Assembly: GCF_020532645.1 (NCBI RefSeq)
Contig: NZ_JAJAUZ010000003.1
Span: forward strand, 62,001 to 126,000
Direction: 5' to 3'
DNA: 64,000 nucleotides
From: Streptomyces bambusae
GTDB taxonomy: Bacteria > Actinomycetota > Actinomycetes > Streptomycetales > Streptomycetaceae
Positions 1 to 64,000 of this stretch are shown here, in pieces (position 1 is the stretch's first letter; every line of letters begins with the position of its first letter). The notes beneath the pieces are model-generated. The model did no database searches. It was not told the DNA's origin and saw only the letters and a program-made list of their open reading frames with translations. The position numbers and the translations under genes are program-made.

Positions 1-1
1 G

Positions 2-3000
2 CCCGCCCAGGGCCCCGCCGAGGCGAAGGACGCCGCGACCGCGCACCTGCTGGCCCGGCTGCAGCAGCGCAGCATCGAGATCCTGGACGAGCGCACCGAC
101 TCGACCACCACCTACGCCCGTCCCGACGGCACCACGTCGGTGCAGACGTTCACCGGCCCGATCCGCGTCAAGGACGCCAAGGGCACCTGGCGTCCGGTCG
201 ACACCACCCTCGTCGACGCCGGCGACGCGATCCGCCCGAAGAACGCCGCCGCCGACGTCGAACTCTCCGACGGCGGCTCCGGCGAGGGCCTCGTGTCCGT
301 CGGCCGCGGCAAGCACTCCCTCGGCATCGGCTGGCAGGGCAGGCTGCCCGCGCCGAAGCTCAAGGGCTCCACCGCGACGTACGAGAACGCCGTCGCGGGC
401 GGCGGCGACCTGGTGGTCACCGCGCTCAAGGAGGGCTTCAGCCACTCCGTCGTCCTCCACGAGGCCCCCACCAAGCCCGTCGAGTACCGGATTCCGGTCG
501 AGGCCACCGGCCTCAAGCTGACCGAGACCGCCGACAAGCGCCTCCGCTGGAACGATTCCGCAAACAAGGCGAAGGCCACCGCCCCCGCCCCCGTCATGTG
601 GGACTCCTCCTACGACCGCGCCTCCGGCGACGCCGCGCACATCGCGCCCGTCGAGGTCGAGGTCGAGGCGGGCAAGGACGGCAAGGGCCAGGTCCTCGTC
701 CTCAAGCCCAGCATGGCGTTCCTCGGCGACCCCAAGCTGACGTACCCGGTGACGATCGACCCCACCGACTCCCTCATGGGGCCGGTGACCGACACCTGGA
801 TCCAGTACGACGACTACCTCACGAGCCAGCGCGGCTCGACCGAACTGAAGGCCGGCACGTACAACGGAGCCGAGAAGGCCCGTTCCTTCCTCCAGTTCAA
901 CGTCGACAAGTACAAGGGCAAGCAGATCCTCGACACGGACCTGCGCCTGTACTCGTACTACTCCTCGACGTGCTCCACCACGAACTCCGGCAACCAGGTG
1001 CGCCGCATCACCGCCGCCTGGGACCCGTCCGCGATCACCTGGGCCAACCAGCCCGCCACGACCGCGACCGGCGCCGTCACCTCCACCGCGGCCAAGGGCT
1101 ACAACTCCACCTGCCCCGCCGGCCACGTCTCGTGGGACGTCGACGCCATCGTCCAGGCCTGGGCCGACGGCCAGCCCAACCACGGCGTGCGCATCGCCGC
1201 CGTGGACGAGACCGACGTGCTCACCTGGCGCCGCTACCACTCGGCGAACCAGACCGACGGCTCCCACAACGCCACGTACGAGCCCTCGCTGACGGTCGAC
1301 TACAACACCAAGCCCGGCCCGGCCACCCCGGTCTCGCCGCTGTCCGGAACCGCCGGCAACGACACGACGCCGACGCTCACCGGCAAGGCGACCGACCCGG
1401 ACGGCAACACGGTCCAGCTCACCTACGAGATCTGGACCCCGACCGGGACCACCGCCCTGCAGACCGGCAAGTCCGCGTTCACCGCCTCCGGCGTGGCCGC
1501 CCCGTGGACCCCCACCACCGCGCTCGCCCCCGGCAGCTACAAGTGGCGGGCCGCCGTCCACGACGGCAAGACGTGGAACGGCACCTGGTCCGCCTGGCAG
1601 ACCTTCACGGTCGACACCGCCAAGCCCGCCACCACCGCCGTCGGCTCGGGCGACTTCCCGGCCGGCCAGTGGTCCGGCACGGCCAACGCCAACGGCGACT
1701 TCTCCGGCTCGTTCACCTTCACCCCGCCCACCAGCGACGTGAAGGACATCCAGTACAAGCTGGACTCCGGCGCCTGGACGACCGTCGCCACCACCGGCGC
1801 CGCCGTCACGCGGACCCTCACCTTCAAGGCCGGCCCGCACACCGTCACCGCCCACACCCGCGACGCCGCCGGCAACGTGTCCGCCGACGTCACGTACGCG
1901 TTCTCCGCGGGCAAGGGCGCCGCCCTGGTCTCGCCCGCCGAGGGCGACCGGCCCGCGCGCCGCATGGTGCTGATGGCCGAGGGCATGAGCACCTACACCG
2001 GCGTGCGCTACCAGTACCGCCACGGTGAGGCCGACGCCTGGAAGGACGTGCCGGCCCCGGACGTCCGCCGCAGCTCCGACGGCTCCGCCCTGATGGCCTG
2101 GCCGGTCCCGGTCACCGGCGGCAAGCCCGCCTCGCTGTGGTGGAACGTCACCGACACGCTCGCCAACGACGGCGCCGTCGACGTCCGCGCCCTCTTCACC
2201 GACGGCACCCTCAGCGACGCCTCCCCCGAGGCCGCGGTCGTCGTCGACCGCAACGCGGGCGAGGCGCCCACCGCGCAGGTCGGCCCCGGTTCCCTGAACC
2301 TGCTGACCGGCGACTACAAGCTCGGCGCCAAGGACGTCCAGGCCTTCGAGGTCTCCGTCAACCGCACCGCGTCCTCGCGCGCCAACCCGGCCGACTCCGA
2401 GGGCCAGGCGGCCATCTTCGGCCCCGGCTGGGTCTCCTCCGTCAGCGCCGAGACCTCCGGCAGCGGCTACACCCAGCTGCGCCAGACCTCGCCGACCTCG
2501 GTGGAGATCCTCACCGCCGGCGGCGACTCGACCGCGTTCACGGCCACGGCCGGCGGCGGCTGGCAGCCCGAGGCGGGCGCCGGCACGCTGACCCTGACCG
2601 GTTCGCTCACCGGCAGCACCTTCACCCTGAAGGACACCGACGCCACCGTCACCGTCTTCGCGAAGGCCGGCGCCGGCGCCACCACCTGGACCATGGCCAC
2701 CTCGGCCGCGGCCGCCGACGACTCGACGGTCACCGTCGTCTCCGAGACGGTCACCCAGGGCACCGAGACCGTCGCCCGGCCCAAGTACCTGATCTCGCCC
2801 ACCGAGGCGGTCCCGGCAGCGACCTGCCAGGCCACCCCGGCCACCAAGGGCTGCCGGGTGGTGGAGTTCGTCTACGCGACCACCACCACCGCCACCGGCT
2901 GGTCCACCGCGGCCGACTTCGGCGACTTCGCCGGCCAGGTCAAGGAGATCAAGCTGTGGGCCACCGACCCCGGTGCGTCCGCCGCCCGTGACGAGGCCCT

Positions 3001-6000
3001 CTCGGTCTACCGCTACGACAAGGCGGGCCGGCTGCGCCAGCAGTGGAACCCCCACTACTCGCAGGGCACCCAGGTCCAGTACTCCTACGACGCCGGCAAC
3101 CGGGTCTTCTGGCTGATGTCGGGCGCCGACCAGCCGATGAACTTCCACTACGGCAAGGCCGGCTCCTCCCTCACCGCCGGTGAGGGCATGCTCCTCAAGG
3201 TCACCCGCGCCGCCCTCAAGCAGGGCACGACGGACACCACCGAGGGCACCGCCACCACCAGCGTCGTCTACGACGTCCCGCTGACCGGCACCAAGGCCCC
3301 GCTCCAGATGGGCGCCACCGCGGTCGCCGGCTGGGCGCAGAACGAGGTCCCGGCCGACGCCACGGCGGTCTTCCCCGCCGACTCCGTGCCCGCCTCCGCC
3401 ACCGGCGCCGACCTCGACGCCGCCGCGTACGCGCGGGCCACCGTCACGTACGTCGACGCCAACGGCCGCGAGACCAACACCGCCACCCCCGGCGGCGGTC
3501 TCACCACCACCGAGTTCGACGCGTACGGCAACACCGTCAGCACCCTCGGCGCCGCCAACCGCGAACTCGCCCTGGGCACCGGCCCGGACGCCGCGGGCAA
3601 GCTCGCCGCACTCGGCCTGACCGGCCTGAGCACCGCAGAGCGCGCCGAGCGCCTGGCCACCACCTCCGTCTACTCGGCGGACGGCCAGCGCATGACGCAC
3701 GCCTACGGCCCGCTGCACCTGGTCACCCTGGGCAGCACGGTCGCCGCGTCCGGCGCCAACCCGGAGCTGCCCGCGGGCGCCCAGGTCGCCGCCCGGTCGC
3801 ACACCGCCTACAAGCACGACGAGGGCCGGCCCGCCGGCGCCGCCGTGTCCGGCCAGGTCACCTCCTCCGCCACCGGCGCGGCGATCGAGGGCTACGCCCA
3901 GGACGCCGACGTCCGCACCACGGTCACCACGTACAACTGGGCGACCGGCGAGGAGATTGCGAACAAGGACCCGCAGGGCACCCAGCTCGGCGCGACCCGC
4001 TCCACCTACCGCGCGGACGGCAAGCTGGAGACCACCAGCCTCGCCGCCTCCAACGGCAGCGACGCGGGCACCCTGACGTACACGTACTACACCGCGGGCG
4101 GCACCGGCGCGTGCGCCGGACGTCCCGAGTGGGCCGGCAAGCTGTGCAGGACGGCCCCGGCCGGCGCCATCACCGGCGGCGGCTCCAACCCGGCCGAACT
4201 GCCGGTCACCGTGTACCAGTACAACCGCTGGGGCGGCGTCACCACCACCGCCAAGACCGTGGGCGGCGTCACCCGCACCAGCACCGTCACCTACGACGAC
4301 GCCGGCCGCCGCGTGAAGTCCTCGGTCACCGGTGGCGTGGGCACCGCCACCCCCGACACCACGTTCACCTTCGACGGTGACACCGGCCGCACGCTCACCC
4401 AGTCCTCGGGCGGGCAGACGGTGACCTACGCGTACGACACGCTGGGCCGCCTGGTCTCGTACAAGGACGGCTCCGGCAACACCACGACGACCGAGTACGA
4501 CCTGCTCGACCGTCCGGTGAAGACGTCCGACTCCACCTCGGCCACCACCACCTACGGCTACACCGCCGAAGGCGACCTGGGCTCGCTGACCGACTCGGTC
4601 GCGGGCACCTTCACCGCCGCGTACACCGCCGACGGCCGGCTCGCCTCGCAGACCCTGCCGGGCGGCCACAAGCTGAAGGTCACCACCGACCCGGTGGGCC
4701 GGGTGACCGCCCGCGAGTACACCGACGCGAGCGGCGCCACTGTCCTCGCGGACGTGGCCGAGTTCCGGATCAGCGGCCAGCAGGTCGGCCGGACCGAGAC
4801 CGCCGGCACCACGGTGTCCAGCGACTACCGCTACGACGCCACCGACCGCCTGACGCAGGTCGTCGACACGACCGTCGCGGGCTGCACCGCCCGCGGCTAC
4901 GGCTTCGACGCCAACCGCAACCGGACCTCGAAGTCGGTCACCACCGACGACTGCGACCCGGGCACCGCGGACGCGACCACGGCGAACACCTCGTACGCCT
5001 ACGACAGCGCCGACCGCCTGGTCGACGCCGGCCGCACGTACGACGCCTTCGGCCGCACCACGGCCAACGGCACCGCGACGCTGGAGTACTTCACCGGCGA
5101 CGTGCTGCGCACCGAGACGGTCGGCGACCGGCGCCGCACCTGGGACCTCGACGGCGTCGGCCGCATGGCCGTCGCCACCACCCAGTCCCGCGCGGCCGAC
5201 GGCACCTGGTCGACGACCGGCACCGTCACCCAGCACTACGGCGACGAGTCGAACAGCCCCGACTGGGCCAAGCACAGCGACGGCACCGTCACCCGCTTCG
5301 TCAACGACATCGTCGGCTCGCTCGGCGCCGTCACCAACGGCACCGGCGTGGAGCTCCAGCTCTCCAACCTGCGCGGCGACGTCTCGGTCCGCCTCGACCT
5401 GGCGAACCCGGGCGCCTCCACCGTGCAGCGCTACGACGAGTACGGCGTGCCCGTCGACGGCACCGGGGCCACCCGCTACGGCTGGCAGGGCGGCGCCCAG
5501 GTCTCCAGCGAGAGCCTGAGCGGCCTGGTGCTGACCGGCGTCCGCGCCTACGAGCCGGGCACCGGCCGGTTCCTCCAGTCGGACCCGCAGTACGGCGGCG
5601 CCACCAACGCGTACGCGTACTGCAACGGCGACCCGGTGGGCTGCCGCGACATCAGCGGCACCGCCAGCTACTACGTGTACTACGACCTGGGCCGGACCGG
5701 CGCGTCCGACAAGCAGGTGTTCACGTACTGGAAGAACCACTTCAAGGCGGTCTTCCCGATCCCCGGACGCCCCAACAAGATCACGCACGAGGGCCAGAAG
5801 TTCACGCTGTGGCCGGTGATGTGGGGCATCGAGATGTACTTCCCGCTGAAGGTCAACAGCATCGGCAAGAGCTACCTCCAGCTCGGCGCCCGCTTCGGGC
5901 ACCCGGACTGGCCGGGCGGCTGGATCGGCTTCGACCTCTACAAGTCGAAGGGCCGCATGAAGCTGGAGGTCCGCGGCAAGCTGGGCGGTCTCGCGGCCAT

Positions 6001-6091
6001 CTGCAACCGGACCTGCAACGAGAAGGCCGGCCGGAAGTACTGGGACAAGCTGGGCGCGAACCTGAAGCGGGTGGTCCGCGACAAGTTCTAG
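2..6091 (+). CDS. Rhs/YD-repeat protein with DNRLRE domain, 5' end outside window
   Basis: The reading frame is already open at the window edge (a GTG at 140 is only internal), so the N-terminus and any signal peptide are missing. Counting residues from 140, a DNRLRE domain spans about 210-390 (cell-wall associated, actinobacterial type). Two Ig/FN3-like modules follow at about 395-590, then a region with YDxxGR repeats (about 1390-1770) and the Rhs core ending in GRFLQSDPQYGG..NAYAYCNGDPVG. The last ~140 residues after this boundary are a distinct tip, aromatic-rich then basic, with no motif I recognise. Family knowledge: such proteins are secreted, wrap a shell around a C-terminal toxin or effector, and are often paired with a downstream immunity gene. 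The toxin role is inferred. Confidence 0.9.
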   Translation, partial: PAQGPAEAKDAATAHLLARLQQRSIEILDERTDSTTTYARPDGTTSVQTFTGPIRVKDAKGTWRPVDTTLVDAGDAIRPKNAAADVELSDGGSGEGLVSVGRGKHSLGIGWQGRLPAPKLKGSTATYENAVAGGGDLVVTALKEGFSHSVVLHEAPTKPVEYRIPVEATGLKLTETADKRLRWNDSANKAKATAPAPVMWDSSYDRASGDAAHIAPVEVEVEAGKDGKGQVLVLKPSMAFLGDPKLTYPVTIDPTDSLMGPVTDTWIQYDDYLTSQRGSTELKAGTYNGAEKARSFLQFNVDKYKGKQILDTDLRLYSYYSSTCSTTNSGNQVRRITAAWDPSAITWANQPATTATGAVTSTAAKGYNSTCPAGHVSWDVDAIVQAWADGQPNHGVRIAAVDETDVLTWRRYHSANQTDGSHNATYEPSLTVDYNTKPGPATPVSPLSGTAGNDTTPTLTGKATDPDGNTVQLTYEIWTPTGTTALQTGKSAFTASGVAAPWTPTTALAPGSYKWRAAVHDGKTWNGTWSAWQTFTVDTAKPATTAVGSGDFPAGQWSGTANANGDFSGSFTFTPPTSDVKDIQYKLDSGAWTTVATTGAAVTRTLTFKAGPHTVTAHTRDAAGNVSADVTYAFSAGKGAALVSPAEGDRPARRMVLMAEGMSTYTGVRYQYRHGEADAWKDVPAPDVRRSSDGSALMAWPVPVTGGKPASLWWNVTDTLANDGAVDVRALFTDGTLSDASPEAAVVVDRNAGEAPTAQVGPGSLNLLTGDYKLGAKDVQAFEVSVNRTASSRANPADSEGQAAIFGPGWVSSVSAETSGSGYTQLRQTSPTSVEILTAGGDSTAFTATAGGGWQPEAGAGTLTLTGSLTGSTFTLKDTDATVTVFAKAGAGATTWTMATSAAAADDSTVTVVSETVTQGTETVARPKYLISPTEAVPAATCQATPATKGCRVVEFVYATTTTATGWSTAADFGDFAGQVKEIKLWATDPGASAARDEALSVYRYDKAGRLRQQWNPHYSQGTQVQYSYDAGNRVFWLMSGADQPMNFHYGKAGSSLTAGEGMLLKVTRAALKQGTTDTTEGTATTSVVYDVPLTGTKAPLQMGATAVAGWAQNEVPADATAVFPADSVPASATGADLDAAAYARATVTYVDANGRETNTATPGGGLTTTEFDAYGNTVSTLGAANRELALGTGPDAAGKLAALGLTGLSTAERAERLATTSVYSADGQRMTHAYGPLHLVTLGSTVAASGANPELPAGAQVAARSHTAYKHDEGRPAGAAVSGQVTSSATGAAIEGYAQDADVRTTVTTYNWATGEEIANKDPQGTQLGATRSTYRADGKLETTSLAASNGSDAGTLTYTYYTAGGTGACAGRPEWAGKLCRTAPAGAITGGGSNPAELPVTVYQYNRWGGVTTTAKTVGGVTRTSTVTYDDAGRRVKSSVTGGVGTATPDTTFTFDGDTGRTLTQSSGGQTVTYAYDTLGRLVSYKDGSGNTTTTEYDLLDRPVKTSDSTSATTTYGYTAEGDLGSLTDSVAGTFTAAYTADGRLASQTLPGGHKLKVTTDPVGRVTAREYTDASGATVLADVAEFRISGQQVGRTETAGTTVSSDYRYDATDRLTQVVDTTVAGCTARGYGFDANRNRTSKSVTTDDCDPGTADATTANTSYAYDSADRLVDAGRTYDAFGRTTANGTATLEYFTGDVLRTETVGDRRRTWDLDGVGRMAVATTQSRAADGTWSTTGTVTQHYGDESNSPDWAKHSDGTVTRFVNDIVGSLGAVTNGTGVELQLSNLRGDVSVRLDLANPGASTVQRYDEYGVPVDGTGATRYGWQGGAQVSSESLSGLVLTGVRAYEPGTGRFLQSDPQYGGATNAYAYCNGDPVGCRDISGTASYYVYYDLGRTGASDKQVFTYWKNHFKAVFPIPGRPNKITHEGQKFTLWPVMWGIEMYFPLKVNSIGKSYLQLGARFGHPDWPGGWIGFDLYKSKGRMKLEVRGKLGGLAAICNRTCNEKAGRKYWDKLGANLKRVVRDKF

Positions 6092-6110
6092 GACCGGCTA
6101 CAGCACCGGT

Positions 6111-6140
6111 TGCCGGAGCGGAATCTTCCGCTCCCCGGCA
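6111..6140. terminator. Strong hairpin after the Rhs gene
   Basis: GGAGCGGAA and TTCCGCTCC form a 9-bp stem with a 2-nt core (6115-6134), extended by flanking TGCCGG/CCGGCA with a small bulge. It lies 20 nt after the Rhs stop and has no U-tract, as is usual for Streptomyces terminators. Confidence 0.6.
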
Positions 6141-6151
6141 TGGCGTTCTCC

Positions 6152-6165
6152 TTGAACATGTTCAA
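6152..6165. promoter_or_regulatory. 14-bp perfect palindrome, candidate operator
   Basis: TTGAACATGTTCAA is a perfect palindrome, followed by another TGTTCAA half-site at 6171-6177. It sits in an AT-rich pocket about 100 bp upstream of the small membrane-protein start at 6269. The binding regulator is unknown. Confidence 0.5.
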
Positions 6166-6268
6166 TAATGTGTTCAACGAGGGCGTCCGGCGGCCCGTGA
6201 CCCCGTTTCGCCGGGGCGCGGGCCGCCGTGCACCCGAGCCCCACCCGCTCCCAGAACGGCCCCGCCCC

Positions 6269-6610
6269 ATGAGCGCCCCGCGCACCGCCCGCCCCGGCCG
6301 CAAGGCCACCGTCCTCGCCTGCTCCTACGTCGGGCTGATCACGGCGGTGTCCCTGGCCCGCGGCATCGCCGGAGCCCACGGTGACGCCACCCAGGCCGTG
6401 CTCTTCTTCCTCGCCTTCCCGGGCTCCCTCCTCGTCACCGCCTTCGTGGTCCTCCCGGTCGGCGCCCTCCTCGACGGCGGTGCTTCCGAGGCGGCCAACC
6501 CGTACGGCCCGATGGTCTACCTGGCCGGCGGCGCCGCCGTGAACGTCTTCCTCGTCCACACGGCCGCCAGGGTCCTCCGCCGCTTCCGCGCGGCCCGCCG
6601 CGCGGGCTGA
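6269..6610 (+). CDS. Small three-helix membrane protein (possible SCO4225-like family)
   Basis: 113 residues from ATG 6269, beginning MSAPRTARPGRK. Three hydrophobic segments are visible at about residues 13-35, 42-68 and 80-100, with an Arg-rich cytoplasmic tail (RRFRAARRAG). It resembles the small SCO4225-type membrane proteins of Streptomyces, but I cannot confirm this by eye. The start at 6269 is preferred over an in-frame GTG at 6110 because the latter lies inside the terminator hairpin. It follows a polymorphic Rhs protein by about 180 bp on the same strand, so an immunity role is possible but unproven; the intervening hairpin and palindrome suggest separate transcription. Confidence 0.55.
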   Translation: MSAPRTARPGRKATVLACSYVGLITAVSLARGIAGAHGDATQAVLFFLAFPGSLLVTAFVVLPVGALLDGGASEAANPYGPMVYLAGGAAVNVFLVHTAARVLRRFRAARRAG

Positions 6611-6666
6611 CCGGGTCGGGCCGGCCCGCCTCGTACACGAACACCGGGGCCTGGGCGAGCCCGGTC

Positions 6667-7194
6667 TCACACCAGCGCACTGCCGACGTTGCGCATCATG
6701 CGCCGCAGGACGCGGACGGTCGTGGCGTAGTCGGCGTCGTCGATGCCCGCATGGATCTCGGCGCGCCACTGCGGGGCATGGGACTTGAGCTCCGCGCGGG
6801 CCCGGTCGCCGGCCGCGGTGATCCGCAGCCGGCCGGCCGCATCCCGGGTGACCCACCCGCGCTCCAGCACGGCCTCGGCATCGCCCGCGATGTCGTCCTC
6901 GGGCCGCAGGTAACTCGTCATCGCCCCGGTCAGCTCGGGCACGGTCATCCCGCCGTCGTCCGCCGCGAGGTCCTCCGTCGAGAGGTGCCGCAGGATCCAG
7001 TACTGCGGCTGGGTGAAGCCGAGTTCGGCCTGCCGCTGCCGGATGAACCGGATGACGTCCTGGTAGGCGACCCCGGTCCAGTAGGCGACCGGCTCCGTGG
7101 CGAGCTCGGAGTCGGAGGGCTCGGAGTCGGTGGGCTCGGAGTCGGTGGGCCGGGTGGTGGCGAGCCGGGCGTCTGACTGCTGCGTGGTGTCCAT
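6667..7194 (-). CDS. MarR-family winged-helix regulator
   Basis: 175 residues starting at ATG 7194 with an AGGAGG ribosome site 7 nt upstream. After a low-complexity N-terminus with three TDSEP-like repeats (DNA: 15-bp tandem repeat, 7104-7148), the core runs AYQDVIRFIRQRQAELGFTQ, QYWILRHLS and a winged-helix segment (VPELTGAMTSYL..AVLERGWVTRDAAGRLRITAAGDRA), as in MarR proteins that bind small ligands or phenolics. It converges on the small membrane gene and is read from a MerR-type promoter (7238-7268), so an outside MerR/SoxR-like factor may induce it. The target and ligand are unknown. Confidence 0.7.
   Translation of the reverse strand: MDTTQQSDARLATTRPTDSEPTDSEPSDSELATEPVAYWTGVAYQDVIRFIRQRQAELGFTQPQYWILRHLSTEDLAADDGGMTVPELTGAMTSYLRPEDDIAGDAEAVLERGWVTRDAAGRLRITAAGDRARAELKSHAPQWRAEIHAGIDDADYATTVRVLRRMMRNVGSALV
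7104..7148. repeat. 15-bp tandem repeat, three copies, inside the MarR gene
   Basis: Three head-to-tail copies of GCTCGGAGTCGG(A/T)GG encode the acidic TDSEP repeats at the regulator's N-terminus. The count could vary between strains because the unit is a multiple of three. Confidence 0.8.
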
Positions 7195-7237
7195 CGGGTG
7201 CCTCCTCGTGGCGACGGGCCGTTGCCCGGACGCGCCC

Positions 7238-7268
7238 ACCGTAGAACCTCAAGTCCACTTGAGATCAA
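7238..7268 (-). promoter_or_regulatory. MerR/SoxR-type promoter with 19-bp spacer and dyad
   Basis: On the minus strand TTGATC (-35) and TACGGT (-10) are separated by exactly 19 bp, and the spacer holds the dyad CTCAAGT-N2-ACTTGAG (7248-7263). A long spacer plus a dyad of the form CCTCAAGT..ACTTGAG is the hallmark of MerR-family promoters and close to the SoxR box. It faces the MarR gene. No MerR-family gene is present in the window. Confidence 0.65.
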
Positions 7269-7298
7269 GACGTCTGGCGGGCCGATCCGGACAGTCGA

Positions 7299-7800
7299 TG
7301 GGCGAGCCGCGGCTGCGGTGGCACCGGGCGGTCGTCTCCCGGAGGGACGTCACCACCATCGCCCTCACCGCGGAGGTCGCCTGGGCCGCGGGCATCCCGA
7401 CCGACCGGCTCGGCAGCGCGCAGCCGGGAGGCGATCACCGGTGGCGCCGCCCGTCACGGGTTCGTGGCCTACCTGGCGGTCACTATCGCCGACGTGCTCG
7501 CCAGCCCGGGGATTCTGCGCCCGCGCACCACTGTCCGCGCCACCGGGCGCCGGGCGTTCGCGATACCGGCCGCGTCCGGCATGCCCATCGGCGCCGCCGC
7601 CTCCCTCGGCGTCGGAGGGAGCGTCATGACCGTCCCGCTGCTGCGGCGTTCGGGACTCCCGATGGGCACCGCGGCTGCGCCGGCCAACCCGCTCACCGCC
7701 CTGCATCAGAGCCCCGGCCTGCGCGGTCTTCCTCGCCCACCGCTCTGGGCCGGACACCCGGGCGCTGGTGCTCGCCGCCATGCCGGTCCGCAGCCCGTGA
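7299..7800 (+). pseudogene. Degenerate remnant, probably of a TauE/SafE (TSUP) permease
   Basis: No intact gene fits this stretch. In the frame through 7464 the translation reads FVAYLAVTIADVLASPGI, then PIGAAASLGVGGSVMTVPLL and RRSGLPMGTAAAPANPLTAL, closely resembling a TSUP-family core (LGVGGSVMTVPLL...ANPL). The similarity stops at about 7705. Upstream (7298-7420) a different frame gives VSRRDVTTIALTAEVAWAAGIPTDRL, and downstream another frame ends in TRALVLAAMPVRSP before a stop at 7800. The broken frames and short length suggest a decayed gene. Assignment to TSUP is by motif only. Confidence 0.45.
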
Positions 7801-7837
7801 GCCCGGCCTCTCGCACGGCTCCCGCTGCGCGGTCGCG

Positions 7838-8314
7838 TCACCGCTGCACGCGCAGGAACTCGTCGGCGAAGCCGCACTGCTCGGCGATCGTGCGCAGCTG
7901 GTCGTCGGGCAGGGCGCCCGGCCGGGCCAGGACGGCCGCCATCGCCTCGGCCGTGAGCCCGAGGTCGGCGGCGATGCCCAGGTCCCCGGCCGGGCGGGCG
8001 TCCGGGGCGTCCTCGCCTGGCGGTTGGGTGCCGAGGACGTCGAGGGCCTGGGCGGCGAGCGTGTGCCGGTGCGCGGCCCGTGCGTCCGACAGCAGCAGGC
8101 CGGTTCCCGCCGGTGTGGAACGCAGGATCAGGAAGAACGACTCGTCGGCGTTGAAGAACCCGAACACCGTGCCGTCCGGGGCCTCGACGTCGCGCACGGC
8201 GGCGATCGCCTCGTCCAGGCCCGTGAGTGCGGTGCGGTCCAGGCGGGTGCACTGCCTGCGGCCGTCCCGGCGGACCACGGCGACCGCGTACCGGTGGCTC
8301 TTGTGTTCTGTCAC
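7838..8314 (-). CDS. Paralog of tRNA adenosine deaminase-associated protein
   Basis: 158 residues from GTG 8314. The pattern of an N-terminal beta strand (YAVAVVRRDG), a central FGFFNADESFFLILRSTP segment, a LLLSDARAA motif, an acidic linker and the C-terminal PAGDLGIAADLGLTAEAM..CGFADEFLRV matches the actinobacterial protein usually encoded beside tadA. Here no tadA is present. It is divergent from a stand-alone TsaD, so two proteins linked to tRNA modification are neighbours away from their usual loci. The biochemical role of the family is unknown. An upstream in-frame ATG at 8383 is less likely because conservation starts after the GTG. Confidence 0.6.
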   Translation of the reverse strand: MTEHKSHRYAVAVVRRDGRRQCTRLDRTALTGLDEAIAAVRDVEAPDGTVFGFFNADESFFLILRSTPAGTGLLLSDARAAHRHTLAAQALDVLGTQPPGEDAPDARPAGDLGIAADLGLTAEAMAAVLARPGALPDDQLRTIAEQCGFADEFLRVQR

Positions 8315-8632
8315 GGTCCCAGAGGTGCCCCGTCGGAGCACGGGGTAGCCGCCCGGAGACCGGGTGTGGCCCGCACGGAGCAAGAGTCCCTCCTGCCCGC
8401 GAGGAGTGCAGGCGTTAACAAAGCGTCAAAATCCGCTGCCCGAGCGCAAGAAGTCCGTCAAGAACGCGAACAAGCCAGTCCGTGGCAGTCACTCTGTTGC
8501 GGCGACGGAGGCGGGACCGCGGTCCTGCGGTGCTGCGGCTGCCGGGCACGGCCACTGGCCCTGTCTACGGCCTGCGCGATCCGGGCGGGAGTCCGGAGGC
8601 GGCGCGCAGCGGGCCGCACCCCCGTCGCACGC
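8315..8632. other. Intergenic stretch without a recognised gene
   Basis: About 320 bp between the TadA-associated paralog and the hairpin before tsaD. Short open frames exist here but show no family motif, no convincing ribosome site and poor codon bias. The promoter of the minus-strand gene should lie here, but I see no clear -10/-35 pair. Confidence 0.4.
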
Positions 8633-8688
8633 CACGTGAGTCGTCCGGCGGGCCGGTGGGGACCTCCCGGCGCCGGACGGCTCACGTG
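8633..8688. terminator. 18-bp near-perfect stem-loop upstream of tsaD
   Basis: CACGTGAG..CGTCCGGCG at 8633-8650 pairs with 8671-8688; 17 of 18 positions are complementary and the last is a G:U pair, around a 20-nt loop that can itself fold. It ends 50 nt before the tsaD start. It may be a terminator insulating tsaD or an attenuator in its leader. Confidence 0.6.
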
Positions 8689-8710
8689 CGCACGCCGACC
8701 GGGTACCTTA

Positions 8711-8727
8711 TTGCACATTACTTGCAA
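8711..8727. promoter_or_regulatory. TTGCA-N7-TGCAA dyad in the tsaD promoter region
   Basis: An AT-rich island between the hairpin and the tsaD start carries TTGCA and TGCAA arms separated by 7 bp. It lies 12 bp before GTG 8739. It looks like an operator; the regulator is unknown, and it does not match the Zur box. Confidence 0.4.
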
Positions 8728-8738
8728 GAGCAGTTTCT

Positions 8739-9827
8739 GTGCGAAAGAAGGCGGGCGTGGGCGCTCCGGTGGTGCTGGGCATCGAGTCGTCGTGCGACGA
8801 GACGGGGGCCGGGATCGTCTCCGGCGGGCGGCTGCTCGCGCACGTCGTGGCGTCGAGCATGGACGAGCACGCCCGGTTCGGCGGCGTCGTGCCGGAAATC
8901 GCGGCCCGTGCGCACGTCCAGGCGTTCAGCCCCGTGGTCCGGGAGGCCTTGGACCAGGCGGGGCTGCGTCTGCGGGACCTCGACGCCGTCGCGGTCACCA
9001 CCGGTCCGGGCCTGTCGGGCGCGCTCCAAGTCGGTCTGGCCGGGGCCAAGGCGCTGGCCTACGCGGCCGGGGTGCCGCTGTACGGCGTGCACCACCTCGC
9101 CGGGCACGTGGCGGCGGACACGCTGGAGCACGGGCCGCTGCCGAATCCGTGCATGGTGCTCATCGTCTCCGGCGGCCACACGTCGCTGCTGCTCGTGCGC
9201 GACCTCGTGCGCGACCCGATCCTGCACCTGGGAGACACCGTCGACGACGCGGCGGGGGAGTGCTTCGACAAGGTGGCCCGGGTGTTCGGTCTGCCGTACC
9301 CGGGCGGCCCGGCGATCGACCGTGCCGCGCGCGGCGGCAACCCGTGCGCGGTGGCCTTCCCGCGGCCGCTGACCGGCCCGCGCGACGATCCGTACGCCTT
9401 CTCCTTCTCCGGGCTGAAGACCGCCGCCGCCCGGTGGGCCGAGCGGCACCGGCAGTCCGGCGAGGAGATCCCGCTGGCCGACGGCGCCGCCTCCCTCCAG
9501 GAGGCCGTCGCCGACGTGCTGACCCGCAAGGCCCTCGCCGCGTGCCGCGCGTACGACGTGAAGACCCTGGTCGTGGTGGGCGGGGTCGCGGCCAACTCGC
9601 GGGTGCGGGCGCTGGCGGAGGAGCGCTGCGCAGCCGCGGGCGTCGAACTCCGGGTCCCGCCGCTGACCTTGTGCACCGACAACGGCGCGATGATCGCGGC
9701 CGTCGGAGACCTGCTGGTGCGCGCGGGATCCGACCCGGCGCAGCTCGACATGTCCATCGACCCCTCGGCTCCCCTCGAGTACGCCGCCCTGCACCCGGTC
9801 GCACGGCCGGCGGCAGCGGTCGCATGA
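8739..9827 (+). CDS. tsaD: tRNA N6-threonylcarbamoyladenosine transferase TsaD (stand-alone paralog)
   Basis: 362 residues from GTG 8739; GTG 8757, with GAAGG 5 nt upstream, is an equally good start. Kae1/TsaD hallmarks are present: ASKHA phosphate-1 segment [12 protein letters not shown], metal-binding [30 protein letters not shown], the [10 protein letters not shown] loop and CTDNGAMIA. TsaD transfers threonylcarbamoyl to A37 of ANN-reading tRNAs together with TsaB and TsaE. In Streptomyces tsaD normally sits in an alr-tsaE-tsaB-rimI-tsaD cluster; none of those partners is here, so this is likely a second copy with its own regulation (hairpin and dyad upstream). Confidence 0.92.
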
Positions 9828-9834
9828 GCGGAGC

Positions 9835-9865
9835 GGCCGGACGCCCGGCTCCGAGGTGTCCGGCC
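9835..9865. terminator. Hairpin after tsaD
   Basis: GGCCGGAC (9835-9842) pairs with GTCCGGCC (9858-9865) directly after the tsaD stop. Confidence 0.5.
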
Positions 9866-9893
9866 CGGCGGGGTGGTACCTGAACGGGTGAAA

Positions 9894-9911
9894 AATGCAG
9901 GATCCTGCATT
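9894..9911. promoter_or_regulatory. 18-bp perfect palindrome before the ABM gene
   Basis: AATGCAGGATCCTGCATT is perfectly symmetric and lies in an unusually AT-rich 55-bp patch, 31 bp before ATG 9942. The position suits an operator overlapping the promoter. The cognate regulator is unknown and is not encoded next to it. Confidence 0.55.
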
Positions 9912-9941
9912 ATTTTTGCTGGTAATGGGAGAAATAGTGTC

Positions 9942-10277
9942 ATGACCGTTACCGTGAATATCGACTCCAGCCGCCCGGTCGCGACGCTGATCAACGTCTT
10001 CACCGTCGCGCCCGAGCGCCAGCAGGAGCTGATCGCCCTGCTGGCGCACGCCACCGAGACGACGATGAAGCACCAGCCGGGCTTCATCTGCGCCAACTTC
10101 CACGCCAGTCAGGACGGCGAGCGCGTCATCAACTACGCGCAGTGGGAATCCGAGGAGCACTACTGGGCCATGCGCCGGGACCCCGGGGCGCAGGTCCACA
10201 TGGACCAGGCGGCCATGATCGCCACCGACGTCCAGCCCCGCCTCTTCCGGGTCCGGTCCACTCACGCCAGGCCATGA
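9942..10277 (+). CDS. Antibiotic biosynthesis monooxygenase (ABM) domain protein
   Basis: 111 residues from ATG 9942, with GGGAGA 9 nt upstream. The fold signature is clear: ATLINVFTVAPERQQELIALLAHATE, then QPGFICANFHASQDGERVINYAQWES and HYWAMRRDP. This is the dimeric alpha/beta ABM ferredoxin-like fold found in heme-degrading and quinone-forming oxygenases and in many stress proteins. No biosynthetic neighbours are present, so a small-molecule or heme-related role is only a guess. Probably monocistronic, controlled through the palindrome at 9894. Confidence 0.8.
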   Translation: MTVTVNIDSSRPVATLINVFTVAPERQQELIALLAHATETTMKHQPGFICANFHASQDGERVINYAQWESEEHYWAMRRDPGAQVHMDQAAMIATDVQPRLFRVRSTHARP

Positions 10278-10301
10278 TCCCGGCGACGGACCCGTTCCGT
10301 T

Positions 10302-13238
10302 TCAGTCTGCGACGCGTACGGCCAGGGCAGGCCGGATGGCGGCTGCGTGGCGGGCCGGGCCGATCGTGGCCAGGAGCGAGGCGGCGAACGTGGCCGCGGC
10401 CAGCGCGCCGATGCTGGTCCATTCGACGGGGAAGCCGCCTTCGAGGCCCGTGAACGCGGCACTGTTGCTGTACATGAGCCAGGTGGTGAGCACGCCCAGC
10501 AGGGAGCCGAGCACGATGCCCTCCAGAGCGATGAAGCTGCTCTCCCACAGGAAGGAACGCCGCACGGTACGCGCGCGGAAGCCCAGTGCACGCAGTACGC
10601 CGATGGTGCGGCGGCGTTCTCGTACGGCCCGGACCATGACCACGCCGAGGCCGGTGATCCCCACCAGCAGCCCCAGGGCCAGGAAGCCTTGCATCAGGCG
10701 GAAGAAGGCGGTGCTGGCATCGAACTGGCGGCGGATGTCGGACTCGATCGGCGTGGCGACCAGGCTCGCGGACAGCTGCTCGCCCTGGAGTTGTGCCGCC
10801 AGGACGTCCGGAGACGTTCCGGGCCCTGTCCTCAGGAGCGCGGAGGCGTTCTGGGCCTGCGATCCGAACATCGCGCGGATGGCCCGATCGCCCATCACGA
10901 CGGGGTACACCGTCGAACTCGCCCCCGTGCCCGGGTAGAAGACCATGCCGTTGCTGAGGACGGCGGCGATGGTCTTCTGCTCGCTGCGCCCACTGCGCGG
11001 ATCTGTGAGAACCAGCGTGTCACCGGGCCCGAAGCGGTCCCCGGGGGGCCCGCCGGAGCTGCCGAAGAACGCGTCGATCACGACGTAGCGGGGATCGTCC
11101 GCGAGAGCCCTCCAGACAGCGGTGTCGTTCTCCAGGCCGGCCAGGCGCTCGCGGAAGGTGATCCCCGCGACCGCACCGTCCGGCACGCCCACGACGGCGG
11201 TGTCGAGGGGCTGCGTCGTGCGGTGGCCGGGGTCGCTGGACCGGCCGGGCGCGTTGAGCAAGGGCGTGACGGCCGTGATCTTGGCGGTGTGCGGGCCCTC
11301 GCGCAGTTCCCCGGGGAGCCGGCCCCCGGCCGCCTGTGGGTTGTAGTCGAGACGGAGGGTGTAACCGGCCGTCGCGTCCTTGACGACCCCGTCCACACCG
11401 GCGTTGAGGATGCCGGAGATCTCCGTCAGCAGGACGAGGACGAACACGATCAGCGTGTACATCACCAGCGTCGCGCCGGTGCGGAACGGCTTGGCCAGCG
11501 GGTACGCGACCGCCAGGCGCGCCGCCAGGCCCGACTCCGACGGACGGTCCAGGAACCGCCGCAGGGGCCGCACCAGGATCCTCTGGTTGTCGCTGACGAG
11601 CACCACCGCCGAGAAGGCGGCGAGCGCGCCCTGGATCACGTACACGGACATCGAGGGCGTGTCGAAGATCCGGGGACGCAGGACCGGCGCGAGCAGAGTC
11701 CAGGCAAGCACGCTCCCCGCGACCAGCGTGGTGACGGTGTGCCGCGGAAGAGCGCGCAGCAGCGCCGGGGTGGCGAAGGCCAGGGCGAGCGCAGGCATCA
11801 GGTACGTCGCATCGGGCTGGCTGCGCGCCACCGCGGGGACGGCCACGAGCGCACACGTGACCGCCAGCGCGGTGGATACGGCGAGCAGTGTGCGGCGCGG
11901 GCGCTGCCCGGGTGCCGGCGGAAGGTCCCGGATGGCGGCGATGATGTTGAACCGACTGATCCGCACGCTGGTCGCGAGGATCGCGGCGAACGCGACGAGC
12001 AGGCCCATGGCCGCCCCGTTGAGGATGCTGGTGGGCGTGACGTCGAAGGCGATGCGGAGGGTGCTGCCTCCGACGGACCAGCCCTCGAAGATCTCCGCGG
12101 CCACCACCGCGACGCCCCAGCCGACCCCGACCCCGATGGCCACCCCGGGCAGCACGGACAGCAGCGCGTACGCGGCCCCTTCCAGGGTGAACGACCCGAC
12201 CAGGCGCGAGCGCTTCATTCCGACCGCTCGCACCATGCCCATCTGGGGTTTCCGCTCCTCGCCGAGCATCACGAATATGTTCACCAGCAGTAGGGCGCCG
12301 GCGATGATGCTGAAGCTTCCGATCATCAGGAACAGCGCGCCCAGTGAATCCCCGGCCTGCTTGGCGTCACGCAGGACGGCGTGCTTCGGTGTGTCGACCG
12401 AGGCCTGCTGTGCGTACGGTCCGAGCACCCGCCGGATGTCCGTGGAGACCTGGTCTGTGAGGGTTGCGCCGCCCTCCACACCACCCCGGTTCGAGACGAA
12501 CACGACCGAACGCGGCTGTGCCCCGGCGGCCCGGGCGGCAGCGTCCAGGGTCCCTGGTGCGAGGAACACGTTGCGGTTCTGCCGGCCGCCCAGTCCCACG
12601 CCGGCGAGACCCTGCTCGGGCATCACGCGGTCCACCCGGTAGGTCCCCGGCTTCCCGAACAGGTACAGGGTGACCACGTCCCCGGTACCCAGGCGCAGGG
12701 ACCGCGCCAGCGGCTCGTTGAGCACCACCTCGCCCGGCCGCGGGGCAGGTCCGCCCAGTCCGGGGTCCCCGCCCCGCACGCCGAAGCGCGCTGCCTCGGC
12801 GAAGTCCAGCTGCCAGGCCAGGACGCGCGGTTCGGCGACGGGCCGACCGCCGGGGCGGCCGATGGCCGAAGCCTGAGTCACCTCGGCGGCCAGTACGCCG
12901 TCCACGTCCGCATCGTCGGCCAGTGCGGACAGCCGCTCGGCCACGGCACGCCCGGCCGCGCCTGCCGGCGCGACGACGCGCTCGTCCACGGGGCCCAGGC
13001 TCCGGTACGCCTCCTGGCGCACCGAGAAGTTCAGCGTGTCGCCGACGACCAGGGCACCGATGATGATGGCCGTCCCGAGGACCGACCCTCCGATGACCAG
13101 CGCGGCTTCGGTGCGCCGCCGGGCCAGCTGGCGGAAGGCCAGCCGCCGGGAGACCGGCTGCCGGACGGCCACCACCACGAGGGCCGCGAGCGCCAGGGCG
13201 AGGACGGTGAGCAGGGGGGCCAGCATGTTCGGATACAT
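10302..13238 (-). CDS. FtsX/MacB-type ABC transporter permease
   Basis: 978 residues from ATG 13238, 4 nt after the ATPase stop, so the two are translationally coupled. An N-terminal membrane anchor is followed by a large extracytoplasmic MacB-PCD domain. A first FtsX core of four helices lies around residues 265-430, then several helices, a second extracytoplasmic domain (about 600-830) and a second FtsX core at the C-terminus (GLLVGITGLGVVMVRAVRERRRTIGVLRALGF). The duplicated-FtsX layout is typical of actinobacterial lipoprotein, peptide or envelope-stress exporters of the MacB superfamily. The substrate is unknown. Confidence 0.85.
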   Translation of the reverse strand: MYPNMLAPLLTVLALALAALVVVAVRQPVSRRLAFRQLARRRTEAALVIGGSVLGTAIIIGALVVGDTLNFSVRQEAYRSLGPVDERVVAPAGAAGRAVAERLSALADDADVDGVLAAEVTQASAIGRPGGRPVAEPRVLAWQLDFAEAARFGVRGGDPGLGGPAPRPGEVVLNEPLARSLRLGTGDVVTLYLFGKPGTYRVDRVMPEQGLAGVGLGGRQNRNVFLAPGTLDAAARAAGAQPRSVVFVSNRGGVEGGATLTDQVSTDIRRVLGPYAQQASVDTPKHAVLRDAKQAGDSLGALFLMIGSFSIIAGALLLVNIFVMLGEERKPQMGMVRAVGMKRSRLVGSFTLEGAAYALLSVLPGVAIGVGVGWGVAVVAAEIFEGWSVGGSTLRIAFDVTPTSILNGAAMGLLVAFAAILATSVRISRFNIIAAIRDLPPAPGQRPRRTLLAVSTALAVTCALVAVPAVARSQPDATYLMPALALAFATPALLRALPRHTVTTLVAGSVLAWTLLAPVLRPRIFDTPSMSVYVIQGALAAFSAVVLVSDNQRILVRPLRRFLDRPSESGLAARLAVAYPLAKPFRTGATLVMYTLIVFVLVLLTEISGILNAGVDGVVKDATAGYTLRLDYNPQAAGGRLPGELREGPHTAKITAVTPLLNAPGRSSDPGHRTTQPLDTAVVGVPDGAVAGITFRERLAGLENDTAVWRALADDPRYVVIDAFFGSSGGPPGDRFGPGDTLVLTDPRSGRSEQKTIAAVLSNGMVFYPGTGASSTVYPVVMGDRAIRAMFGSQAQNASALLRTGPGTSPDVLAAQLQGEQLSASLVATPIESDIRRQFDASTAFFRLMQGFLALGLLVGITGLGVVMVRAVRERRRTIGVLRALGFRARTVRRSFLWESSFIALEGIVLGSLLGVLTTWLMYSNSAAFTGLEGGFPVEWTSIGALAAATFAASLLATIGPARHAAAIRPALAVRVAD

Positions 13239-13242
13239 GGTG

Positions 13243-13980
13243 TCAGCCCGAGGGAACGTCGGCGGGCGCACGGCGGGTGCGGGGGGTCCGGTGCAGGTCC
13301 TCGACCAGCCGGCCGTCACGCATGCGGATGAGCCGCGGCGCCCGGTCGCCGATCATGCTGTCGTGCGTGACGAGGACGATCGTCTGACCCTCGTCCCGGT
13401 TGAGCTCGCACAGCAGGTCCATGACCTGATCGGCCATGGCGCTGTCGAGGTTGCCCGTGGGTTCGTCCGCCCAGACGATCGCGGGCCGCCCCGCAAGGGC
13501 CCGGGCGATGGTCACCCGCTGCTGCTCACCGCCGGACATCTCGCTCGGCCGGTGTCCCACCCGGTGGCCGAGCCCGACCCGGTCGAGCATGTCGAGTGCC
13601 CGACGTCGCGCCTCGTGCGGCCGGACGCCCACGAGCAGCAGGGGGAGCTCGACGTTCTCCACCGCGGAGAAGACCGGGATGAGGTTGAAGGCCTGGAAGA
13701 CGAAACCCATGGTGCGCGCCCGGTGCTCGGTGCGTGCGGCGTCCGTCATGGCGAAGAGGTCGTGCCCCGCGATCAGGACCCGGCCGCCGTCGATGTCGTC
13801 CAGTCCGGACAGACAGTTCAGCAGGGTCGTCTTGCCGGAGCCGGAGGGGCCCATCACCGCCACCAACTCCCCGTGGCGCACGACGAGGTCGATGTCGTGC
13901 AGAGCGGTGATCGCCACGGATCCGGTCCGGTATGTCTTGCGCACCCCGGCAGCGACCAGGAGCGGCTGATCGGTATCCAT
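13243..13980 (-). CDS. MacB/LolD-type ABC transporter ATP-binding protein
   Basis: 245 residues from ATG 13980 ([20 protein letters not shown]) with GGAGG 10 nt upstream. Walker [11 protein letters not shown]-loop [10 protein letters not shown], signature MSGGEQQRV, Walker [14 protein letters not shown] and the H-loop VLVTHD are all intact. It powers the downstream FtsX-type permease. A longer in-frame extension to 14289 is arginine/proline-rich and non-conserved, so it is rejected. GGGNC-N5-GNCCC boxes lie 58 bp and further upstream, which may place the transporter under the DevR-like regulator of the 34-61 kb island. Confidence 0.92.
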
Positions 13981-14037
13981 GGAGAGCACCCTCCCGCACC
14001 CGTGCGGGCTCCGGCAGTGCCGAACAGGCCCCGGACC

Positions 14038-14052
14038 GGGACTGATGGACCC
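14038..14052. promoter_or_regulatory. DevR/OsdR-type box upstream of the ABC operon
   Basis: GGGACTGATGGACCC fits GGGNC-N5-GNCCC and lies 58 bp upstream of the ATPase start at 13980. Confidence 0.45.
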
Positions 14053-14136
14053 CTTGTGGTGCCGTGGTGCGCAGCCACCCGGGCCGGGAGACGGTGCGAC
14101 GGGGCGTGCCCCACGGGCGGTTCCGTCCCCCCGAGT

Positions 14137-14173
14137 GGGCCGGTCGGCCCCCCGCGAGGGGACCACCCGGCCC
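14137..14173. promoter_or_regulatory. Tandem DevR/OsdR-type boxes between the ABC operon and the 97-aa gene
   Basis: GGGCCGGTCGGCCC (14137-14150) and GGGACCACCCGGCCC (14159-14173) start 22 bp apart, two helical turns, like tandem Dev boxes. They lie 92-128 bp upstream of ATG 14265. Confidence 0.5.
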
Positions 14174-14264
14174 TGTCCCGGCCGGCCCGGTGCCGACACC
14201 ATGGACGGCACCAGCCGGTGGACGTGCTGCCGCGATTCCTTCCGCACCGACGAGGCGAGCTGAC

Positions 14265-14558
14265 ATGGAACACACAGCGTGGACCACACCCGGGGTCTAC
14301 ACCGGCCCGGAAGGGGTGCTGACGGACCAGGGCGGGACGCTGTTCGGCGAGCTGACCGTGCACACCGTCTGGGAGGCCGGAGAGGCCCGTGTCGAGGTCC
14401 GTTACGAGGACGGCGGCGAGTGGTACGACCTGTCCGGGAGCCCCGTGGCCTGCCCGGATCCGCAGGCGGGCCGGTCCGTCCACCAGAGTGCCGTGGAGGC
14501 CGTGCGCGCGGGTGGCCCGGTGGGATTCACCCCGTGGGGGATCGTCAGGGCGGCCTGA
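14265..14558 (+). CDS. Uncharacterised 97-residue protein
   Basis: Starts at ATG 14265 with GAGG 9 nt upstream. Sequence is acidic and soluble, with no membrane segment, beginning MEHTAWTTPGVYTGPEG; a beta-rich middle (GELTVHTVWEAGEARVEVRYEDGGEWYDLSG, given here only as a landmark spanning residues 29-59) precedes a short Ala/Gly tail. I do not recognise the family. It is divergent from the ABC transporter and shares an intergenic region with three GGGNC..GNCCC boxes, so it may belong to the same stress regulon as the 34-61 kb island. Confidence 0.65.
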   Translation: MEHTAWTTPGVYTGPEGVLTDQGGTLFGELTVHTVWEAGEARVEVRYEDGGEWYDLSGSPVACPDPQAGRSVHQSAVEAVRAGGPVGFTPWGIVRAA

Positions 14559-14618
14559 AGCCCCCTGACGGCCCTCCGTACGGGGAGTGTCCCGTGCGTG
14601 ACGGGGGCGTGGGCGGGG

Positions 14619-14798
14619 TCAGCGGTGGTGTGGGTCCGGTTCGGCGGCAGGGAACGAGACCACCATGGTCAGTCCGCCCCCGGGCGTGTCCTCGGGCGCG
14701 AGGGTGCCGCCCATGGCTTCGGTGAGTCCGCGGGCCAGGGCGAGGCCGAGCCCGAGTCCCGTGCGTGTGTGCGCGGGGCGGGCCGTGGCCGGCCCGGG
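14619..14798 (-). pseudogene. 3' remnant of sensor kinase gene kdpD, fused behind kdpE
   Basis: After the kdpE stop (14799) the same minus-strand frame stays open for about 59 codons and reads TGLGLGLALARGLTEAMGG then TLAPEDTPGGGLTMVVSFP before a stop at 14619. This is the G2 box and C-terminal end of a histidine kinase catalytic domain, with wording typical of KdpD. The N-terminal sensor, USP-like domain, membrane helices, phospho-acceptor His and N-box are all absent. The remainder of kdpD has been deleted from this locus. Confidence 0.7.
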
Positions 14799-15485
14799 TC
14801 AGGGTTCGAAGCGGTAGCCCATGCCCGGTTCCGTGATCAGGTAGCGGGGGTGGGAGGGGTCCGTTTCCAGTTTGCGCCGGAGCTGGGCCATGTAGACGCG
14901 CAGGTAGTTGCTGTTCTCGCGGTACGTCGGGCCCCAGACCTCCAGGAGGAGGTGGCTCTGCGAGACCAGGTGGCCGGGATGGGTCACCAGGATCTCCAGG
15001 AGGTGCCATTCGGTCGGGGTGAGGCGTACGGCGACACCGTCCCGGTGGACCTTCTTCGCGAGGAGGTCGATGGTGAACCCGTCGGTCGTGACGGAGGTCA
15101 CGGCGTCGGTGCGGGCCGCCGGACCCGCCTGCCGGCGGAGGGCCGCGCGCAGCCGGGCCAGCAGCTCGTCCATGCTGAACGGTTTCGTCACGTAGTCGTC
15201 CGCGCCCGCGTCCAGCGCCCGGATCTTGTCCTCGGACGTGTGCCGGGCGGACAGGACGAGGATCGGCACCCGGCTCCAGCCGCGTACACCGTGGATCACC
15301 TCGACGCCGTCCATGTCGGGCAGCCCCAGGTCGAGGAGGACCAGGTCGGGTCTGCGGGCGGCCGCCAGGCGCAGTGCCGTACGGCCGTCGGACGCCTGCT
15401 CGACGTCGAACTTGCGCGCCTGGAGGTTGATCTTCAGCGCGCGGACGAGCTGGGGATCGTCCTCCACCACCAGCACCCGGGTCAT
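14799..15485 (-). CDS. kdpE: OmpR-family response regulator KdpE
   Basis: 228 residues from ATG 15485; an in-frame ATG at 15503 would add six residues. The receiver domain MTRVLVVEDDPQLVRALKI has the acidic pair, phospho-acceptor Asp in LVLLDLGLPDMDG and the conserved Lys in YVTKPFS. The OmpR winged helix ends LRRKLETDPSHPRYLITEPG, characteristic of KdpE. It activates kdpFABC under potassium limitation after phosphorylation by KdpD. Here it is the last intact gene after kdpC, and only a scrap of kdpD follows, so the regulator must use a kinase elsewhere or act unphosphorylated. Confidence 0.92.
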   Translation of the reverse strand: MTRVLVVEDDPQLVRALKINLQARKFDVEQASDGRTALRLAAARRPDLVLLDLGLPDMDGVEVIHGVRGWSRVPILVLSARHTSEDKIRALDAGADDYVTKPFSMDELLARLRAALRRQAGPAARTDAVTSVTTDGFTIDLLAKKVHRDGVAVRLTPTEWHLLEILVTHPGHLVSQSHLLLEVWGPTYRENSNYLRVYMAQLRRKLETDPSHPRYLITEPGMGYRFEP

Positions 15486-15510
15486 CGGTGTGCAGCCTTC
15501 CATCGTCGTT

Positions 15511-15550
15511 GAGCGGTACGGAGCGGTACGGAGCGGTACGGAGCGGAGCA
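15511..15550. repeat. 10-bp tandem repeat between kdpC and kdpE
   Basis: GAGCGGTACG occurs three times head to tail (15511-15540), with a degenerate fourth copy. It sits just upstream of the kdpE start and could vary in number or affect kdpE translation or transcription. Confidence 0.75.
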
Positions 15551-15618
15551 GTACGGCGCGGGCCGGCGGGGTACGAAGGTGCGCACCCCGCCGGCCCCGG
15601 TCCGTGCCGCGGGGAACA

Positions 15619-16335
15619 TCAGGGGCCGGTCAGGGCCTTGAGCGCTGTGTTCAGCTCCAGCACGTTGACGCGCGGCTCGCCGATGAAGCCGAGGGTGCGG
15701 CCCTCGGTGTGGTCGGCGACCAGCTTCTCGACCGCCTTCACGTCGAGCCCGTTCTTCTCAGCCACGCGGTGGATCTGGAGCTTCGCGTACGCGGGGGAGA
15801 TGTCGGGGTCGAGTCCGGAGCCGGAGGAGGTGACGGCGTCGGCGGGCACGTCGGCCGGCTTCACCGTGTACGTGGCCGTGGAGTTGTCGGCGATCACGGC
15901 CTCCTTGGCGGCGATCACCTGGGCGCACAGCGTGCCGTCCTCGGCGTTCTTGGTGCACTGGCCGCCGACGGCGCCGTTGTCGCCGGAGCGGTTGGTGGCA
16001 CCGGACAGGATCAGCGAGTACTGCGTGTTGACGCTGTTGGTGCCGAGGCCGTTGGAGGGGCGGGGCTGGAACCACTTCAGGTCCGGGCGGGCCGCTTCCT
16101 CGGCGTCGTTCGGGTCCTTCTTCGGCAGGTGGTACGTCTGGCCGATGAGGGAGGAGCCGACGACCTGCCCGCTCTTGTCCTTGATCTCCGAGCCGTTGGC
16201 CTTGTCGTGGAAGAGGGCCTGGGCGATGCCCGTGACGGCGAGCGGGTAGAGGACGCCGCAGATCACGGTGAGGACGAGGAGCGCCCGCAGTCCGGCGCCG
16301 AGCAGGCGGGCGGTGGTGCTCACGGAAGTGTTCAT
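15619..16335 (-). CDS. kdpC: K+-transporting ATPase subunit KdpC
   Basis: 238 residues from ATG 16335, starting 6 nt after the kdpB stop. One N-terminal membrane helix (GLRALLVLTVICGVLYPLAV) precedes an extracytoplasmic domain with SSLIGQ, WFQPRPS, a GSGLDPDISP motif and the C-terminal LGFIGEPRVNVLELN, all diagnostic of KdpC. It assists high-affinity K+ loading of KdpFABC. An insertion with two Cys residues (GGQCTKNAEDGTLC) lies in the middle of the domain. Confidence 0.96.
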   Translation of the reverse strand: MNTSVSTTARLLGAGLRALLVLTVICGVLYPLAVTGIAQALFHDKANGSEIKDKSGQVVGSSLIGQTYHLPKKDPNDAEEAARPDLKWFQPRPSNGLGTNSVNTQYSLILSGATNRSGDNGAVGGQCTKNAEDGTLCAQVIAAKEAVIADNSTATYTVKPADVPADAVTSSGSGLDPDISPAYAKLQIHRVAEKNGLDVKAVEKLVADHTEGRTLGFIGEPRVNVLELNTALKALTGP

Positions 16336-16341
16336 GACGGG

Positions 16342-18486
16342 TCAGCCGATTCCGGGGATGAGGGAGATGAGGAGGTCGATGAGCTTGATGCCGATGAACG
16401 GGGCGATCAGGCCGCCGAGTCCGTAGAGGCCGAGGTTGCGGCGGAGCATCCTGTCGGCGCTGGTCGGCCGGTACTGCACGCCCTTGAGGGCGAGCGGCAC
16501 GAGGGCCACGATGATCAGCGCATTGAAGATGACGGCGGACAGGATCGCGGACTCGGGGGAGGCCAGGCCCATGATGTTGAGCTTGTCGAGGCCCGGGTAG
16601 GCGACCGCGAACATCGCGGGGATGATCGCGAAGTACTTGGCGACGTCGTTGGCGATGGAGAAGGTCGTCAGCGCGCCCCGGGTGATGAGGAGCTGCTTGC
16701 CGATCTCGACGATCTCGATGAGCTTGGTCGGGTTGGAGTCGAGGTCGACCATGTTGCCGGCCTCCTTGGCGGCCGACGTGCCCGTGTTCATCGCCACGCC
16801 GACGTCCGCCTGGGCCAGCGCGGGCGCGTCGTTCGTGCCGTCACCGGTCATCGCGACCAGCTTCCCGCCCGCCTGCTCCCGCTTGATGAGGGCCATCTTG
16901 TCCTCGGGGGTGGCTTCGGCGAGGAAGTCGTCGACGCCCGCCTCCTCGGCGATGGCCTTCGCGGTGAGCGGGTTGTCACCGGTGATCATGACGGTCTTGA
17001 TGCCCATGCGGCGCAGCTCGTCGAACCGCTCCCGCATGCCCTCCTTGACCACGTCCTTGAGGTGGATGACGCCCAGGACCCGGGCGCCGTCGGCGTCTTC
17101 GACGGCCACCAGCAGCGGGGTGCCACCGGCCTGCGAGATCGTGTCGGTGAGCGCCTGCGCGTCCTCGGCCACCCGGCCGCCCTGGCCTTCCACCCAGGCG
17201 ACGACTGATCCGGTCGCGCCCTTGCGGACCTTGCGGCCGTCGACGTCGACTCCGGACATGCGGGTCTGGGCGGTGAACGCGATCCACTCGGCCTGGCCGA
17301 GTTCTCCCTGGTGGCGTTCGCGCAGCCCGTACTTCTCCTTCGCGAGGACCACGATCGAGCGGCCCTCGGGGGTCTCGTCGGCGAGGGAGGACAGCTGGGC
17401 GGCGTCGGCGAGTTCGGCGGCCGTGGTGCCCTTGACCGGGACGAACTCGGCGGCCTGCCGGTTGCCGAGGGTGATGGTTCCGGTCTTGTCGAGCAGCAGC
17501 GTGGACACGTCGCCGGCGGCCTCGACCGCCCGGCCCGACATCGCGAGTACGTTGCGCTGCACGAGCCGGTCCATGCCGGCGATGCCGATCGCGGACAGCA
17601 GCGCGCCGATGGTGGTCGGGATCAGGCAGACCAGGAGTGCGGTCAGCACGATCAGCGACTGCTTGGCTCCGGCGTAGACCGCGAAGGGCTGGAGGGTGAC
17701 GACGGCGAGCAGGAAGACGATGGTGAGGGACGCCAGCAGGATGTTGAGGGCGATCTCGTTGGGGGTCTTCTGCCGGGCGGCGCCCTCGACCAGGTTGATC
17801 ATCCGGTCGATGAACGTCTCGCCGGGCTTCGTCGTGATCTTGATGACGATCCGGTCGGAGAGGACCTTCGTACCGCCGGTCACGGCGCTGCGGTCGCCGC
17901 CGGACTCGCGGATGACGGGCGCGGACTCGCCGGTGATCGCGGACTCGTCCACGGAGGCGACACCTTCGACGACGTCCCCGTCGCCGGGGATGATGTCGCC
18001 GGCCTCGCAGACCACCAGGTCGCCGATGCGCAGCTCGGTGCCGGGTACGGACTCCTCGCTTTTGCCGTCCTGGGTGAGGCGGCGGGCGACGGTGTCGGTC
18101 TTGGCCTTGCGCAGGGTGTCGGCCTGGGCCTTGCCGCGGCCTTCCGCGACCGCCTCGGCGAGGTTGGCGAAGACGGTGGTCAGCCACAGCCAGACGGTGA
18201 TCGCCCAGCCGAACCAGTCCGTCGGGTCCTTCAGCGCCAGCACCGTCGTGACGACGGAACCGACCAGGACCACGAACATGACCGGCGACTTCACCATCAC
18301 GCGCGGGTCGAGCTTGCGGACCGCGTCCGGGAAGGACTTCAGCAGCTGCTTGGGGTCGAAGAGGCCGCCGCCCACGCGGCCCTCGGCCGGCTTGTGGCCG
18401 GTGGGCACGTCCTGGTGCGGAGCGCGGGTGGGCGCGGCTTCCTTGGTCGGGGGCATGGCGTCCTGCTTCTTTACGTCGGTGGTCAT
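16342..18486 (-). CDS. kdpB: K+-transporting ATPase ATP-binding subunit KdpB
   Basis: 714 residues from ATG 18486, overlapping the kdpA stop by ATGA. P1A-type ATPase: TGES loop, phosphorylation site D333 in [10 protein letters not shown], KdpB-type [19 protein letters not shown] in the membrane region, and [18 protein letters not shown] in the P-domain hinge. It forms the energy-coupling subunit of KdpFABC. The segment 16676-16892 is almost identical in DNA to the orphan kdpB at 24.4 kb, which suggests gene conversion. Confidence 0.97.
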
Positions 18487-20147
18487 GACGCCAGCCCTTC
18501 GGCGAGCGGACCCAGCGCGAGTGCCGGGAAGTAGGTCAGACCGGTGATGATCATGATGGTGCCGACGAGCAGACCGGTGTAGAGCGGCTTGTCGGTGCGC
18601 AGGGTGCCGGCCGTCTCGGGGACGGGCTTCTGCTCGGCGAGCGAGCCGGCCAGCGCGAGGACGAACACCATCGGCAGGAAGCGGCCCAGCAGCATCGCGA
18701 TGCCGATGGTCGAGTTGAACCACTGCGTGTCGGCGTTCAGGCCCGCGAACGCTGAGCCGTTGTTGTTGGCGCCGGAGGTGTAGGCGTACAGGATCTCGGA
18801 GAACCCGTGCGCGCCGGTGTTGGTCATCGAGTTCGCCGGGGTGGGCAGGGCCATCGCGGCGGCGGTGAAGCACAGGACGAGCGCGGGGGTGATGAGGATG
18901 TAGCAGGCCGCGAACTTGATCTCGCGGGTGCCGATCTTCTTGCCGAGGTACTCGGGCGTACGGCCGACCATCAGGCCGGCGATGAACACGGCGATGACCG
19001 CCATGATCAGCATGCCGTAGAGGCCGGAGCCGACGCCGCCGGGGGCGATCTCGCCGAGCTGCATGCCGAGCAGCTGGATGCCGCCGCCGAAGCCGGTGTA
19101 CGAGGAGTGGAAGGAGTTCACCGCGCCGGTGGACGTCAGCGTCGTCGCGACGGAGAAGATGGCGGAGGCGCCGATGCCGAAACGCGTCTCCTTGCCCTCC
19201 ATCGCACCGCCCGCGGCCTCGAACGCCGGCCCGTGGCCAGCGAATTCGGTCCACATCATGAGCGCGGTGAAACCGATCCAGATGACCGCCATCGTGGCGA
19301 GGATCGCGTAGCCCTGCCGCAGGTTTCCGACCATCCGGCCGAAGGTGCGGGTGAGGGAGAACGGGATGACGAGGATCAGGAAGATCTCGAAGAGGTTCGA
19401 GAAGGGCGTCGGGTTCTCGAAGGGGTGGGCCGAGTTGGCGTTGAAGTAGCCGCCGCCGTTCGTGCCCAGCTCCTTGATGACCTCCTGCGAGGCCACCGCG
19501 CCGCCGTTCCACTGCTGGCTGCCGCCCGTGAACTGGCCGACCTCGTGGATTCCGGCGAAGTTCTGGATCGCGCCGCACGCGACGAGCACGAGCGCGCCGA
19601 TGACTGCCATGGGCAGCAGGATCCGTACGGTGCCTCGCACCAAGTCGGCCCAGAAGTTGCCGAGTTCACCGGTACGGGAACGGGCGAAGCCGCGTACGAG
19701 GGCGACGGCGACCGCCATGCCGACGGCCGCGGACACGAAGTTCTGCACCGCCAGGCCGCCGGTCTGCACGACGTGGCCCATGGCCTGCTCGCCGTAGTAC
19801 GACTGCCAGTTGGTGTTGGCGACGAAGGACGCGGCGGTGTTGAAGGCCTGGTCCGGGTCGATGGACTGGAAGCCCAGCGAGCCGGGCAGCACACCCTGCA
19901 GCCGCTGCAGCGCGTAGAGGAACAGGACGCTCACGGCCGAGAAGGCCAGCACCCCGCGCAGGTACGCGGGCCAGCGCATCTCGGTGCCGGGGTTGGCGCC
20001 GATCGCCCGGTAGATCCACTTCTCCGGCTTGTAGTGCTTCTCGGAGGAGTAGACGCGGGCCATGTAATCGCCGAGCGGGCGGTAGGCCAGCGCGAGCGCG
20101 CCGATCAGGGCGAGCAGCTGGAGCACACCAGCGGTCTGGGGACTCAT
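18483..20147 (-). CDS. kdpA: K+-transporting ATPase channel-like subunit KdpA
   Basis: 554 residues from ATG 20147 ([20 protein letters not shown]). About ten membrane helices in the superfamily-of-K+-transporters layout, with selectivity-filter-like loops including [40 protein letters not shown] and [14 protein letters not shown]. It binds and translocates K+ in KdpFABC. It begins 8 nt after the kdpF stop and overlaps kdpB by 4 nt, so the operon is tightly coupled. Confidence 0.97.
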
Positions 20148-20155
20148 GTCGGAAC

Positions 20156-20245
20156 TCAGAACCTCTCCGGCTTGACGAGGGCGAGGACGAGGTAACCGAG
20201 CAGGGCGACGGCCACGGCGAGGCCGACGATGTTCTCGACGTTCAC
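20156..20245 (-). CDS. kdpF: KdpF small membrane subunit
   Basis: 29 residues from GTG 20245: [13 protein letters not shown]..., one membrane helix and a VKPERF tail as in KdpF proteins, which stabilise the KdpABC complex. The GTG overlaps the stop of the preceding 27-residue frame (GTGA), and kdpA follows after 8 nt. Confidence 0.9.
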
Positions 20246-20325
20246 AGCTTGGCCACCCCTCGGGCGATGAGGGCCACCAGCGCGAAGATCGCGACCGTGG
20301 TGACGACGAAGGCCAGATCGGCCAT
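20242..20325 (-). CDS. 27-residue membrane peptide upstream of kdpF
   Basis: ATG 20325 with AGGAG 7 nt upstream; the peptide begins [10 protein letters not shown] and is a single hydrophobic helix ending RGVAKL. Its stop overlaps the kdpF start by GTGA, so it is the first gene of the operon. Similar mini-proteins precede kdpF in other actinobacteria as far as I recall, but the function is undescribed; it could be an extra KdpFABC subunit or a leader peptide coupling translation. Confidence 0.75.
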
Positions 20326-20413
20326 CGTGAGCTCCTGATGAAGTGATGAGACGGAAAATCGGCCGGACTGGCCGAGACCCAGCAAAGCGCGAGGTCACCG
20401 GCCGCATGCGGAC

Positions 20414-20542
20414 CCTTGATGACCTCCATACGGGCGCAGCGGATCCCTTAACGCACCCCATACGCACGCCGCCGGTGCCCGCCGGGCCCGGCGTATGGAG
20501 GGCGTGAAGAGGGGCCGGAGCGGCGTATGGATCCCGGTAAGG
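20414..20542. promoter_or_regulatory. Four-copy CCATACG motif array between kdp operon and KimA-like gene
   Basis: A 19-bp motif, roughly YCTTNMYGNNNYCCATACG, occurs on the plus strand at 20414-20432 and 20446-20464, and on the minus strand at 20492-20510 and 20524-20542. Within each pair the starts are exactly 32 bp apart, about three helical turns. The motifs face the two divergent K+ uptake units symmetrically. Likely operators for a shared regulator, with KdpE the obvious candidate; this is inferred. Confidence 0.6.
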
Positions 20543-20608
20543 CGGGTGGTGGGGAGGGGGCGGGGATTTGACGCTGTGCTCACTGCTCATCACGGAGGAC
20601 ACAGCGAC

Positions 20609-22620
<2,012 letters not shown>

Positions 22621-22627
<7 letters not shown>

Positions 22628-22640
22628 CGTGCTCTTGACG
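22621..22640 (-). promoter_or_regulatory. CGTCAAG-type direct repeat upstream of orphan kdpB
   Basis: On the minus strand CGTCAAGAGCACGTCAGAGG carries CGTCA half-sites repeated with an 11-bp period, as in PhoB/OmpR-type sites. It overlaps the stop of the KimA-like gene and lies 170 bp before the orphan kdpB. Matches three further sites at 25763, 32539 and 34218. Confidence 0.45.
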
Positions 22641-22810
22641 GCTGTCTGATGCGTCCCGTACGCCGCCGTCAAGATGCCGCCAATTCCGGTCTCGGCAGGG
22701 CCGGATGGCTTTGAACGAGCCGTATTTTCCTGCCTGTTGCGCTGCCTCTGCCCGCCACCGCGCGGGCCGGGGGCGGCCCGGTCGAATCCGCTCCCTCAGA
22801 AGGTCAAGCA

Positions 22811-24961
22811 ATGTCTTCCGCTGCCACGCGGCACGTTCCCCCGGGTCTCGGCTCGCCTCCCCGGTCACCGGTCACCCGGCCGCCCCGCCGGCGTCCGGGG
22901 CCGGCGGACCTGCTGGAGCCCGGCCGGCTGGCGGCCTCCACCCGCGAGGCCGTCGCCAAGCTGCACCCGCGCGAACTGGTGAGGAAACCCGTCCTGTTCG
23001 TCGTCGCGGCGGGCTCCGCGCTGACGACGCTCTCGGCACTGATCCACCCGTCCGTGTTCACCTGGGTCATCAGCGTCTGGCTGTGGCTGACCGTGCTCTT
23101 CGCGAACTTCGCGGAGGCGGTCGCCGAGGGCCGCGGCCGCGCCCAGGCGGCCTCGCTCCGCAAGGCCCACACCGACACGGTCGCGGTACGGCTCCGGCAC
23201 TGGACGTACGGCGCGAACCTGCGCACCGCGGAGACCGAGGTGGTCACCCCTGTCGAACTCCAGCCGTTCGACTTCGTGCTCGTCGAGGCCGGCGAGCTGA
23301 TCCCGGCCGACGGCGACGTCGTCGACGGCGCCGCGATGGTCGACGAGTCGGCCGTCACCGGCGAATCCGCCCCGGTCCTGAGGGAGTCGGGCGGCGACCG
23401 GTCGGGCGTCACCGGCGGCACGACCGTGCTGTCCGACGCGGTCGTCATCCGGGTGACCTCCCGGCCCGGCGAGAGCTTCATCGACCGGATGATCGCCCTG
23501 GTCGAAGGCGCCTCCCGGCAGAAGACCCCGAACGAGATCGCGCTGAACATCCTGCTGGCCGCGCTCACCTTCGTCTTCATCCTGATCGTCGTCAGCCTCG
23601 AACCGATGGCCGACTACGCGAACGCGGCCCAGTCCACCACCACGCTGGTGGCCCTGCTCGTCACCCTGATCCCCACCACCATCGGTACCCTGCTGTCCGC
23701 CATCGGCATCGCCGGCATGGACCGCCTGGTCCGGCGCAACGTGCTCGCCATGAGCGGCCGGGCGGTCGAGGCCGCGGGCGACGTGAACACCCTGCTCCTG
23801 GACAAGACCGGCACGATCACCCACGGCAACCGGGAGGCCGCCGCCTTCATCCCGCTGCCGGGCATCGACCACGCCGCCCTGGCGGACGCCGCGCAGCTGT
23901 CCTCCCTCGCCGACGACACCCCCGAGGGCCGGTCCGTGGTCGAGCTGGCCGCCCGCTACGGCTTCACCCCGCCGGCCGGGCACGAGCTGGCCAATCCGCG
24001 CTTCACCGAGTTCAGTGCCCGCACCCGCATGAGCGGGATCAACCTGAGCTGGGACAACGGCGCCGGACTCGCCATCCGCAAGGGGGCCTCCGCGCAGGTC
24101 ATGGACTGGGTGACGATGCGCGGCGGCACCGTCCCGGCGGAGGCGGCCGCCTGGTCCGCCGAGGTGTCCGCATCGGGTGGCACCCCGCTGCTGGTCGCCG
24201 TCCACGACTGGGACGGACCGCGCGTCCTGGGCATCATCCACCTCAAGGACGTCGTCAAGGACGGCATCCGGGAGCGGTTCGCGGAACTGCGCCGCATGGG
24301 CATCCGCACGGTCATGGTGACCGGCGACAACGAGCTGACCGCCCGCGCCATCGCCGCCGAAGCGGGCGTCGACGAGTACCTCGCGGAGGCGACGCCCGAG
24401 GACAAGATGGCGTTGATCAAGCGGGAGCAGGCGGGCGGGAAGCTGGTCGCGATGACCGGTGACGGTACGAACGACGCGCCCGCGCTGGCCCAGGCGGACG
24501 TCGGCGTGGCGATGAACACGGGCACGTCGGCCGCCAAGGAGGCCGGCAACATGGTCGACCTCGACTCCAACCCGACCAAACTCATCGAGATCGTCGAGAT
24601 CGGCAAGCAACTCCTCATCACCCGCGGCGCGTTGACGACGTTCTCCATCACGAACGACGTCGCCAAGTACTTCGCGATCATCCCGGCCATGTTCACCGCC
24701 GCCTACCCCGGCCTGGAAGCGCTGAACGTCATGGGCCTGCACAGCCCCCGCTCGGCCATCACGTCGGCGATCATCTTCAACGCGCTGATCATCATCGCGC
24801 TGATCCCCCTCGCCCTGCGCGGAGTCCGGTACAAGCCCGCCTCCGCGCACGACCTCCTGCGCCGCAACCTGACCGTCTACGGACTCGGCGGCCTCGTCCT
24901 GCCCTTCGCAGGCATCAAACTCATCGACTTCCTGGTCTCCCACATCCCCGGCATCGGCTGA
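22811..24961 (+). CDS. Orphan KdpB paralog (P1A-type ATPase without KdpA/KdpC partners)
   Basis: 716 residues from ATG 22811, with GAAGG 7 nt upstream. It has the complete KdpB core: TGES, D331 in [47 protein letters not shown] and the same C-terminal [18 protein letters not shown] ending. The N-terminal 40 residues are Pro/Arg-rich and unlike KdpB1. No kdpA, kdpC or kdpF accompanies it; the next gene is a frameshifted acetyltransferase. It may swap into the Kdp complex or serve another purpose. A block of about 215 bp (24415-24631) is nearly identical to kdpB1. Confidence 0.93.
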
Positions 24962-25014
24962 GTCCTGCCGGCGCGCCCTGCCCCCACCCGTTCCTGCTCC
25001 CCGAAGTAGACCCC

Positions 25015-25802
25015 GTGATAGAGCTTCCCGCGGCGGCCGCCACCGCCTTCTCCCACTGGTTCCCCGCCGGAGCCCCCGGCATCGTCGGTCTCGCCGAACA
25101 CGTCCGGGCCACCGGCAACGGCCGCTGGTGGGCCGACCGGCCCGTCGACGCCCGGACGCCGGCCGTCGAGTGCGGCGACCTCCTGCTGCTGCGCGGCGAC
25201 CCGCGGGCCCTCGACCCCGAAGCCCTCGCGCCGTTCGCCCTCCACCGCGTCGAGGCCCCGGCCCGCTTCGTCCCCGTGCTGCGGGCCGCCTTCCCCTGCT
25301 CACCCCGTGGGAGCGCATGGTCTACGTCCACCATGCCCCCGCCCTGCCGGCCCGGCCGCCGCGCGGCACGACCGTCCGACGCCTGACCGCGGAAGACGCC
25401 GACGCCCTCGCGGACCTGGGGCCGCAGGCCGCCTGGATCCACGGCACCTGGGGAGGCCCGCACGCCCTGGCCGCCTCCGGGGCCGCGTGGGGGGCCTTCC
25501 ACCGCGGCCGGCTTCGCGCCGTGGCCTGTACGTACGTCCTGGGCAGTCGCCACGAGGACCTCGCCGTGTTCGCCGACCCGGGCCACCGGCGGCAGCACCT
25601 GGCGCTGGCCTGCGTCAACGCCCTGTGTGCGGACATCGCGGCCCGCGGACGCACGCCCAGCTGGACCTGCTCCCGGGACAACAAGCCGAGCCGGCTGCTC
25701 GCCTGGCGCGCCGGCTTCCGGCTCCGGCACGAGTACGTCCACTACTGCACCGGCAGGAAGAGCGTTAAGACCGCGTCAGGGTTTCATCAGACGGGCGTAT
25801 AG
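25015..25802 (+). pseudogene. GNAT-family acetyltransferase split by a frameshift
   Basis: The N-terminal part (GTG 25015) reads through GDLLLLRGDPRALDPEALAP to VPVLRAAFP at about 25297. The protein-like sequence then continues in another frame from LLTPWERMVYVHH at about 25298, through TVRRLTAEDADALADLGPQA and the FADPGHRRQHLALACVNAL acetyl-CoA loop, to SRDNKPSRLLAWRAGFR and a stop at 25802. Both halves resemble one GNAT protein of about 260 residues. Either a real frameshift mutation or a sequencing error near 25290-25300 (a C-rich stretch). Confidence 0.65.
25763..25782 (+). promoter_or_regulatory. CGTTAAG..CGTCAG direct repeat upstream of the second APC transporter
   Basis: CGTTAAGACCGCGTCAGGGT follows the same 11-bp-period pattern seen at 22621, 32539 and 34218, and a GGCGTATAGG element follows at 25794. 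It lies about 110 bp before ATG 25890, overlapping the tail of the GNAT remnant. Confidence 0.45.
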
Positions 25803-25889
25803 GCCGATTGGCGGAGGAATGGCTGCGTACGCTGACTCAGCCGTCGACGTCGATGGCCGAATCTGTGCCGTACGACAGGAGCCCGCACG

Positions 25890-27824
25890 ATGGCCACCCC
25901 TGCCCGCGCCCCGCGTCTGCGGGCCTGGCTGCTGGAAGGTTTGACCGACCGCCGCCACAAACAGCAGCAGCACCCCGAGAGCGCGCACGAGGGCAAGCCC
26001 TGGTACCGCGTCATGTGCCTGACCGGTCTGGACTACTTCTCCACCCTCGGCTACCAGCCAGGCATCGCGGCCCTCGCGGCCGGGCTGCTGTCGCCCGTGG
26101 CGACCATCGTCCTGGTGCTGCTGACCCTGTTCGGGGCCCTGCCCGTCTACCGGCGGGTCGCCCAGGAGAGCCCGAACGGCGAAGGCTCGATCGCGATGCT
26201 GGAGCGGCTGCTGTCGTTCTGGAAGGGCAAGCTGTTCGTGCTGACCCTCCTCGGGTTCGCGGCGACCGACTTCCTCATCACGATCACGCTGTCGGCGGCG
26301 GACGCGACCGCGCACCTCGTGGAGAACCCGCACCTGACCAGCACCCTGCACGGCCACGAGGTGCTGATCACACTGATCCTGATCGCGCTGCTCGGCGCCG
26401 TGTTCCTCAAGGGGTTCAGCGAGGCCATCGGCCTGGCCGTGGCGCTGGTCGTGTCGTACCTGCTGCTCAACGCCGTGGTAGTCGCCGTCGGCCTGTGGCA
26501 GGTGGCCACCGAGCCGCACGTGGTCACGGACTGGAGCAGTGCTCTCACCACAGAGCACGGCAACCCTTTCATGATGATCGCCATAGCCCTCGTGGTCTTC
26601 CCCAAGCTGGCCCTCGGCCTCTCCGGATTCGAGACCGGCGTCGCCGTCATGCCGCACGTCCAGGGCGAGCCCGGCGAGGACCCGGACCGCCCCGCCGGCC
26701 GCATCAAGGGCACCAAGAAGCTCTTGACCACCGCCGCCGTGATCATGAGCGTCTTCCTGATCTGCTCCAGCTTCATCACCACCCTCCTCATCCCCGCCGA
26801 CGAGTTCAAGCCGGGCGGCGAAGCGAACGGCCGCGCCCTCGCCTACCTCGCCCACGAGCACCTCGGCTCGGCCTTCGGCACCGTCTACGACATCTCCACC
26901 ATCCTGATCCTCTGGTTCGCCGGCTCCTCCGCCATGGCCGGCCTGCTGAACCTGATGCCCCGCTACCTGCCCCGCTACGGCATGGCCCCGCACTGGGCCC
27001 GCGCCCTGCGCCCCATGGTCATCGTGTTCACCCTGATCGCGTTCCTCGTGACCTGGATCTTCAACGCCGACGTGGACGCGCAGGGCGGCGCGTACGCCAC
27101 CGGTGTGCTCGTCCTCATCACCTCCGCGGCCGTCGCCGTGACCATCGCCGCCCGCCGGGCCCGCGAACGCGGCTGGACCATCGGCTTCGGCATCATCTCC
27201 GCCGTCTTCATCTACACGACCGCCGTCAACGTCGTCGAACGCCCCGACGGCGTGAAGATCGGTGCCTGCTTCATCGCCGGCATCATGGCCCTGTCGCTGC
27301 TCTCCCGCCTCGCCCGCGTCTTCGAACTCCGCGTCACGGACGTCGAGTTCGACGACATGGCGCAGCGGTTCATCCGCGACACCGCCACCCGCACGATCCG
27401 GTTCATCGCCAACGAGCCCGACAACCGCGACAAGGCCGAGTACCGCGAGAAGATCGACCAGATCCGCGCCGACAACGACACCCCGACCGGGGACGACTTC
27501 CTGTTCGTGGAGGTCACCGTCCTCGACCCGTCCGAGTTCGAGGCCGGGCTGAAGGTCCGCGGCGAGGTCATGCACGACCGCTACCGCGTCCTCACGCTGG
27601 AGTCCTCGTCCGTACCGAACGCACTCGCCGCGCTCCTGCTCCACGTACGCGACGAAACCGGCCAGCGACCGCACATCTACTTCGAGTGGACCGAGGGCAA
27701 CCCGCTCGCCAACTTCCTGCGGTTCTTCCTCTTCGGACAGGGTGAAGTCGCCCCCGTCACCCGCGAGGTCATCCGCGAAGCGGAACCCGACCGGAACCGC
27801 CGCCCGCACGTCCACGCAGGGTAG
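25890..27824 (+). CDS. APC-superfamily transporter, possible potassium or amino-acid importer
   Basis: 644 residues from ATG 25890, with AGGAG 8 nt upstream. Twelve predicted membrane helices start after residue 45 at [20 protein letters not shown]. Characteristic loops include [20 protein letters not shown] and [16 protein letters not shown], and a hydrophilic C-terminal domain of about 160 residues follows ([30 protein letters not shown]). The [10 protein letters not shown] entry motif places it in the KimA/YdaO-related branch of APC transporters, distinct from the gene at 20.6 kb. The shared upstream repeat with other potassium genes supports, but does not prove, a K+ role. Confidence 0.8.
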
Positions 27825-27852
27825 GGAACCGGCCGGCCACGAGCCGCAGCGC

Positions 27853-27885
27853 GCGCGGCGGGACCGTCAGCGGGTCCCGCCGCGC
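27853..27885. terminator. Bidirectional 13-bp stem terminator between convergent genes
   Basis: GCGCGGCGGGACC (27853-27865) pairs perfectly with 27873-27885; the stop codon of the minus-strand regulator lies in the loop (27867-27869). Confidence 0.7.
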
Positions 27886-28622
27886 CCCGCTGCCCCGCCG
27901 CGCTCCGCCCCCAACAGCCGCTCCCGCCAGTCCGCCATCCCCTGCCGCAGCGACGCGCTCACCACCCCGAGGAACTCCGCCGAGTCCCCGAACCGGGCAC
28001 CGGCCGGGGTCTGCGCCCCCAGGATCTCGGCCCCGCGCTGCGCGGCCGCCATCAGCGCCTCGTTCATCTGCACCGCCGCGAGGGTGGAGCGGAACCAGAT
28101 CTCGTCGTCCATGACGTACCGCTCGCGGCGCCCGCCGGGGGTCCGCTCCCGCTTGACCATCGCCTGCTGTTCGAGGAAACCGATGGCGTGGGACACCGAC
28201 GCCGGACTGACCTGCAGCCGCTGGACCAGGTCGGAGGCGGTGAGCGTGCCGTCGTCCGTGACGTACAGGCACACCAGCACGCGGGCCGCCATCCGCGGCA
28301 GGCCCTGCCGTTCGAGCAGCGTGGTGAAGAACTCCGTGAACTCCTCGACTGCCCGCGGGTCCCGGCCGTGGCCGTCCGCCGCGGCCGGTGCCGGTGCCGC
28401 AGCCGCGGTCCGTGCCTGCCGGGGCCGGCGGGCGCGATCCCGCGTGGCCGCCTGCGCCCGGTCCGCCCGGTAGGCGTCCGGCCCGCCGTTCCGGGTCACC
28501 TCGCGCATCACGGTCGACGCCGGGCGCCCCATCCGCCGGCCGATCTCCGTGTACCCGAGCCCCTCGGCCAGCCCGACGGCGATCTCCCGGCGCTCCTCGG
28601 CGGTGAGCCTTCCTCCCGGCAT
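27867..28622 (-). CDS. GbsR/MarR-type regulator with N-terminal helix-turn-helix
   Basis: 251 residues from ATG 28622, with GGGAGGAG 6 nt upstream; longer in-frame starts lack a ribosome site. Residues 1-50 hold an HTH_38/IS30-like helix-turn-helix (RLTAEERREIAVGLAEGLGY..RRMGRPASTVMREVTRNGG). A basic Ala/Pro linker follows, then a GbsR-like winged helix (MAARVLVCLYVTDDGTLTAS..VSHAIGFLEQQAMVKRERTP). Two DNA-binding modules in one chain are notable. It is divergent from a serine hydrolase, with several symmetrical elements between them, so it probably controls that gene and itself. Confidence 0.8.
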   Translation of the reverse strand: MPGGRLTAEERREIAVGLAEGLGYTEIGRRMGRPASTVMREVTRNGGPDAYRADRAQAATRDRARRPRQARTAAAAPAPAAADGHGRDPRAVEEFTEFFTTLLERQGLPRMAARVLVCLYVTDDGTLTASDLVQRLQVSPASVSHAIGFLEQQAMVKRERTPGGRRERYVMDDEIWFRSTLAAVQMNEALMAAAQRGAEILGAQTPAGARFGDSAEFLGVVSASLRQGMADWRERLLGAERGGAAGRGGTR

Positions 28623-28694
28623 CCGCGCTCCTCCCCTGTGACGTGTCCGTGGCATCTCCGTGCCACGTCCGTACAGTGTGCGTTCAATCAACAG

Positions 28695-28752
28695 TCATTG
28701 CAATTGATCCTCAGGGTTCCGATTGCGTTCGGTCTCAGGGTCATTGCAATTG
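28695..28752. repeat. Two copies of TCATTGCAATTG in a divergent promoter region
   Basis: TCATTGCAATTG occurs at 28695-28706 and 28741-28752, and TCAGGG occurs near both copies. The core ATTGCAAT is symmetric. The copies lie just upstream of the regulator start at 28622 in an AT-rich stretch; good candidates for autoregulatory sites. Confidence 0.55.
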
Positions 28753-28829
28753 CTCTGCCTAAAATCCGCCAAATGCCGTCAACTGACAGGGGTTGGTTGT
28801 TGATGGATCAGTAAACGCAATGTAGCTTC

Positions 28830-28859
28830 GAGAGTGTTCAGGAATTCCTGAACGTTCTC
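28830..28859. promoter_or_regulatory. Long palindrome upstream of the serine hydrolase
   Basis: The core GTTCAGGAATTCCTGAAC (28836-28853) is an 18-bp perfect palindrome; flanking GAGA/TCTC extends the symmetry to 30 bp with 26 matched positions. It is 46 bp before ATG 28899, a typical repressor site. Confidence 0.65.
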
Positions 28860-28898
28860 GGCGGCCGCTGGGCCGTCCTCGTACGCATGGAGGCCCCC

Positions 28899-30128
28899 AT
28901 GGGACAGAACGCCAACGGCATCCCCGAGGCCGGTCTGCGCAGACTGCGCGGCGTCCTCACCCGGCACGTCGAATCCGGCAGGATCCCCGGCCTCGTCGCC
29001 CTCGTCAGCCGCGGCGACGAAACGCACGTCGAGGTGCACGGCACGATGCGCCACGACGGCGGCCCGCCGATGACCCGCGACACGATCTTCAGGATGGCGT
29101 CCACGTCCAAGCCGGTCTCCGTCTCGGCCGTCATGGTCCTGCTCGACGAGTGCCGGCTGCGGCTCGACGACCTGGTCGACCCCTGGCTCCCCGAACTCGC
29201 CGACCGCCAGGTCCTCAAGCGCGTCGACGGCCCCCTGGACGACACCGTCCCGGCCCGCCGGCCGATCACCGTACGGGACCTGCTGACCTCCACCTTCGGG
29301 CTCGGCATGGACTTCACCGCCATCGGCACCCCGATCATGAACGCGCTCTTCGAGAAAGGCCTCACGCCCAACCTCCCCGAGGAGATGCCCGAGCCCGACG
29401 AGTGGATGCGCCGCCTCGGCACCCTGCCCCTGATGCACCAGCCCGGCGAGCAGTGGCAGTACCACATCAGCCACGACGTGCTCAGCGTCCTGGTCGCCCG
29501 GGTCTCCGGCAAGCCGTACGAGGACTTCCTGCGCGAGCGGATCTTCGGGCCGCTCGGCATGAAGGACACCGGCTTCCACGTGCCCGCCGAGGACCTCCAC
29601 CGGCTGCCCCCGCTGTACGCGCCCGACCCGCAGACCGGCGAGTTCCACGTCTGGGACGAGGCCGAGGGCGGCCGGCACAGCAAGCCGCCGGCGTTCCAGG
29701 GCGGCGGGGGCGGCCTGACCTCCACCGCCGACGACTACAACGCGTACTTCCGGATGCTGCTCAACGGCGGCATGCACGGCACCGAGCGGATCCTCTCCCG
29801 GGGCGCCGTCGAGCTGATGACCACCAACCGCCTCACCCCCGGACAGCTGGCCGCGCGCGACGCCCTCGCCCGCAACAACGTCCACATCTCCTTCGGCCAG
29901 GGCCAGCAGGGCGGCTGGGGCTTCGGCATGGCGGTGCGCACCTACCGCGGCGACTACGCGCCCATCGGTGAGTTCGGCTGGGACGGCGGCTGCGGCACCT
30001 CCACCTACGCCGACCCGCGCAGCGGCGTCACCGGCCTCGTCCTCACCCAGGTCGGCACCTCCGTCCCGGACCCGATGCGGCTCGCCCAGGACTTCTGGAG
30101 CACCCTCTACCAGGTCCTGGAGGACTGA
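28899..30128 (+). CDS. Beta-lactamase-family serine hydrolase (class C/EstB-like)
   Basis: 409 residues from ATG 28899, preferred over ATG 28887 because GGAGG sits 5 nt upstream of it. The SxxK motif is S68-T-S-K71 (MASTSKPVS), the Tyr motif is in WQYHISHDVLS, and a C-terminal FGWDGGCGTSTYADP replaces the KTG box, as in esterases of family VIII. No signal peptide, so it acts in the cytoplasm. It probably hydrolyses ester or amide substrates rather than conferring beta-lactam resistance. Regulated presumably by the divergent GbsR-like protein. Confidence 0.88.
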   Translation: MGQNANGIPEAGLRRLRGVLTRHVESGRIPGLVALVSRGDETHVEVHGTMRHDGGPPMTRDTIFRMASTSKPVSVSAVMVLLDECRLRLDDLVDPWLPELADRQVLKRVDGPLDDTVPARRPITVRDLLTSTFGLGMDFTAIGTPIMNALFEKGLTPNLPEEMPEPDEWMRRLGTLPLMHQPGEQWQYHISHDVLSVLVARVSGKPYEDFLRERIFGPLGMKDTGFHVPAEDLHRLPPLYAPDPQTGEFHVWDEAEGGRHSKPPAFQGGGGGLTSTADDYNAYFRMLLNGGMHGTERILSRGAVELMTTNRLTPGQLAARDALARNNVHISFGQGQQGGWGFGMAVRTYRGDYAPIGEFGWDGGCGTSTYADPRSGVTGLVLTQVGTSVPDPMRLAQDFWSTLYQVLED

Positions 30129-30143
30129 CCGCGCCCGCACGCC

Positions 30144-30169
30144 GGCCCGCCGGAATTGCCCGGCGGGCC
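30144..30169. terminator. Hairpin after the serine hydrolase
   Basis: GGCCCGCCGG (30144-30153) and CCGGCGGGCC (30160-30169) form a perfect 10-bp stem with a 6-nt loop, 15 nt after the stop. Confidence 0.7.
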
Positions 30170-30273
30170 GAAACCGGCTGACCGGGGTGCAGTAATGGAC
30201 AAGTCCCCTGCGCGGGGGCGGTGTTCCGGGGCACGCTGGTCTCGTTGACGTCGAGCACGCCGAGGAGGCGCAG

Positions 30274-30456
30274 GTGGATCGGATCACGGGTTGGCACAAG
30301 AGCTCGTACAGCCTCAACCATGACGATTTCTGCGTGGAGACGGCCCGGTTCGACGGCGACCGGGTCGGGGTCAGGGACTCCAAGGTGACCGGCGGCCCGG
30401 TCGTGACCGTCCCGGCCGCGGGCTGGGCCGCGTTCATCGACCACGTCAAGCACTGA
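30274..30456 (+). CDS. DUF397 protein
   Basis: 60 residues from GTG 30274 with GAGGAG 6 nt upstream. GWHKSSYS at the N-terminus, FCVETA, VGVRDSK and AGWAAFIDHVK at the C-terminus are diagnostic of DUF397, a Streptomyces-expanded family usually paired with an XRE-type regulator (as in the BldB/WhiJ systems). No XRE partner is adjacent here, so it is a solo copy. Confidence 0.9.
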   Translation: MDRITGWHKSSYSLNHDDFCVETARFDGDRVGVRDSKVTGGPVVTVPAAGWAAFIDHVKH

Positions 30457-30524
30457 CCGCCCACCACCCTGCCGGCCCCTGTCCGCTCCGCGGCGGGCCT
30501 GACTGCCCGTATGGAAAACGCAAG

Positions 30525-30568
30525 GAATCCCGCCGGGCCCTCGTCAAGGCGGGGGCGCGGCGGGATTC
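30525..30568. terminator. Hairpin between DUF397 and the next small gene
   Basis: GAATCCCGCCG (30525-30535) pairs perfectly with 30558-30568. The 3' arm ends 7 nt before GTG 30576, so it could also restrict ribosome access to the next gene. Confidence 0.6.
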
Positions 30569-30575
30569 TGCTCTT

Positions 30576-30752
30576 GTGAGCAGCGAGTGGGGGCCCGACC
30601 GTGGGGTCCGGCGGGGTGTGGTGGCGGTGGGAGCGGCAGGGGTGGTGCTCATTGCCGCCGGGGCCGTCGTCGACGTGTTCTGGGTGGTCGGGATCGGGGT
30701 GTGGGCGATGATCGGGGCGATCGTGACGGAGCTCGTCTACCGGCCCGAGTAG
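30576..30752 (+). CDS. 58-residue membrane protein
   Basis: From GTG 30576 the frame encodes SSEWGPDRGVRRG followed by two membrane helices (VVAVGAAGVVLIAAGAVV and FWVVGIGVWAMIGAIVTELV) and a short VYRPE tail. It lacks a clear ribosome site and starts directly after a hairpin; a later GTG could be used. The family is unrecognised. Convergent with lysA, whose stop is 10 nt away. Confidence 0.55.
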   Translation: MSSEWGPDRGVRRGVVAVGAAGVVLIAAGAVVDVFWVVGIGVWAMIGAIVTELVYRPE

Positions 30753-30762
30753 GCGTGGCCGG

Positions 30763-32088
30763 CTACCCGCCGATGTCGCGGTGGCGCAGGTCCGCCAGGG
30801 TTTCGCGGCGCAGCAGGAGCCGGGCCGCGCCCTCGTGCACGGCGACCAGCGGCGGGCGGCCCACCAGGTTGTAGGCGGAGGCCATCGACAGGTGGTACGC
30901 ACCCGCCACCGGCACGGCGATCAGGTCGCCGGGCCGGACGTCACCCGGGAGTTCCACCTCCGCGGCCAGCACGTCGCCCGCCTCGCAGTGCCGGCCGACG
31001 ACCGTGGCCGTACGGGGCGCTGCCGTCGAGGACCGGCCGACCAGGCGCGGCGCGTACCGTACGCCGTACAGCGCGGGCCGGGGGTTGTCGCTCATGCCGC
31101 CGTCCACGGCGACGAACACCGCGCCTCCGGTGTGCTTCACGGCCAGCACCCGGTAGACGGCCACCCCCGCCGGCCCCACGACGGCCCGGCCCGGTTCGAT
31201 CGCCAGCCGCGGCACCGGCAGCCCGGCGACCGCGCAGCTCGCCGCCAGCTCACCGCGCAGCGTCCGGGCGAGTGCCGGGACGTCGAGGGCGGGTTCACCG
31301 GGCCGGTACGCGATGCCGTGGCCGCCGCCGAGGTCCAGCTCGGGCAGGACGACGCCGTGCACGTCACGGATGCGGGCCATCAGGCCGACCATGCGGCGCA
31401 GCGCGGTGACGTACGGCTCCACATCGGTGATCTGGGAGCCGATGTGGCAGTGCAGCCCGGCCGGCACCAGCCGGGGCTGGCCCAGCACGGCGGCCACCGC
31501 CCGCAGGGCGGACCCGTCGGTGAGGGACAGGCCGAACTTCTGCCCGTCCGTGCCCGTGCGGACCTTGTCGTGCCCGCCGGCCGCCACCCCCGGCACCACC
31601 CGGACGAGCACCTTCTGCTGCCCGTCCGGGCCGACCGCGGCGGCGATCCGGGCGATCTCCGACGGGCTGTCGATGACGATCCGTCCGACCCCGAGCCGCA
31701 GCGCGGTGCCGAGGTCGTACGGAGACTTCGCGTTGCCGTGCAGCACGATCCGCGCGGGCGGGAAGCCGGCCAGCACGGCGAGTTCCAGCTCGCCCGCCGA
31801 GCAGACGTCCAGGCCCAGCCCTTCCTCCCGTACCCAGCGCACCATCGCGCGGGACAGGAACGCCTTCGCCGCGTACAGCACGTCCGCCTCCGGGAACGCG
31901 TCCCGGTACGCCCGGCACCGCTGCCGGACCTCGCCCTCGTCGAGGACGTACACCGGGGTGCCGAACCGTTCCGCGACCTCTGCGAGGTCCACCCCGCCGA
32001 CGGCGAGACCGTTGTGCGGCAGCGGGGCCGCCGACGCGGGCCAGACGGCGAGGTCGTCGATGCGGGGGCCGGTCATCAGGTCCGTCAT
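30763..32088 (-). CDS. lysA: Diaminopimelate decarboxylase LysA paralog
   Basis: 441 residues from ATG 32088 with GAGGGG 7 nt upstream. Fold-type III PLP enzyme: PLP lysine in VLYAAKAF, LHCHIGSQI, LDLGGGHGIAY and the EPGRAVVGPAG loop are present, and the dimer-interface Cys lies in the GRHCEAGDVL motif. Converts meso-diaminopimelate to lysine. Actinomycetes normally carry the housekeeping lysA beside argS/thrB; this copy pairs instead with an SAV_915-like gene 12 nt upstream, so it may be a secondary or specialised decarboxylase. Confidence 0.9.
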   Translation of the reverse strand: MTDLMTGPRIDDLAVWPASAAPLPHNGLAVGGVDLAEVAERFGTPVYVLDEGEVRQRCRAYRDAFPEADVLYAAKAFLSRAMVRWVREEGLGLDVCSAGELELAVLAGFPPARIVLHGNAKSPYDLGTALRLGVGRIVIDSPSEIARIAAAVGPDGQQKVLVRVVPGVAAGGHDKVRTGTDGQKFGLSLTDGSALRAVAAVLGQPRLVPAGLHCHIGSQITDVEPYVTALRRMVGLMARIRDVHGVVLPELDLGGGHGIAYRPGEPALDVPALARTLRGELAASCAVAGLPVPRLAIEPGRAVVGPAGVAVYRVLAVKHTGGAVFVAVDGGMSDNPRPALYGVRYAPRLVGRSSTAAPRTATVVGRHCEAGDVLAAEVELPGDVRPGDLIAVPVAGAYHLSMASAYNLVGRPPLVAVHEGAARLLLRRETLADLRHRDIGG

Positions 32089-32099
32089 CGTGCCGCCCC

Positions 32100-32456
32100 T
32101 CAACTTGCCGAAGCCGGCGAGACGCGGCGGTCCGCCTGAGCCGGGACCGTGCCGGTGGTGCTGCCGGCGACCGGGGGAGCGGTGAGCGTCGGGTCGACGG
32201 TCAGCTGCCTGGCGCCGAGGGGCGCGGTCATCGTGCGCAGCGCGGCTTCGGAGAGCCGGATCCACGGGTGGCCGGCGCCGAGGGTGGCGGCCAGCAGCTC
32301 GGGGCGGGTGAAACCGACGGCGGTGCGGGTGCCGAGCGGGGTGCGGAACATGCGCACGACCGTGCGGAGGGTTCCCGGCCGGACCGGGACGTACAGCAGT
32401 CCGGCCGGGACGGGTTCCTCGGGCTCGGGGTCGTCGTCGTACTGGAACAGGCACAT
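32100..32456 (-). CDS. SAV_915-like (SseB-type) protein
   Basis: 118 residues from ATG 32456, beginning MCLFQYDDDPEPEEPVPAGL. The segments LLYVPVRPG, RMFRTPLGTRTAVGFTRPE and the PWIRLSEAALR motif fit the actinobacterial SAV_915/SseB-like family; function unknown. It forms a two-gene unit with lysA, the stop and next start being 12 nt apart. Confidence 0.65.
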   Translation of the reverse strand: MCLFQYDDDPEPEEPVPAGLLYVPVRPGTLRTVVRMFRTPLGTRTAVGFTRPELLAATLGAGHPWIRLSEAALRTMTAPLGARQLTVDPTLTAPPVAGSTTGTVPAQADRRVSPASAS

Positions 32457-32538
32457 CAGGGCCTCCTGCGGAGCGTCTGCGCCCCTCCTGCGGGGCGACT
32501 CCCGCAAGCTTTCCCCGCCGGGCCGCACCTGCGACCAC

Positions 32539-32580
32539 CCCCTGACGCCGCCTTGACGCCGACGGGTCGTCTCCATACGC
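32539..32580 (-). promoter_or_regulatory. CGTCAAG..CGTCAG direct repeat plus CCATACGC
   Basis: The minus strand of 32539-32558 reads CGTCAAGGCGGCGTCAGGGG, and CCATACGC follows on the plus strand at 32573-32580. The arrangement is nearly identical at 34218-34259. It lies 80-125 bp upstream of the SAV_915-lysA unit. Read on the plus strand, TTGACG-N17-TACGCG also looks like a promoter, so a dual role is possible. Confidence 0.5.
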
Positions 32581-32669
32581 GGTACTGACGACCGGTCCCG
32601 CCGCGGCCCGGTCCCGCCGCGCCCCGGCCTCCCCGCGGGGGCACATCCAGCCTCGCCTGCAACTCCCAA

Positions 32670-32912
32670 CCCCTCCGGCGCTTGAGGAGCGGGTCCGGGC
32701 GGAGCCCGGTGCCCGGCGCCAGCCGGGTTGCCCGTGGGGGGGGGGCCCCCCCCCCCCCCCCGCCCCGCCGCCCGGGGGGGGGGGGGGCGGGCGCCGGGGG
32801 GGGGGGCGGGGCCCCCCCGGGGGGGGGGGGGCGGCCCCGGGGGCCCGGCCCCGGGCGGGTTGCCCGTGGGGGGGCCCCCCCCCGGCCCCCCGCCCCACAC
32901 ACGCCGGAGGGG
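32670..32912. repeat. Intergenic inverted-repeat element filled with G/C homopolymers
   Basis: CCCCTCCGGCG (32670-32680) and its exact reverse complement (32902-32912) bracket a stretch with G runs of 10, 14, 11 and 13 and a C run of 16. The flanks match a repeat common between Streptomyces genes (CCCCTCCGGCG..TTGAGGAG). CGGGTTGCCCGTGGGG also occurs twice inside. The run lengths are unlikely to be accurate, and assembly or basecalling error is probable. No gene lies here. It may act as a terminator. Confidence 0.6.
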
Positions 32913-32978
32913 CTGGATTTTCCCCCGCCGGGTGGGCAGCCGGCCCGAGCCGGGAGGGGCGGGTTCCGGCCGCCCGGG

Positions 32979-34055
32979 TCACTCGTACTCGGTGCCGTTC
33001 TTGCGGGTCAGGTACGCCGGGCTGACGGACTTGGCGATCGCGCGGCCGCCGGTGACCGGGCTGTAGCGCCCGGTCGACGCGCGGACGACGACGCCCTCGC
33101 GCAGGTGCAGGTCCCGCCCGGACACCGTCTCGCGCCCCTCGGCGAGCGCCACGACCGCGGCCTGGTCGTACGGCCCCTCGTACAGCGTCGGTACGAGCGG
33201 CAGGTCACCTCCCAGCACCTCGGCGACCTCGGCCGGCTCCAGCCACCGCACCTGCCCCCCGACCTCCGCGGACACGTCGAACACGGCGAACCCCGGCCCG
33301 GTGGTACGGGCGTCCGCCCCGTACGCCAGGTCCTGGACCCCCGCCCCGTACACCTCGCCGAAGACCCCGACGCGCGTGGCGCCGAGCCGGGCCGCGACCC
33401 GGGCGGCCACCTCGGGGACACCGTGGCCGCGGACCGCGCGCCAGTAGACGTTGTGCTCGGCCTCCACCAGCGCGAGCCCCTTGGCCCCGAAGCCCTTGGA
33501 CGACACCAGGACACGGTCCTCGTCGGCGAGATACGTGACCAGGCAGGCGGTCCCGTGCAGCTTCTCGGTGAGGACGACCGGCTCGCCGGGCTCGAAGATG
33601 TCCGGGTGCCGGTGCAGGTTCTCGATGTCGGTCCACGGCAGCAGCCGCGGCGCGGCCTCGACGTCACCGCTCATGTGCGTGGGCACCTGAGGCACCCACT
33701 TGGTGATGCCGAGGCGCTCCGCGAAGTCGGTGCCCTCCTTGGCGGCGAGCTCCAGGTCGACGCCGTCCAGCGCGCGCGGATTGCACACCAGCCCCTGGGA
33801 GAGCTCGCCCCGCAGCCGGACCGCCTTGACCCGGTCGGCGGAGCTGCCCGCCAGCCGTCCGGTGAGCCCCAGCTCCTCGATCAAGCCGGCGGGCAGCACG
33901 GCCTGTTCGGGTATGTAGACGGCGAAGTCCCCGGTGCGGTAGCGGCCCTTGGCCACGACGGCGCGGTACAGGCCCACTTGGGCGAGTTCGAGCGCATCGG
34001 CGTCGGGATGCTCGTGGACGGTCAGGACTTCGGCGGTGACACGCAGTGTCGACAT
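32979..34055 (-). CDS. ATP-dependent RNA ligase, Rnl5 (DraRnl)-like
   Basis: 358 residues from ATG 34055, with GAGGAG 8 nt upstream. An N-terminal OB-like domain (about 1-140; FAVYIPEQAVLP, VKAVRLRGELSQGLV) precedes the nucleotidyltransferase domain. Motif I is VLTEKLHGT with adenylated K165, motif III/IIIa GVFGEVYG, motif IV EGVVVRAS and motif V IAKSVSP. Size and domain order match Deinococcus Rnl5, which seals 3'-OH/5'-phosphate nicks. Likely role: repair of broken RNA, perhaps tRNA, under stress. A 10-bp-arm palindrome 66 bp upstream suggests tight regulation. Confidence 0.88.
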   Translation of the reverse strand: MSTLRVTAEVLTVHEHPDADALELAQVGLYRAVVAKGRYRTGDFAVYIPEQAVLPAGLIEELGLTGRLAGSSADRVKAVRLRGELSQGLVCNPRALDGVDLELAAKEGTDFAERLGITKWVPQVPTHMSGDVEAAPRLLPWTDIENLHRHPDIFEPGEPVVLTEKLHGTACLVTYLADEDRVLVSSKGFGAKGLALVEAEHNVYWRAVRGHGVPEVAARVAARLGATRVGVFGEVYGAGVQDLAYGADARTTGPGFAVFDVSAEVGGQVRWLEPAEVAEVLGGDLPLVPTLYEGPYDQAAVVALAEGRETVSGRDLHLREGVVVRASTGRYSPVTGGRAIAKSVSPAYLTRKNGTEYE

Positions 34056-34120
34056 GGGGGCGGCTCCTCGGATCGCAGCAGCTCAGACGGGTTTCATCGC
34101 CGCCCACTCTCGCCCGGGCT

Positions 34121-34141
34121 AAATCGCTGGGCCAGCGATTT
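34121..34141. promoter_or_regulatory. 21-bp palindrome upstream of the RNA ligase gene
   Basis: Arms AAATCGCTGG and CCAGCGATTT flank a single central G, a perfect 10-bp dyad typical of TetR-type operators. It starts 66 bp before the RNA ligase start. Confidence 0.6.
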
Positions 34142-34217
34142 CCGCACTGGTAGAGGCGCCTGATCACGGCTGGTCCCGTCGGAGCGGTGCCCCGTGGGGC
34201 GTGCCCGGCGATCCGGG

Positions 34218-34259
34218 CCCCTGACGGTGCCTTGACGGCCATCGGTGCAGTCCATACGC
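34218..34259 (-). promoter_or_regulatory. CGTCAAG..CGTCAG direct repeat plus CCATACGC
   Basis: The minus strand of 34218-34237 reads CGTCAAGGCACCGTCAGGGG, with CCATACGC on the plus strand at 34252-34259. Spacing and flanks are nearly the same as at 32539. It lies between the RNA ligase (minus) and the Rv1733c-like gene (plus). Confidence 0.5.
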
Positions 34260-34344
34260 CGTGCTGACGTCGCGGGGTTCCGGCCGGCCTCGGGCGGAGT
34301 GCCCGGCCTTGCCGACGCGACGCCCCGCATCCCGCTGCGCGGGA

Positions 34345-34358
34345 GGGCCGGACGGCCC
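34345..34358. promoter_or_regulatory. DevR/OsdR-type box upstream of the Rv1733c-like gene
   Basis: GGGCCGGACGGCCC fits GGGNC-N4-GNCCC. A weaker half-conserved copy starts at 34364. The gene starts 162 bp downstream. Confidence 0.45.
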
Positions 34359-34520
34359 CCACCGGGACCCGTCCGACCCACGCGGTGGCGCCCCGGGGCG
34401 CGTGACAGTGGCACGAGAACACCGGGCGGGTCGGCATCACACGCCCGCCGCTCACCGCCCGGGACCGACCGGGCGGCCGAGTGGCCCGGCCGGCAGGCAG
34501 TGCGGAGGCGGAGGCACGTC

Positions 34521-35120
34521 ATGGACGATCAGACGACCGGACCGGCAGGCAACCCGTCGCGGCGGGACGGGCCCGGCCGCACGCGCGCCCGGCCCCTCGG
34601 TGCCCTCGTCGCAGCCTGCCTGCTCGCGGCCGTCGGCGGCATCACGGCGGGGCAGGCCACCTGGAACGGCGGCAGTCGCGCAGCAGAGGCCATGGCCCGG
34701 CACCGGCACACGGTCCTGGCCACCACGGTCGGCGGGACGGCCTACGTGGCCGGTGACCGGCCAGCCGCCAAGGCCTTCACCGCAGCCCGCGCCACCTGGG
34801 AGCACCCTCCCGGCCGTGTCCGCACCGAGACCGTCCCCGTCCCCCTCGGCACCCGCACCGGCGACACGGTCCGGGTATGGGTCGACGACCAGGGCAAGGC
34901 CGCCGCCGCGCCGCCCGGGAAGGCCGAGGCCTTCCTGAAGGCCCTCGGGGCGGGCACTGCCGCACTGGCGGGAGTCCTGCTGGTGGCGGGAGCCCTCGTC
35001 CGCGTCGCCTTCCGCATCGCCCAGGCACGCACGGCCCGGGCCTGGGAAGCGGAATGGGAGGCCGTCGAACCCCTCTGGAGCGGACGGCTGCGCCCCGACC
35101 AGGGAGCGAACGATGGCTGA
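34521..35120 (+). CDS. Rv1733c-like two-helix membrane protein
   Basis: 199 residues from ATG 34521, with GGAGG 8 nt upstream. A cytoplasmic N-terminus and first helix ([20 protein letters not shown]) are followed by an extracytoplasmic domain (about 50-135; [29 protein letters not shown]) and a second helix ([19 protein letters not shown]), the layout of the Rv1733c family, a DosR-regulon membrane antigen of unknown function in Mycobacterium. It overlaps the downstream ATPase start by 8 nt, so it may be an accessory of that pump. Confidence 0.75.
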
Positions 35121-37782
35121 CCGCTCCCCGGGCCCCGAGCCGGCGACGGATGCCCCGCCCGATCCCCTGGAGCCCCTTTCCGCGCTCCGCCGGGAACTGC
35201 ACACCGGCCCGCGCGGTCTGTCGGGCCGGGAAGCCGCACGCCGACTGGCGGTCCACGGACCGAACGAGGTGCGCCGCACCGCGCAGTCCGGCATCCTGCG
35301 GGAACTCCTGCGGCAGTTGGTCCACCCGCTGGCCCTGCTGCTGTGGGCGGCTGCCGGCCTCGCCTTCGTCGCCGCGATCGGCGTCCTCGGCTGGGCGATC
35401 ATCGCCGTCGTCCTCGTCAACGCCGGCTTCGCCCTCGTCCAGGAACGGCAGGCCGAGAAGGCCGTCGAAACCCTCGCCCGGTACCTTCCTGCACAGGCCC
35501 AGGTGATCCGGGACGGGCAGCCGCAGCACGTTCCCGCCCGGGACCTCGTCCCCGGAGACCTCATCGTCCTGGAGGAGGGCGACCGCATCCCCGCAGATGC
35601 GCGCCTGACCGAGGGAGGCATCGAAGCCGACCTGTCCATGCTGACGGGCGAGTCGACGCCCGTCGAACGCCTGGCCGGCCCCGGGGTGCCGACCGTGCCC
35701 CTCCTCCAGGAGCCGAACCTCGTCTTCAGCGGTACCAGCGCCACCGAGGGGCGGGCCCAGGCGATCGTCTACGCCACCGGCGACCGCACAGAACTCGGCC
35801 GGATCGCCGCCCTCAGCCAGCGCACCCGACGCGAGCCGAGCCCGCTGGAGAAGCAGGTCAAGAAGGTGGCCTGGCTCATCGCCGGGGTCGCCGTCGCCAT
35901 GGGCGCGGTCTTCCTGGTGACCGGCGTGGCCGTGGGGCTCCCCGTGACGGACTCGCTGATGTTCGCCATCGGCCTGCTCGTCGCCAACGTCCCCGAAGGG
36001 CTCCTTCCCACCATCACCCTCGCCCTCGCCGTGGGTGTACGGTCCCTGGCCCGGCAGGGAGCCGTCATCAAACGCCTCAGCGCCGTGGAGACCCTCGGCT
36101 CCACCAGCGTGATCTGCACCGACAAGACCGGCACGCTGACGCAGAACGAGATGCGGGTACACGGCTTGTGGACACCGGGACACGCCGCGCAGGCCGGACC
36201 CTGGAGCATCGACCTCGTCGGGGCTGCGGCCCTGTGCACCACCGTCACGCGGGAGACCGACGGGCGGCTGCACGGCGACCCGACCGAGATCGCGCTCGTG
36301 GAGGGAGCCGCCGAACGGGGCGTGCCCGCGGACCCGGCCGGCCGGGACGCAGCACGACTGGTCTGCTTCCGGTTCGACCCGCGGCTGCGCCTGATGTCGG
36401 TGGTCCGGGCCGCGGGCACCGCCCGGACGCAGGTCGTCGTCAAAGGCGCCCCGGAGGCCGTGCTGGCCCGGCTCGCCGCAGGGGAGCCGGCCCGGCAGGC
36501 GCAGGACGCCGCCGACGTGTTCGCCGCCGACGGGATGAGGGTGCTGGCCGTCGCCGTACGGGACCTGCCGGCCGGTGCCGCCGCCCCGGCCCACCGTCAG
36601 CAGGCCGAACGCGACCTGCACCTGCTCGGGCTGGTCGGCCTGTACGACCCGCCGCGCCCCGAGGTGGCCGCTGCGGTACGGCGCTGTCACGAGGCCGGCC
36701 TCACCGTGCACATCGTCACCGGCGACAGCGGCGCCACGGCCGCGTCGATCGCCCGCGCAGTCGGCATAGGCGTGCCGAGACTCCACGTGATCGACCAGTC
36801 CGAGGCGGTCGACGACCACCAGCTCGACCACCTCCTCCGGCAGAGCGGCACCGAGATCGTCTTCGCGCGCTCGTCACCCGAGACGAAGCTGAAGGTGGCC
36901 GACGCCCTGCGGATGCACGGGCAGATCGTCGCCATGACAGGCGACGGCGTGAACGACGCACCTGCCCTGCACCGCGCCCACATCGGCGTGGCCATGGGAC
37001 GGTCGGGCACGGACGTGGCACGTGAGGCCTCGACCATGGTCCTGACCGACGACAACTTCGCCACCATCGTCACCGCGATCGAGTCCGGCCGCCGGGTCTA
37101 CGACAACGTGCGCAAGTTCATCGTCTACATCTTCGCCCACCTCACGCCCGAGGTCGTCCCCTTCCTCGTGTTCGCCCTCTCCGGCGGGGCGGTCCCCCTG
37201 CCGCTGACCGTCCTCCAGATCCTCGCCATCGACCTCGGCACCGAGACCCTCCCTGCCCTCGCCCTCGGCCGTGAGCGCGCCGAGCCGGGCGTCATGAGCA
37301 GGCCGCCCCGCCCCGGCAGTCAGGGCGTGATCAACAAGGAGATGCTGATCCGCAGTTGGGGATGGCTCGGCACGATCTCCGCAGTCCTGGTGATGACCGG
37401 GTTCTTCTACGTCCTGTGGCGTGCGGGATGGCATCCGGGTGACCCGACCGGCCCCGGCACACCACTGCACCAGGCGTACCTCACCGCGACCACCGCCACG
37501 TTCGCCGGCATCGTCACCTGCCAGGTCGGCACCGCGGTCGCGGCGCGTACCGACCACGCAGCCCTGCGCGACATCGGCTTCTTCACCAACCCGTTGCTGC
37601 TGGCGGGCATCGCCTTCGAGCTGGCCTTCACTGCGGCCCTCGTGTATGCGCCCCCGCTCCAGCACATGTTCGGCACCGCGGCCCTGCCCCTCGACGTCGT
37701 CCTCCTCGTCGCGGCCTTCCCGCCCCTGGTCTGGGGCACCGACGAACTCCGCCGCAGCCTCCGCCGCCGCCACCGTCCGTGA
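35113..37782 (+). CDS. P2-type cation ATPase with Na+,K+-ATPase-like (P2C) signatures
   Basis: 889 residues from ATG 35113. N-terminal cation-ATPase domain, TGES, phosphorylation site D337 in [21 protein letters not shown] nucleotide site and [18 protein letters not shown] are intact, with ten predicted helices. Helix 4 reads [16 protein letters not shown] and helix 6 [16 protein letters not shown]; both resemble the Na+,K+/H+,K+-ATPase subgroup rather than Ca2+ pumps. It exports Na+ or H+, or exchanges K+, by inference. Co-transcribed with the Rv1733c-like gene; a mycobacterial parallel is ctpF in the DosR regulon. Confidence 0.9.
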
Positions 37783-37796
37783 GGACCCGAATTTCG

Positions 37797-38402
37797 TCAG
37801 TTCCCGCCGTCGCGGAGGGGCAGCGGAGCCGACAGCCTGCTGTCGACGCCCACGACCCCGTCGACGCTCCGGCAGAGCCGGACGACGACGCCGAGACCCT
37901 CGGGCCGGGACACCGTGCCGCTGAGCGTCACCAGCCCGTCTTCGACCGCGACGGTCACCGAGGAGGGCGGGATGTGCAGGGTCCGGGTGAGGACGTCCTC
38001 CACGATCTCCTCCTGGATGGCGTGGTCGCTGCGGAGGAACAGCCGGATCAGGTCGCTGCGGCTGAGCACCCCCGTCACCCGCCCGGCCGCGTCGACGACC
38101 GGCAGGCGCTTCACCCCGTGACGCTGCATCACCCGGGCCGCGCGGACCACGCTCCACTCGGGACGGGCCGTGACGGCAGGGCGTGTCATCAGACCCTCGG
38201 CGGTCGGTGCGGCTCCGGTGCCCTGCCCACGGATCAGGTCGGCTTCTGACACCACGCCGACCGGACGGTCCGCGCCGTCCACGACGGGCACGGCGGTGAT
38301 GTCGAACTCGTGCAACAGCCGGGCGATCTCCTTGAACGCCGTTGCCGGGCGGACCGTGACGGCCGTCGGGCTCATGAGCTCCGCGACGCTGCGGTGACGC
38401 AT
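37797..38402 (-). CDS. CBS-pair protein with C-terminal BON domain
   Basis: 201 residues from ATG 38402 with GGGAGG 8 nt upstream. CBS1 (about 8-60) and CBS2 (about 72-125) share the VVxEADLI and GVLSRSDLIRLFLRSD motifs; a BON domain (about 127-190; IPPSSVTVAVEDGLVTLSGT) follows. CBS pairs bind adenine nucleotides and sense energy charge; BON domains bind membranes or phospholipids. It is the second gene of a two-gene operon with the paralog at 38416, 13 nt upstream. Confidence 0.88.
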   Translation of the reverse strand: MRHRSVAELMSPTAVTVRPATAFKEIARLLHEFDITAVPVVDGADRPVGVVSEADLIRGQGTGAAPTAEGLMTRPAVTARPEWSVVRAARVMQRHGVKRLPVVDAAGRVTGVLSRSDLIRLFLRSDHAIQEEIVEDVLTRTLHIPPSSVTVAVEDGLVTLSGTVSRPEGLGVVVRLCRSVDGVVGVDSRLSAPLPLRDGGN

Positions 38403-38415
38403 GCCGGGACCTCCC

Positions 38416-39015
38416 TCAGGCGGATGCCGCAGTCGTGAAGTCCGCCGTGACGTCCACGACTCCCGGAACGGTTCCGGCGCTGCGCACCACCACGTCTTCC
38501 ATGACCGGATCCGGCAGCGATCCGTACAGGTGGGCGATGCCGTCGGCCACGTGGACGTGGACCCCGGAGGAGCCGTACGGCAGGAGCCGGGACGAGATCA
38601 TTTCGCGGATCTCGGCGCCGATGTCGGCATCCCGGCGCAGGTACACCTTCAGCAGGTCGCCGCGGCTGACGACGCCGGCCAGGCGGCCGTCGGCGTCGGT
38701 CACGGGCAGGCGCTTGAGGTGGCGGTGCGCCATCAGGCGTGCCGCGGTCTGGAGCGTGGCGTCCTGCGCCACGGTGACGGCCGGGCGCGTCATCAGCTGC
38801 TCCGCGGTGGTCCCGGCGGGCCGGGAGCCGTCCGGATCGGGAAGCAGGTCGGCCTCGGAGACGACGCCGGCCACCGTCCCGTCCCCGGCCAGGACGGGAA
38901 GGGCGCTGACGTGCCACATCCGCATCCTTTCGACGATCTCCTTGAAGGCGGTCCCGCAGTCGACGGAGACCGCGTCGTGTGTCATCACGTCGGCGACGGT
39001 GCGCAGGTGCTGCAT
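38416..39015 (-). CDS. CBS-pair protein with C-terminal BON domain
   Basis: 199 residues from ATG 39015 with GGAGGG 5 nt upstream. CBS1 [31 protein letters not shown]2 MTRPAVTVAQDAT..GVVSRGDLLKVYLRRD, then a BON-like tail (VHVHVADGIAHLYGSLPD). It is one of five CBS-BON proteins in this window. A DevR-type box lies 125 bp upstream. Confidence 0.88.
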   Translation of the reverse strand: MQHLRTVADVMTHDAVSVDCGTAFKEIVERMRMWHVSALPVLAGDGTVAGVVSEADLLPDPDGSRPAGTTAEQLMTRPAVTVAQDATLQTAARLMAHRHLKRLPVTDADGRLAGVVSRGDLLKVYLRRDADIGAEIREMISSRLLPYGSSGVHVHVADGIAHLYGSLPDPVMEDVVVRSAGTVPGVVDVTADFTTAASA

Positions 39016-39139
39016 GACATCCCTCCGTCCACGCGGCCGGTGCGGTTGCCGCCCCTCCGGGCCGCGTCAGGCGGTGTCCCTCCGGAAAGCGGCCCGTGGG
39101 GCGTCTCCACACGATCCAACGGGGGCCACCCGGGGTCGA

Positions 39140-39154
39140 GGGCCGATCGGTCCC
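39140..39154. promoter_or_regulatory. DevR/OsdR-type box upstream of the CBS operon
   Basis: GGGCCGATCGGTCCC fits GGGNC-N5-GNCCC, 125 bp upstream of the minus-strand CBS start at 39015. Confidence 0.5.
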
Positions 39155-39220
39155 GTCTCCGGACCGGACAGGGCACCGGGTCCGCCGGTCCCCCAGGCGG
39201 ACCCCGCCGCTCCGGCCGCC

Positions 39221-39234
39221 GGGACCTTTGGCCC
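39221..39234. promoter_or_regulatory. DevR/OsdR-type box upstream of the USP-ATPase-kinase operon
   Basis: GGGACCTTTGGCCC is the copy closest to the mycobacterial DosR core (GGGAC-N4-GTCCC). It lies 92 bp upstream of GTG 39326. Confidence 0.55.
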
Positions 39235-39325
39235 CGCCGGTGGTCCCGGGCGGCCCTCGTGCCGCGGCCCCGCAGGCAGCAGCGTGGGTGGTGTCCCCTC
39301 ATCGGCTCCTCTCCAGGGAGTAACC

Positions 39326-40234
39326 GTGGAAAGCACCATCCGTACCCCGGACACCAGCTCGGTCACCGTCGGTGTGGACGGCTCGAAGCCGGCCCGCGAG
39401 GCAGCCCTGTGGGCCGCCGGGGAGGCCGTGCGCCGCGGCAGGCCCCTGCACATCGTCTACGGTGCCGACACCGACGGCCGGGCCCTCTACCTGTCGGCGG
39501 AGACCATCGAGAAGGTCCGCCACGCCGGCCGGGAGATCCTCGACGAGACGGCCGAGGCTGTGACCGCCGAGTACCCGGCGCTGCACGTGACCACCGAGTT
39601 CAGCCGCGCGGGCGCCGTCCCCACGCTGCACCGCGCGGGCGGCCTGCACGGCACCATCGTCGTGGGCAACCGCGGCGCGGGAGGCTTCAACTCCCTCATG
39701 CTCGGCTCGGTCGGCCTCGACACCGCGGCCGGCGCCCGGACCCCCGTCATCGTCGTCCGCGGCACCGACCACACCGAGCAGCGCGGCACGGTGCTGGCCG
39801 CCGTCCGCGACGGGAAGGACATCGCGTGCGCCCGCTACGCCGCCCGGGAAGCCGAACTGCGCAAGGCGTCCCTGCGACTGATCCACGTGTGGAACGTCTA
39901 CCAGTCCGTCGGCCAGATGGTGAGCATGCTCGACGACGTCGGCGCCATCGCCCGTGAGCACGCCGCTCTCCTGGCGGCGGTTGCGGAAGTGGTCCACGAC
40001 GAGTTCCCCGGGCTGACCGTGGAGAGCGAAGCGGAGAAGAGCATGTCCGTGGCCGGGGTTCTCGTCGAGGCCTCCCGCCACGCCGACCTCCTGGTGATGG
40101 GCGGCCGCCGGGCCCCCACCCCCCTCGGACTCGGCCGCAACCTCGGCCGCGCCACCCACAGCGTGCTGCACCACGCACACTGCCCGGTCCTCCTCATCCC
40201 CCGTGCGGGAACCGACCAGGGGAGCACGTCATGA
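39326..40234 (+). CDS. Universal stress protein, tandem domains
   Basis: 302 residues from GTG 39326 with AGGGAG 6 nt upstream. Two USP domains: residues 12-140 (VTVGVDGSKPAREAALWA ... VVGNRGAGGFNSLMLGSVG) and 155-295 (ending VMGGRRAPTPLGLGRNLGRA, THSVLHHAHCPVLLIP). The ATP-binding G-2x-G-9x-G(S/T) pattern is clear in the first and slightly altered in the second. It begins a five-gene unit (USP, USP, P-type ATPase, DUF1918, sensor kinase). Confidence 0.92.
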   Translation: MESTIRTPDTSSVTVGVDGSKPAREAALWAAGEAVRRGRPLHIVYGADTDGRALYLSAETIEKVRHAGREILDETAEAVTAEYPALHVTTEFSRAGAVPTLHRAGGLHGTIVVGNRGAGGFNSLMLGSVGLDTAAGARTPVIVVRGTDHTEQRGTVLAAVRDGKDIACARYAAREAELRKASLRLIHVWNVYQSVGQMVSMLDDVGAIAREHAALLAAVAEVVHDEFPGLTVESEAEKSMSVAGVLVEASRHADLLVMGGRRAPTPLGLGRNLGRATHSVLHHAHCPVLLIPRAGTDQGSTS

Positions 40235-41082
40235 CCGGCACCGGCACCTGGGAAACGGCCCGTGACATCGTCGTGGGCATCGACCCCGTCCGGGAGTGGC
40301 ACCTGCCGCTGGCCTGGGCCGCAGACGAGGCCCACCGACGGCACCTCCCACTGCACGTACTGCTCGCCGTACCGCCCTGGCACGGCGAACACCACGCGGC
40401 AGAGCCTGCCGAGACGCCGGCCGAACGGCTCGCGGCAGCCGTGGCCTGGGCCCGGGACCGGCATCCCGAGCTGGCCGTGACCGGAGACCTGCGCAGCGGC
40501 CCGCCGGCTCCCACCTTCGCCGGGGCCGCCCGGCACGCCCGCATGGCAGTGCTCGGCTCCCGGCACCTCGGCCGGACCGCGGAGGTGCTCAGCGCCGGCT
40601 CGGTCGTGGTCCCGGTGGCCGCACAGGCATCGTGCCCGGTGGTCGTCGTGGGCGACGCCGAACACCTCACCCAGCAGCCGCCGTACATCGTCGTCGGCAT
40701 CGACGGCAGCCACGGCGCGGACGCCGCCCTGCGGTTCGCCCTCGACGACGCCGACCTGCGCGGCGCGACCGTACGAGCCGTCTCGGTCTGGCAGCCGCCG
40801 GTCTTCCTCCTGCACGACGAGGAGGTCGCGCTGCAGGCCCAGCGGGCGCTGCTGGCCGAGGCCACCGCGGGCCTGTCGGAGAAGTACCCCGACGTACGCC
40901 TCACCCACGAGGTGCTGATCGGCCACCCCGTCGAGGAACTGGCCGACGCCGCCGAGCACGCCCTGGCCGTCGTCGTGGGCCGCCGCGGCCGCGGCGGCTA
41001 CACCGGAATGCGTCTGGGTTCCGTCGTCCACGGCCTGCTGCACCGGGCGCACTGCCCGGTGATCACGGTTCCGAGCGGGTGA
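40231..41082 (+). CDS. Universal stress protein, tandem domains
   Basis: 283 residues from ATG 40231, overlapping the previous stop by ATGA. The first USP domain (RDIVVGIDPVREWHLPLAWA) has a degenerate ATP loop (LGSRHLGRTAEVLSAGSV); the second (YIVVGIDGSHGADAALRFAL) keeps the canonical VVGRRGRGGYTGMRLGSV loop. This asymmetry suggests one ATP-binding and one structural half. Confidence 0.92.
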   Translation: MTGTGTWETARDIVVGIDPVREWHLPLAWAADEAHRRHLPLHVLLAVPPWHGEHHAAEPAETPAERLAAAVAWARDRHPELAVTGDLRSGPPAPTFAGAARHARMAVLGSRHLGRTAEVLSAGSVVVPVAAQASCPVVVVGDAEHLTQQPPYIVVGIDGSHGADAALRFALDDADLRGATVRAVSVWQPPVFLLHDEEVALQAQRALLAEATAGLSEKYPDVRLTHEVLIGHPVEELADAAEHALAVVVGRRGRGGYTGMRLGSVVHGLLHRAHCPVITVPSG

Positions 41083-41090
41083 AGGCCGAC

Positions 41091-43697
<2,607 letters not shown>

Positions 43698-43699
43698 CC

Positions 43700-43966
43700 A
43701 TGAACACGCACGCACCGCACCGCGGACCCGGCGTCCACGCCGAGGTCGGTGACCAGATCGTCGTGGGCGGCCCCACCGTCGGGTCCCCCGGACGGGACGG
43801 GGAAGTCGTCGCCCTGCACCACCCCGACGGCACCCCACCGTACGACGTGCGCTGGTCCGACACCGGTCGCACGACCGTGTACTTCCCCGGCCCGGACGCC
43901 CACGTCCGGCACCTGCACGAACAGCCGCCGCAGCCGGCCGGCGGAAGGCGCCGTACGGAGCAGTAG
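43700..43966 (+). CDS. DUF1918 protein
   Basis: 88 residues from ATG 43700 (AGGAAGG 7 nt upstream); ATG 43694 overlapping the ATPase stop is the alternative but is too close to the ribosome site. An SH3-like core, VGDQIVVGG..VGSPGRDGEVV, and the PPYDVRWSDTGRTTVYFPGPDA motif are diagnostic of DUF1918, a small actinobacterial family found in dormancy clusters; function unknown. Confidence 0.85.
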   Translation: MNTHAPHRGPGVHAEVGDQIVVGGPTVGSPGRDGEVVALHHPDGTPPYDVRWSDTGRTTVYFPGPDAHVRHLHEQPPQPAGGRRRTEQ

Positions 43967-43976
43967 CCCGGCGTGA

Positions 43977-45794
<1,818 letters not shown>

Positions 45795-45846
45795 CGGGAT
45801 GCTCCTTGTACTGATCGGTGAGGTGCGACCGGCTTCGCCCGACACG

Positions 45847-45881
45847 GGGACCAGTGGTCCCTTCCCAGGCCCGAACGGCCC
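45847..45881. promoter_or_regulatory. Tandem DevR/OsdR-type boxes upstream of the SHOCT gene
   Basis: GGGACCAGTGGTCCC (45847-45861) is a near-perfect palindrome; GGCCCGAACGGCCC (45868-45881) follows 21 bp on. They are 85-119 bp before ATG 45966. Confidence 0.55.
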
Positions 45882-45965
45882 ATGCCGCAGCCGCCCCCGC
45901 CGGGGATCCTGGAAGGCGGACGGCCTGCCCAAGGCCGCCGGAACCGTCGACCCGGCAGGTGTGAG

Positions 45966-46250
45966 ATGTACTGGAACGGCCATGGCATGAACGGCTGGGG
46001 ATGGTTCGCCGCGTCCCTCACCATGCTGATCGTCTCGGCGCTGATCGTCGCCGTCACCGTCCTCGTGGTCCGCGCCGTCCAGCGCGACGGTACGGACGGA
46101 CGGCGCGTCGCCGTCCCGGACGCCCGCCGTGCCCCGGCGGCGGAGGGCCTGCTCGCCGAACGGTTCGCCCGCGGCGAGATCGACGACGACGAATACGAGC
46201 GCCGCCTTGCGGTGCTGCGCCGCCACGTCCACGGACCCGCGCTCTCGTGA
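45966..46250 (+). CDS. Small membrane protein with SHOCT domain
   Basis: 94 residues from ATG 45966. A Trp/Gly-rich N-terminus (MYWNGHGMNGWGWF) and one membrane helix (SLTMLIVSALIVAVTVLVV) are followed by a SHOCT motif, AEGLLAERFARGEIDDDEYE, at the C-terminus. SHOCT domains mediate oligomerisation. First gene of a three-gene unit with two pyridoxamine-oxidase-like genes. Confidence 0.82.
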   Translation: MYWNGHGMNGWGWFAASLTMLIVSALIVAVTVLVVRAVQRDGTDGRRVAVPDARRAPAAEGLLAERFARGEIDDDEYERRLAVLRRHVHGPALS

Positions 46251-46732
46251 CCTCGGACCGCGGCGGCACGGCGATGAACGGCCGGGCGCACGGCGGCCCT
46301 CCGGCCCCGTCCACCCCTGCGGGGCCCGGACGCACGGTGGAGGAACTGACCTCCGGAGAAGCGCTGGCACTGCTCGGCAGCGTCGGGTTGGGACGGGTCG
46401 TCTTCACCCGGCACGCGCTGCCCGCCGTACGGCCGGTCAACCACCTGCTCGACGCGGGCGACATCATCATCCGCCCCCACGACGGCTCGACCCTCACGGC
46501 CCTGCTGGAAAGCCCGGAGGGCGCGGGCGTGGTCGTCGCGTACGAAGCCGACACGATCGACCCCGCCACGCGCCTCGGCTGGAGCGTGGTGGTCACCGGC
46601 TACGCCACCTCCGTCACCGACCCCGCCGAACTGGAGCGCTTCACGAGGCTCCTGCGTCCCTGGGTCGACGGCACCTTCACCGGTGCCATCCGCATCACGC
46701 CCGCCCTCGTCACCGGCTTCCGGCTGAACTGA
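46247..46732 (+). CDS. Pyridoxamine 5'-phosphate oxidase-like flavin/F420-binding protein
   Basis: 161 residues from GTG 46247, which overlaps the preceding stop (GTGA); ATG 46274 is an alternative start. Split beta-barrel fold: LLGSVGLGRVVFTRHALPAV, PVNHLLDAGDIIIR, VVVAYEADTIDPATRLGWSV and VTGYATSV match the small PPOX/nitroreductase-like family (Rv2004c/Rv3131-neighbour type proteins in DosR regulons). Probably binds FMN, F420 or heme; the reaction is unknown. Confidence 0.85.
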   Translation: MTSDRGGTAMNGRAHGGPPAPSTPAGPGRTVEELTSGEALALLGSVGLGRVVFTRHALPAVRPVNHLLDAGDIIIRPHDGSTLTALLESPEGAGVVVAYEADTIDPATRLGWSVVVTGYATSVTDPAELERFTRLLRPWVDGTFTGAIRITPALVTGFRLN

Positions 46733-46782
46733 GGGCCTGTTCCGCTCTGCCGCTGCCCGCTGCTGCCGAGGAGGGCCGACAC

Positions 46783-47229
46783 GTGGCCACCATCAGGGGA
46801 ACCGGACCGTCCGCCACCCACCGGCCGCTCGCCCGGTCCGTCGCTCTGGACGAGGCGGAGTGCCGTCGGCTGCTCGGCGTCCGGGGGATCGGCCGGGTGG
46901 CCGTCTTCACCGCCGACGGCCCCGCCGTCCACCCCGTGAACTATCTCGTCGTGGACGGAGCCTTCACGTTCCGTACGGGGGCCGGGACCGTGCTGTCGCG
47001 GGCCGCGGGAACCGAGGCGGCGTTCGAGGCGGACCGGATCGACAGCACCGCAGCCCGGGCCTGGAGCGTGCTGGCCGTCGGCGTGCTGGAGCCGGCGGCG
47101 AACCGCGCCGAACTCGACCGCAGGGCCGCCGCGGCGCACACCGAGCCGTGGGCGGGCGGCGCGCGCCCGCACTGGATGAAGCTCACCCCGGTCCGGGTCA
47201 CCGGCCGGCGCGTGGTCTACCGCCCGTGA
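46783..47229 (+). CDS. Pyridoxamine 5'-phosphate oxidase-like flavin/F420-binding protein
   Basis: 148 residues from GTG 46783 with GGAGGG 7 nt upstream. The core LLGVRGIGRVAVFTADGPAV, VNYLVVDGAFTFRTGAG, AAFEADRIDSTAARAWSVL and VGVLEP is homologous to the preceding gene, so the pair arose by duplication. The 3' end overlaps the convergent nicotinate phosphoribosyltransferase remnant by about 30 bp. Confidence 0.87.
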   Translation: MATIRGTGPSATHRPLARSVALDEAECRRLLGVRGIGRVAVFTADGPAVHPVNYLVVDGAFTFRTGAGTVLSRAAGTEAAFEADRIDSTAARAWSVLAVGVLEPAANRAELDRRAAAAHTEPWAGGARPHWMKLTPVRVTGRRVVYRP

Positions 47230-48254
47230 CGCCACCGGACCGAGGGGTATCCGGCCGGGGGTCCCCGGTGTCCGTGTCCTCCGCGCCGCCCGCGATGCCG
47301 GCGAGGAGGCGTTCGCGGACCTCGTCCGTGAGCCGGGACAGCCGTTCCGAGGGATCGGGGTGCGGCGGGCGGGGGCCGCGGATCCGGAGGGCCTCGTGCG
47401 GCAGCATGCCGAGGTCGGCCTCGAAGCGCGTGCGCGCGGCCGCCAGGGTGTCGGCGGGTCCGGTCCTGCGGCCGCCCCGCATGACCGTGCACAGCAGCGG
47501 GTCCGCGTCCGGTGGCGGGGTCTCGTCACGGAGGGCGATCACGTCCGGCCGCCCGGCCCACCGGTACACCTGCTTGGGTGCCGGGGAGGTGACCTTTGCG
47601 GAGGAGAGTTTCATCACCGGCCGCCCGTCGTAGGCGACCAGCTTGTAAGCGGCGTCCAGGTACGGTGCGTCCGCGGCGACGCCCACCCGGGTGCCGACTG
47701 CGAACACGTCGATCGGTGCCCCACCGCTGAGCAGAGTGTCGATCGCGTACTCGTCCAGGCCGCCGCTGGCCACGATCTTCACGTCGGGGAGGCCGGCGGC
47801 GTCCAGCCGGGCGCGGGCGCGGTGCGCGAGCCGTCCGAGGTCGCCGCTGTCGAGGCGGACCGCACAGCCCGGACCTCTCCGCAGCCCGGCCAGGACGCGG
47901 GCGGCGGTGGCCACGCCGGCGTCCGTGTCGTACGTGTCGACGAGCAGCGTGACCGGTCCGGGGTGCGCGCGTGCGAACGCCCGGAAGGCTGCCTCCTCGG
48001 AGGCGAACGACTGGACGTACGAGTGCGCCATGGTGCCGGAGGCCGGAAGGCCCAGCCGGGCCGCGGCGTCGACGTTGCTGGTTCCCGAGAACCCGACGAC
48101 CCCGCCGAGGCGGGCGGCCTGGAAACCGGCCTGCGGGCCGTGGTCGCGGCGCAGTGAGAAATCGACCACCGGCCGCATCGGCGCGCATGCCCTCCCGCAG
48201 GTACGACATCGCCATCGTGACCTCGTACAGGTCTGTTGTGGTCACCTCGGACAT
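47198..48254 (-). pseudogene. Nicotinate phosphoribosyltransferase with a large internal deletion
   Basis: The N-terminus is intact from ATG 48254 (MSEVTTTDLYEVTMAMSYLR), but at about 48180 the sequence jumps, in another frame, straight to RPVVDFSLRRDHGPQAG, which in complete enzymes lies more than 100 residues later. The remainder (SGTSNVDAAARLG, LVDTYDTDAGV, VRLDSGDLG, SGGLDEYAI, FAVGTRVG) is a normal NAPRTase C-terminal domain to a stop at 47198. The missing block includes much of the N-terminal domain, so the product is almost certainly inactive. The complete family is about 430-440 residues. In some relatives this gene is part of the dormancy region. Confidence 0.8.
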
Positions 48255-48312
48255 GCTCCCAGCGTGCGGCGTGAAGACGTCGTGCGGGCGGGACCACACG
48301 GGTCCTCGGTAG

Positions 48313-48326
48313 GGGCCGAACGGCCC
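48313..48326. promoter_or_regulatory. DevR/OsdR-type box between the NAPRTase remnant and flavodoxin
   Basis: GGGCCGAACGGCCC fits GGGNC-N4-GNCCC; a weaker copy starts at 48290, 23 bp away. It is 110 bp before the flavodoxin start. Confidence 0.5.
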
Positions 48327-48436
48327 GGTCGCCGACCCGACAGGCCCATGCGGAACGGCCTGCGGCGGACCCACAGTGGTGGCACAACCGCACATGGCAG
48401 CGCCCGAACGCGGCGCCGGAGAGTCTGGAGCACCTC

Positions 48437-48940
48437 ATGTCAGCCAAGCGGGTACTGGTCGCCTACGGAAGCCGGCACGGCGCGACCGCCGGGATCGCCG
48501 CAGAGATCGGCAGGACCCTTCGGGAGGACGGCCTCGATGCTGTGGTCCTTCCCGCAGACGACGTGGACGACGTCAGGGCCTTCGACGCCGTCGTCCTGGG
48601 CGGGTCCCTGTACGCAGGCCACTGGAGCGGCAAGGCCCGGCACTGCGCGGAGCGCAACGAGCACTACCTCAGGCACCGTCCGGTCTGGCTGTTCAGCAGC
48701 GGCCCGGTGGACAGCTCCGCCGAGCAGCGCGAGATCGCGCCGGTGCCGGCCGTGGCCCGCCAGATGGAACGTCTCGGCGCCCGCGAGCACATCACCTTCG
48801 GAGGGAGCATCACGGCGAGCACGCCCGGATTCATCGCGAAGGCGCTGGTCCGGCACGGAAAGGGCGGCGACTTCCGCAACCCCGAGCGGATCCAGACCTG
48901 GGCCCACCACATCAGCAGCGAACTCGCCGAGGCCGCCTGA
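48437..48940 (+). CDS. Flavodoxin-domain protein (HemG-like)
   Basis: 167 residues from ATG 48437. The FMN phosphate loop is VAYGSRHGATAGIAAEIG, followed by AFDAVVLGGSLYAGHWSG and LFSSGPVDSS, as in menaquinone-dependent protoporphyrinogen oxidase (HemG) relatives. The usual heme role is not certain. In the dormancy context it may act as an electron carrier. Converges on the formate dehydrogenase operon. Confidence 0.85.
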   Translation: MSAKRVLVAYGSRHGATAGIAAEIGRTLREDGLDAVVLPADDVDDVRAFDAVVLGGSLYAGHWSGKARHCAERNEHYLRHRPVWLFSSGPVDSSAEQREIAPVPAVARQMERLGAREHITFGGSITASTPGFIAKALVRHGKGGDFRNPERIQTWAHHISSELAEAA

Positions 48941-48981
48941 ACGTGCGGCCCCGAGGACCGACGTCCGTTCCCAGCCCTGAG

Positions 48982-49030
48982 CCGACCCGCCGACCCGCCG
49001 ACCCGCCGATCCGCCGACCGGCGGGTCGGC
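48982..49030. terminator. Repeat-derived 12-bp stem between convergent genes
   Basis: CCGACCCG is repeated three times in tandem from 48982, with two degenerate copies. The third copy (48997-49008) pairs perfectly over 12 bp with 49019-49030. Likely bidirectional terminator between flavodoxin and formate dehydrogenase. Confidence 0.6.
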
Positions 49031-49057
49031 GCACGCCCGGGGACGGTCGTACGGCCG

Positions 49058-51838
49058 TCAGGTGCCGTCACCCCGCTGCGGCTGCCTCCCGCCGGTCAGC
49101 ACACGGACGGCGGTGACCTTGTACTCCGGGCAGGACGTGACCGGGTCGGCGTGGCCGGAGGTGAGCCGGTTCACGCCGCTCGCGGGGAAGTGGAAGGCGC
49201 AGAACACCTGGCCGGGGGCGGTCTCCGTGGTGACCCGGGCGGTCAGGCGGGCCCGGCCGTGGCGGCTTTCCACCGTCACCCGCTCGCCGTTGCGGACCCC
49301 GTGCCGCGCCGCGTCGTCCGGGTGGACGTCCAGGCGGTCCACCGGGTCCAGGGCGCGGTTGCCGCTGCGCCGGGTCATGCTCCCGGAGTTGTAGTGGGCC
49401 CAGCGCCGGCCGGTGACCAGGATCAGCGGATAGGCGTCGTCCGGAGATTCCCCGGGCGGCAGGTACGGCACGACCGCCAGGTGGGCGAGCCCGTCCGCCG
49501 TGGCGAACCGTTCCTCGTACAGCTTCGGAGTGCCGGGACCGGCAGGGTCCGGACAGGGCCAGGCCACGGCCCCCTCGCGGTCGAGGCGTTCGTGTGTCAG
49601 ACCCGCGAACACCGGTGCGGTGCGGGCGCACTCGGCGAGCGCTGCCGCGGGCGTCGGGCATCCGAGGTCACGCCCCATCGCCGCTGCGACCGCATGGAGG
49701 GCGTCGAAATCGGTGCGGGCCCGGCCGGGCGGCCGGATCGCGGGCCGGACCCGCTGGAAGCGCCGGTCGAAGTTGACGAAGGTGCCGTCCTTCTCCAGCC
49801 AGGACGCCGCCGGCAGGACGAGGTCGGCTCGACGGGTGGTCCGTGACGGGAACAGTTCGCTGCAGACGACGAACGGGCAGGCATCCAGAGCCCGTTCCAC
49901 GCTTCCGGTGTCGGGGTCGGTGGCACAGACGTCCTCGCCGAGGATCCACAGCGCCCGCAGCGTGCCGGCGCGTGCGGCGGCGAACATCTCCGGGATCCGC
50001 AGGCCGGGCCGCGCCGGGACGGGCACGCCCCAGACCGCCTCGGCCCGGGCCCGGGCCGCCGCATCGGTCACCTTGCCGTATCCGGGCAGGACGTCGGGGA
50101 GGGCCCCCATGTCGGACGCCCCCTGGACGTTGTTCTGGCCGCGCAGCGGGTTCACGCCGTGGCCCCGGGCGGTGCCCACGGCTCCGCGCAGGACGGCGAG
50201 GTTGGCCAGCGTCCGCACCCCGTCGGTGCCGTGCAGGTGCTCGGTGACGCCGAGACCGTAGACGATGGCGGGACGTTCGGCCCGCCCGTACAGCCGGGCG
50301 GCGGCGACCAGATCCGCCGCCGGTACGCCCGTGAGGTCCGCGACGCGCTCGGGGGTGTAGGCGGAGACCAACTCGGCGAGTTCGGTCACGCCGCTCGCAC
50401 GCTCCCGCAGGAACGCGTGGTCCACCAGGTCCTCGGCGAGCAGGACGTGCGCCAGCCCGTGGAAGAGCGCGACGTTGCTCCCGGGCCGCGGGCGCAGGTG
50501 GACGTCCGCGTGCCGGGCCAGGCCCACCTCGCGGGGGTCGGCGACCACGAGCCGGGCTCCGCGCAGTGCACTGTTCAACAGCCGTGCCCCGACGACCGGG
50601 TGGGCTTCGACGGGGTTGGCGCCTACCACCAGCAGGCAGTCGGACCGGACCACGTCGTCGAAGGGGTCGGTACCGCCGGAGAGGCCGAAGGAGGCCACCA
50701 GCCCGGCGGCCGAGGGTGCGTGGCACAGCCGCGAGCAGTTGTCGATGTTGTTGGTGCCGATCACGGTCCGCGTGAACTTCTGGAAGAGGTAGTTCTCCTC
50801 GTTGGTGGCACGGGCGGAGGAGATGGCCGCCACCGAGTCCGGACCGCCCGCGGCGACGGCCTCCGTCAGGCGTCTGGCGAGGTGGGCGACGGCGGTGTCC
50901 CAGTCGACGGGCACGAGCCGCCCGTCCTGACGCAGCAGCGGAGTGGTGAGACGCTCCGGCGAGACGGCGAACCCGTGCGCGAAGCGGCCCTTCGCGCAGG
51001 CGTGCCCGTGGTTGACGGGCCCGTCCGGCGCGGGCAGCACGGCCGCGACCGCTCCGTTGCGGACGGCCACGTCGAGTGTGCAGCCGACCCCGCAGAAGCC
51101 GCAGGTCGTACGGATGACGTCGGGCGCGGCAGGGTCGCCGGGACCCGGCCGCAGGAGTTCCCCGGACGTGAGGCCGCCGTCGGTTCCGGGACCGGTGATG
51201 GCTCCCGTGGGGCAGGTGTCGACGCAGCCTCCGCACGACACGCAGTCCGACTCCGCCCACGGCCCGCCCGTTCCGGGTGCGACCACGGTGTCCGGGCCGC
51301 GTCCGGTCAGGGTGATCGCGAAGGTTCCCTGGACCTCGGCGCACATGCGGACGCACCGTCCGCAGGCGATGCACAGGTCCCGGTCGAGCCGCACGTACGG
51401 GTGCGAGTCGTCCCGGCCCCGGCCGCCGGCTCCGCGCGCCTCGTCCGGTCCGAGCCCCAAGGTCCGGCAGACCCGGGCCAGTTCGGAGGGTGATCCGGGG
51501 CCGAGGGCGTGCGGAGGAAGGGCCGAGACGATCGTCCGTACGGCGTCCCGGCGCAGCTCCGCGAGTCCGGCGGCGTCGGTCGACACCCGCGCCCCGGCTG
51601 TGGCCGGTGTGACGCATGCGGCGACCAGCCGCCCGTTCTCCCGCACCAGGCAGGTGCGGCACGAACCGGCCGGGGTCAGACGGGAGTCGGAGCAGAGGGC
51701 GGGAAGGTCCACGCCGGCAGCGGTGGCGGCGTCGAGGAGTGATGCTCCCTCGGAGACCTCGACGGTCAGGTCGTCGACGTCGAGAGCCACCGGGCGCCCG
51801 GCCCCGGTCACTGCCCCCGCCCGGCTGGGTCCGGTCAT
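49058..51838 (-). CDS. NAD-linked formate dehydrogenase, molybdenum/tungsten alpha subunit
   Basis: 926 residues from ATG 51838, overlapping the beta-subunit stop by ATGA. Domains in order: 2Fe-2S ferredoxin-like (about 15-85; CSDSRLTPAGSCRTCLV), His-Cys region, two 4Fe-4S motifs (CIACGRCVRMCAEV and CVSCGGCVDTCPTGAI), the catalytic-domain 4Fe-4S site (CGFCGVGC), the molybdopterin domain with active-site C372 in DNCSRLCHAPS, and a C-terminal molydopterin-binding domain (YNSGSMTRRSGN). Cys, not selenocysteine. Oxidises formate to CO2 with electrons passed to the beta subunit and NAD+. Accessory fdhD and cofactor genes are not in the window. Confidence 0.93.
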   Translation of the reverse strand: MTGPSRAGAVTGAGRPVALDVDDLTVEVSEGASLLDAATAAGVDLPALCSDSRLTPAGSCRTCLVRENGRLVAACVTPATAGARVSTDAAGLAELRRDAVRTIVSALPPHALGPGSPSELARVCRTLGLGPDEARGAGGRGRDDSHPYVRLDRDLCIACGRCVRMCAEVQGTFAITLTGRGPDTVVAPGTGGPWAESDCVSCGGCVDTCPTGAITGPGTDGGLTSGELLRPGPGDPAAPDVIRTTCGFCGVGCTLDVAVRNGAVAAVLPAPDGPVNHGHACAKGRFAHGFAVSPERLTTPLLRQDGRLVPVDWDTAVAHLARRLTEAVAAGGPDSVAAISSARATNEENYLFQKFTRTVIGTNNIDNCSRLCHAPSAAGLVASFGLSGGTDPFDDVVRSDCLLVVGANPVEAHPVVGARLLNSALRGARLVVADPREVGLARHADVHLRPRPGSNVALFHGLAHVLLAEDLVDHAFLRERASGVTELAELVSAYTPERVADLTGVPAADLVAAARLYGRAERPAIVYGLGVTEHLHGTDGVRTLANLAVLRGAVGTARGHGVNPLRGQNNVQGASDMGALPDVLPGYGKVTDAAARARAEAVWGVPVPARPGLRIPEMFAAARAGTLRALWILGEDVCATDPDTGSVERALDACPFVVCSELFPSRTTRRADLVLPAASWLEKDGTFVNFDRRFQRVRPAIRPPGRARTDFDALHAVAAAMGRDLGCPTPAAALAECARTAPVFAGLTHERLDREGAVAWPCPDPAGPGTPKLYEERFATADGLAHLAVVPYLPPGESPDDAYPLILVTGRRWAHYNSGSMTRRSGNRALDPVDRLDVHPDDAARHGVRNGERVTVESRHGRARLTARVTTETAPGQVFCAFHFPASGVNRLTSGHADPVTSCPEYKVTAVRVLTGGRQPQRGDGT

Positions 51839-53529
51839 GACAGCCAGCCTTCCGGGAACCGGGGGCCGTAGGCCCGGGCGAGGCTCCGCACGGCTGCCGG
51901 CAGCCGCTTCCCGAACGCACACAGGCTCGCCTCTTCCAGCACGTGCGCGAGCCGGGTCCAGTCCTCGCCGGGGTCGCCCCCCGCTGCCGCCAGCTCCAGC
52001 CCCGCGCGGGTGCCGACGCGGCAGGGCGAGCAGGCGCCGCAGCTCTCCGCGGCTGCGAACTGCCAGATGTGGCACAGGACATCGGCCGGATCGAGGGAGT
52101 CGTCGAAGGCGACGAGCCCGCCGTGACCGAGGGCGGCTCCCCGGCCGGACAGGTCCGCGTCGGTCAGCGCCACGTCCAGGCGGTCCCCGGGCAGGAACCC
52201 GCCCAGCGGGCCGCCGATCTGCACGACGGCCGGCCGTGCGCCGTCCTTCAGCCCGCCGCCCAGACCCGACACGATGTGCTCGACGCGGGTGCCGAGTTCG
52301 ACCTCGTACACGCCCGGCCGGGCGAAGCGCTCCGAGAGGCTGACGAGCTTGGTGCCGGGTTCGGAGGGCGTCCCGCGCCGGGCGTACGCGGCACCGCCCC
52401 GGCTGACGATCCAGGGCAGTGCGGCCAGCGTCTCCACGTTGCCCACCACCGTCGGGGCGTTCCACAGTCCCTGCTCGGTCGGGTACGGAGGCCGCGGGCG
52501 GGCGCATCCCCGACCGCCTTCGAGGCTTGCGATCAGTGCTGTCTCCTCGCCGGCGACGTAGGACCCGTGGCCGGCGCACACCACGATGTCCAGAGCACGG
52601 CCCGTGCCGTGCACGTCGGACCCGAAATGCCCCTGCAAGTAAGCCTCTTCACAGGCACTGCGCAGCGCGGAGAGCGCCGCCGGGTACTCGGAGCGGACCA
52701 GGACCCGGCCGCTGGCGGCCCCGCAGGCGAAGCAGGCCAGTGCCAGGCCGGCGAGGACGCGTTGCGGGTGCTGCTCCATCAGGAGCCGGTCGGCGTACGA
52801 ACCGGGGTCCCCCTCGTCGCCGTTGGCCACGACCACGGGGGCGGCCGACCGGGGGACCGCCCGCCATTTCGAGGCCACGCGGTATCCGGCACCGCCGCGG
52901 CCCCGCAGGCCGGACGCGTCCACCTGGGTGTGGACCTCGGCCGGCGACGAAGCCGTGACGGTGCGCCGCCAGACCTCCCACGGGTCTTCCGTCTCCGGGC
53001 CGCTCCCCAGGAGCACCGGGTCGCCGGTGGTGTCGGCACCGGGAATCGGCGGCGCCGCGGGCGGCACCCGCCCCGCAAACTGGCCGGTCAGCGTGGGGCC
53101 CGTGCAGGCCGTGTCCCCGTCGAGCGCTGCGGGGGCCGCATAGCAGTGCCCCAGGCAGCGCACGGCCTGGACCGAGACCGCCCCGTCGGGGGAGACTTCG
53201 CCGACGCGGACGCCCAGCTGCCGTTCCACGGCGTCGAGCGGTCGCCCGCCGGTCGCCGCGAAGCATGCCGCGCCGGTGCAGGCACGGACGTGGCGCCGGC
53301 CGTGCGGGGCTGCCAGGTCGGCGTAGAACGTGGCGGGTCCGAGCGCCGAGGCGGCGGGCAGGCCCAGCCGGTCCGCGACGGGCCGGGACCACTGCGTGCC
53401 GTCGCTCGGGTTCCCGAGCCGGGCCCGCGCCAGGTCGTCCAGCAGCCGGTCGCCCGGCCGCCCCCTGCGTGCCGCGAGCGCGCGGAGCGCGTCGAACCGG
53501 GCCCCGTCGGACCCCTGCCGCTCGTCCAT
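51835..53529 (-). CDS. Formate dehydrogenase beta subunit (NuoE-NuoF fusion type)
   Basis: 564 residues from ATG 53529. The N-terminal NuoE-like 2Fe-2S domain has CTGAACF and RCLGHC; the NuoF-like part has the FMN/NADH loop GLRGRGGAGY, NGDEGDPGSYADR and the GEETALIASLEG motif; a SLBB segment and the 4Fe-4S site ESCGACSPCRVGTRAG..CAFGK follow. This is the diaphorase module of soluble NAD-dependent formate dehydrogenases. A DevR-type box is 85 bp upstream, so formate oxidation may be induced under low oxygen. Confidence 0.93.
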   Translation of the reverse strand: MDERQGSDGARFDALRALAARRGRPGDRLLDDLARARLGNPSDGTQWSRPVADRLGLPAASALGPATFYADLAAPHGRRHVRACTGAACFAATGGRPLDAVERQLGVRVGEVSPDGAVSVQAVRCLGHCYAAPAALDGDTACTGPTLTGQFAGRVPPAAPPIPGADTTGDPVLLGSGPETEDPWEVWRRTVTASSPAEVHTQVDASGLRGRGGAGYRVASKWRAVPRSAAPVVVANGDEGDPGSYADRLLMEQHPQRVLAGLALACFACGAASGRVLVRSEYPAALSALRSACEEAYLQGHFGSDVHGTGRALDIVVCAGHGSYVAGEETALIASLEGGRGCARPRPPYPTEQGLWNAPTVVGNVETLAALPWIVSRGGAAYARRGTPSEPGTKLVSLSERFARPGVYEVELGTRVEHIVSGLGGGLKDGARPAVVQIGGPLGGFLPGDRLDVALTDADLSGRGAALGHGGLVAFDDSLDPADVLCHIWQFAAAESCGACSPCRVGTRAGLELAAAGGDPGEDWTRLAHVLEEASLCAFGKRLPAAVRSLARAYGPRFPEGWLS

Positions 53530-53613
53530 GCCTCCTCCACCGAGAGAAGAGCCTGCTCACCACCACCCTGACCCGTCCCGCCGCGGAGCGCGAGTGCCGT
53601 CCGGGGTCCTGAG

Positions 53614-53628
53614 GGGACCGTTCGGCCC
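53614..53628. promoter_or_regulatory. DevR/OsdR-type box upstream of the formate dehydrogenase operon
   Basis: GGGACCGTTCGGCCC fits GGGNC-N5-GNCCC, 85 bp upstream of the beta-subunit start; the identical 15-mer occurs at 61241. Confidence 0.55.
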
Positions 53629-53773
53629 TGGCGGACCGCAGCGACCCGTGGTGTCATGAAAGTGACGGAAGGAGCCCCTGAGAGGATGCGGAGGAGCGGC
53701 TGACGGCCGTGCACCGCACGATCAGGATCCGCGAGAAGCGGGTGGGCTCCTTCCGCCGACGCGTCCGCGCACG

Positions 53774-54226
53774 TCAGGTGCGTGGACCGATTTCGTCCTG
53801 CGGGCCGGGAGGCTCGTCGAGGATGCTCCAGGCGACCGGACCGAGCAGGTCCGCGAGCCGGCGGAAGACATCCATCAGGAGGTCGTCCAGGGACAGCATC
53901 CCCACGACGTGCTCCCCGTCGAGGACGGGGAGGCGCCGGACGCCGCTGCGGCGGAACGTCCGGTAGGCGCTCTCGACGTCGTCGGCAGCGCCCACGGTCA
54001 CGGCCGGACTGCTCATGATCTTCCCGACCGGCTCGCCGTGGCCGAGCGCGACCGTCACGGCACGCAGCGCGACGTCACGATCGGTGACGACACCGCGCGG
54101 CTCTCCATCTTCCACGACGACCAGGCATCCGACGCCGTGGACCTCCATCAGCCTGGCCGCCTCACGGATGGTCGTCGTGGGAGTGACGGAGACAGCGGGC
54201 ACGGACATCGCGGCGGACACTTTCAT
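53774..54226 (-). CDS. CBS-pair protein, hypoxic response protein 1-like
   Basis: 150 residues from ATG 54226. Two CBS motifs, MSVPAVSVTPTTTIREAARL..GVVTDRDVALRAV and [33 protein letters not shown], without a BON domain. Size and wording resemble Mycobacterium Hrp1 (Rv2626c). Last gene of a three-gene CBS operon running from 55607. Confidence 0.87.
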   Translation of the reverse strand: MKVSAAMSVPAVSVTPTTTIREAARLMEVHGVGCLVVVEDGEPRGVVTDRDVALRAVTVALGHGEPVGKIMSSPAVTVGAADDVESAYRTFRRSGVRRLPVLDGEHVVGMLSLDDLLMDVFRRLADLLGPVAWSILDEPPGPQDEIGPRT

Positions 54227-54304
54227 GTCGGACTCCTTTCCGCGGACGCGGGTCTTCGGGGGCCATGGAAGGTCCGGCCGCCGGGGGAGGGGCCGGCCCC
54301 TGGG

Positions 54305-54964
54305 TCAGCCGCCCGTACCGGTGTCGTCCGTCTCCCAGGCGAGCTTCTCCGTCACGCGGACGACGCCGTCGACGGTGCGGCACAGCCGTTCGATCACGGG
54401 GATGAGGCTCCGGAAGCCCACCGCCCCGCGCAGGGTCACCTGTCCGTCCACCACGTCGACCGACACGGCGGCGGGATCGAGGTGCAGGGTGCGGTCGAGC
54501 ACGTCCCCGGTGATCTCGTGGCGGATGGCGTCGTCGTCGCGGAGGAAGACGCGCAGCAGGTCCCCCCGGGTGACGATGCCGACGAGGACGTCGCCCTCGT
54601 CGACGACGAGCAGCCGCTTGACGCGCTGGCTCTCCATGAGCCGGGCGGCTTCCGCGACGGTCCAGTCCGGCCGCGCGCAGACCGCCGGTCCCGACATCAG
54701 CTCCTCGGCCCGAGTGCCGGCGGCCTTGCCGCTCTCCCACGGCTCGGGCTTCGGCAACGACCGGAACCAGTCGCCCTGGTCGGCGGGTTTCGGGAGCAGG
54801 TCGCCCTCGGAGATCACCCCGAGCGGATGCCCGGCGGGGTCGGTGACCGCCACGGCCGACACGTCGTGCTCGGCGAGCGTGCGGACGACGTCCTTGAACG
54901 TCGCGTGCCGGGGGACGGTGACGACCTCGCGGGTCATCAGTTCGCGCACTTCTCGGTGCCTCAC
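54305..54964 (-). CDS. CBS-pair protein with BON domain
   Basis: 219 residues from GTG 54964. CBS1 MTREVVTVPRHATFKDVVRT, CBS2 MSGPAVCARPDWTVAEAARL..GIVTRGDLLRVFLRDD and a BON tail (LDPAAVSVDVVDGQVTLRGA). A longer acidic/aromatic insert (KPADQGDWFRSLPKPEPWES) separates the CBS motifs. Middle gene of the three-gene operon; 40 nt from its upstream neighbour. Confidence 0.88.
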   Translation of the reverse strand: MRHREVRELMTREVVTVPRHATFKDVVRTLAEHDVSAVAVTDPAGHPLGVISEGDLLPKPADQGDWFRSLPKPEPWESGKAAGTRAEELMSGPAVCARPDWTVAEAARLMESQRVKRLLVVDEGDVLVGIVTRGDLLRVFLRDDDAIRHEITGDVLDRTLHLDPAAVSVDVVDGQVTLRGAVGFRSLIPVIERLCRTVDGVVRVTEKLAWETDDTGTGG

Positions 54965-55004
54965 GGTGTCTTCCTTCCCGTCGTGTCAGTGGCCTGGTGC
55001 TCCG

Positions 55005-55607
55005 TCAGGCCGGTACGCGCGCGTGCAGCCGGGCCGTGACGTCGACGACGCCGGGGACGGCTCGCGCGATGTGGACGAGCACGTCCGTCAGCGCCGGGTC
55101 GGGGACCTCGCCCTCCAGCCGTACGACTCCGTGGTCGACGTGGATGTGCAGGAGGGCCGATCCGGCGGGGACCAGCCGTGCCGTGAGCAGTTCCCGCAGT
55201 TCCTCGGCGACGTCCGCGTCGGGGCGGAGGTAGATCTTCAGCAGGTCGCCGCGGCTGACGACGCCGACGAGCCGGTCCTCGTCGTCGACGACCGGCAGCC
55301 GCTTGAAGGGGCCCTTCGCCATCAGCCGCGCGGCGCCGGCGATCGTGGTGCCCACCGGTACGGTGACCGGTGGTGCCGTCATCAGCTGCTCGGCCGTGGC
55401 GTGGTGCGACTCGTCCGTGCCCGCCGCCATGGCCAGGAGGTCGGCCTCGGAGACGACGCCGATGAGCCGGCCTCCGGCCGACACGACGGGCAGGGAGCCG
55501 AAGCCCCACCGCTGCATGGTCGAGACGACGTCGTGGACCGGTGCTCCGGGGCCCACGGAGACGACGGCGTGCGTCATGACGTCGTCCACGGTGCGCAAGT
55601 GCTTCAT
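55005..55607 (-). CDS. CBS-pair protein with BON domain
   Basis: 200 residues from ATG 55607 with GGAGG 4-5 nt upstream. CBS1 MTHAVVSVGPGAPVHDVVST, CBS2 MTAPPVTVPVGTTIAGAARL..GVVSRGDLLKIYLRPD, BON tail ALLHIHVDHGVVRLEGEVPD. First gene of the operon; DevR-type boxes are 63-99 bp upstream. Confidence 0.88.
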   Translation of the reverse strand: MKHLRTVDDVMTHAVVSVGPGAPVHDVVSTMQRWGFGSLPVVSAGGRLIGVVSEADLLAMAAGTDESHHATAEQLMTAPPVTVPVGTTIAGAARLMAKGPFKRLPVVDDEDRLVGVVSRGDLLKIYLRPDADVAEELRELLTARLVPAGSALLHIHVDHGVVRLEGEVPDPALTDVLVHIARAVPGVVDVTARLHARVPA

Positions 55608-55669
55608 GGTTCCTCCAGGGGCTGAGGTCCGTGCCCTCCCAGCGTGGAGTCGGCCGTGCGGCGGGAGTA

Positions 55670-55706
55670 GGGCCGACCGGACCCCGCTCCTGGGCTGACC
55701 GGTCCG
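55670..55706. promoter_or_regulatory. Tandem DevR/OsdR-type boxes upstream of the CBS triple operon
   Basis: GGGCCGACCGGACCC (55670-55684) plus a weaker GGGCTGACCGGTCCG (55692-55706), 22 bp apart. Confidence 0.5.
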
Positions 55707-55830
55707 GATTCCGCACGAGCTGCCGCTGTCCCTCCGGCGGGCGTCCGGGTCGCCGTGCGCGACGGCGCCCCTCCCCGGCGGCAGTGCGGCGGGTACGAGG
55801 CGTTCCGAGCCCAAGAGCGCGCGCGGCCCG

Positions 55831-56541
55831 TCAGTGCCCGGGGTGCCGGTCCGGGCCCTCGTGCCGCTGACTGTGGACCTGGGCCGCGATGACCGCGGCC
55901 TGGACGCGGCGCTCGACTCCCAGCTTGCCGAGCAGCCGGGAGATGTGGTTCTTGACGGTCTTCTCGGAGAGGTAGAGCCGCTTGGCGATCTGCTGGTTGG
56001 TGAGTCCTTCGCCGATCAGGTCCAGGACGGACCGCTCCCGTTCCGAGAGGTCGGCCAGCCGGGTGCCTTCGGGCTCCTGCACCGGCTCGGGGTCCCGCAG
56101 GGAGTGCATCAGGCGGGCGGTGGTGGCCGGGTCGAGCATGGACTGGCCGGTGGCGACCGTCCGCACGGCGGAGACCAGGTCGGAGCCCTTGATCTGCTTC
56201 AGCACGTATCCGGCGGCCCCGGCCATGATCGCGTCCAGCAGGGCGTCCTCGTCGTCGAACGAGGTCAGCATCAGGCAGGCCACGTCCGGCATCCGGGAGC
56301 GCAGCTCACGGCAGACGGCGATGCCGTTGCCGTCCGGCAGCCGGACGTCGAGCACGGCGACGTCCGGCCGCAGCGCCGGTCCGCGGGCCAGCGCCTGTTC
56401 CGCGGTGGCCGCTTCGCCCACGACGGTGATGTCCGGTTCGGCATCGAGGAGGTCGTGCAGCCCGCGCCGCACCACTTCGTGGTCGTCCACGAGGAACACC
56501 CTGATCGGCACCCCTGGTGAGGTGCCCTCTGCGTCGGCCAT
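55831..56541 (-). CDS. devR: NarL-family response regulator, DevR/OsdR-like
   Basis: 236 residues from ATG 56541. The receiver domain [20 protein letters not shown] with phospho-acceptor D65 in [14 protein letters not shown], and the LuxR helix-turn-helix [39 protein letters not shown] are almost word for word those of M. tuberculosis DosR. A variable 11-residue N-terminal extension and a 19-residue tail are added. It is the probable regulator that binds the GGGNC..GNCCC boxes across this window. The likely partner kinase is at 44 kb. It follows a CBS-BON gene by about 120 bp. Confidence 0.92.
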
Positions 56542-56662
56542 GGTCGCCGCCTCTTCGGGACTGCGCTGCGCGGGTCGTCTACCGCATTGTCTCAGCCCCG
56601 GGGCCATCCGCATCCGAGAACCGGCTCTCCGCGGCGCGGCCCGCGCGGGGCCGCTGGCGACC

Positions 56663-57307
56663 CTACGCGGCCGAGGCGACCACCCCGTCGAGCTCCATCC
56701 GGACGTCCACGACACCCTCGACGGCGCGGACGGCGCGTGCGAGCAGGGGGACCAGCGCCCGGTCGCGAAGCGGGCCCCGGAGGGTGACGACGCCGTCCCG
56801 CACCGAGAAGTCCAGGGAGACGCCGGGTGCGAGTTCGGCCAGGACGACCTGGCGGATCTCCTCCTCCAGCTCCTCGTCCGGACGGAGGAACACCTTCAGG
56901 AGGTCGCTGCGGCTGACGACGCCCTCCAGCATGCCGAGGGCGTTCACCACCGGCAGGCGTTTGACCTGCTTGCGCGCCATGATCCGGGCGGCTTCGGCGA
57001 CGGTGGCGTCCGGGTGGACGGTGACGGCCGGGCTCGACATCAGCTCCTCGGCGAGGACGGCTCCGGCCTTGGACGCCTCGTCCAACTGCTCCGGCAGCCG
57101 GGGGTGCTCGCGGCGGAACTCCTCCTTCGGCAGGAGGTCGGCCTCGGAGACGACTCCCACGACGCGGCCCTCTCCTTCGAGCACGGGGACCGCGCTCACC
57201 TTCCACTCGTGCATGAGCTCGACGATCTCCTTGTACGACGCCTCGCGGCCGATGGCGACGGCGGTGTGCGTCATCACGTCACTGACGGTGTAGCGAGCTG
57301 CGGGCAT
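56663..57307 (-). CDS. CBS-pair protein with BON domain
   Basis: 214 residues from ATG 57307 with GGAG upstream. CBS1 [20 protein letters not shown], an acidic insert ([20 protein letters not shown]), CBS2 [39 protein letters not shown] tail [20 protein letters not shown]. Lies directly upstream of devR on the same strand, so the two may be co-transcribed from a promoter carrying DevR-type boxes. Confidence 0.88.
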
Positions 57308-57419
57308 GACCTGCTCCTTCGCCGTGTTTGCCGGTGGGCCCGGCCGCCGGTCCCTGGGCGCGGGCAGTGCCGGGCGGAACCCTCGTTCCATTCGAGCACC
57401 CGGGCGGCCGGGAGAGCAG

Positions 57420-57454
57420 GGGCCTTGTGGGCCGGGGCGGGGGCCGACCGGCCC
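57420..57454. promoter_or_regulatory. DevR/OsdR-type boxes upstream of the CBS-devR unit
   Basis: GGGCCGACCGGCCC (57441-57454) fits GGGNC-N4-GNCCC; a weaker GGGCC-N4-GGGCC copy starts at 57420, 21 bp away. They are 113-147 bp upstream of 57307, suggesting autoregulation of devR. Confidence 0.5.
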
Positions 57455-57458
57455 ATGG

Positions 57459-58331
57459 TTACCCGTCCAGCTGAGCCAGTTCCGCCGCGTCCAGCTCGAT
57501 GTCCGCGGCCCGGGCCGAGTCCTCGATCGATGCCGGGCGGCTGGCTCCCGGTACCGGGATGACCGCGGGGGAGCAGGCGAGGAGCCAGGCCAGGGCGATC
57601 TGCTGCGGGCTGGTTCCCCGTTCGGCCGCGATGCGGTGGAAGGCGGTGGCCTCGGAGGTCGGGCCGGACGGGCCGTCCAGGGAGCTGCGGGAGATGCCGC
57701 CCAGCGGGCTCCACGGCAGGAAGGCGAGGCCGAGGCGGGTGCTCAGCTCCAGTTCGGGCCGGGCGTCGCGGACCGCGGGGGAGTAGCGGTTCTGCACGGA
57801 GACGAGCGCGTCGCCGAGGATCGCGCGGGCTTCCAGGATCTGGCCGGTGGTGACGTTGGAGATCCCGGCGGCACGGATGGTGCCGGCGTCGACCAGGTCG
57901 CGCAGGGCGCCGACCGATTCGGCCCAGGGGACCGCCGGGTCGGGCTTGTGCAGCTGGTAGAGGCCGATGGCGTCCACGCCCAGCCGCCTGAGGGAGGCTT
58001 CGGCGGCGCGCTTGAGGTGGCCGGGCGTGCCCGTGACGGTCCAGCTGCCGTCGCCGGGTCGGCCCCGGCCGCCCTTGGTGGCGACGAGGACGCCGGAGGT
58101 GTCGCCGCCGTAGGAGGCGAGGGCGCGGGCGACGAGGAGTTCGTTGTGGCCGCGCTCGCCGGCGTGCCAGTGGTAGCTGTCGGCCGTGTCGATGAGGGTG
58201 ACCCCGGCGTCGAGGGCGGCGTGGACGGTCGCGACGGCCCGCCGCTCGTCCGGCCGGCCCTCGATGGACAGCGGCATGGCGCCCAGACCGATCGCGCTGA
58301 CGGTGGTGCGGCCCAGGGGGCGGTACTTCAT
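57459..58331 (-). CDS. Aldo/keto reductase
   Basis: 290 residues from ATG 58331 (MKYRPLGRTTVSAIGLGAMP). The catalytic Asp and Tyr lie in DTADSYHWH, the Lys in VLVATKGGRG, and His in YQLHKPDP; NADPH-binding residues are in the C-terminal GASRPASIEDS. Reduces carbonyls or oxidises alcohols; natural substrate unknown. Same strand as, and 28 bp after, the epimerase, but apparently not a core member of the dormancy set. Confidence 0.9.
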   Translation of the reverse strand: MKYRPLGRTTVSAIGLGAMPLSIEGRPDERRAVATVHAALDAGVTLIDTADSYHWHAGERGHNELLVARALASYGGDTSGVLVATKGGRGRPGDGSWTVTGTPGHLKRAAEASLRRLGVDAIGLYQLHKPDPAVPWAESVGALRDLVDAGTIRAAGISNVTTGQILEARAILGDALVSVQNRYSPAVRDARPELELSTRLGLAFLPWSPLGGISRSSLDGPSGPTSEATAFHRIAAERGTSPQQIALAWLLACSPAVIPVPGASRPASIEDSARAADIELDAAELAQLDG

Positions 58332-58359
58332 CGTGATTCCTTTTCCGGTCCGGAGAGGG

Positions 58360-59292
58360 TCAGTGCGCGGACGCGACGAGGGTTTCGGCCACCGCGCCCG
58401 GCAGCCAGTCGGCCGTACGGGAGAACACGAAACCCAGGCGCTTCGCGCGGGCGTTGCTCATCGCGTAGTGCCGGTCGACGGAGAACGGTGACGCTTCCTC
58501 GCCCGCGGCGACGACCCGGTACGCCGGTTCCCGCCCGGTCCCGGCCGCGACCACCGCGCCCAGGTCGCGTACGTCGAGCAGCCCGTCCGAGCAGGCGTTG
58601 ACGCCGCCGGTGAAGTCCGTGCCGGTGGCCGCCCACAGCAGCACGGCGGCCAGCTCCTCCCAGTGGACGAACACGGTCGGCAGCACGGCGGGGTGCACGG
58701 CGACCGGCTCGCCGCGGCCGATGCGGTCGGCGTAGTGCGCCAGCCGGCCGGTGAACTCCTGTGCCCCGCCGCCGAGTACGTGCGCACTGCGGACGGCGGC
58801 GAACGCGAAGTCCCCGTGACGCGTGAGCACGGCCTCCGCCTGGCGCTTCCCCTCCGCGTAGTGCGCGTCCCGGTAGGAGTCGTCGTGCCAGGGCAGGCCC
58901 TCGTCCACCGGCCACGCGGCCGCGTCCACCGCCTCCTCCGGCACGGGCGTGCCCGGCGGTACGGCGTGCCGGGCGCCGGTCGCCGGGTCGTACACCTCGA
59001 TGGTGGAGGTCATGACGTACCGCCGGGTGCGGCCCCGGAACGCGCGGGCGGCGATGGCGGCCTGCACCGGCGTGTAGCAGACCTGGTCGACGACCACGTC
59101 GAAGGTGCGGGAGGCGAGGGCGGCGGTGAGGGCGGTCTCGTCGTCGCGGTCGGCGACGAGGTGTTCGACCCCGGCCGGCGGGGCGGCCGAGCCGCGGTTG
59201 ATCACGGTGACGTGGTGTCCGGCGGCCTGGAGCCGCTGTACGAGGAGCGTGCCGAAGTAGCGGTTCCCGCCGATGACGCAGATCTTTTGCAT
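58360..59292 (-). CDS. NAD-dependent epimerase/dehydratase (SDR)
   Basis: 310 residues from ATG 59292. Extended-SDR Rossmann motif ICVIGGNRYFGTLLVQRL (GGNRYFG in place of the classic GxxGxxG), STIEVYDP, and an altered active-site Tyr-Lys in DAHYAEGKRQAE. Similar proteins act on nucleotide sugars or plastid-type RNA-binding SDRs; substrate unknown. Divergent from a LysR-type regulator, 70 bp apart, so probably its target. Confidence 0.85.
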   Translation of the reverse strand: MQKICVIGGNRYFGTLLVQRLQAAGHHVTVINRGSAAPPAGVEHLVADRDDETALTAALASRTFDVVVDQVCYTPVQAAIAARAFRGRTRRYVMTSTIEVYDPATGARHAVPPGTPVPEEAVDAAAWPVDEGLPWHDDSYRDAHYAEGKRQAEAVLTRHGDFAFAAVRSAHVLGGGAQEFTGRLAHYADRIGRGEPVAVHPAVLPTVFVHWEELAAVLLWAATGTDFTGGVNACSDGLLDVRDLGAVVAAGTGREPAYRVVAAGEEASPFSVDRHYAMSNARAKRLGFVFSRTADWLPGAVAETLVASAH

Positions 59293-59362
59293 GGCCCCAT
59301 CCTGGGCGCCTACCGTCACCAGCAGAAGTGCCCACCTACTGGATGCGTATAAAGGAAAACTG

Positions 59363-60271
59363 TTGATCGACGTACAGCGGCTCCGGGTCCTGCGGGCGGT
59401 CGCGGAGCACCACAGCTTCAACCGGGCGGCCGCCGCCCTGCACCTGACCCCGTCGGCCGTCTCCCAGCAGGTCGCGGCCCTGGAACGCAGCCTCGGCGCG
59501 CAGGTCGTCGTACGCAGCACCCGCGGCGTGACGCTCACCCGGGCCGGCCGGATCATGGTCGGGGCTGCGGAGTCGGTCGCCGCCGAACTCGCCCACGCGC
59601 AACGGCAGGTGGACCGGCTGGGCAGCGGCCGCAGCCAGTTCACCCTGGCCACGTTCACCAGCGGCGGCCGCCTCCTGCTGCCGGGCGCGCTGCCGCGTCT
59701 GACGGCCGCCCATCCAGGCACCGTCGTCCACGTGAAGGAGGCCGAGCCGGAGGACAGCCTGCCGCTGGTCCGGCGGGGTGCCGCGGATGCCGCCCTCGCC
59801 TATCACTTCGACGGCCCGCTCCCCGGCGGTCCGGGCGGGGCCGCGGGCGTGGAGTGGATCCCGCTGATGGCGGACCCGCTGCACGCCGTCCTGCCCGACG
59901 GCCACCCGCTGGCCGGCCGCGCGGCCCTGGACATCGCCGAACTGGCCGACGAGCCCTGGGTGTTCGGCTGCCTCAAGACGGAGGCGTACCTGCACCGGTA
60001 CGCCGAACGGGCCGGCTTCACCGCGGAAGTGCGCGGCACGACGACGGACTACTTCTTCGCGTGCTCGCTGGTCGCGTCCGGTGTCGGGGTCTCGCTGATC
60101 CCCTCCATCGCCCTGCCGCCCGCCCTGCCGGGGCTGTGCGTCGTGCCGGTCGGCCCGCCGGCCCCCGCCCGCCACCTCGGCATCGCCGTGCCGCGGCGGG
60201 GCGGTCATCCTGCGACGGAGACGCTGGTCGAGGCGCTGCGAGAGCAGGCGGCGGCGGTCGCGGACGGCTGA
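59363..60271 (+). CDS. LysR-family transcriptional regulator
   Basis: 302 residues from TTG 59363, chosen because AAAGGA sits 6 nt upstream and family similarity starts there (LIDVQRLRVLRAVAEHHSFN). HTH RAAAALHLTPSAVSQQVAAL; substrate-binding domain from about 90 (FTLATFTSGGRLLLPGALPR). An ATG-initiated extension from 59273 would overlap the divergent SDR gene. Likely regulates that SDR and itself through the 70-bp gap. Confidence 0.88.
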   Translation: MIDVQRLRVLRAVAEHHSFNRAAAALHLTPSAVSQQVAALERSLGAQVVVRSTRGVTLTRAGRIMVGAAESVAAELAHAQRQVDRLGSGRSQFTLATFTSGGRLLLPGALPRLTAAHPGTVVHVKEAEPEDSLPLVRRGAADAALAYHFDGPLPGGPGGAAGVEWIPLMADPLHAVLPDGHPLAGRAALDIAELADEPWVFGCLKTEAYLHRYAERAGFTAEVRGTTTDYFFACSLVASGVGVSLIPSIALPPALPGLCVVPVGPPAPARHLGIAVPRRGGHPATETLVEALREQAAAVADG

Positions 60272-60278
60272 CCCGGAT

Positions 60279-61157
60279 TCAGGCGTGTGCCACCACGGCC
60301 ACCGGCGCGTCGGCGTGGTGCATCACCGCGTGGGTGATGGCGCCGATGTGGGTGCCGACTCCCGAGTGGCGGATGCGGCGGCCGACCACGACCAGGGCCG
60401 CATCCGAGGCCGCGTCCAGGATCTGGATGGCCGGTTGGCCGATGGCGGTGCGCGCGTCGACGGTGAGCTGCGGGTACTTCTGCCGCCAGGGGGCCAGCAG
60501 CTCCCGCAGGGTGGTCTCCAGCCCGTGCCCCATCTCCGCCTGGACGCCGGGGTCGAGGGCCGGTGCGTACGACAGGATGGGCGGCGGGGACCAGCCGTGG
60601 ACCACGACGAGCGGGCAGGCGTGCCGGTCCGCTTCCTCGCAGGCGAAGCCGAGCAGCCGCTCGCAGTCGCTGTGCAGGTCCACGCCGAGCACGACGGGCC
60701 CGCCCTGCCGGGACCGGCCGGAGCCGGAGGTCCGGGCGCCGGCCGCGCGGACGAGCACGACGGGGGTCTCGGTCAGCGGGATGGTGTCCGACCCGGTGGA
60801 ACCGACGAAGAAGCCGGCGACCGGACCGAGACCGCGCGAGCCGAGCACCAGCAGATCCGCGTCCTCCGCAGCCGACGCGAGGGCGGTGGCAGCCGCGAGG
60901 CCGTCGATCCGCCGGATGCGGACGTCCAGGCCGGGATGCCCGGCCGACACTCGGTCCCAGGCCTGCGCCAGGAGGTCGTCGGCCCAGCGGTGGCGTGACA
61001 CGGGGAGCGGCGCCGCGAACGGCGCGTTCTGCGGCCAGTCGTCGGCGTGGACGAGTTCCAGCACGGCGCCGCGCAGCTCGGCTTCGCGGGCGGCCCAGTC
61101 GGCGGCGGCGAGGCCGGCCTTCGACCCGTCCAGACCTGCCGTGATCCGGTTCGACAT
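60279..61157 (-). CDS. Universal stress protein, tandem domains
   Basis: 292 residues from ATG 61157 with CAGGAGG 8 nt upstream. USP1 ITAGLDGSKAGLAAADWAAR..LVLGSRGLGPVAGFFVGSTG is canonical; USP2 VVLGVDLHSDCERLLGFACE..VVVGRRIRHSGVGTHIGAIT is altered in the ATP loop. Convergent with LysR (7 bp between stops). DevR-type boxes at 61222-61255 lie upstream. Confidence 0.91.
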   Translation of the reverse strand: MSNRITAGLDGSKAGLAAADWAAREAELRGAVLELVHADDWPQNAPFAAPLPVSRHRWADDLLAQAWDRVSAGHPGLDVRIRRIDGLAAATALASAAEDADLLVLGSRGLGPVAGFFVGSTGSDTIPLTETPVVLVRAAGARTSGSGRSRQGGPVVLGVDLHSDCERLLGFACEEADRHACPLVVVHGWSPPPILSYAPALDPGVQAEMGHGLETTLRELLAPWRQKYPQLTVDARTAIGQPAIQILDAASDAALVVVGRRIRHSGVGTHIGAITHAVMHHADAPVAVVAHA

Positions 61158-61221
61158 GGTGTGCCTCCTGTGCGGGTGAGTGGGTGGTTCCAGGTTCCGC
61201 CGCTCGCGATCGCCGCCGGGA

Positions 61222-61255
61222 GGGCCGAGCGGTCCCATCGGGGACCGTTCGGCCC
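61222..61255. promoter_or_regulatory. Tandem DevR/OsdR-type boxes upstream of the USP gene
   Basis: GGGCCGAGCGGTCCC (61222-61236) and GGGACCGTTCGGCCC (61241-61255), 19 bp apart, 65-98 bp upstream of the USP start at 61157. Confidence 0.55.
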
Positions 61256-61270
61256 GGTGGCGACGCACCA

Positions 61271-61393
61271 ATACCCCTGGGGGTATTTGACAGGCCGGGT
61301 GATGTGCTCCTACCTTCTAGTAATACCCCAGGGGGTATCGGACGATCCTCGGCGCATCGCCGATGCTGCCCCGTTCCATACCTCCGGGGGTAT
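61271..61393. promoter_or_regulatory. Three CsoR/CstR-type operators upstream of the sulfur operon
   Basis: ATACCCCTGGGGGTAT (61271-61286), ATACCCCAGGGGGTAT (61323-61338) and ATACCTCCGGGGGTAT (61378-61393) share the ATACCCC-N2-GGGGTAT dyad bound by CsoR-family repressors, including the persulfide sensor CstR. The third lies 26 bp before the first gene. The repressor itself is not in the window. Confidence 0.8.
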
Positions 61394-61418
61394 ATCGGCT
61401 TCGGATCTGGAGGGTTCC

Positions 61419-62825
61419 GTGTTCTTCGCCCAGTACTACCTCGACTGCCTCTCCCAGGCGTCGTACATGATCGCCGACGAGACCACCGGGAAGGCCGTGG
61501 TCGTCGACCCCCGCCGGGACGTCTCGGAGTACCTGGCGGAGGCCGAGGCCCGCGGGTTCGCCATCGTCGGCGTCATCAACACCCACTTCCACGCCGACTT
61601 CGTGGCCGGACACCTTGAGGTGGCCGCCCGTACCGGCGCGTGGATCGGCTACGGCCGGCAGGCCGAGACCGAGTACCCGATCCGCAGGCTGGCCGACGGC
61701 GAGAGGATCAGCCTCGGCGAGGTCACCCTGGAGATCATGGAGACGCCGGGCCACACCCCGGAGTCGATCAGCGTGCTGTTCCACGAGCGCGGCGGGGACG
61801 GCCTCCCGTACGGCGTGCTGACCGGGGACGCCCTGTTCGTCGGGGATGTGGGCCGCCCCGACCTGCTTGCTTCCGTCGGTGTGACCGCGGAGGAACTCGG
61901 CGCCATGCTCTACGACAGCGTCCACCGCAAGCTGATGGGCCTGCCGGACGACGTCCGGGTGTTCCCCGCGCACGGTGCCGGTTCCGCCTGCGGGAAGAAC
62001 CTGTCCACCGAGAAGCAGTCCACCATCGGCGAGCAGCGCGCCACGAACTACGCGTGCGCGCCGATGACCGAGGGTGAGTTCGTGGCCCTCGTCACCGCCG
62101 GACAGCCCGCCGCCCCCGGCTACTTCGCCTACGACGCCGAACTCAACCGCAGGGACCGCCCCCTGTTCGACCCGGCCGCTGCACCGGGCCCGCTCGCCGC
62201 CCGGGAGTTCGCCACCCGCCGTGCCGCCGGTGCCGTGGTCGTCGACGCGCGGGATCCGCAGGAGTTCGCCGCCGGGCACCTGCGCGGCTCGGTGAACGTC
62301 CCGGCCGACGGCCGGTTCGCCGAGCAGGCCGGAACCGTCCTGCCCGCCGACGCGGAACTGCTGGTGATCGCGCCGCAGGACCGCGAGGAGGAGATCGTCA
62401 CGCGCCTGGCCCGGATCGGCTTCGACCGCGTGGCCGGCCACCTCCGCTCGCCGGGCGACGACCTGACCGACCTGACCGCCATGACCGCCCTGGCCGACGA
62501 GGTCACTCCGGCCGCCCGCCTCACCCCCGCCCAGGTCCGTGCCGCCCTGGCGGGCGACAACCCGCCGGTCGTCATCGATGTCCGCAACTGCGGTGAGCGG
62601 AGCGAGCACGGCTCCATCGGAGGAGCGCTGCACATCGCCCTCGGCGAGCTGCCGCGACGCCTGGACGAGATCCCGCGCGACCGGCCCCTGGTCCTGCACT
62701 GCGCGGGCGGCCACCGCTCCTCGATCGCCGCGAGCCTGCTGCGCCACCACGGCTTCACCGACGTCTCCGACATCCTCGGCGGGTACGCCGCCTGGGCCCT
62801 GGCGAACGCTGCCGCCGCAGTCTGA
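61419..62825 (+). CDS. MBL-fold persulfide dioxygenase fused to rhodanese domains (CstB-like)
   Basis: 468 residues from GTG 61419, with GGAGGG 4-5 nt upstream. Residues 1-240 are an ETHE1-type metallo-beta-lactamase domain: H56-x-H58-x-D60 in THFHADFVAGH, GHTPESIS, TGDALFVGDVGRPDL. Two rhodanese modules follow; the first (265-350) lacks a catalytic Cys (LLVIAPQDR), the second (375-465) has C428 in LHCAGGHRSS. It oxidises low-molecular-weight persulfides and processes the product to thiosulfate, as known for CstB. CsoR-type operators upstream indicate induction by sulfide or persulfide. Confidence 0.9.
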   Translation: MFFAQYYLDCLSQASYMIADETTGKAVVVDPRRDVSEYLAEAEARGFAIVGVINTHFHADFVAGHLEVAARTGAWIGYGRQAETEYPIRRLADGERISLGEVTLEIMETPGHTPESISVLFHERGGDGLPYGVLTGDALFVGDVGRPDLLASVGVTAEELGAMLYDSVHRKLMGLPDDVRVFPAHGAGSACGKNLSTEKQSTIGEQRATNYACAPMTEGEFVALVTAGQPAAPGYFAYDAELNRRDRPLFDPAAAPGPLAAREFATRRAAGAVVVDARDPQEFAAGHLRGSVNVPADGRFAEQAGTVLPADAELLVIAPQDREEEIVTRLARIGFDRVAGHLRSPGDDLTDLTAMTALADEVTPAARLTPAQVRAALAGDNPPVVIDVRNCGERSEHGSIGGALHIALGELPRRLDEIPRDRPLVLHCAGGHRSSIAASLLRHHGFTDVSDILGGYAAWALANAAAAV

Positions 62826-62953
62826 GCTGCTGCCCCGGACGCGGGGGAGAGCCCCCGTGGTCCCGTTCCGCCACTGCCGGCGCCCCGCGCGGGTCCCGTA
62901 CGCCCTGACCCTCCGCGCGCGGGAGCGCCGGCCGCCTTCCCCTGCCCCCGCAT

Positions 62954-62969
62954 ATACCCCACCCCGTAT
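62954..62969. promoter_or_regulatory. Degenerate CsoR/CstR-type site
   Basis: ATACCCCACCCCGTAT keeps the outer ATAC/GTAT ends but only part of the G/C core; 37 bp before ATG 63007. It may give the second gene its own regulated promoter. Confidence 0.5.
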
Positions 62970-63006
62970 TTTCGTGCGGGGTCACCCCACCACGACGGAG
63001 ATTCCC

Positions 63007-63591
63007 ATGACGACCGACGCCTCCCGTATCGCCGGCCTCACCCCCACCGCACTCCGGCAGCTGATCAAGGACGGTCGCGCCCCGCGTCTGCTGGACGTGC
63101 GCACCCCGGGCGAGTTCCGGACGGTCCACATCCCCGGTGCCTACAACGTCCCGCTGGACACCCTGCGCGAGCACCGCGGCGAACTCCTGGCCCACCTCGA
63201 CGAGGACGTCGTCCTCGTATGTCGCTCGGGCGCCCGCGCCTCCCAGGCCGAGCAGGCGCTCGCCGAGGCCGGTCTGCCGAACCTGCGTGTCCTGGACGGC
63301 GGCATGATGGCCTGGGAGGCTGTCGGTGCTCCCGTCAACCGGGGCGAGGCGCGCTGGGAGCTGGAGCGCCAGGTGCGCCTGATCGCCGGCTCGATCGTGC
63401 TCGTCACCGGCGTCGTGGGCGTGTTCGTGCCCGGAGTGCACCTGATCGGCGCCGCGATCGGCGCCGGGCTGACGTTCGCCGCGCTCAGCAACACCTGTGC
63501 CATGGGCATGATGCTGTCCAAGCTGCCCTACAACCGTGGCCCGCGCACCGACATCCGCACCGTCATCGCCTCCCTGCGGGACCCCTCGTGA
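63007..63591 (+). CDS. Membrane-anchored rhodanese with DUF2892 domain
   Basis: 194 residues from ATG 63007. Rhodanese domain (about 10-110) with active-site C72 in VLVCRSGARAS; C-terminal DUF2892-type membrane hairpin (QVRLIAGSIVLVTGVVGVFV and HLIGAAIGAGLTFAALSNTC). Transfers sulfane sulfur at the membrane face. Its stop overlaps the next start by GTGA, indicating coupling to the sulfur exporter. Confidence 0.9.
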   Translation: MTTDASRIAGLTPTALRQLIKDGRAPRLLDVRTPGEFRTVHIPGAYNVPLDTLREHRGELLAHLDEDVVLVCRSGARASQAEQALAEAGLPNLRVLDGGMMAWEAVGAPVNRGEARWELERQVRLIAGSIVLVTGVVGVFVPGVHLIGAAIGAGLTFAALSNTCAMGMMLSKLPYNRGPRTDIRTVIASLRDPS

Positions 63592-64000
63592 TCGCGCTCG
63601 TCCTCGCGGCATCCGTACTGATCGGCATCAGCCTGGGCGTCCTGGGCGGCGGCGGTTCCATCCTCACCGTGCCGATCCTCGTCTACCTGGCCGGGATGGA
63701 CACCAAGGAGGCCATCGCCACCTCCCTGTTCGTCGTCGGTGCCACCAGCCTGGTCGGGCTCGTCCCGCACGCCCGGGCCGGCCGGGTGCGCTGGCGCACG
63801 GGTCTGGTCTTCGGCGCGGTCAGCATGGTCGGCGCCTACGGCGGCGGACGCCTCGCCGAGTACGTCCCCGGAACCGTCCTGCTCGTCGTGTTCGCCCTGA
63901 TGATGCTCGCGACCGCCGTCGCCATGCTCCGCAAGTCCCGCAAGGCGAAGCGGGCCAAGCCCGCACATGCGGAACTGCCCGTCAAGCACGTGATCGTGGA
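63588..64000 (+). CDS. TauE/SafE (TSUP) sulfite/sulfur-compound exporter, 3' end outside window
   Basis: Starts at GTG 63588 and is open to the window end (137 residues visible). The first TSUP repeat is clear: LIGISLGVLGGGGSILTVPI, AIATSLFVVGATSLVGLVPH and AYGGGRLAEYVPGTVLLVVF. With the persulfide dioxygenase and rhodanese this forms the usual sulfide-detoxification set, exporting sulfite or thiosulfate. Regulated with them by the CsoR-like sites. Confidence 0.9.
   Translation, partial: MIALVLAASVLIGISLGVLGGGGSILTVPILVYLAGMDTKEAIATSLFVVGATSLVGLVPHARAGRVRWRTGLVFGAVSMVGAYGGGRLAEYVPGTVLLVVFALMMLATAVAMLRKSRKAKRAKPAHAELPVKHVIV

Follow-up and report, generated by a model that had tools for sequence, protein, structure and literature searches.

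The window analysed here, a stretch of 64,000 nucleotides from Streptomyces bambusae, encodes an OsdR-type response regulator and an OsdK-type sensor kinase together with a formate dehydrogenase segment. The genes with family assignments are the following:

34521..35120, plus strand: Rv1733c family protein gene (NCBIfam NF050032: score 97.7 bits, cut-off 80)
44055..45794, plus strand: OsdK/DevS/DosT-type sensor kinase, GAF-GAF-HisKA_3-HATPase (Pfam)
49058..51838, minus strand: formate dehydrogenase alpha subunit (NCBIfam TIGR01591: score 746.5 bits, cut-off 666), with iron-sulphur domains at its N end
51835..53529, minus strand: NuoE/NuoF-like flavin and iron-sulphur subunit, under the NuoF cut-off
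55831..56511, minus strand: OsdR/DevR-type response regulator, receiver plus LuxR-type HTH (Pfam Response_reg and GerE)

The Rv1733c-family gene was overlooked by our own gene caller. The DosR-like regulator that the initial annotation saw at 55.8 kb is indeed encoded there and is of the DevR type, but its gene spans 55831-56511 and not 55831-56541. The best solved structure for this NarL-type protein was DevR (3c3w, E 6e-77), and the protein keeps a K-x-x-K-N stretch, which we take to be the recognition and DNA-contact residues. GAF-A of the kinase matches DosT (2vzw, E 4.8e-53) and DevS. An HPPM histidine and an LYLT tyrosine, presumably the haem histidine and the distal tyrosine, are conserved in the kinase alignment and in all three kinases of the genome, and haem binding by the kinase is predicted from these residues. 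In the window osdK and osdR are convergent, and the 10-kb formate dehydrogenase segment, with boxes of its own, lies between them. The nine closest relatives fetched are without such a segment separating the two genes.

The palindromes were scored with W2, a symmetric 16-bp weight matrix derived from 80 osdR loci in other genomes, which contributed 261 intergenic sites; W2 was seeded with published OsdR sites and can thus find sites of that kind only. Calls of intergenic or coding position rest on our own gene predictions. The ten strong boxes in the window share a 16-bp AGGGCC-GNNC-GGCCCT-like palindrome. All boxes are listed without strand:

14136..14151: strong, W2 17.2; faces a small conserved gene at 14316; -10-like hexamer 14197-14202
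25129..25144: strong, W2 14.7; precedes a GNAT gene; the -10-like hexamer is missing from its expected place
34344..34359: strong, W2 18.6, distal position; precedes the Rv1733c-family gene; hexamer 34404-34409
39139..39154: strong, W2 18.4; proximal to the CBS-BON gene 38416-39015; hexamer 39111-39116
39220..39235: middling, W2 6.4; faces the gene row USP-USP-P-ATPase-DUF1918-osdK (39326-45794); hexamer 39280-39285
45847..45862: middling, W2 6.0; paired with the next box, 20 bp downstream
45867..45882: strong, W2 15.0; proximal to SHOCT and PPOX genes; hexamer 45905-45910
48312..48327: strong, W2 16.3; common to divergent genes for flavodoxin (48437) and a NAPRT fragment (48178); hexamers 48372-48377 and 48261-48266
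53614..53629: strong, W2 17.5; precedes the NuoE/F-like and formate dehydrogenase alpha genes; hexamer 53565-53570
55669..55684: strong, W2 14.7; proximal to the CBS-BON gene 55005-55607; hexamer 55641-55646
55691..55706: middling, W2 6.8; 22 bp upstream of the preceding box
57440..57455: strong, W2 17.2; precedes CBS-BON (56663-57307) and osdR; here too the -10-like hexamer is missing from its expected place
61221..61236: W2 9.7; proximal to USP (60279-61157); hexamer 61192-61197
61241..61256: strong, W2 12.8, distal; 20 bp from the preceding box, with the hexamer common to both

Sixteen palindromes of the form GGGNC-N4/5-GNCCC had been listed in the initial annotation. Thirteen match that form exactly and three (45868, 55692 and 57420) do not. 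By score, ten reach W2 of at least 9.7 (14137, 34345, 39140, 45868, 48313, 53614, 55670, 57441, 61222 and 61241) and three are middling at 6.0-6.8 (39221, 45847 and 55692). Those at 14038, 14159 and 57420 are weak (W2 at most 2.9 for all three) and are likely of chance origin, and the strong site at 25129 (W2 14.7) was absent from the list. The proposed placement 60-160 bp upstream of a gene is true for most sites; 34345 lies 176 bp before the Rv1733c-family gene. An ABC-transporter gene at 13980 is not supported as a target, since the box at 14136 has promoter spacing only towards the gene at 14316.

Variation between N4 and N5 had been read as the mark of a different operator. In the window, however, a single constant 16-bp frame, GGNCC-GNNC-GGNCC, accommodates all five well-scoring N5 sites, so that a longer spacing is unnecessary for them. 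Among the 80 loci, words matching N5 but not N4 occur 123 times in intergenic and 106 times in coding DNA, and this frame is present in 43 of the former versus 5 of the latter. A separate operator was hence rejected on the strength of the constant frame in the 80 loci and the five window sites. The N5 words outside the frame's explanation are the other 80 intergenic ones of these loci and, in the window, 14038, 14159, 39178 and 45847.

GC-rich DNA could yield such palindromes as chance words that fall between genes by accident, and the loose word GGGNC-N4-GNCCC is indeed common in the genome (813 matches, below the 1427 of the reversed control). As a control we used 20 hand-picked stretches of 20 kb (400 kb) from large contigs of the same genome. 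At W2 of at least 12 the window holds ten sites, all ten intergenic, and the control none; a matrix built without the nine closest relatives again gave ten versus none. By the matrix the sites are beyond chance; the proposed contrast between coding and intergenic hits, taken on plain words, gave a less sharp picture: in the window, N4 words are 6 intergenic and 3 coding and N5 words 16 and 1, with several places double-counted, and in the control the densities are 0.204 intergenic versus 0.110 coding per kb for N4 and 0.149 versus 0.107 for N5. One 'intergenic' N5 word, at 51132, falls inside fdhA when that gene is called full-length. The plain word pattern says less than the W2 matrix. Conservation also speaks against accident. 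With the published matrix at a score of at least 14, the 80 osdR loci of other genomes contain 238 intergenic sites (0.824 per kb) and 14 coding ones (0.011 per kb). Together with the promoter spacing described below (22 of 34 gene-facing versus 0 of 14 non-facing directions), these data make a chance origin of the boxes as a whole hardly credible.

The strict word GGGCCG-DH-CGGCCC was found in 32 places genome-wide (reversed control, 21). Thirteen of these have a GC centre and form GGCCGGCC runs. Ten of the remaining 19 fall in one 71-kb stretch, five in the window and five in its right flank (binomial P ~2e-16, the bounds of the stretch having been set after the fact), and three adjoin the two paralogous osdKR sets; the other six comprise two in coding DNA, two without a facing gene and two without promoter spacing. 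A second word, GGACCG-DH-CGGCCC, showed no genome-wide excess (26 versus 29 in the control). Strong boxes within coding DNA were seen once each in C92:1-60000 and C92:126001-181000 and twice in the C139 stretch.

Promoter geometry was derived from the 80 loci, which offered 396 box-to-gene directions; the relaxed hexamer form xAxxxT and its offsets were picked post hoc on these loci before being carried to this genome. Hexamer starts peak at +30 (76) and +31 (59) and again from +51 to +53 (24, 33 and 37), against about 6 at other offsets; 170 of the 396 directions are without this spacing, and osdR promoters account for 58 of the 216 distinct first genes with it. In the genome under study (window, L114, L115, L117 and L118; W2 cut-off lowered to 8) the spacing is present in 22 of 34 gene-facing directions, which are non-independent because paired boxes have one hexamer in common, in 0 of 14 non-facing directions and at 779 of 7183 sampled positions (10.8%). 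Counted by box, a -10-like hexamer stands at the fixed offsets in 19 of 24 cases in the genome and 9 of 11 in the window. It is missing at 25129 and at 57440, the box preceding osdR, both of them among the ten strong ones of the window. Initially, 19-23 bp had been noted between paired starts; in the 80 loci, partner boxes at about 20-23 bp are common (28, 43, 31 and 15 at 20, 21, 22 and 23 bp, against a background of about 3 per bp). Judged from the hexamer spacing, the proximal box would be centred at about -42.5 and the second box, which is optional, about 21 bp further upstream.

A box at about -42.5 overlaps the -35 region, where by inference repressors can bind too, and the boxes might accordingly be repressor sites. 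Searches at a fixed offset from the box found neither a strict TANNNT nor TTGAC or TTGTC. The weak -10-like hexamer and the failure to find TTGAC or TTGTC fit activator-dependent promoters, and DevR boxes over the -35 are reported as activating in PMC3029386; we therefore strongly doubt repression and favour activator sites. That same paper describes adjacent primary and secondary boxes for M. tuberculosis DevR, the proximal one over the -35, and adjacent pairs in mycobacteria are also reported in PMC7018068. The tandem layout is therefore not the departure from mycobacteria that had been proposed; the likeness to DevR/DosR extends over the regulator family, the haem-kinase family, the paired boxes and the proximal box over the predicted -35. 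The core differs, being GGGCC-GNNC-GGCCC here, unlike the mycobacterial DosR core, and GGGAC-N4-GTCCC with both halves was found in none of the 9 N4 words of the window. Genes of the Acg/Rv3131 and Rv1733c families are found near boxes of this genome; Rv1733c is a DevR target in M. tuberculosis.

Three OsdK-OsdR sets are present in the genome. Two further OsdR copies, C139 and C155, are close to the window regulator (76% and 71% identity), and all three have an identical recognition stretch. The third further copy, on contig C1 and 62% identical, is OsdR-like and resembles the orphan regulator SCO3818, of which we presume, from neighbour genes, that it is the counterpart; no box of W2 at least 12 was found in its 20-kb neighbourhood. 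OsdK phosphorylates SCO3818 according to a review (PMC9739842). The boxes could thus be bound mainly by the C139 or C155 paralog or the distant C1 one, with the window regulator serving another role, and boxes do precede the paralogs' own genes (W2 16.4 for C139 and 24.1 for C155). Against this, the DNA-contact stretch is unchanged in the window regulator, and no box difference between window-type and C139-type loci survives eight tests (smallest p 0.021). In a regulator tree the window protein falls outside the clade containing C139 and C155; the tree was built without S. coelicolor OsdR, and the very long row L074_17 and the long C1 row are of unsure placement. We consider main binding by another copy unlikely and retain the regulator at 55831-56511 as a candidate binder, unproven because three regulators have the same recognition residues.

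The shared operator and regulon proposed initially are upheld by enrichment, conservation, promoter geometry and the presence in the window of a DevR-like regulator and a DevS/DosT-like kinase, and the ten strong intergenic palindromes are very likely operators of an OsdR/DevR-type oxygen-responsive regulon. It looks like a regulon largely known already, as the DevR/DosR-type OsdR kind is described for S. coelicolor by Urem et al. (PMC5069765). There OsdR (SCO0204) and OsdK (SCO0203), of the same families as here, have the 16-bp consensus AGGGCCGATCGGCCCT, bound by OsdR in EMSA, and predicted targets near osdR include universal stress, PPDK and nitroreductase genes, which are also near boxes in this genome. 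In S. coelicolor osdR and osdK form an operon on one strand, whereas in the window they are convergent and 10 kb apart; unlike in that system, boxes here stand before formate dehydrogenase and CBS-BON genes, and osdKR sets number three. What is added is the constant frame of the N5 sites, the box-to-hexamer geometry and the three OsdK-OsdR sets. Searching the literature by title and abstract opening, we found no work that treats the promoter geometry of OsdR or links OsdR to formate dehydrogenase in Streptomyces.

We propose that the GAF-domain kinase (44055-45794) would sense falling oxygen or rising nitric oxide and phosphorylate a response regulator, either the one at 55831-56511 or one of the two paralogs close to it. 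The phosphorylated regulator would bind the box centred at about -42.5 and often another some 21 bp further upstream, contact RNA polymerase at the place of a -35 element and so may activate the genes for universal stress protein, CBS-BON, Rv1733c-family protein, flavodoxin and formate dehydrogenase.

It is possible, although we lean somewhat against it, that the three oxygen- or nitric oxide-responsive OsdK-OsdR sets share one operator code and a fixed promoter geometry as a multi-sensor hub whose regulon captures pre-wired modules; the boxed formate dehydrogenase segment between osdK and osdR would be an example of such a captured module. With three related two-component sets and a single operator code, the question arises how the sets divide that code between them. 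Since multiple close OsdRs occur across Streptomyces (at E 1e-88 or better, 106 of the 151 genomes searched, this one included, hold one in 63, two in 31 and three in 12 cases), this question is general. The frame of the boxes, the spacing of the second box and the predicted start sites give a promoter-level view of the Streptomyces OsdR-type regulon and suggest that the mycobacterial DevR-type layout is common to Streptomyces.

The placement of candidate OsdR/DevR-type operators between genes, on which the initial annotation had relied, was borne out by a matrix scan. A first matrix, built from 26 published S. coelicolor sites, was applied to 80 osdR loci from other genomes; the 261 intergenic sites chosen with it gave a symmetric 16-bp matrix, W2. 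At a W2 score of at least 12, ten sites (boxes) were found in the window, all of them intergenic, and none in a background of 400 kb (20 stretches of 20 kb, hand-picked from large contigs of the same genome). The outcome was the same (10 against 0) when the nine nearest relatives were left out of the matrix. The contrast was weaker at a lower cut-off: at W2 of at least 8, the window held 11 intergenic and 2 coding sites and the background 12 and 12. The published matrix alone gave, at 11 or above, 10 intergenic and 2 coding sites in the window and 6 and 13 in the background; at 14 or above, it returned 238 intergenic versus 14 coding sites in the 80 loci.

Sixteen positions had been listed as GGGNC-N4/5-GNCCC words, of which 13 fit that description and three did not; by W2, ten scored at least 9.7, three were middling (6.0-6.8) and three reached 2.9 at most. 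A further site, at 25129, was absent from that list. The N5 sites at 39140, 53614, 55670, 61222 and 61241 call for no longer spacing: all keep the 16-bp frame and seem one base longer because of a flanking G or C. The core in this frame is GGNCC-GNNC-GGNCC, where the central N of a half is preferably G or A, with C or T as its counterpart on the opposite side. The distance to a second box tends to 20-23 bp, as in the following pairs.

Window, 45847/45867: paired boxes
Window, 55669/55691: paired boxes
Window, 61221/61241: paired boxes
L114 (right flank of the window on contig C92), 3555/3576: paired boxes
L114, 15749/15770: paired boxes

In the 80 loci, an xAxxxT hexamer started at +30/+31 from the box centre in 135 of 396 box-to-gene directions and at +51 to +53 in a further 91; 170 had neither offset. 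If the hexamer A is the usual -11 base, proximal boxes would be centred near -42.5 and distal ones near -64. For boxes of the distal class, a second one lay 20-22 bp downstream (32% at a score of at least 4), with none at +33 to +35. In the S. bambusae genome (window, L114, L115, and L117 and L118, which are C139:1-20000 and C155:1-20000), the spacing occurred in 22/34 facing and 0/14 non-facing directions and in 10.8% of the facing positions that were sampled, or, by box, in 19/24 overall and 9/11 within the window, counts that are not independent because paired boxes have one hexamer in common. The boxes at 25129 and 57440 did not fit this -10-like spacing.

Over the whole genome (8.30 Mb, 168 contigs), the strict word GGGCCG-DH-CGGCCC occurred at 32 places versus 21 for the reversed control. 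Thirteen of the 32, with a GC centre, were excluded as GGCCGGCC runs, and 19 were kept. Ten of these lie within C92:76137-147116; five are in the window, and a single one of the ten is coding. Three more adjoin the osdKR paralogs of C139 and C155 (one coding); of the remaining six, two are coding, two have no facing gene and two lack the -10 spacing. A second word, GGACCG-DH-CGGCCC, showed no genome-wide excess (26 places versus 29 for the control). Five of its 26 places are on C92, in or adjoining the window; of its further places, the eight that lack a GC centre were all examined, and none had the -10 spacing at W2 of at least 11.

The closest solved structure to the window regulator is DevR, and those to its kinase are DosT and DevS; the haem histidine and distal tyrosine are conserved in the kinase. 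Genes were called by codon-position GC content, with three models corrected by hand (fdhA to 51838, 34521-35120 added, and the start of the P-type ATPase gene set to 35113).

44055-45794, plus strand: osdK
45795-55830: 10-kb segment between osdK and osdR with four box sets; genes for SHOCT, PPOX, a NAPRT fragment, flavodoxin, formate dehydrogenase and three CBS proteins
55831-56511, minus strand: osdR

osdK adjoins osdR tail to tail in every one of the nine closest relatives fetched. Of the 29 loci whose regulator is of the window type, the adjacent arrangement is seen in 12 and the same with one or two genes between in two; the kinase is farther off and divergent in five and was not found within the stretch in ten. 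No gene in the 80 loci matched the window formate dehydrogenase genes best. The nicotinate phosphoribosyltransferase gene (47198-48178) matches its family profile over the last two thirds only, and the N-terminal part seems to be missing.

C139 and C155 each carry close copies of both regulator and kinase, and C1 carries a fourth regulator. The recognition stretch EKTVKN is identical in the three close regulators and reads EKTIKN in that of C1. In the tree, the C139 and C155 regulators fall in a group of 43 rows (support 100/99); the window regulator lies outside it, as does that of C1, whose placement is unsure. At E 1e-88 or better, 151 Streptomyces genomes (own included) held one OsdR copy in 63 cases, two in 31, three in 12 and none in 45. 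Box density per intergenic kb was 1.30 near window-type and 1.13 near C139-type regulators, and no position differed between their boxes after correction for eight tests. In both L117 and L118, boxes precede the regulator genes of these further osdK-osdR sets; on C155 the box matches the published consensus exactly, and the regulator is adjoined by an Acg/Rv3131-family gene.

Elsewhere in the window, kdpA, kdpB-like and kdpC genes (14799-20126) adjoin an OmpR-type response regulator that may be KdpE; the gap between kdpC and the regulator is too small for a kdpD sensor gene. A strong box faces a small protein without Pfam match (14316-14558), present in 17 of 41 genomes searched (own included). 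A very strong box at L114:11661 (C92:137661; W2 21.0) lies within a PPDK-type gene, at its 3' end; about 100 bp farther on there is a gene that looks, by eye, like the window flavodoxin at its start. A box-like word at L123:2352 (C110:44352; W2 19.5), 29 bp upstream of a gene for a rifamycin-inactivating phosphotransferase, lacks the promoter geometry and is probably unrelated; a nearby inverted repeat resembles the rifamycin-associated element.

We infer every binding, activation and signalling step. For S. coelicolor, the regulon, consensus and OsdR binding are already known (PMC5069765), as are paired boxes and -35 overlap for DevR (PMC3029386, PMC7018068). Four sequence-based points, none of them met in a literature search mostly at title and abstract level, are added here: the base-pair geometry of the predicted promoters in Streptomyces, a constant frame for the N5 sites, the putative wiring with three OsdK-OsdR copies, and formate dehydrogenase genes that have boxes.
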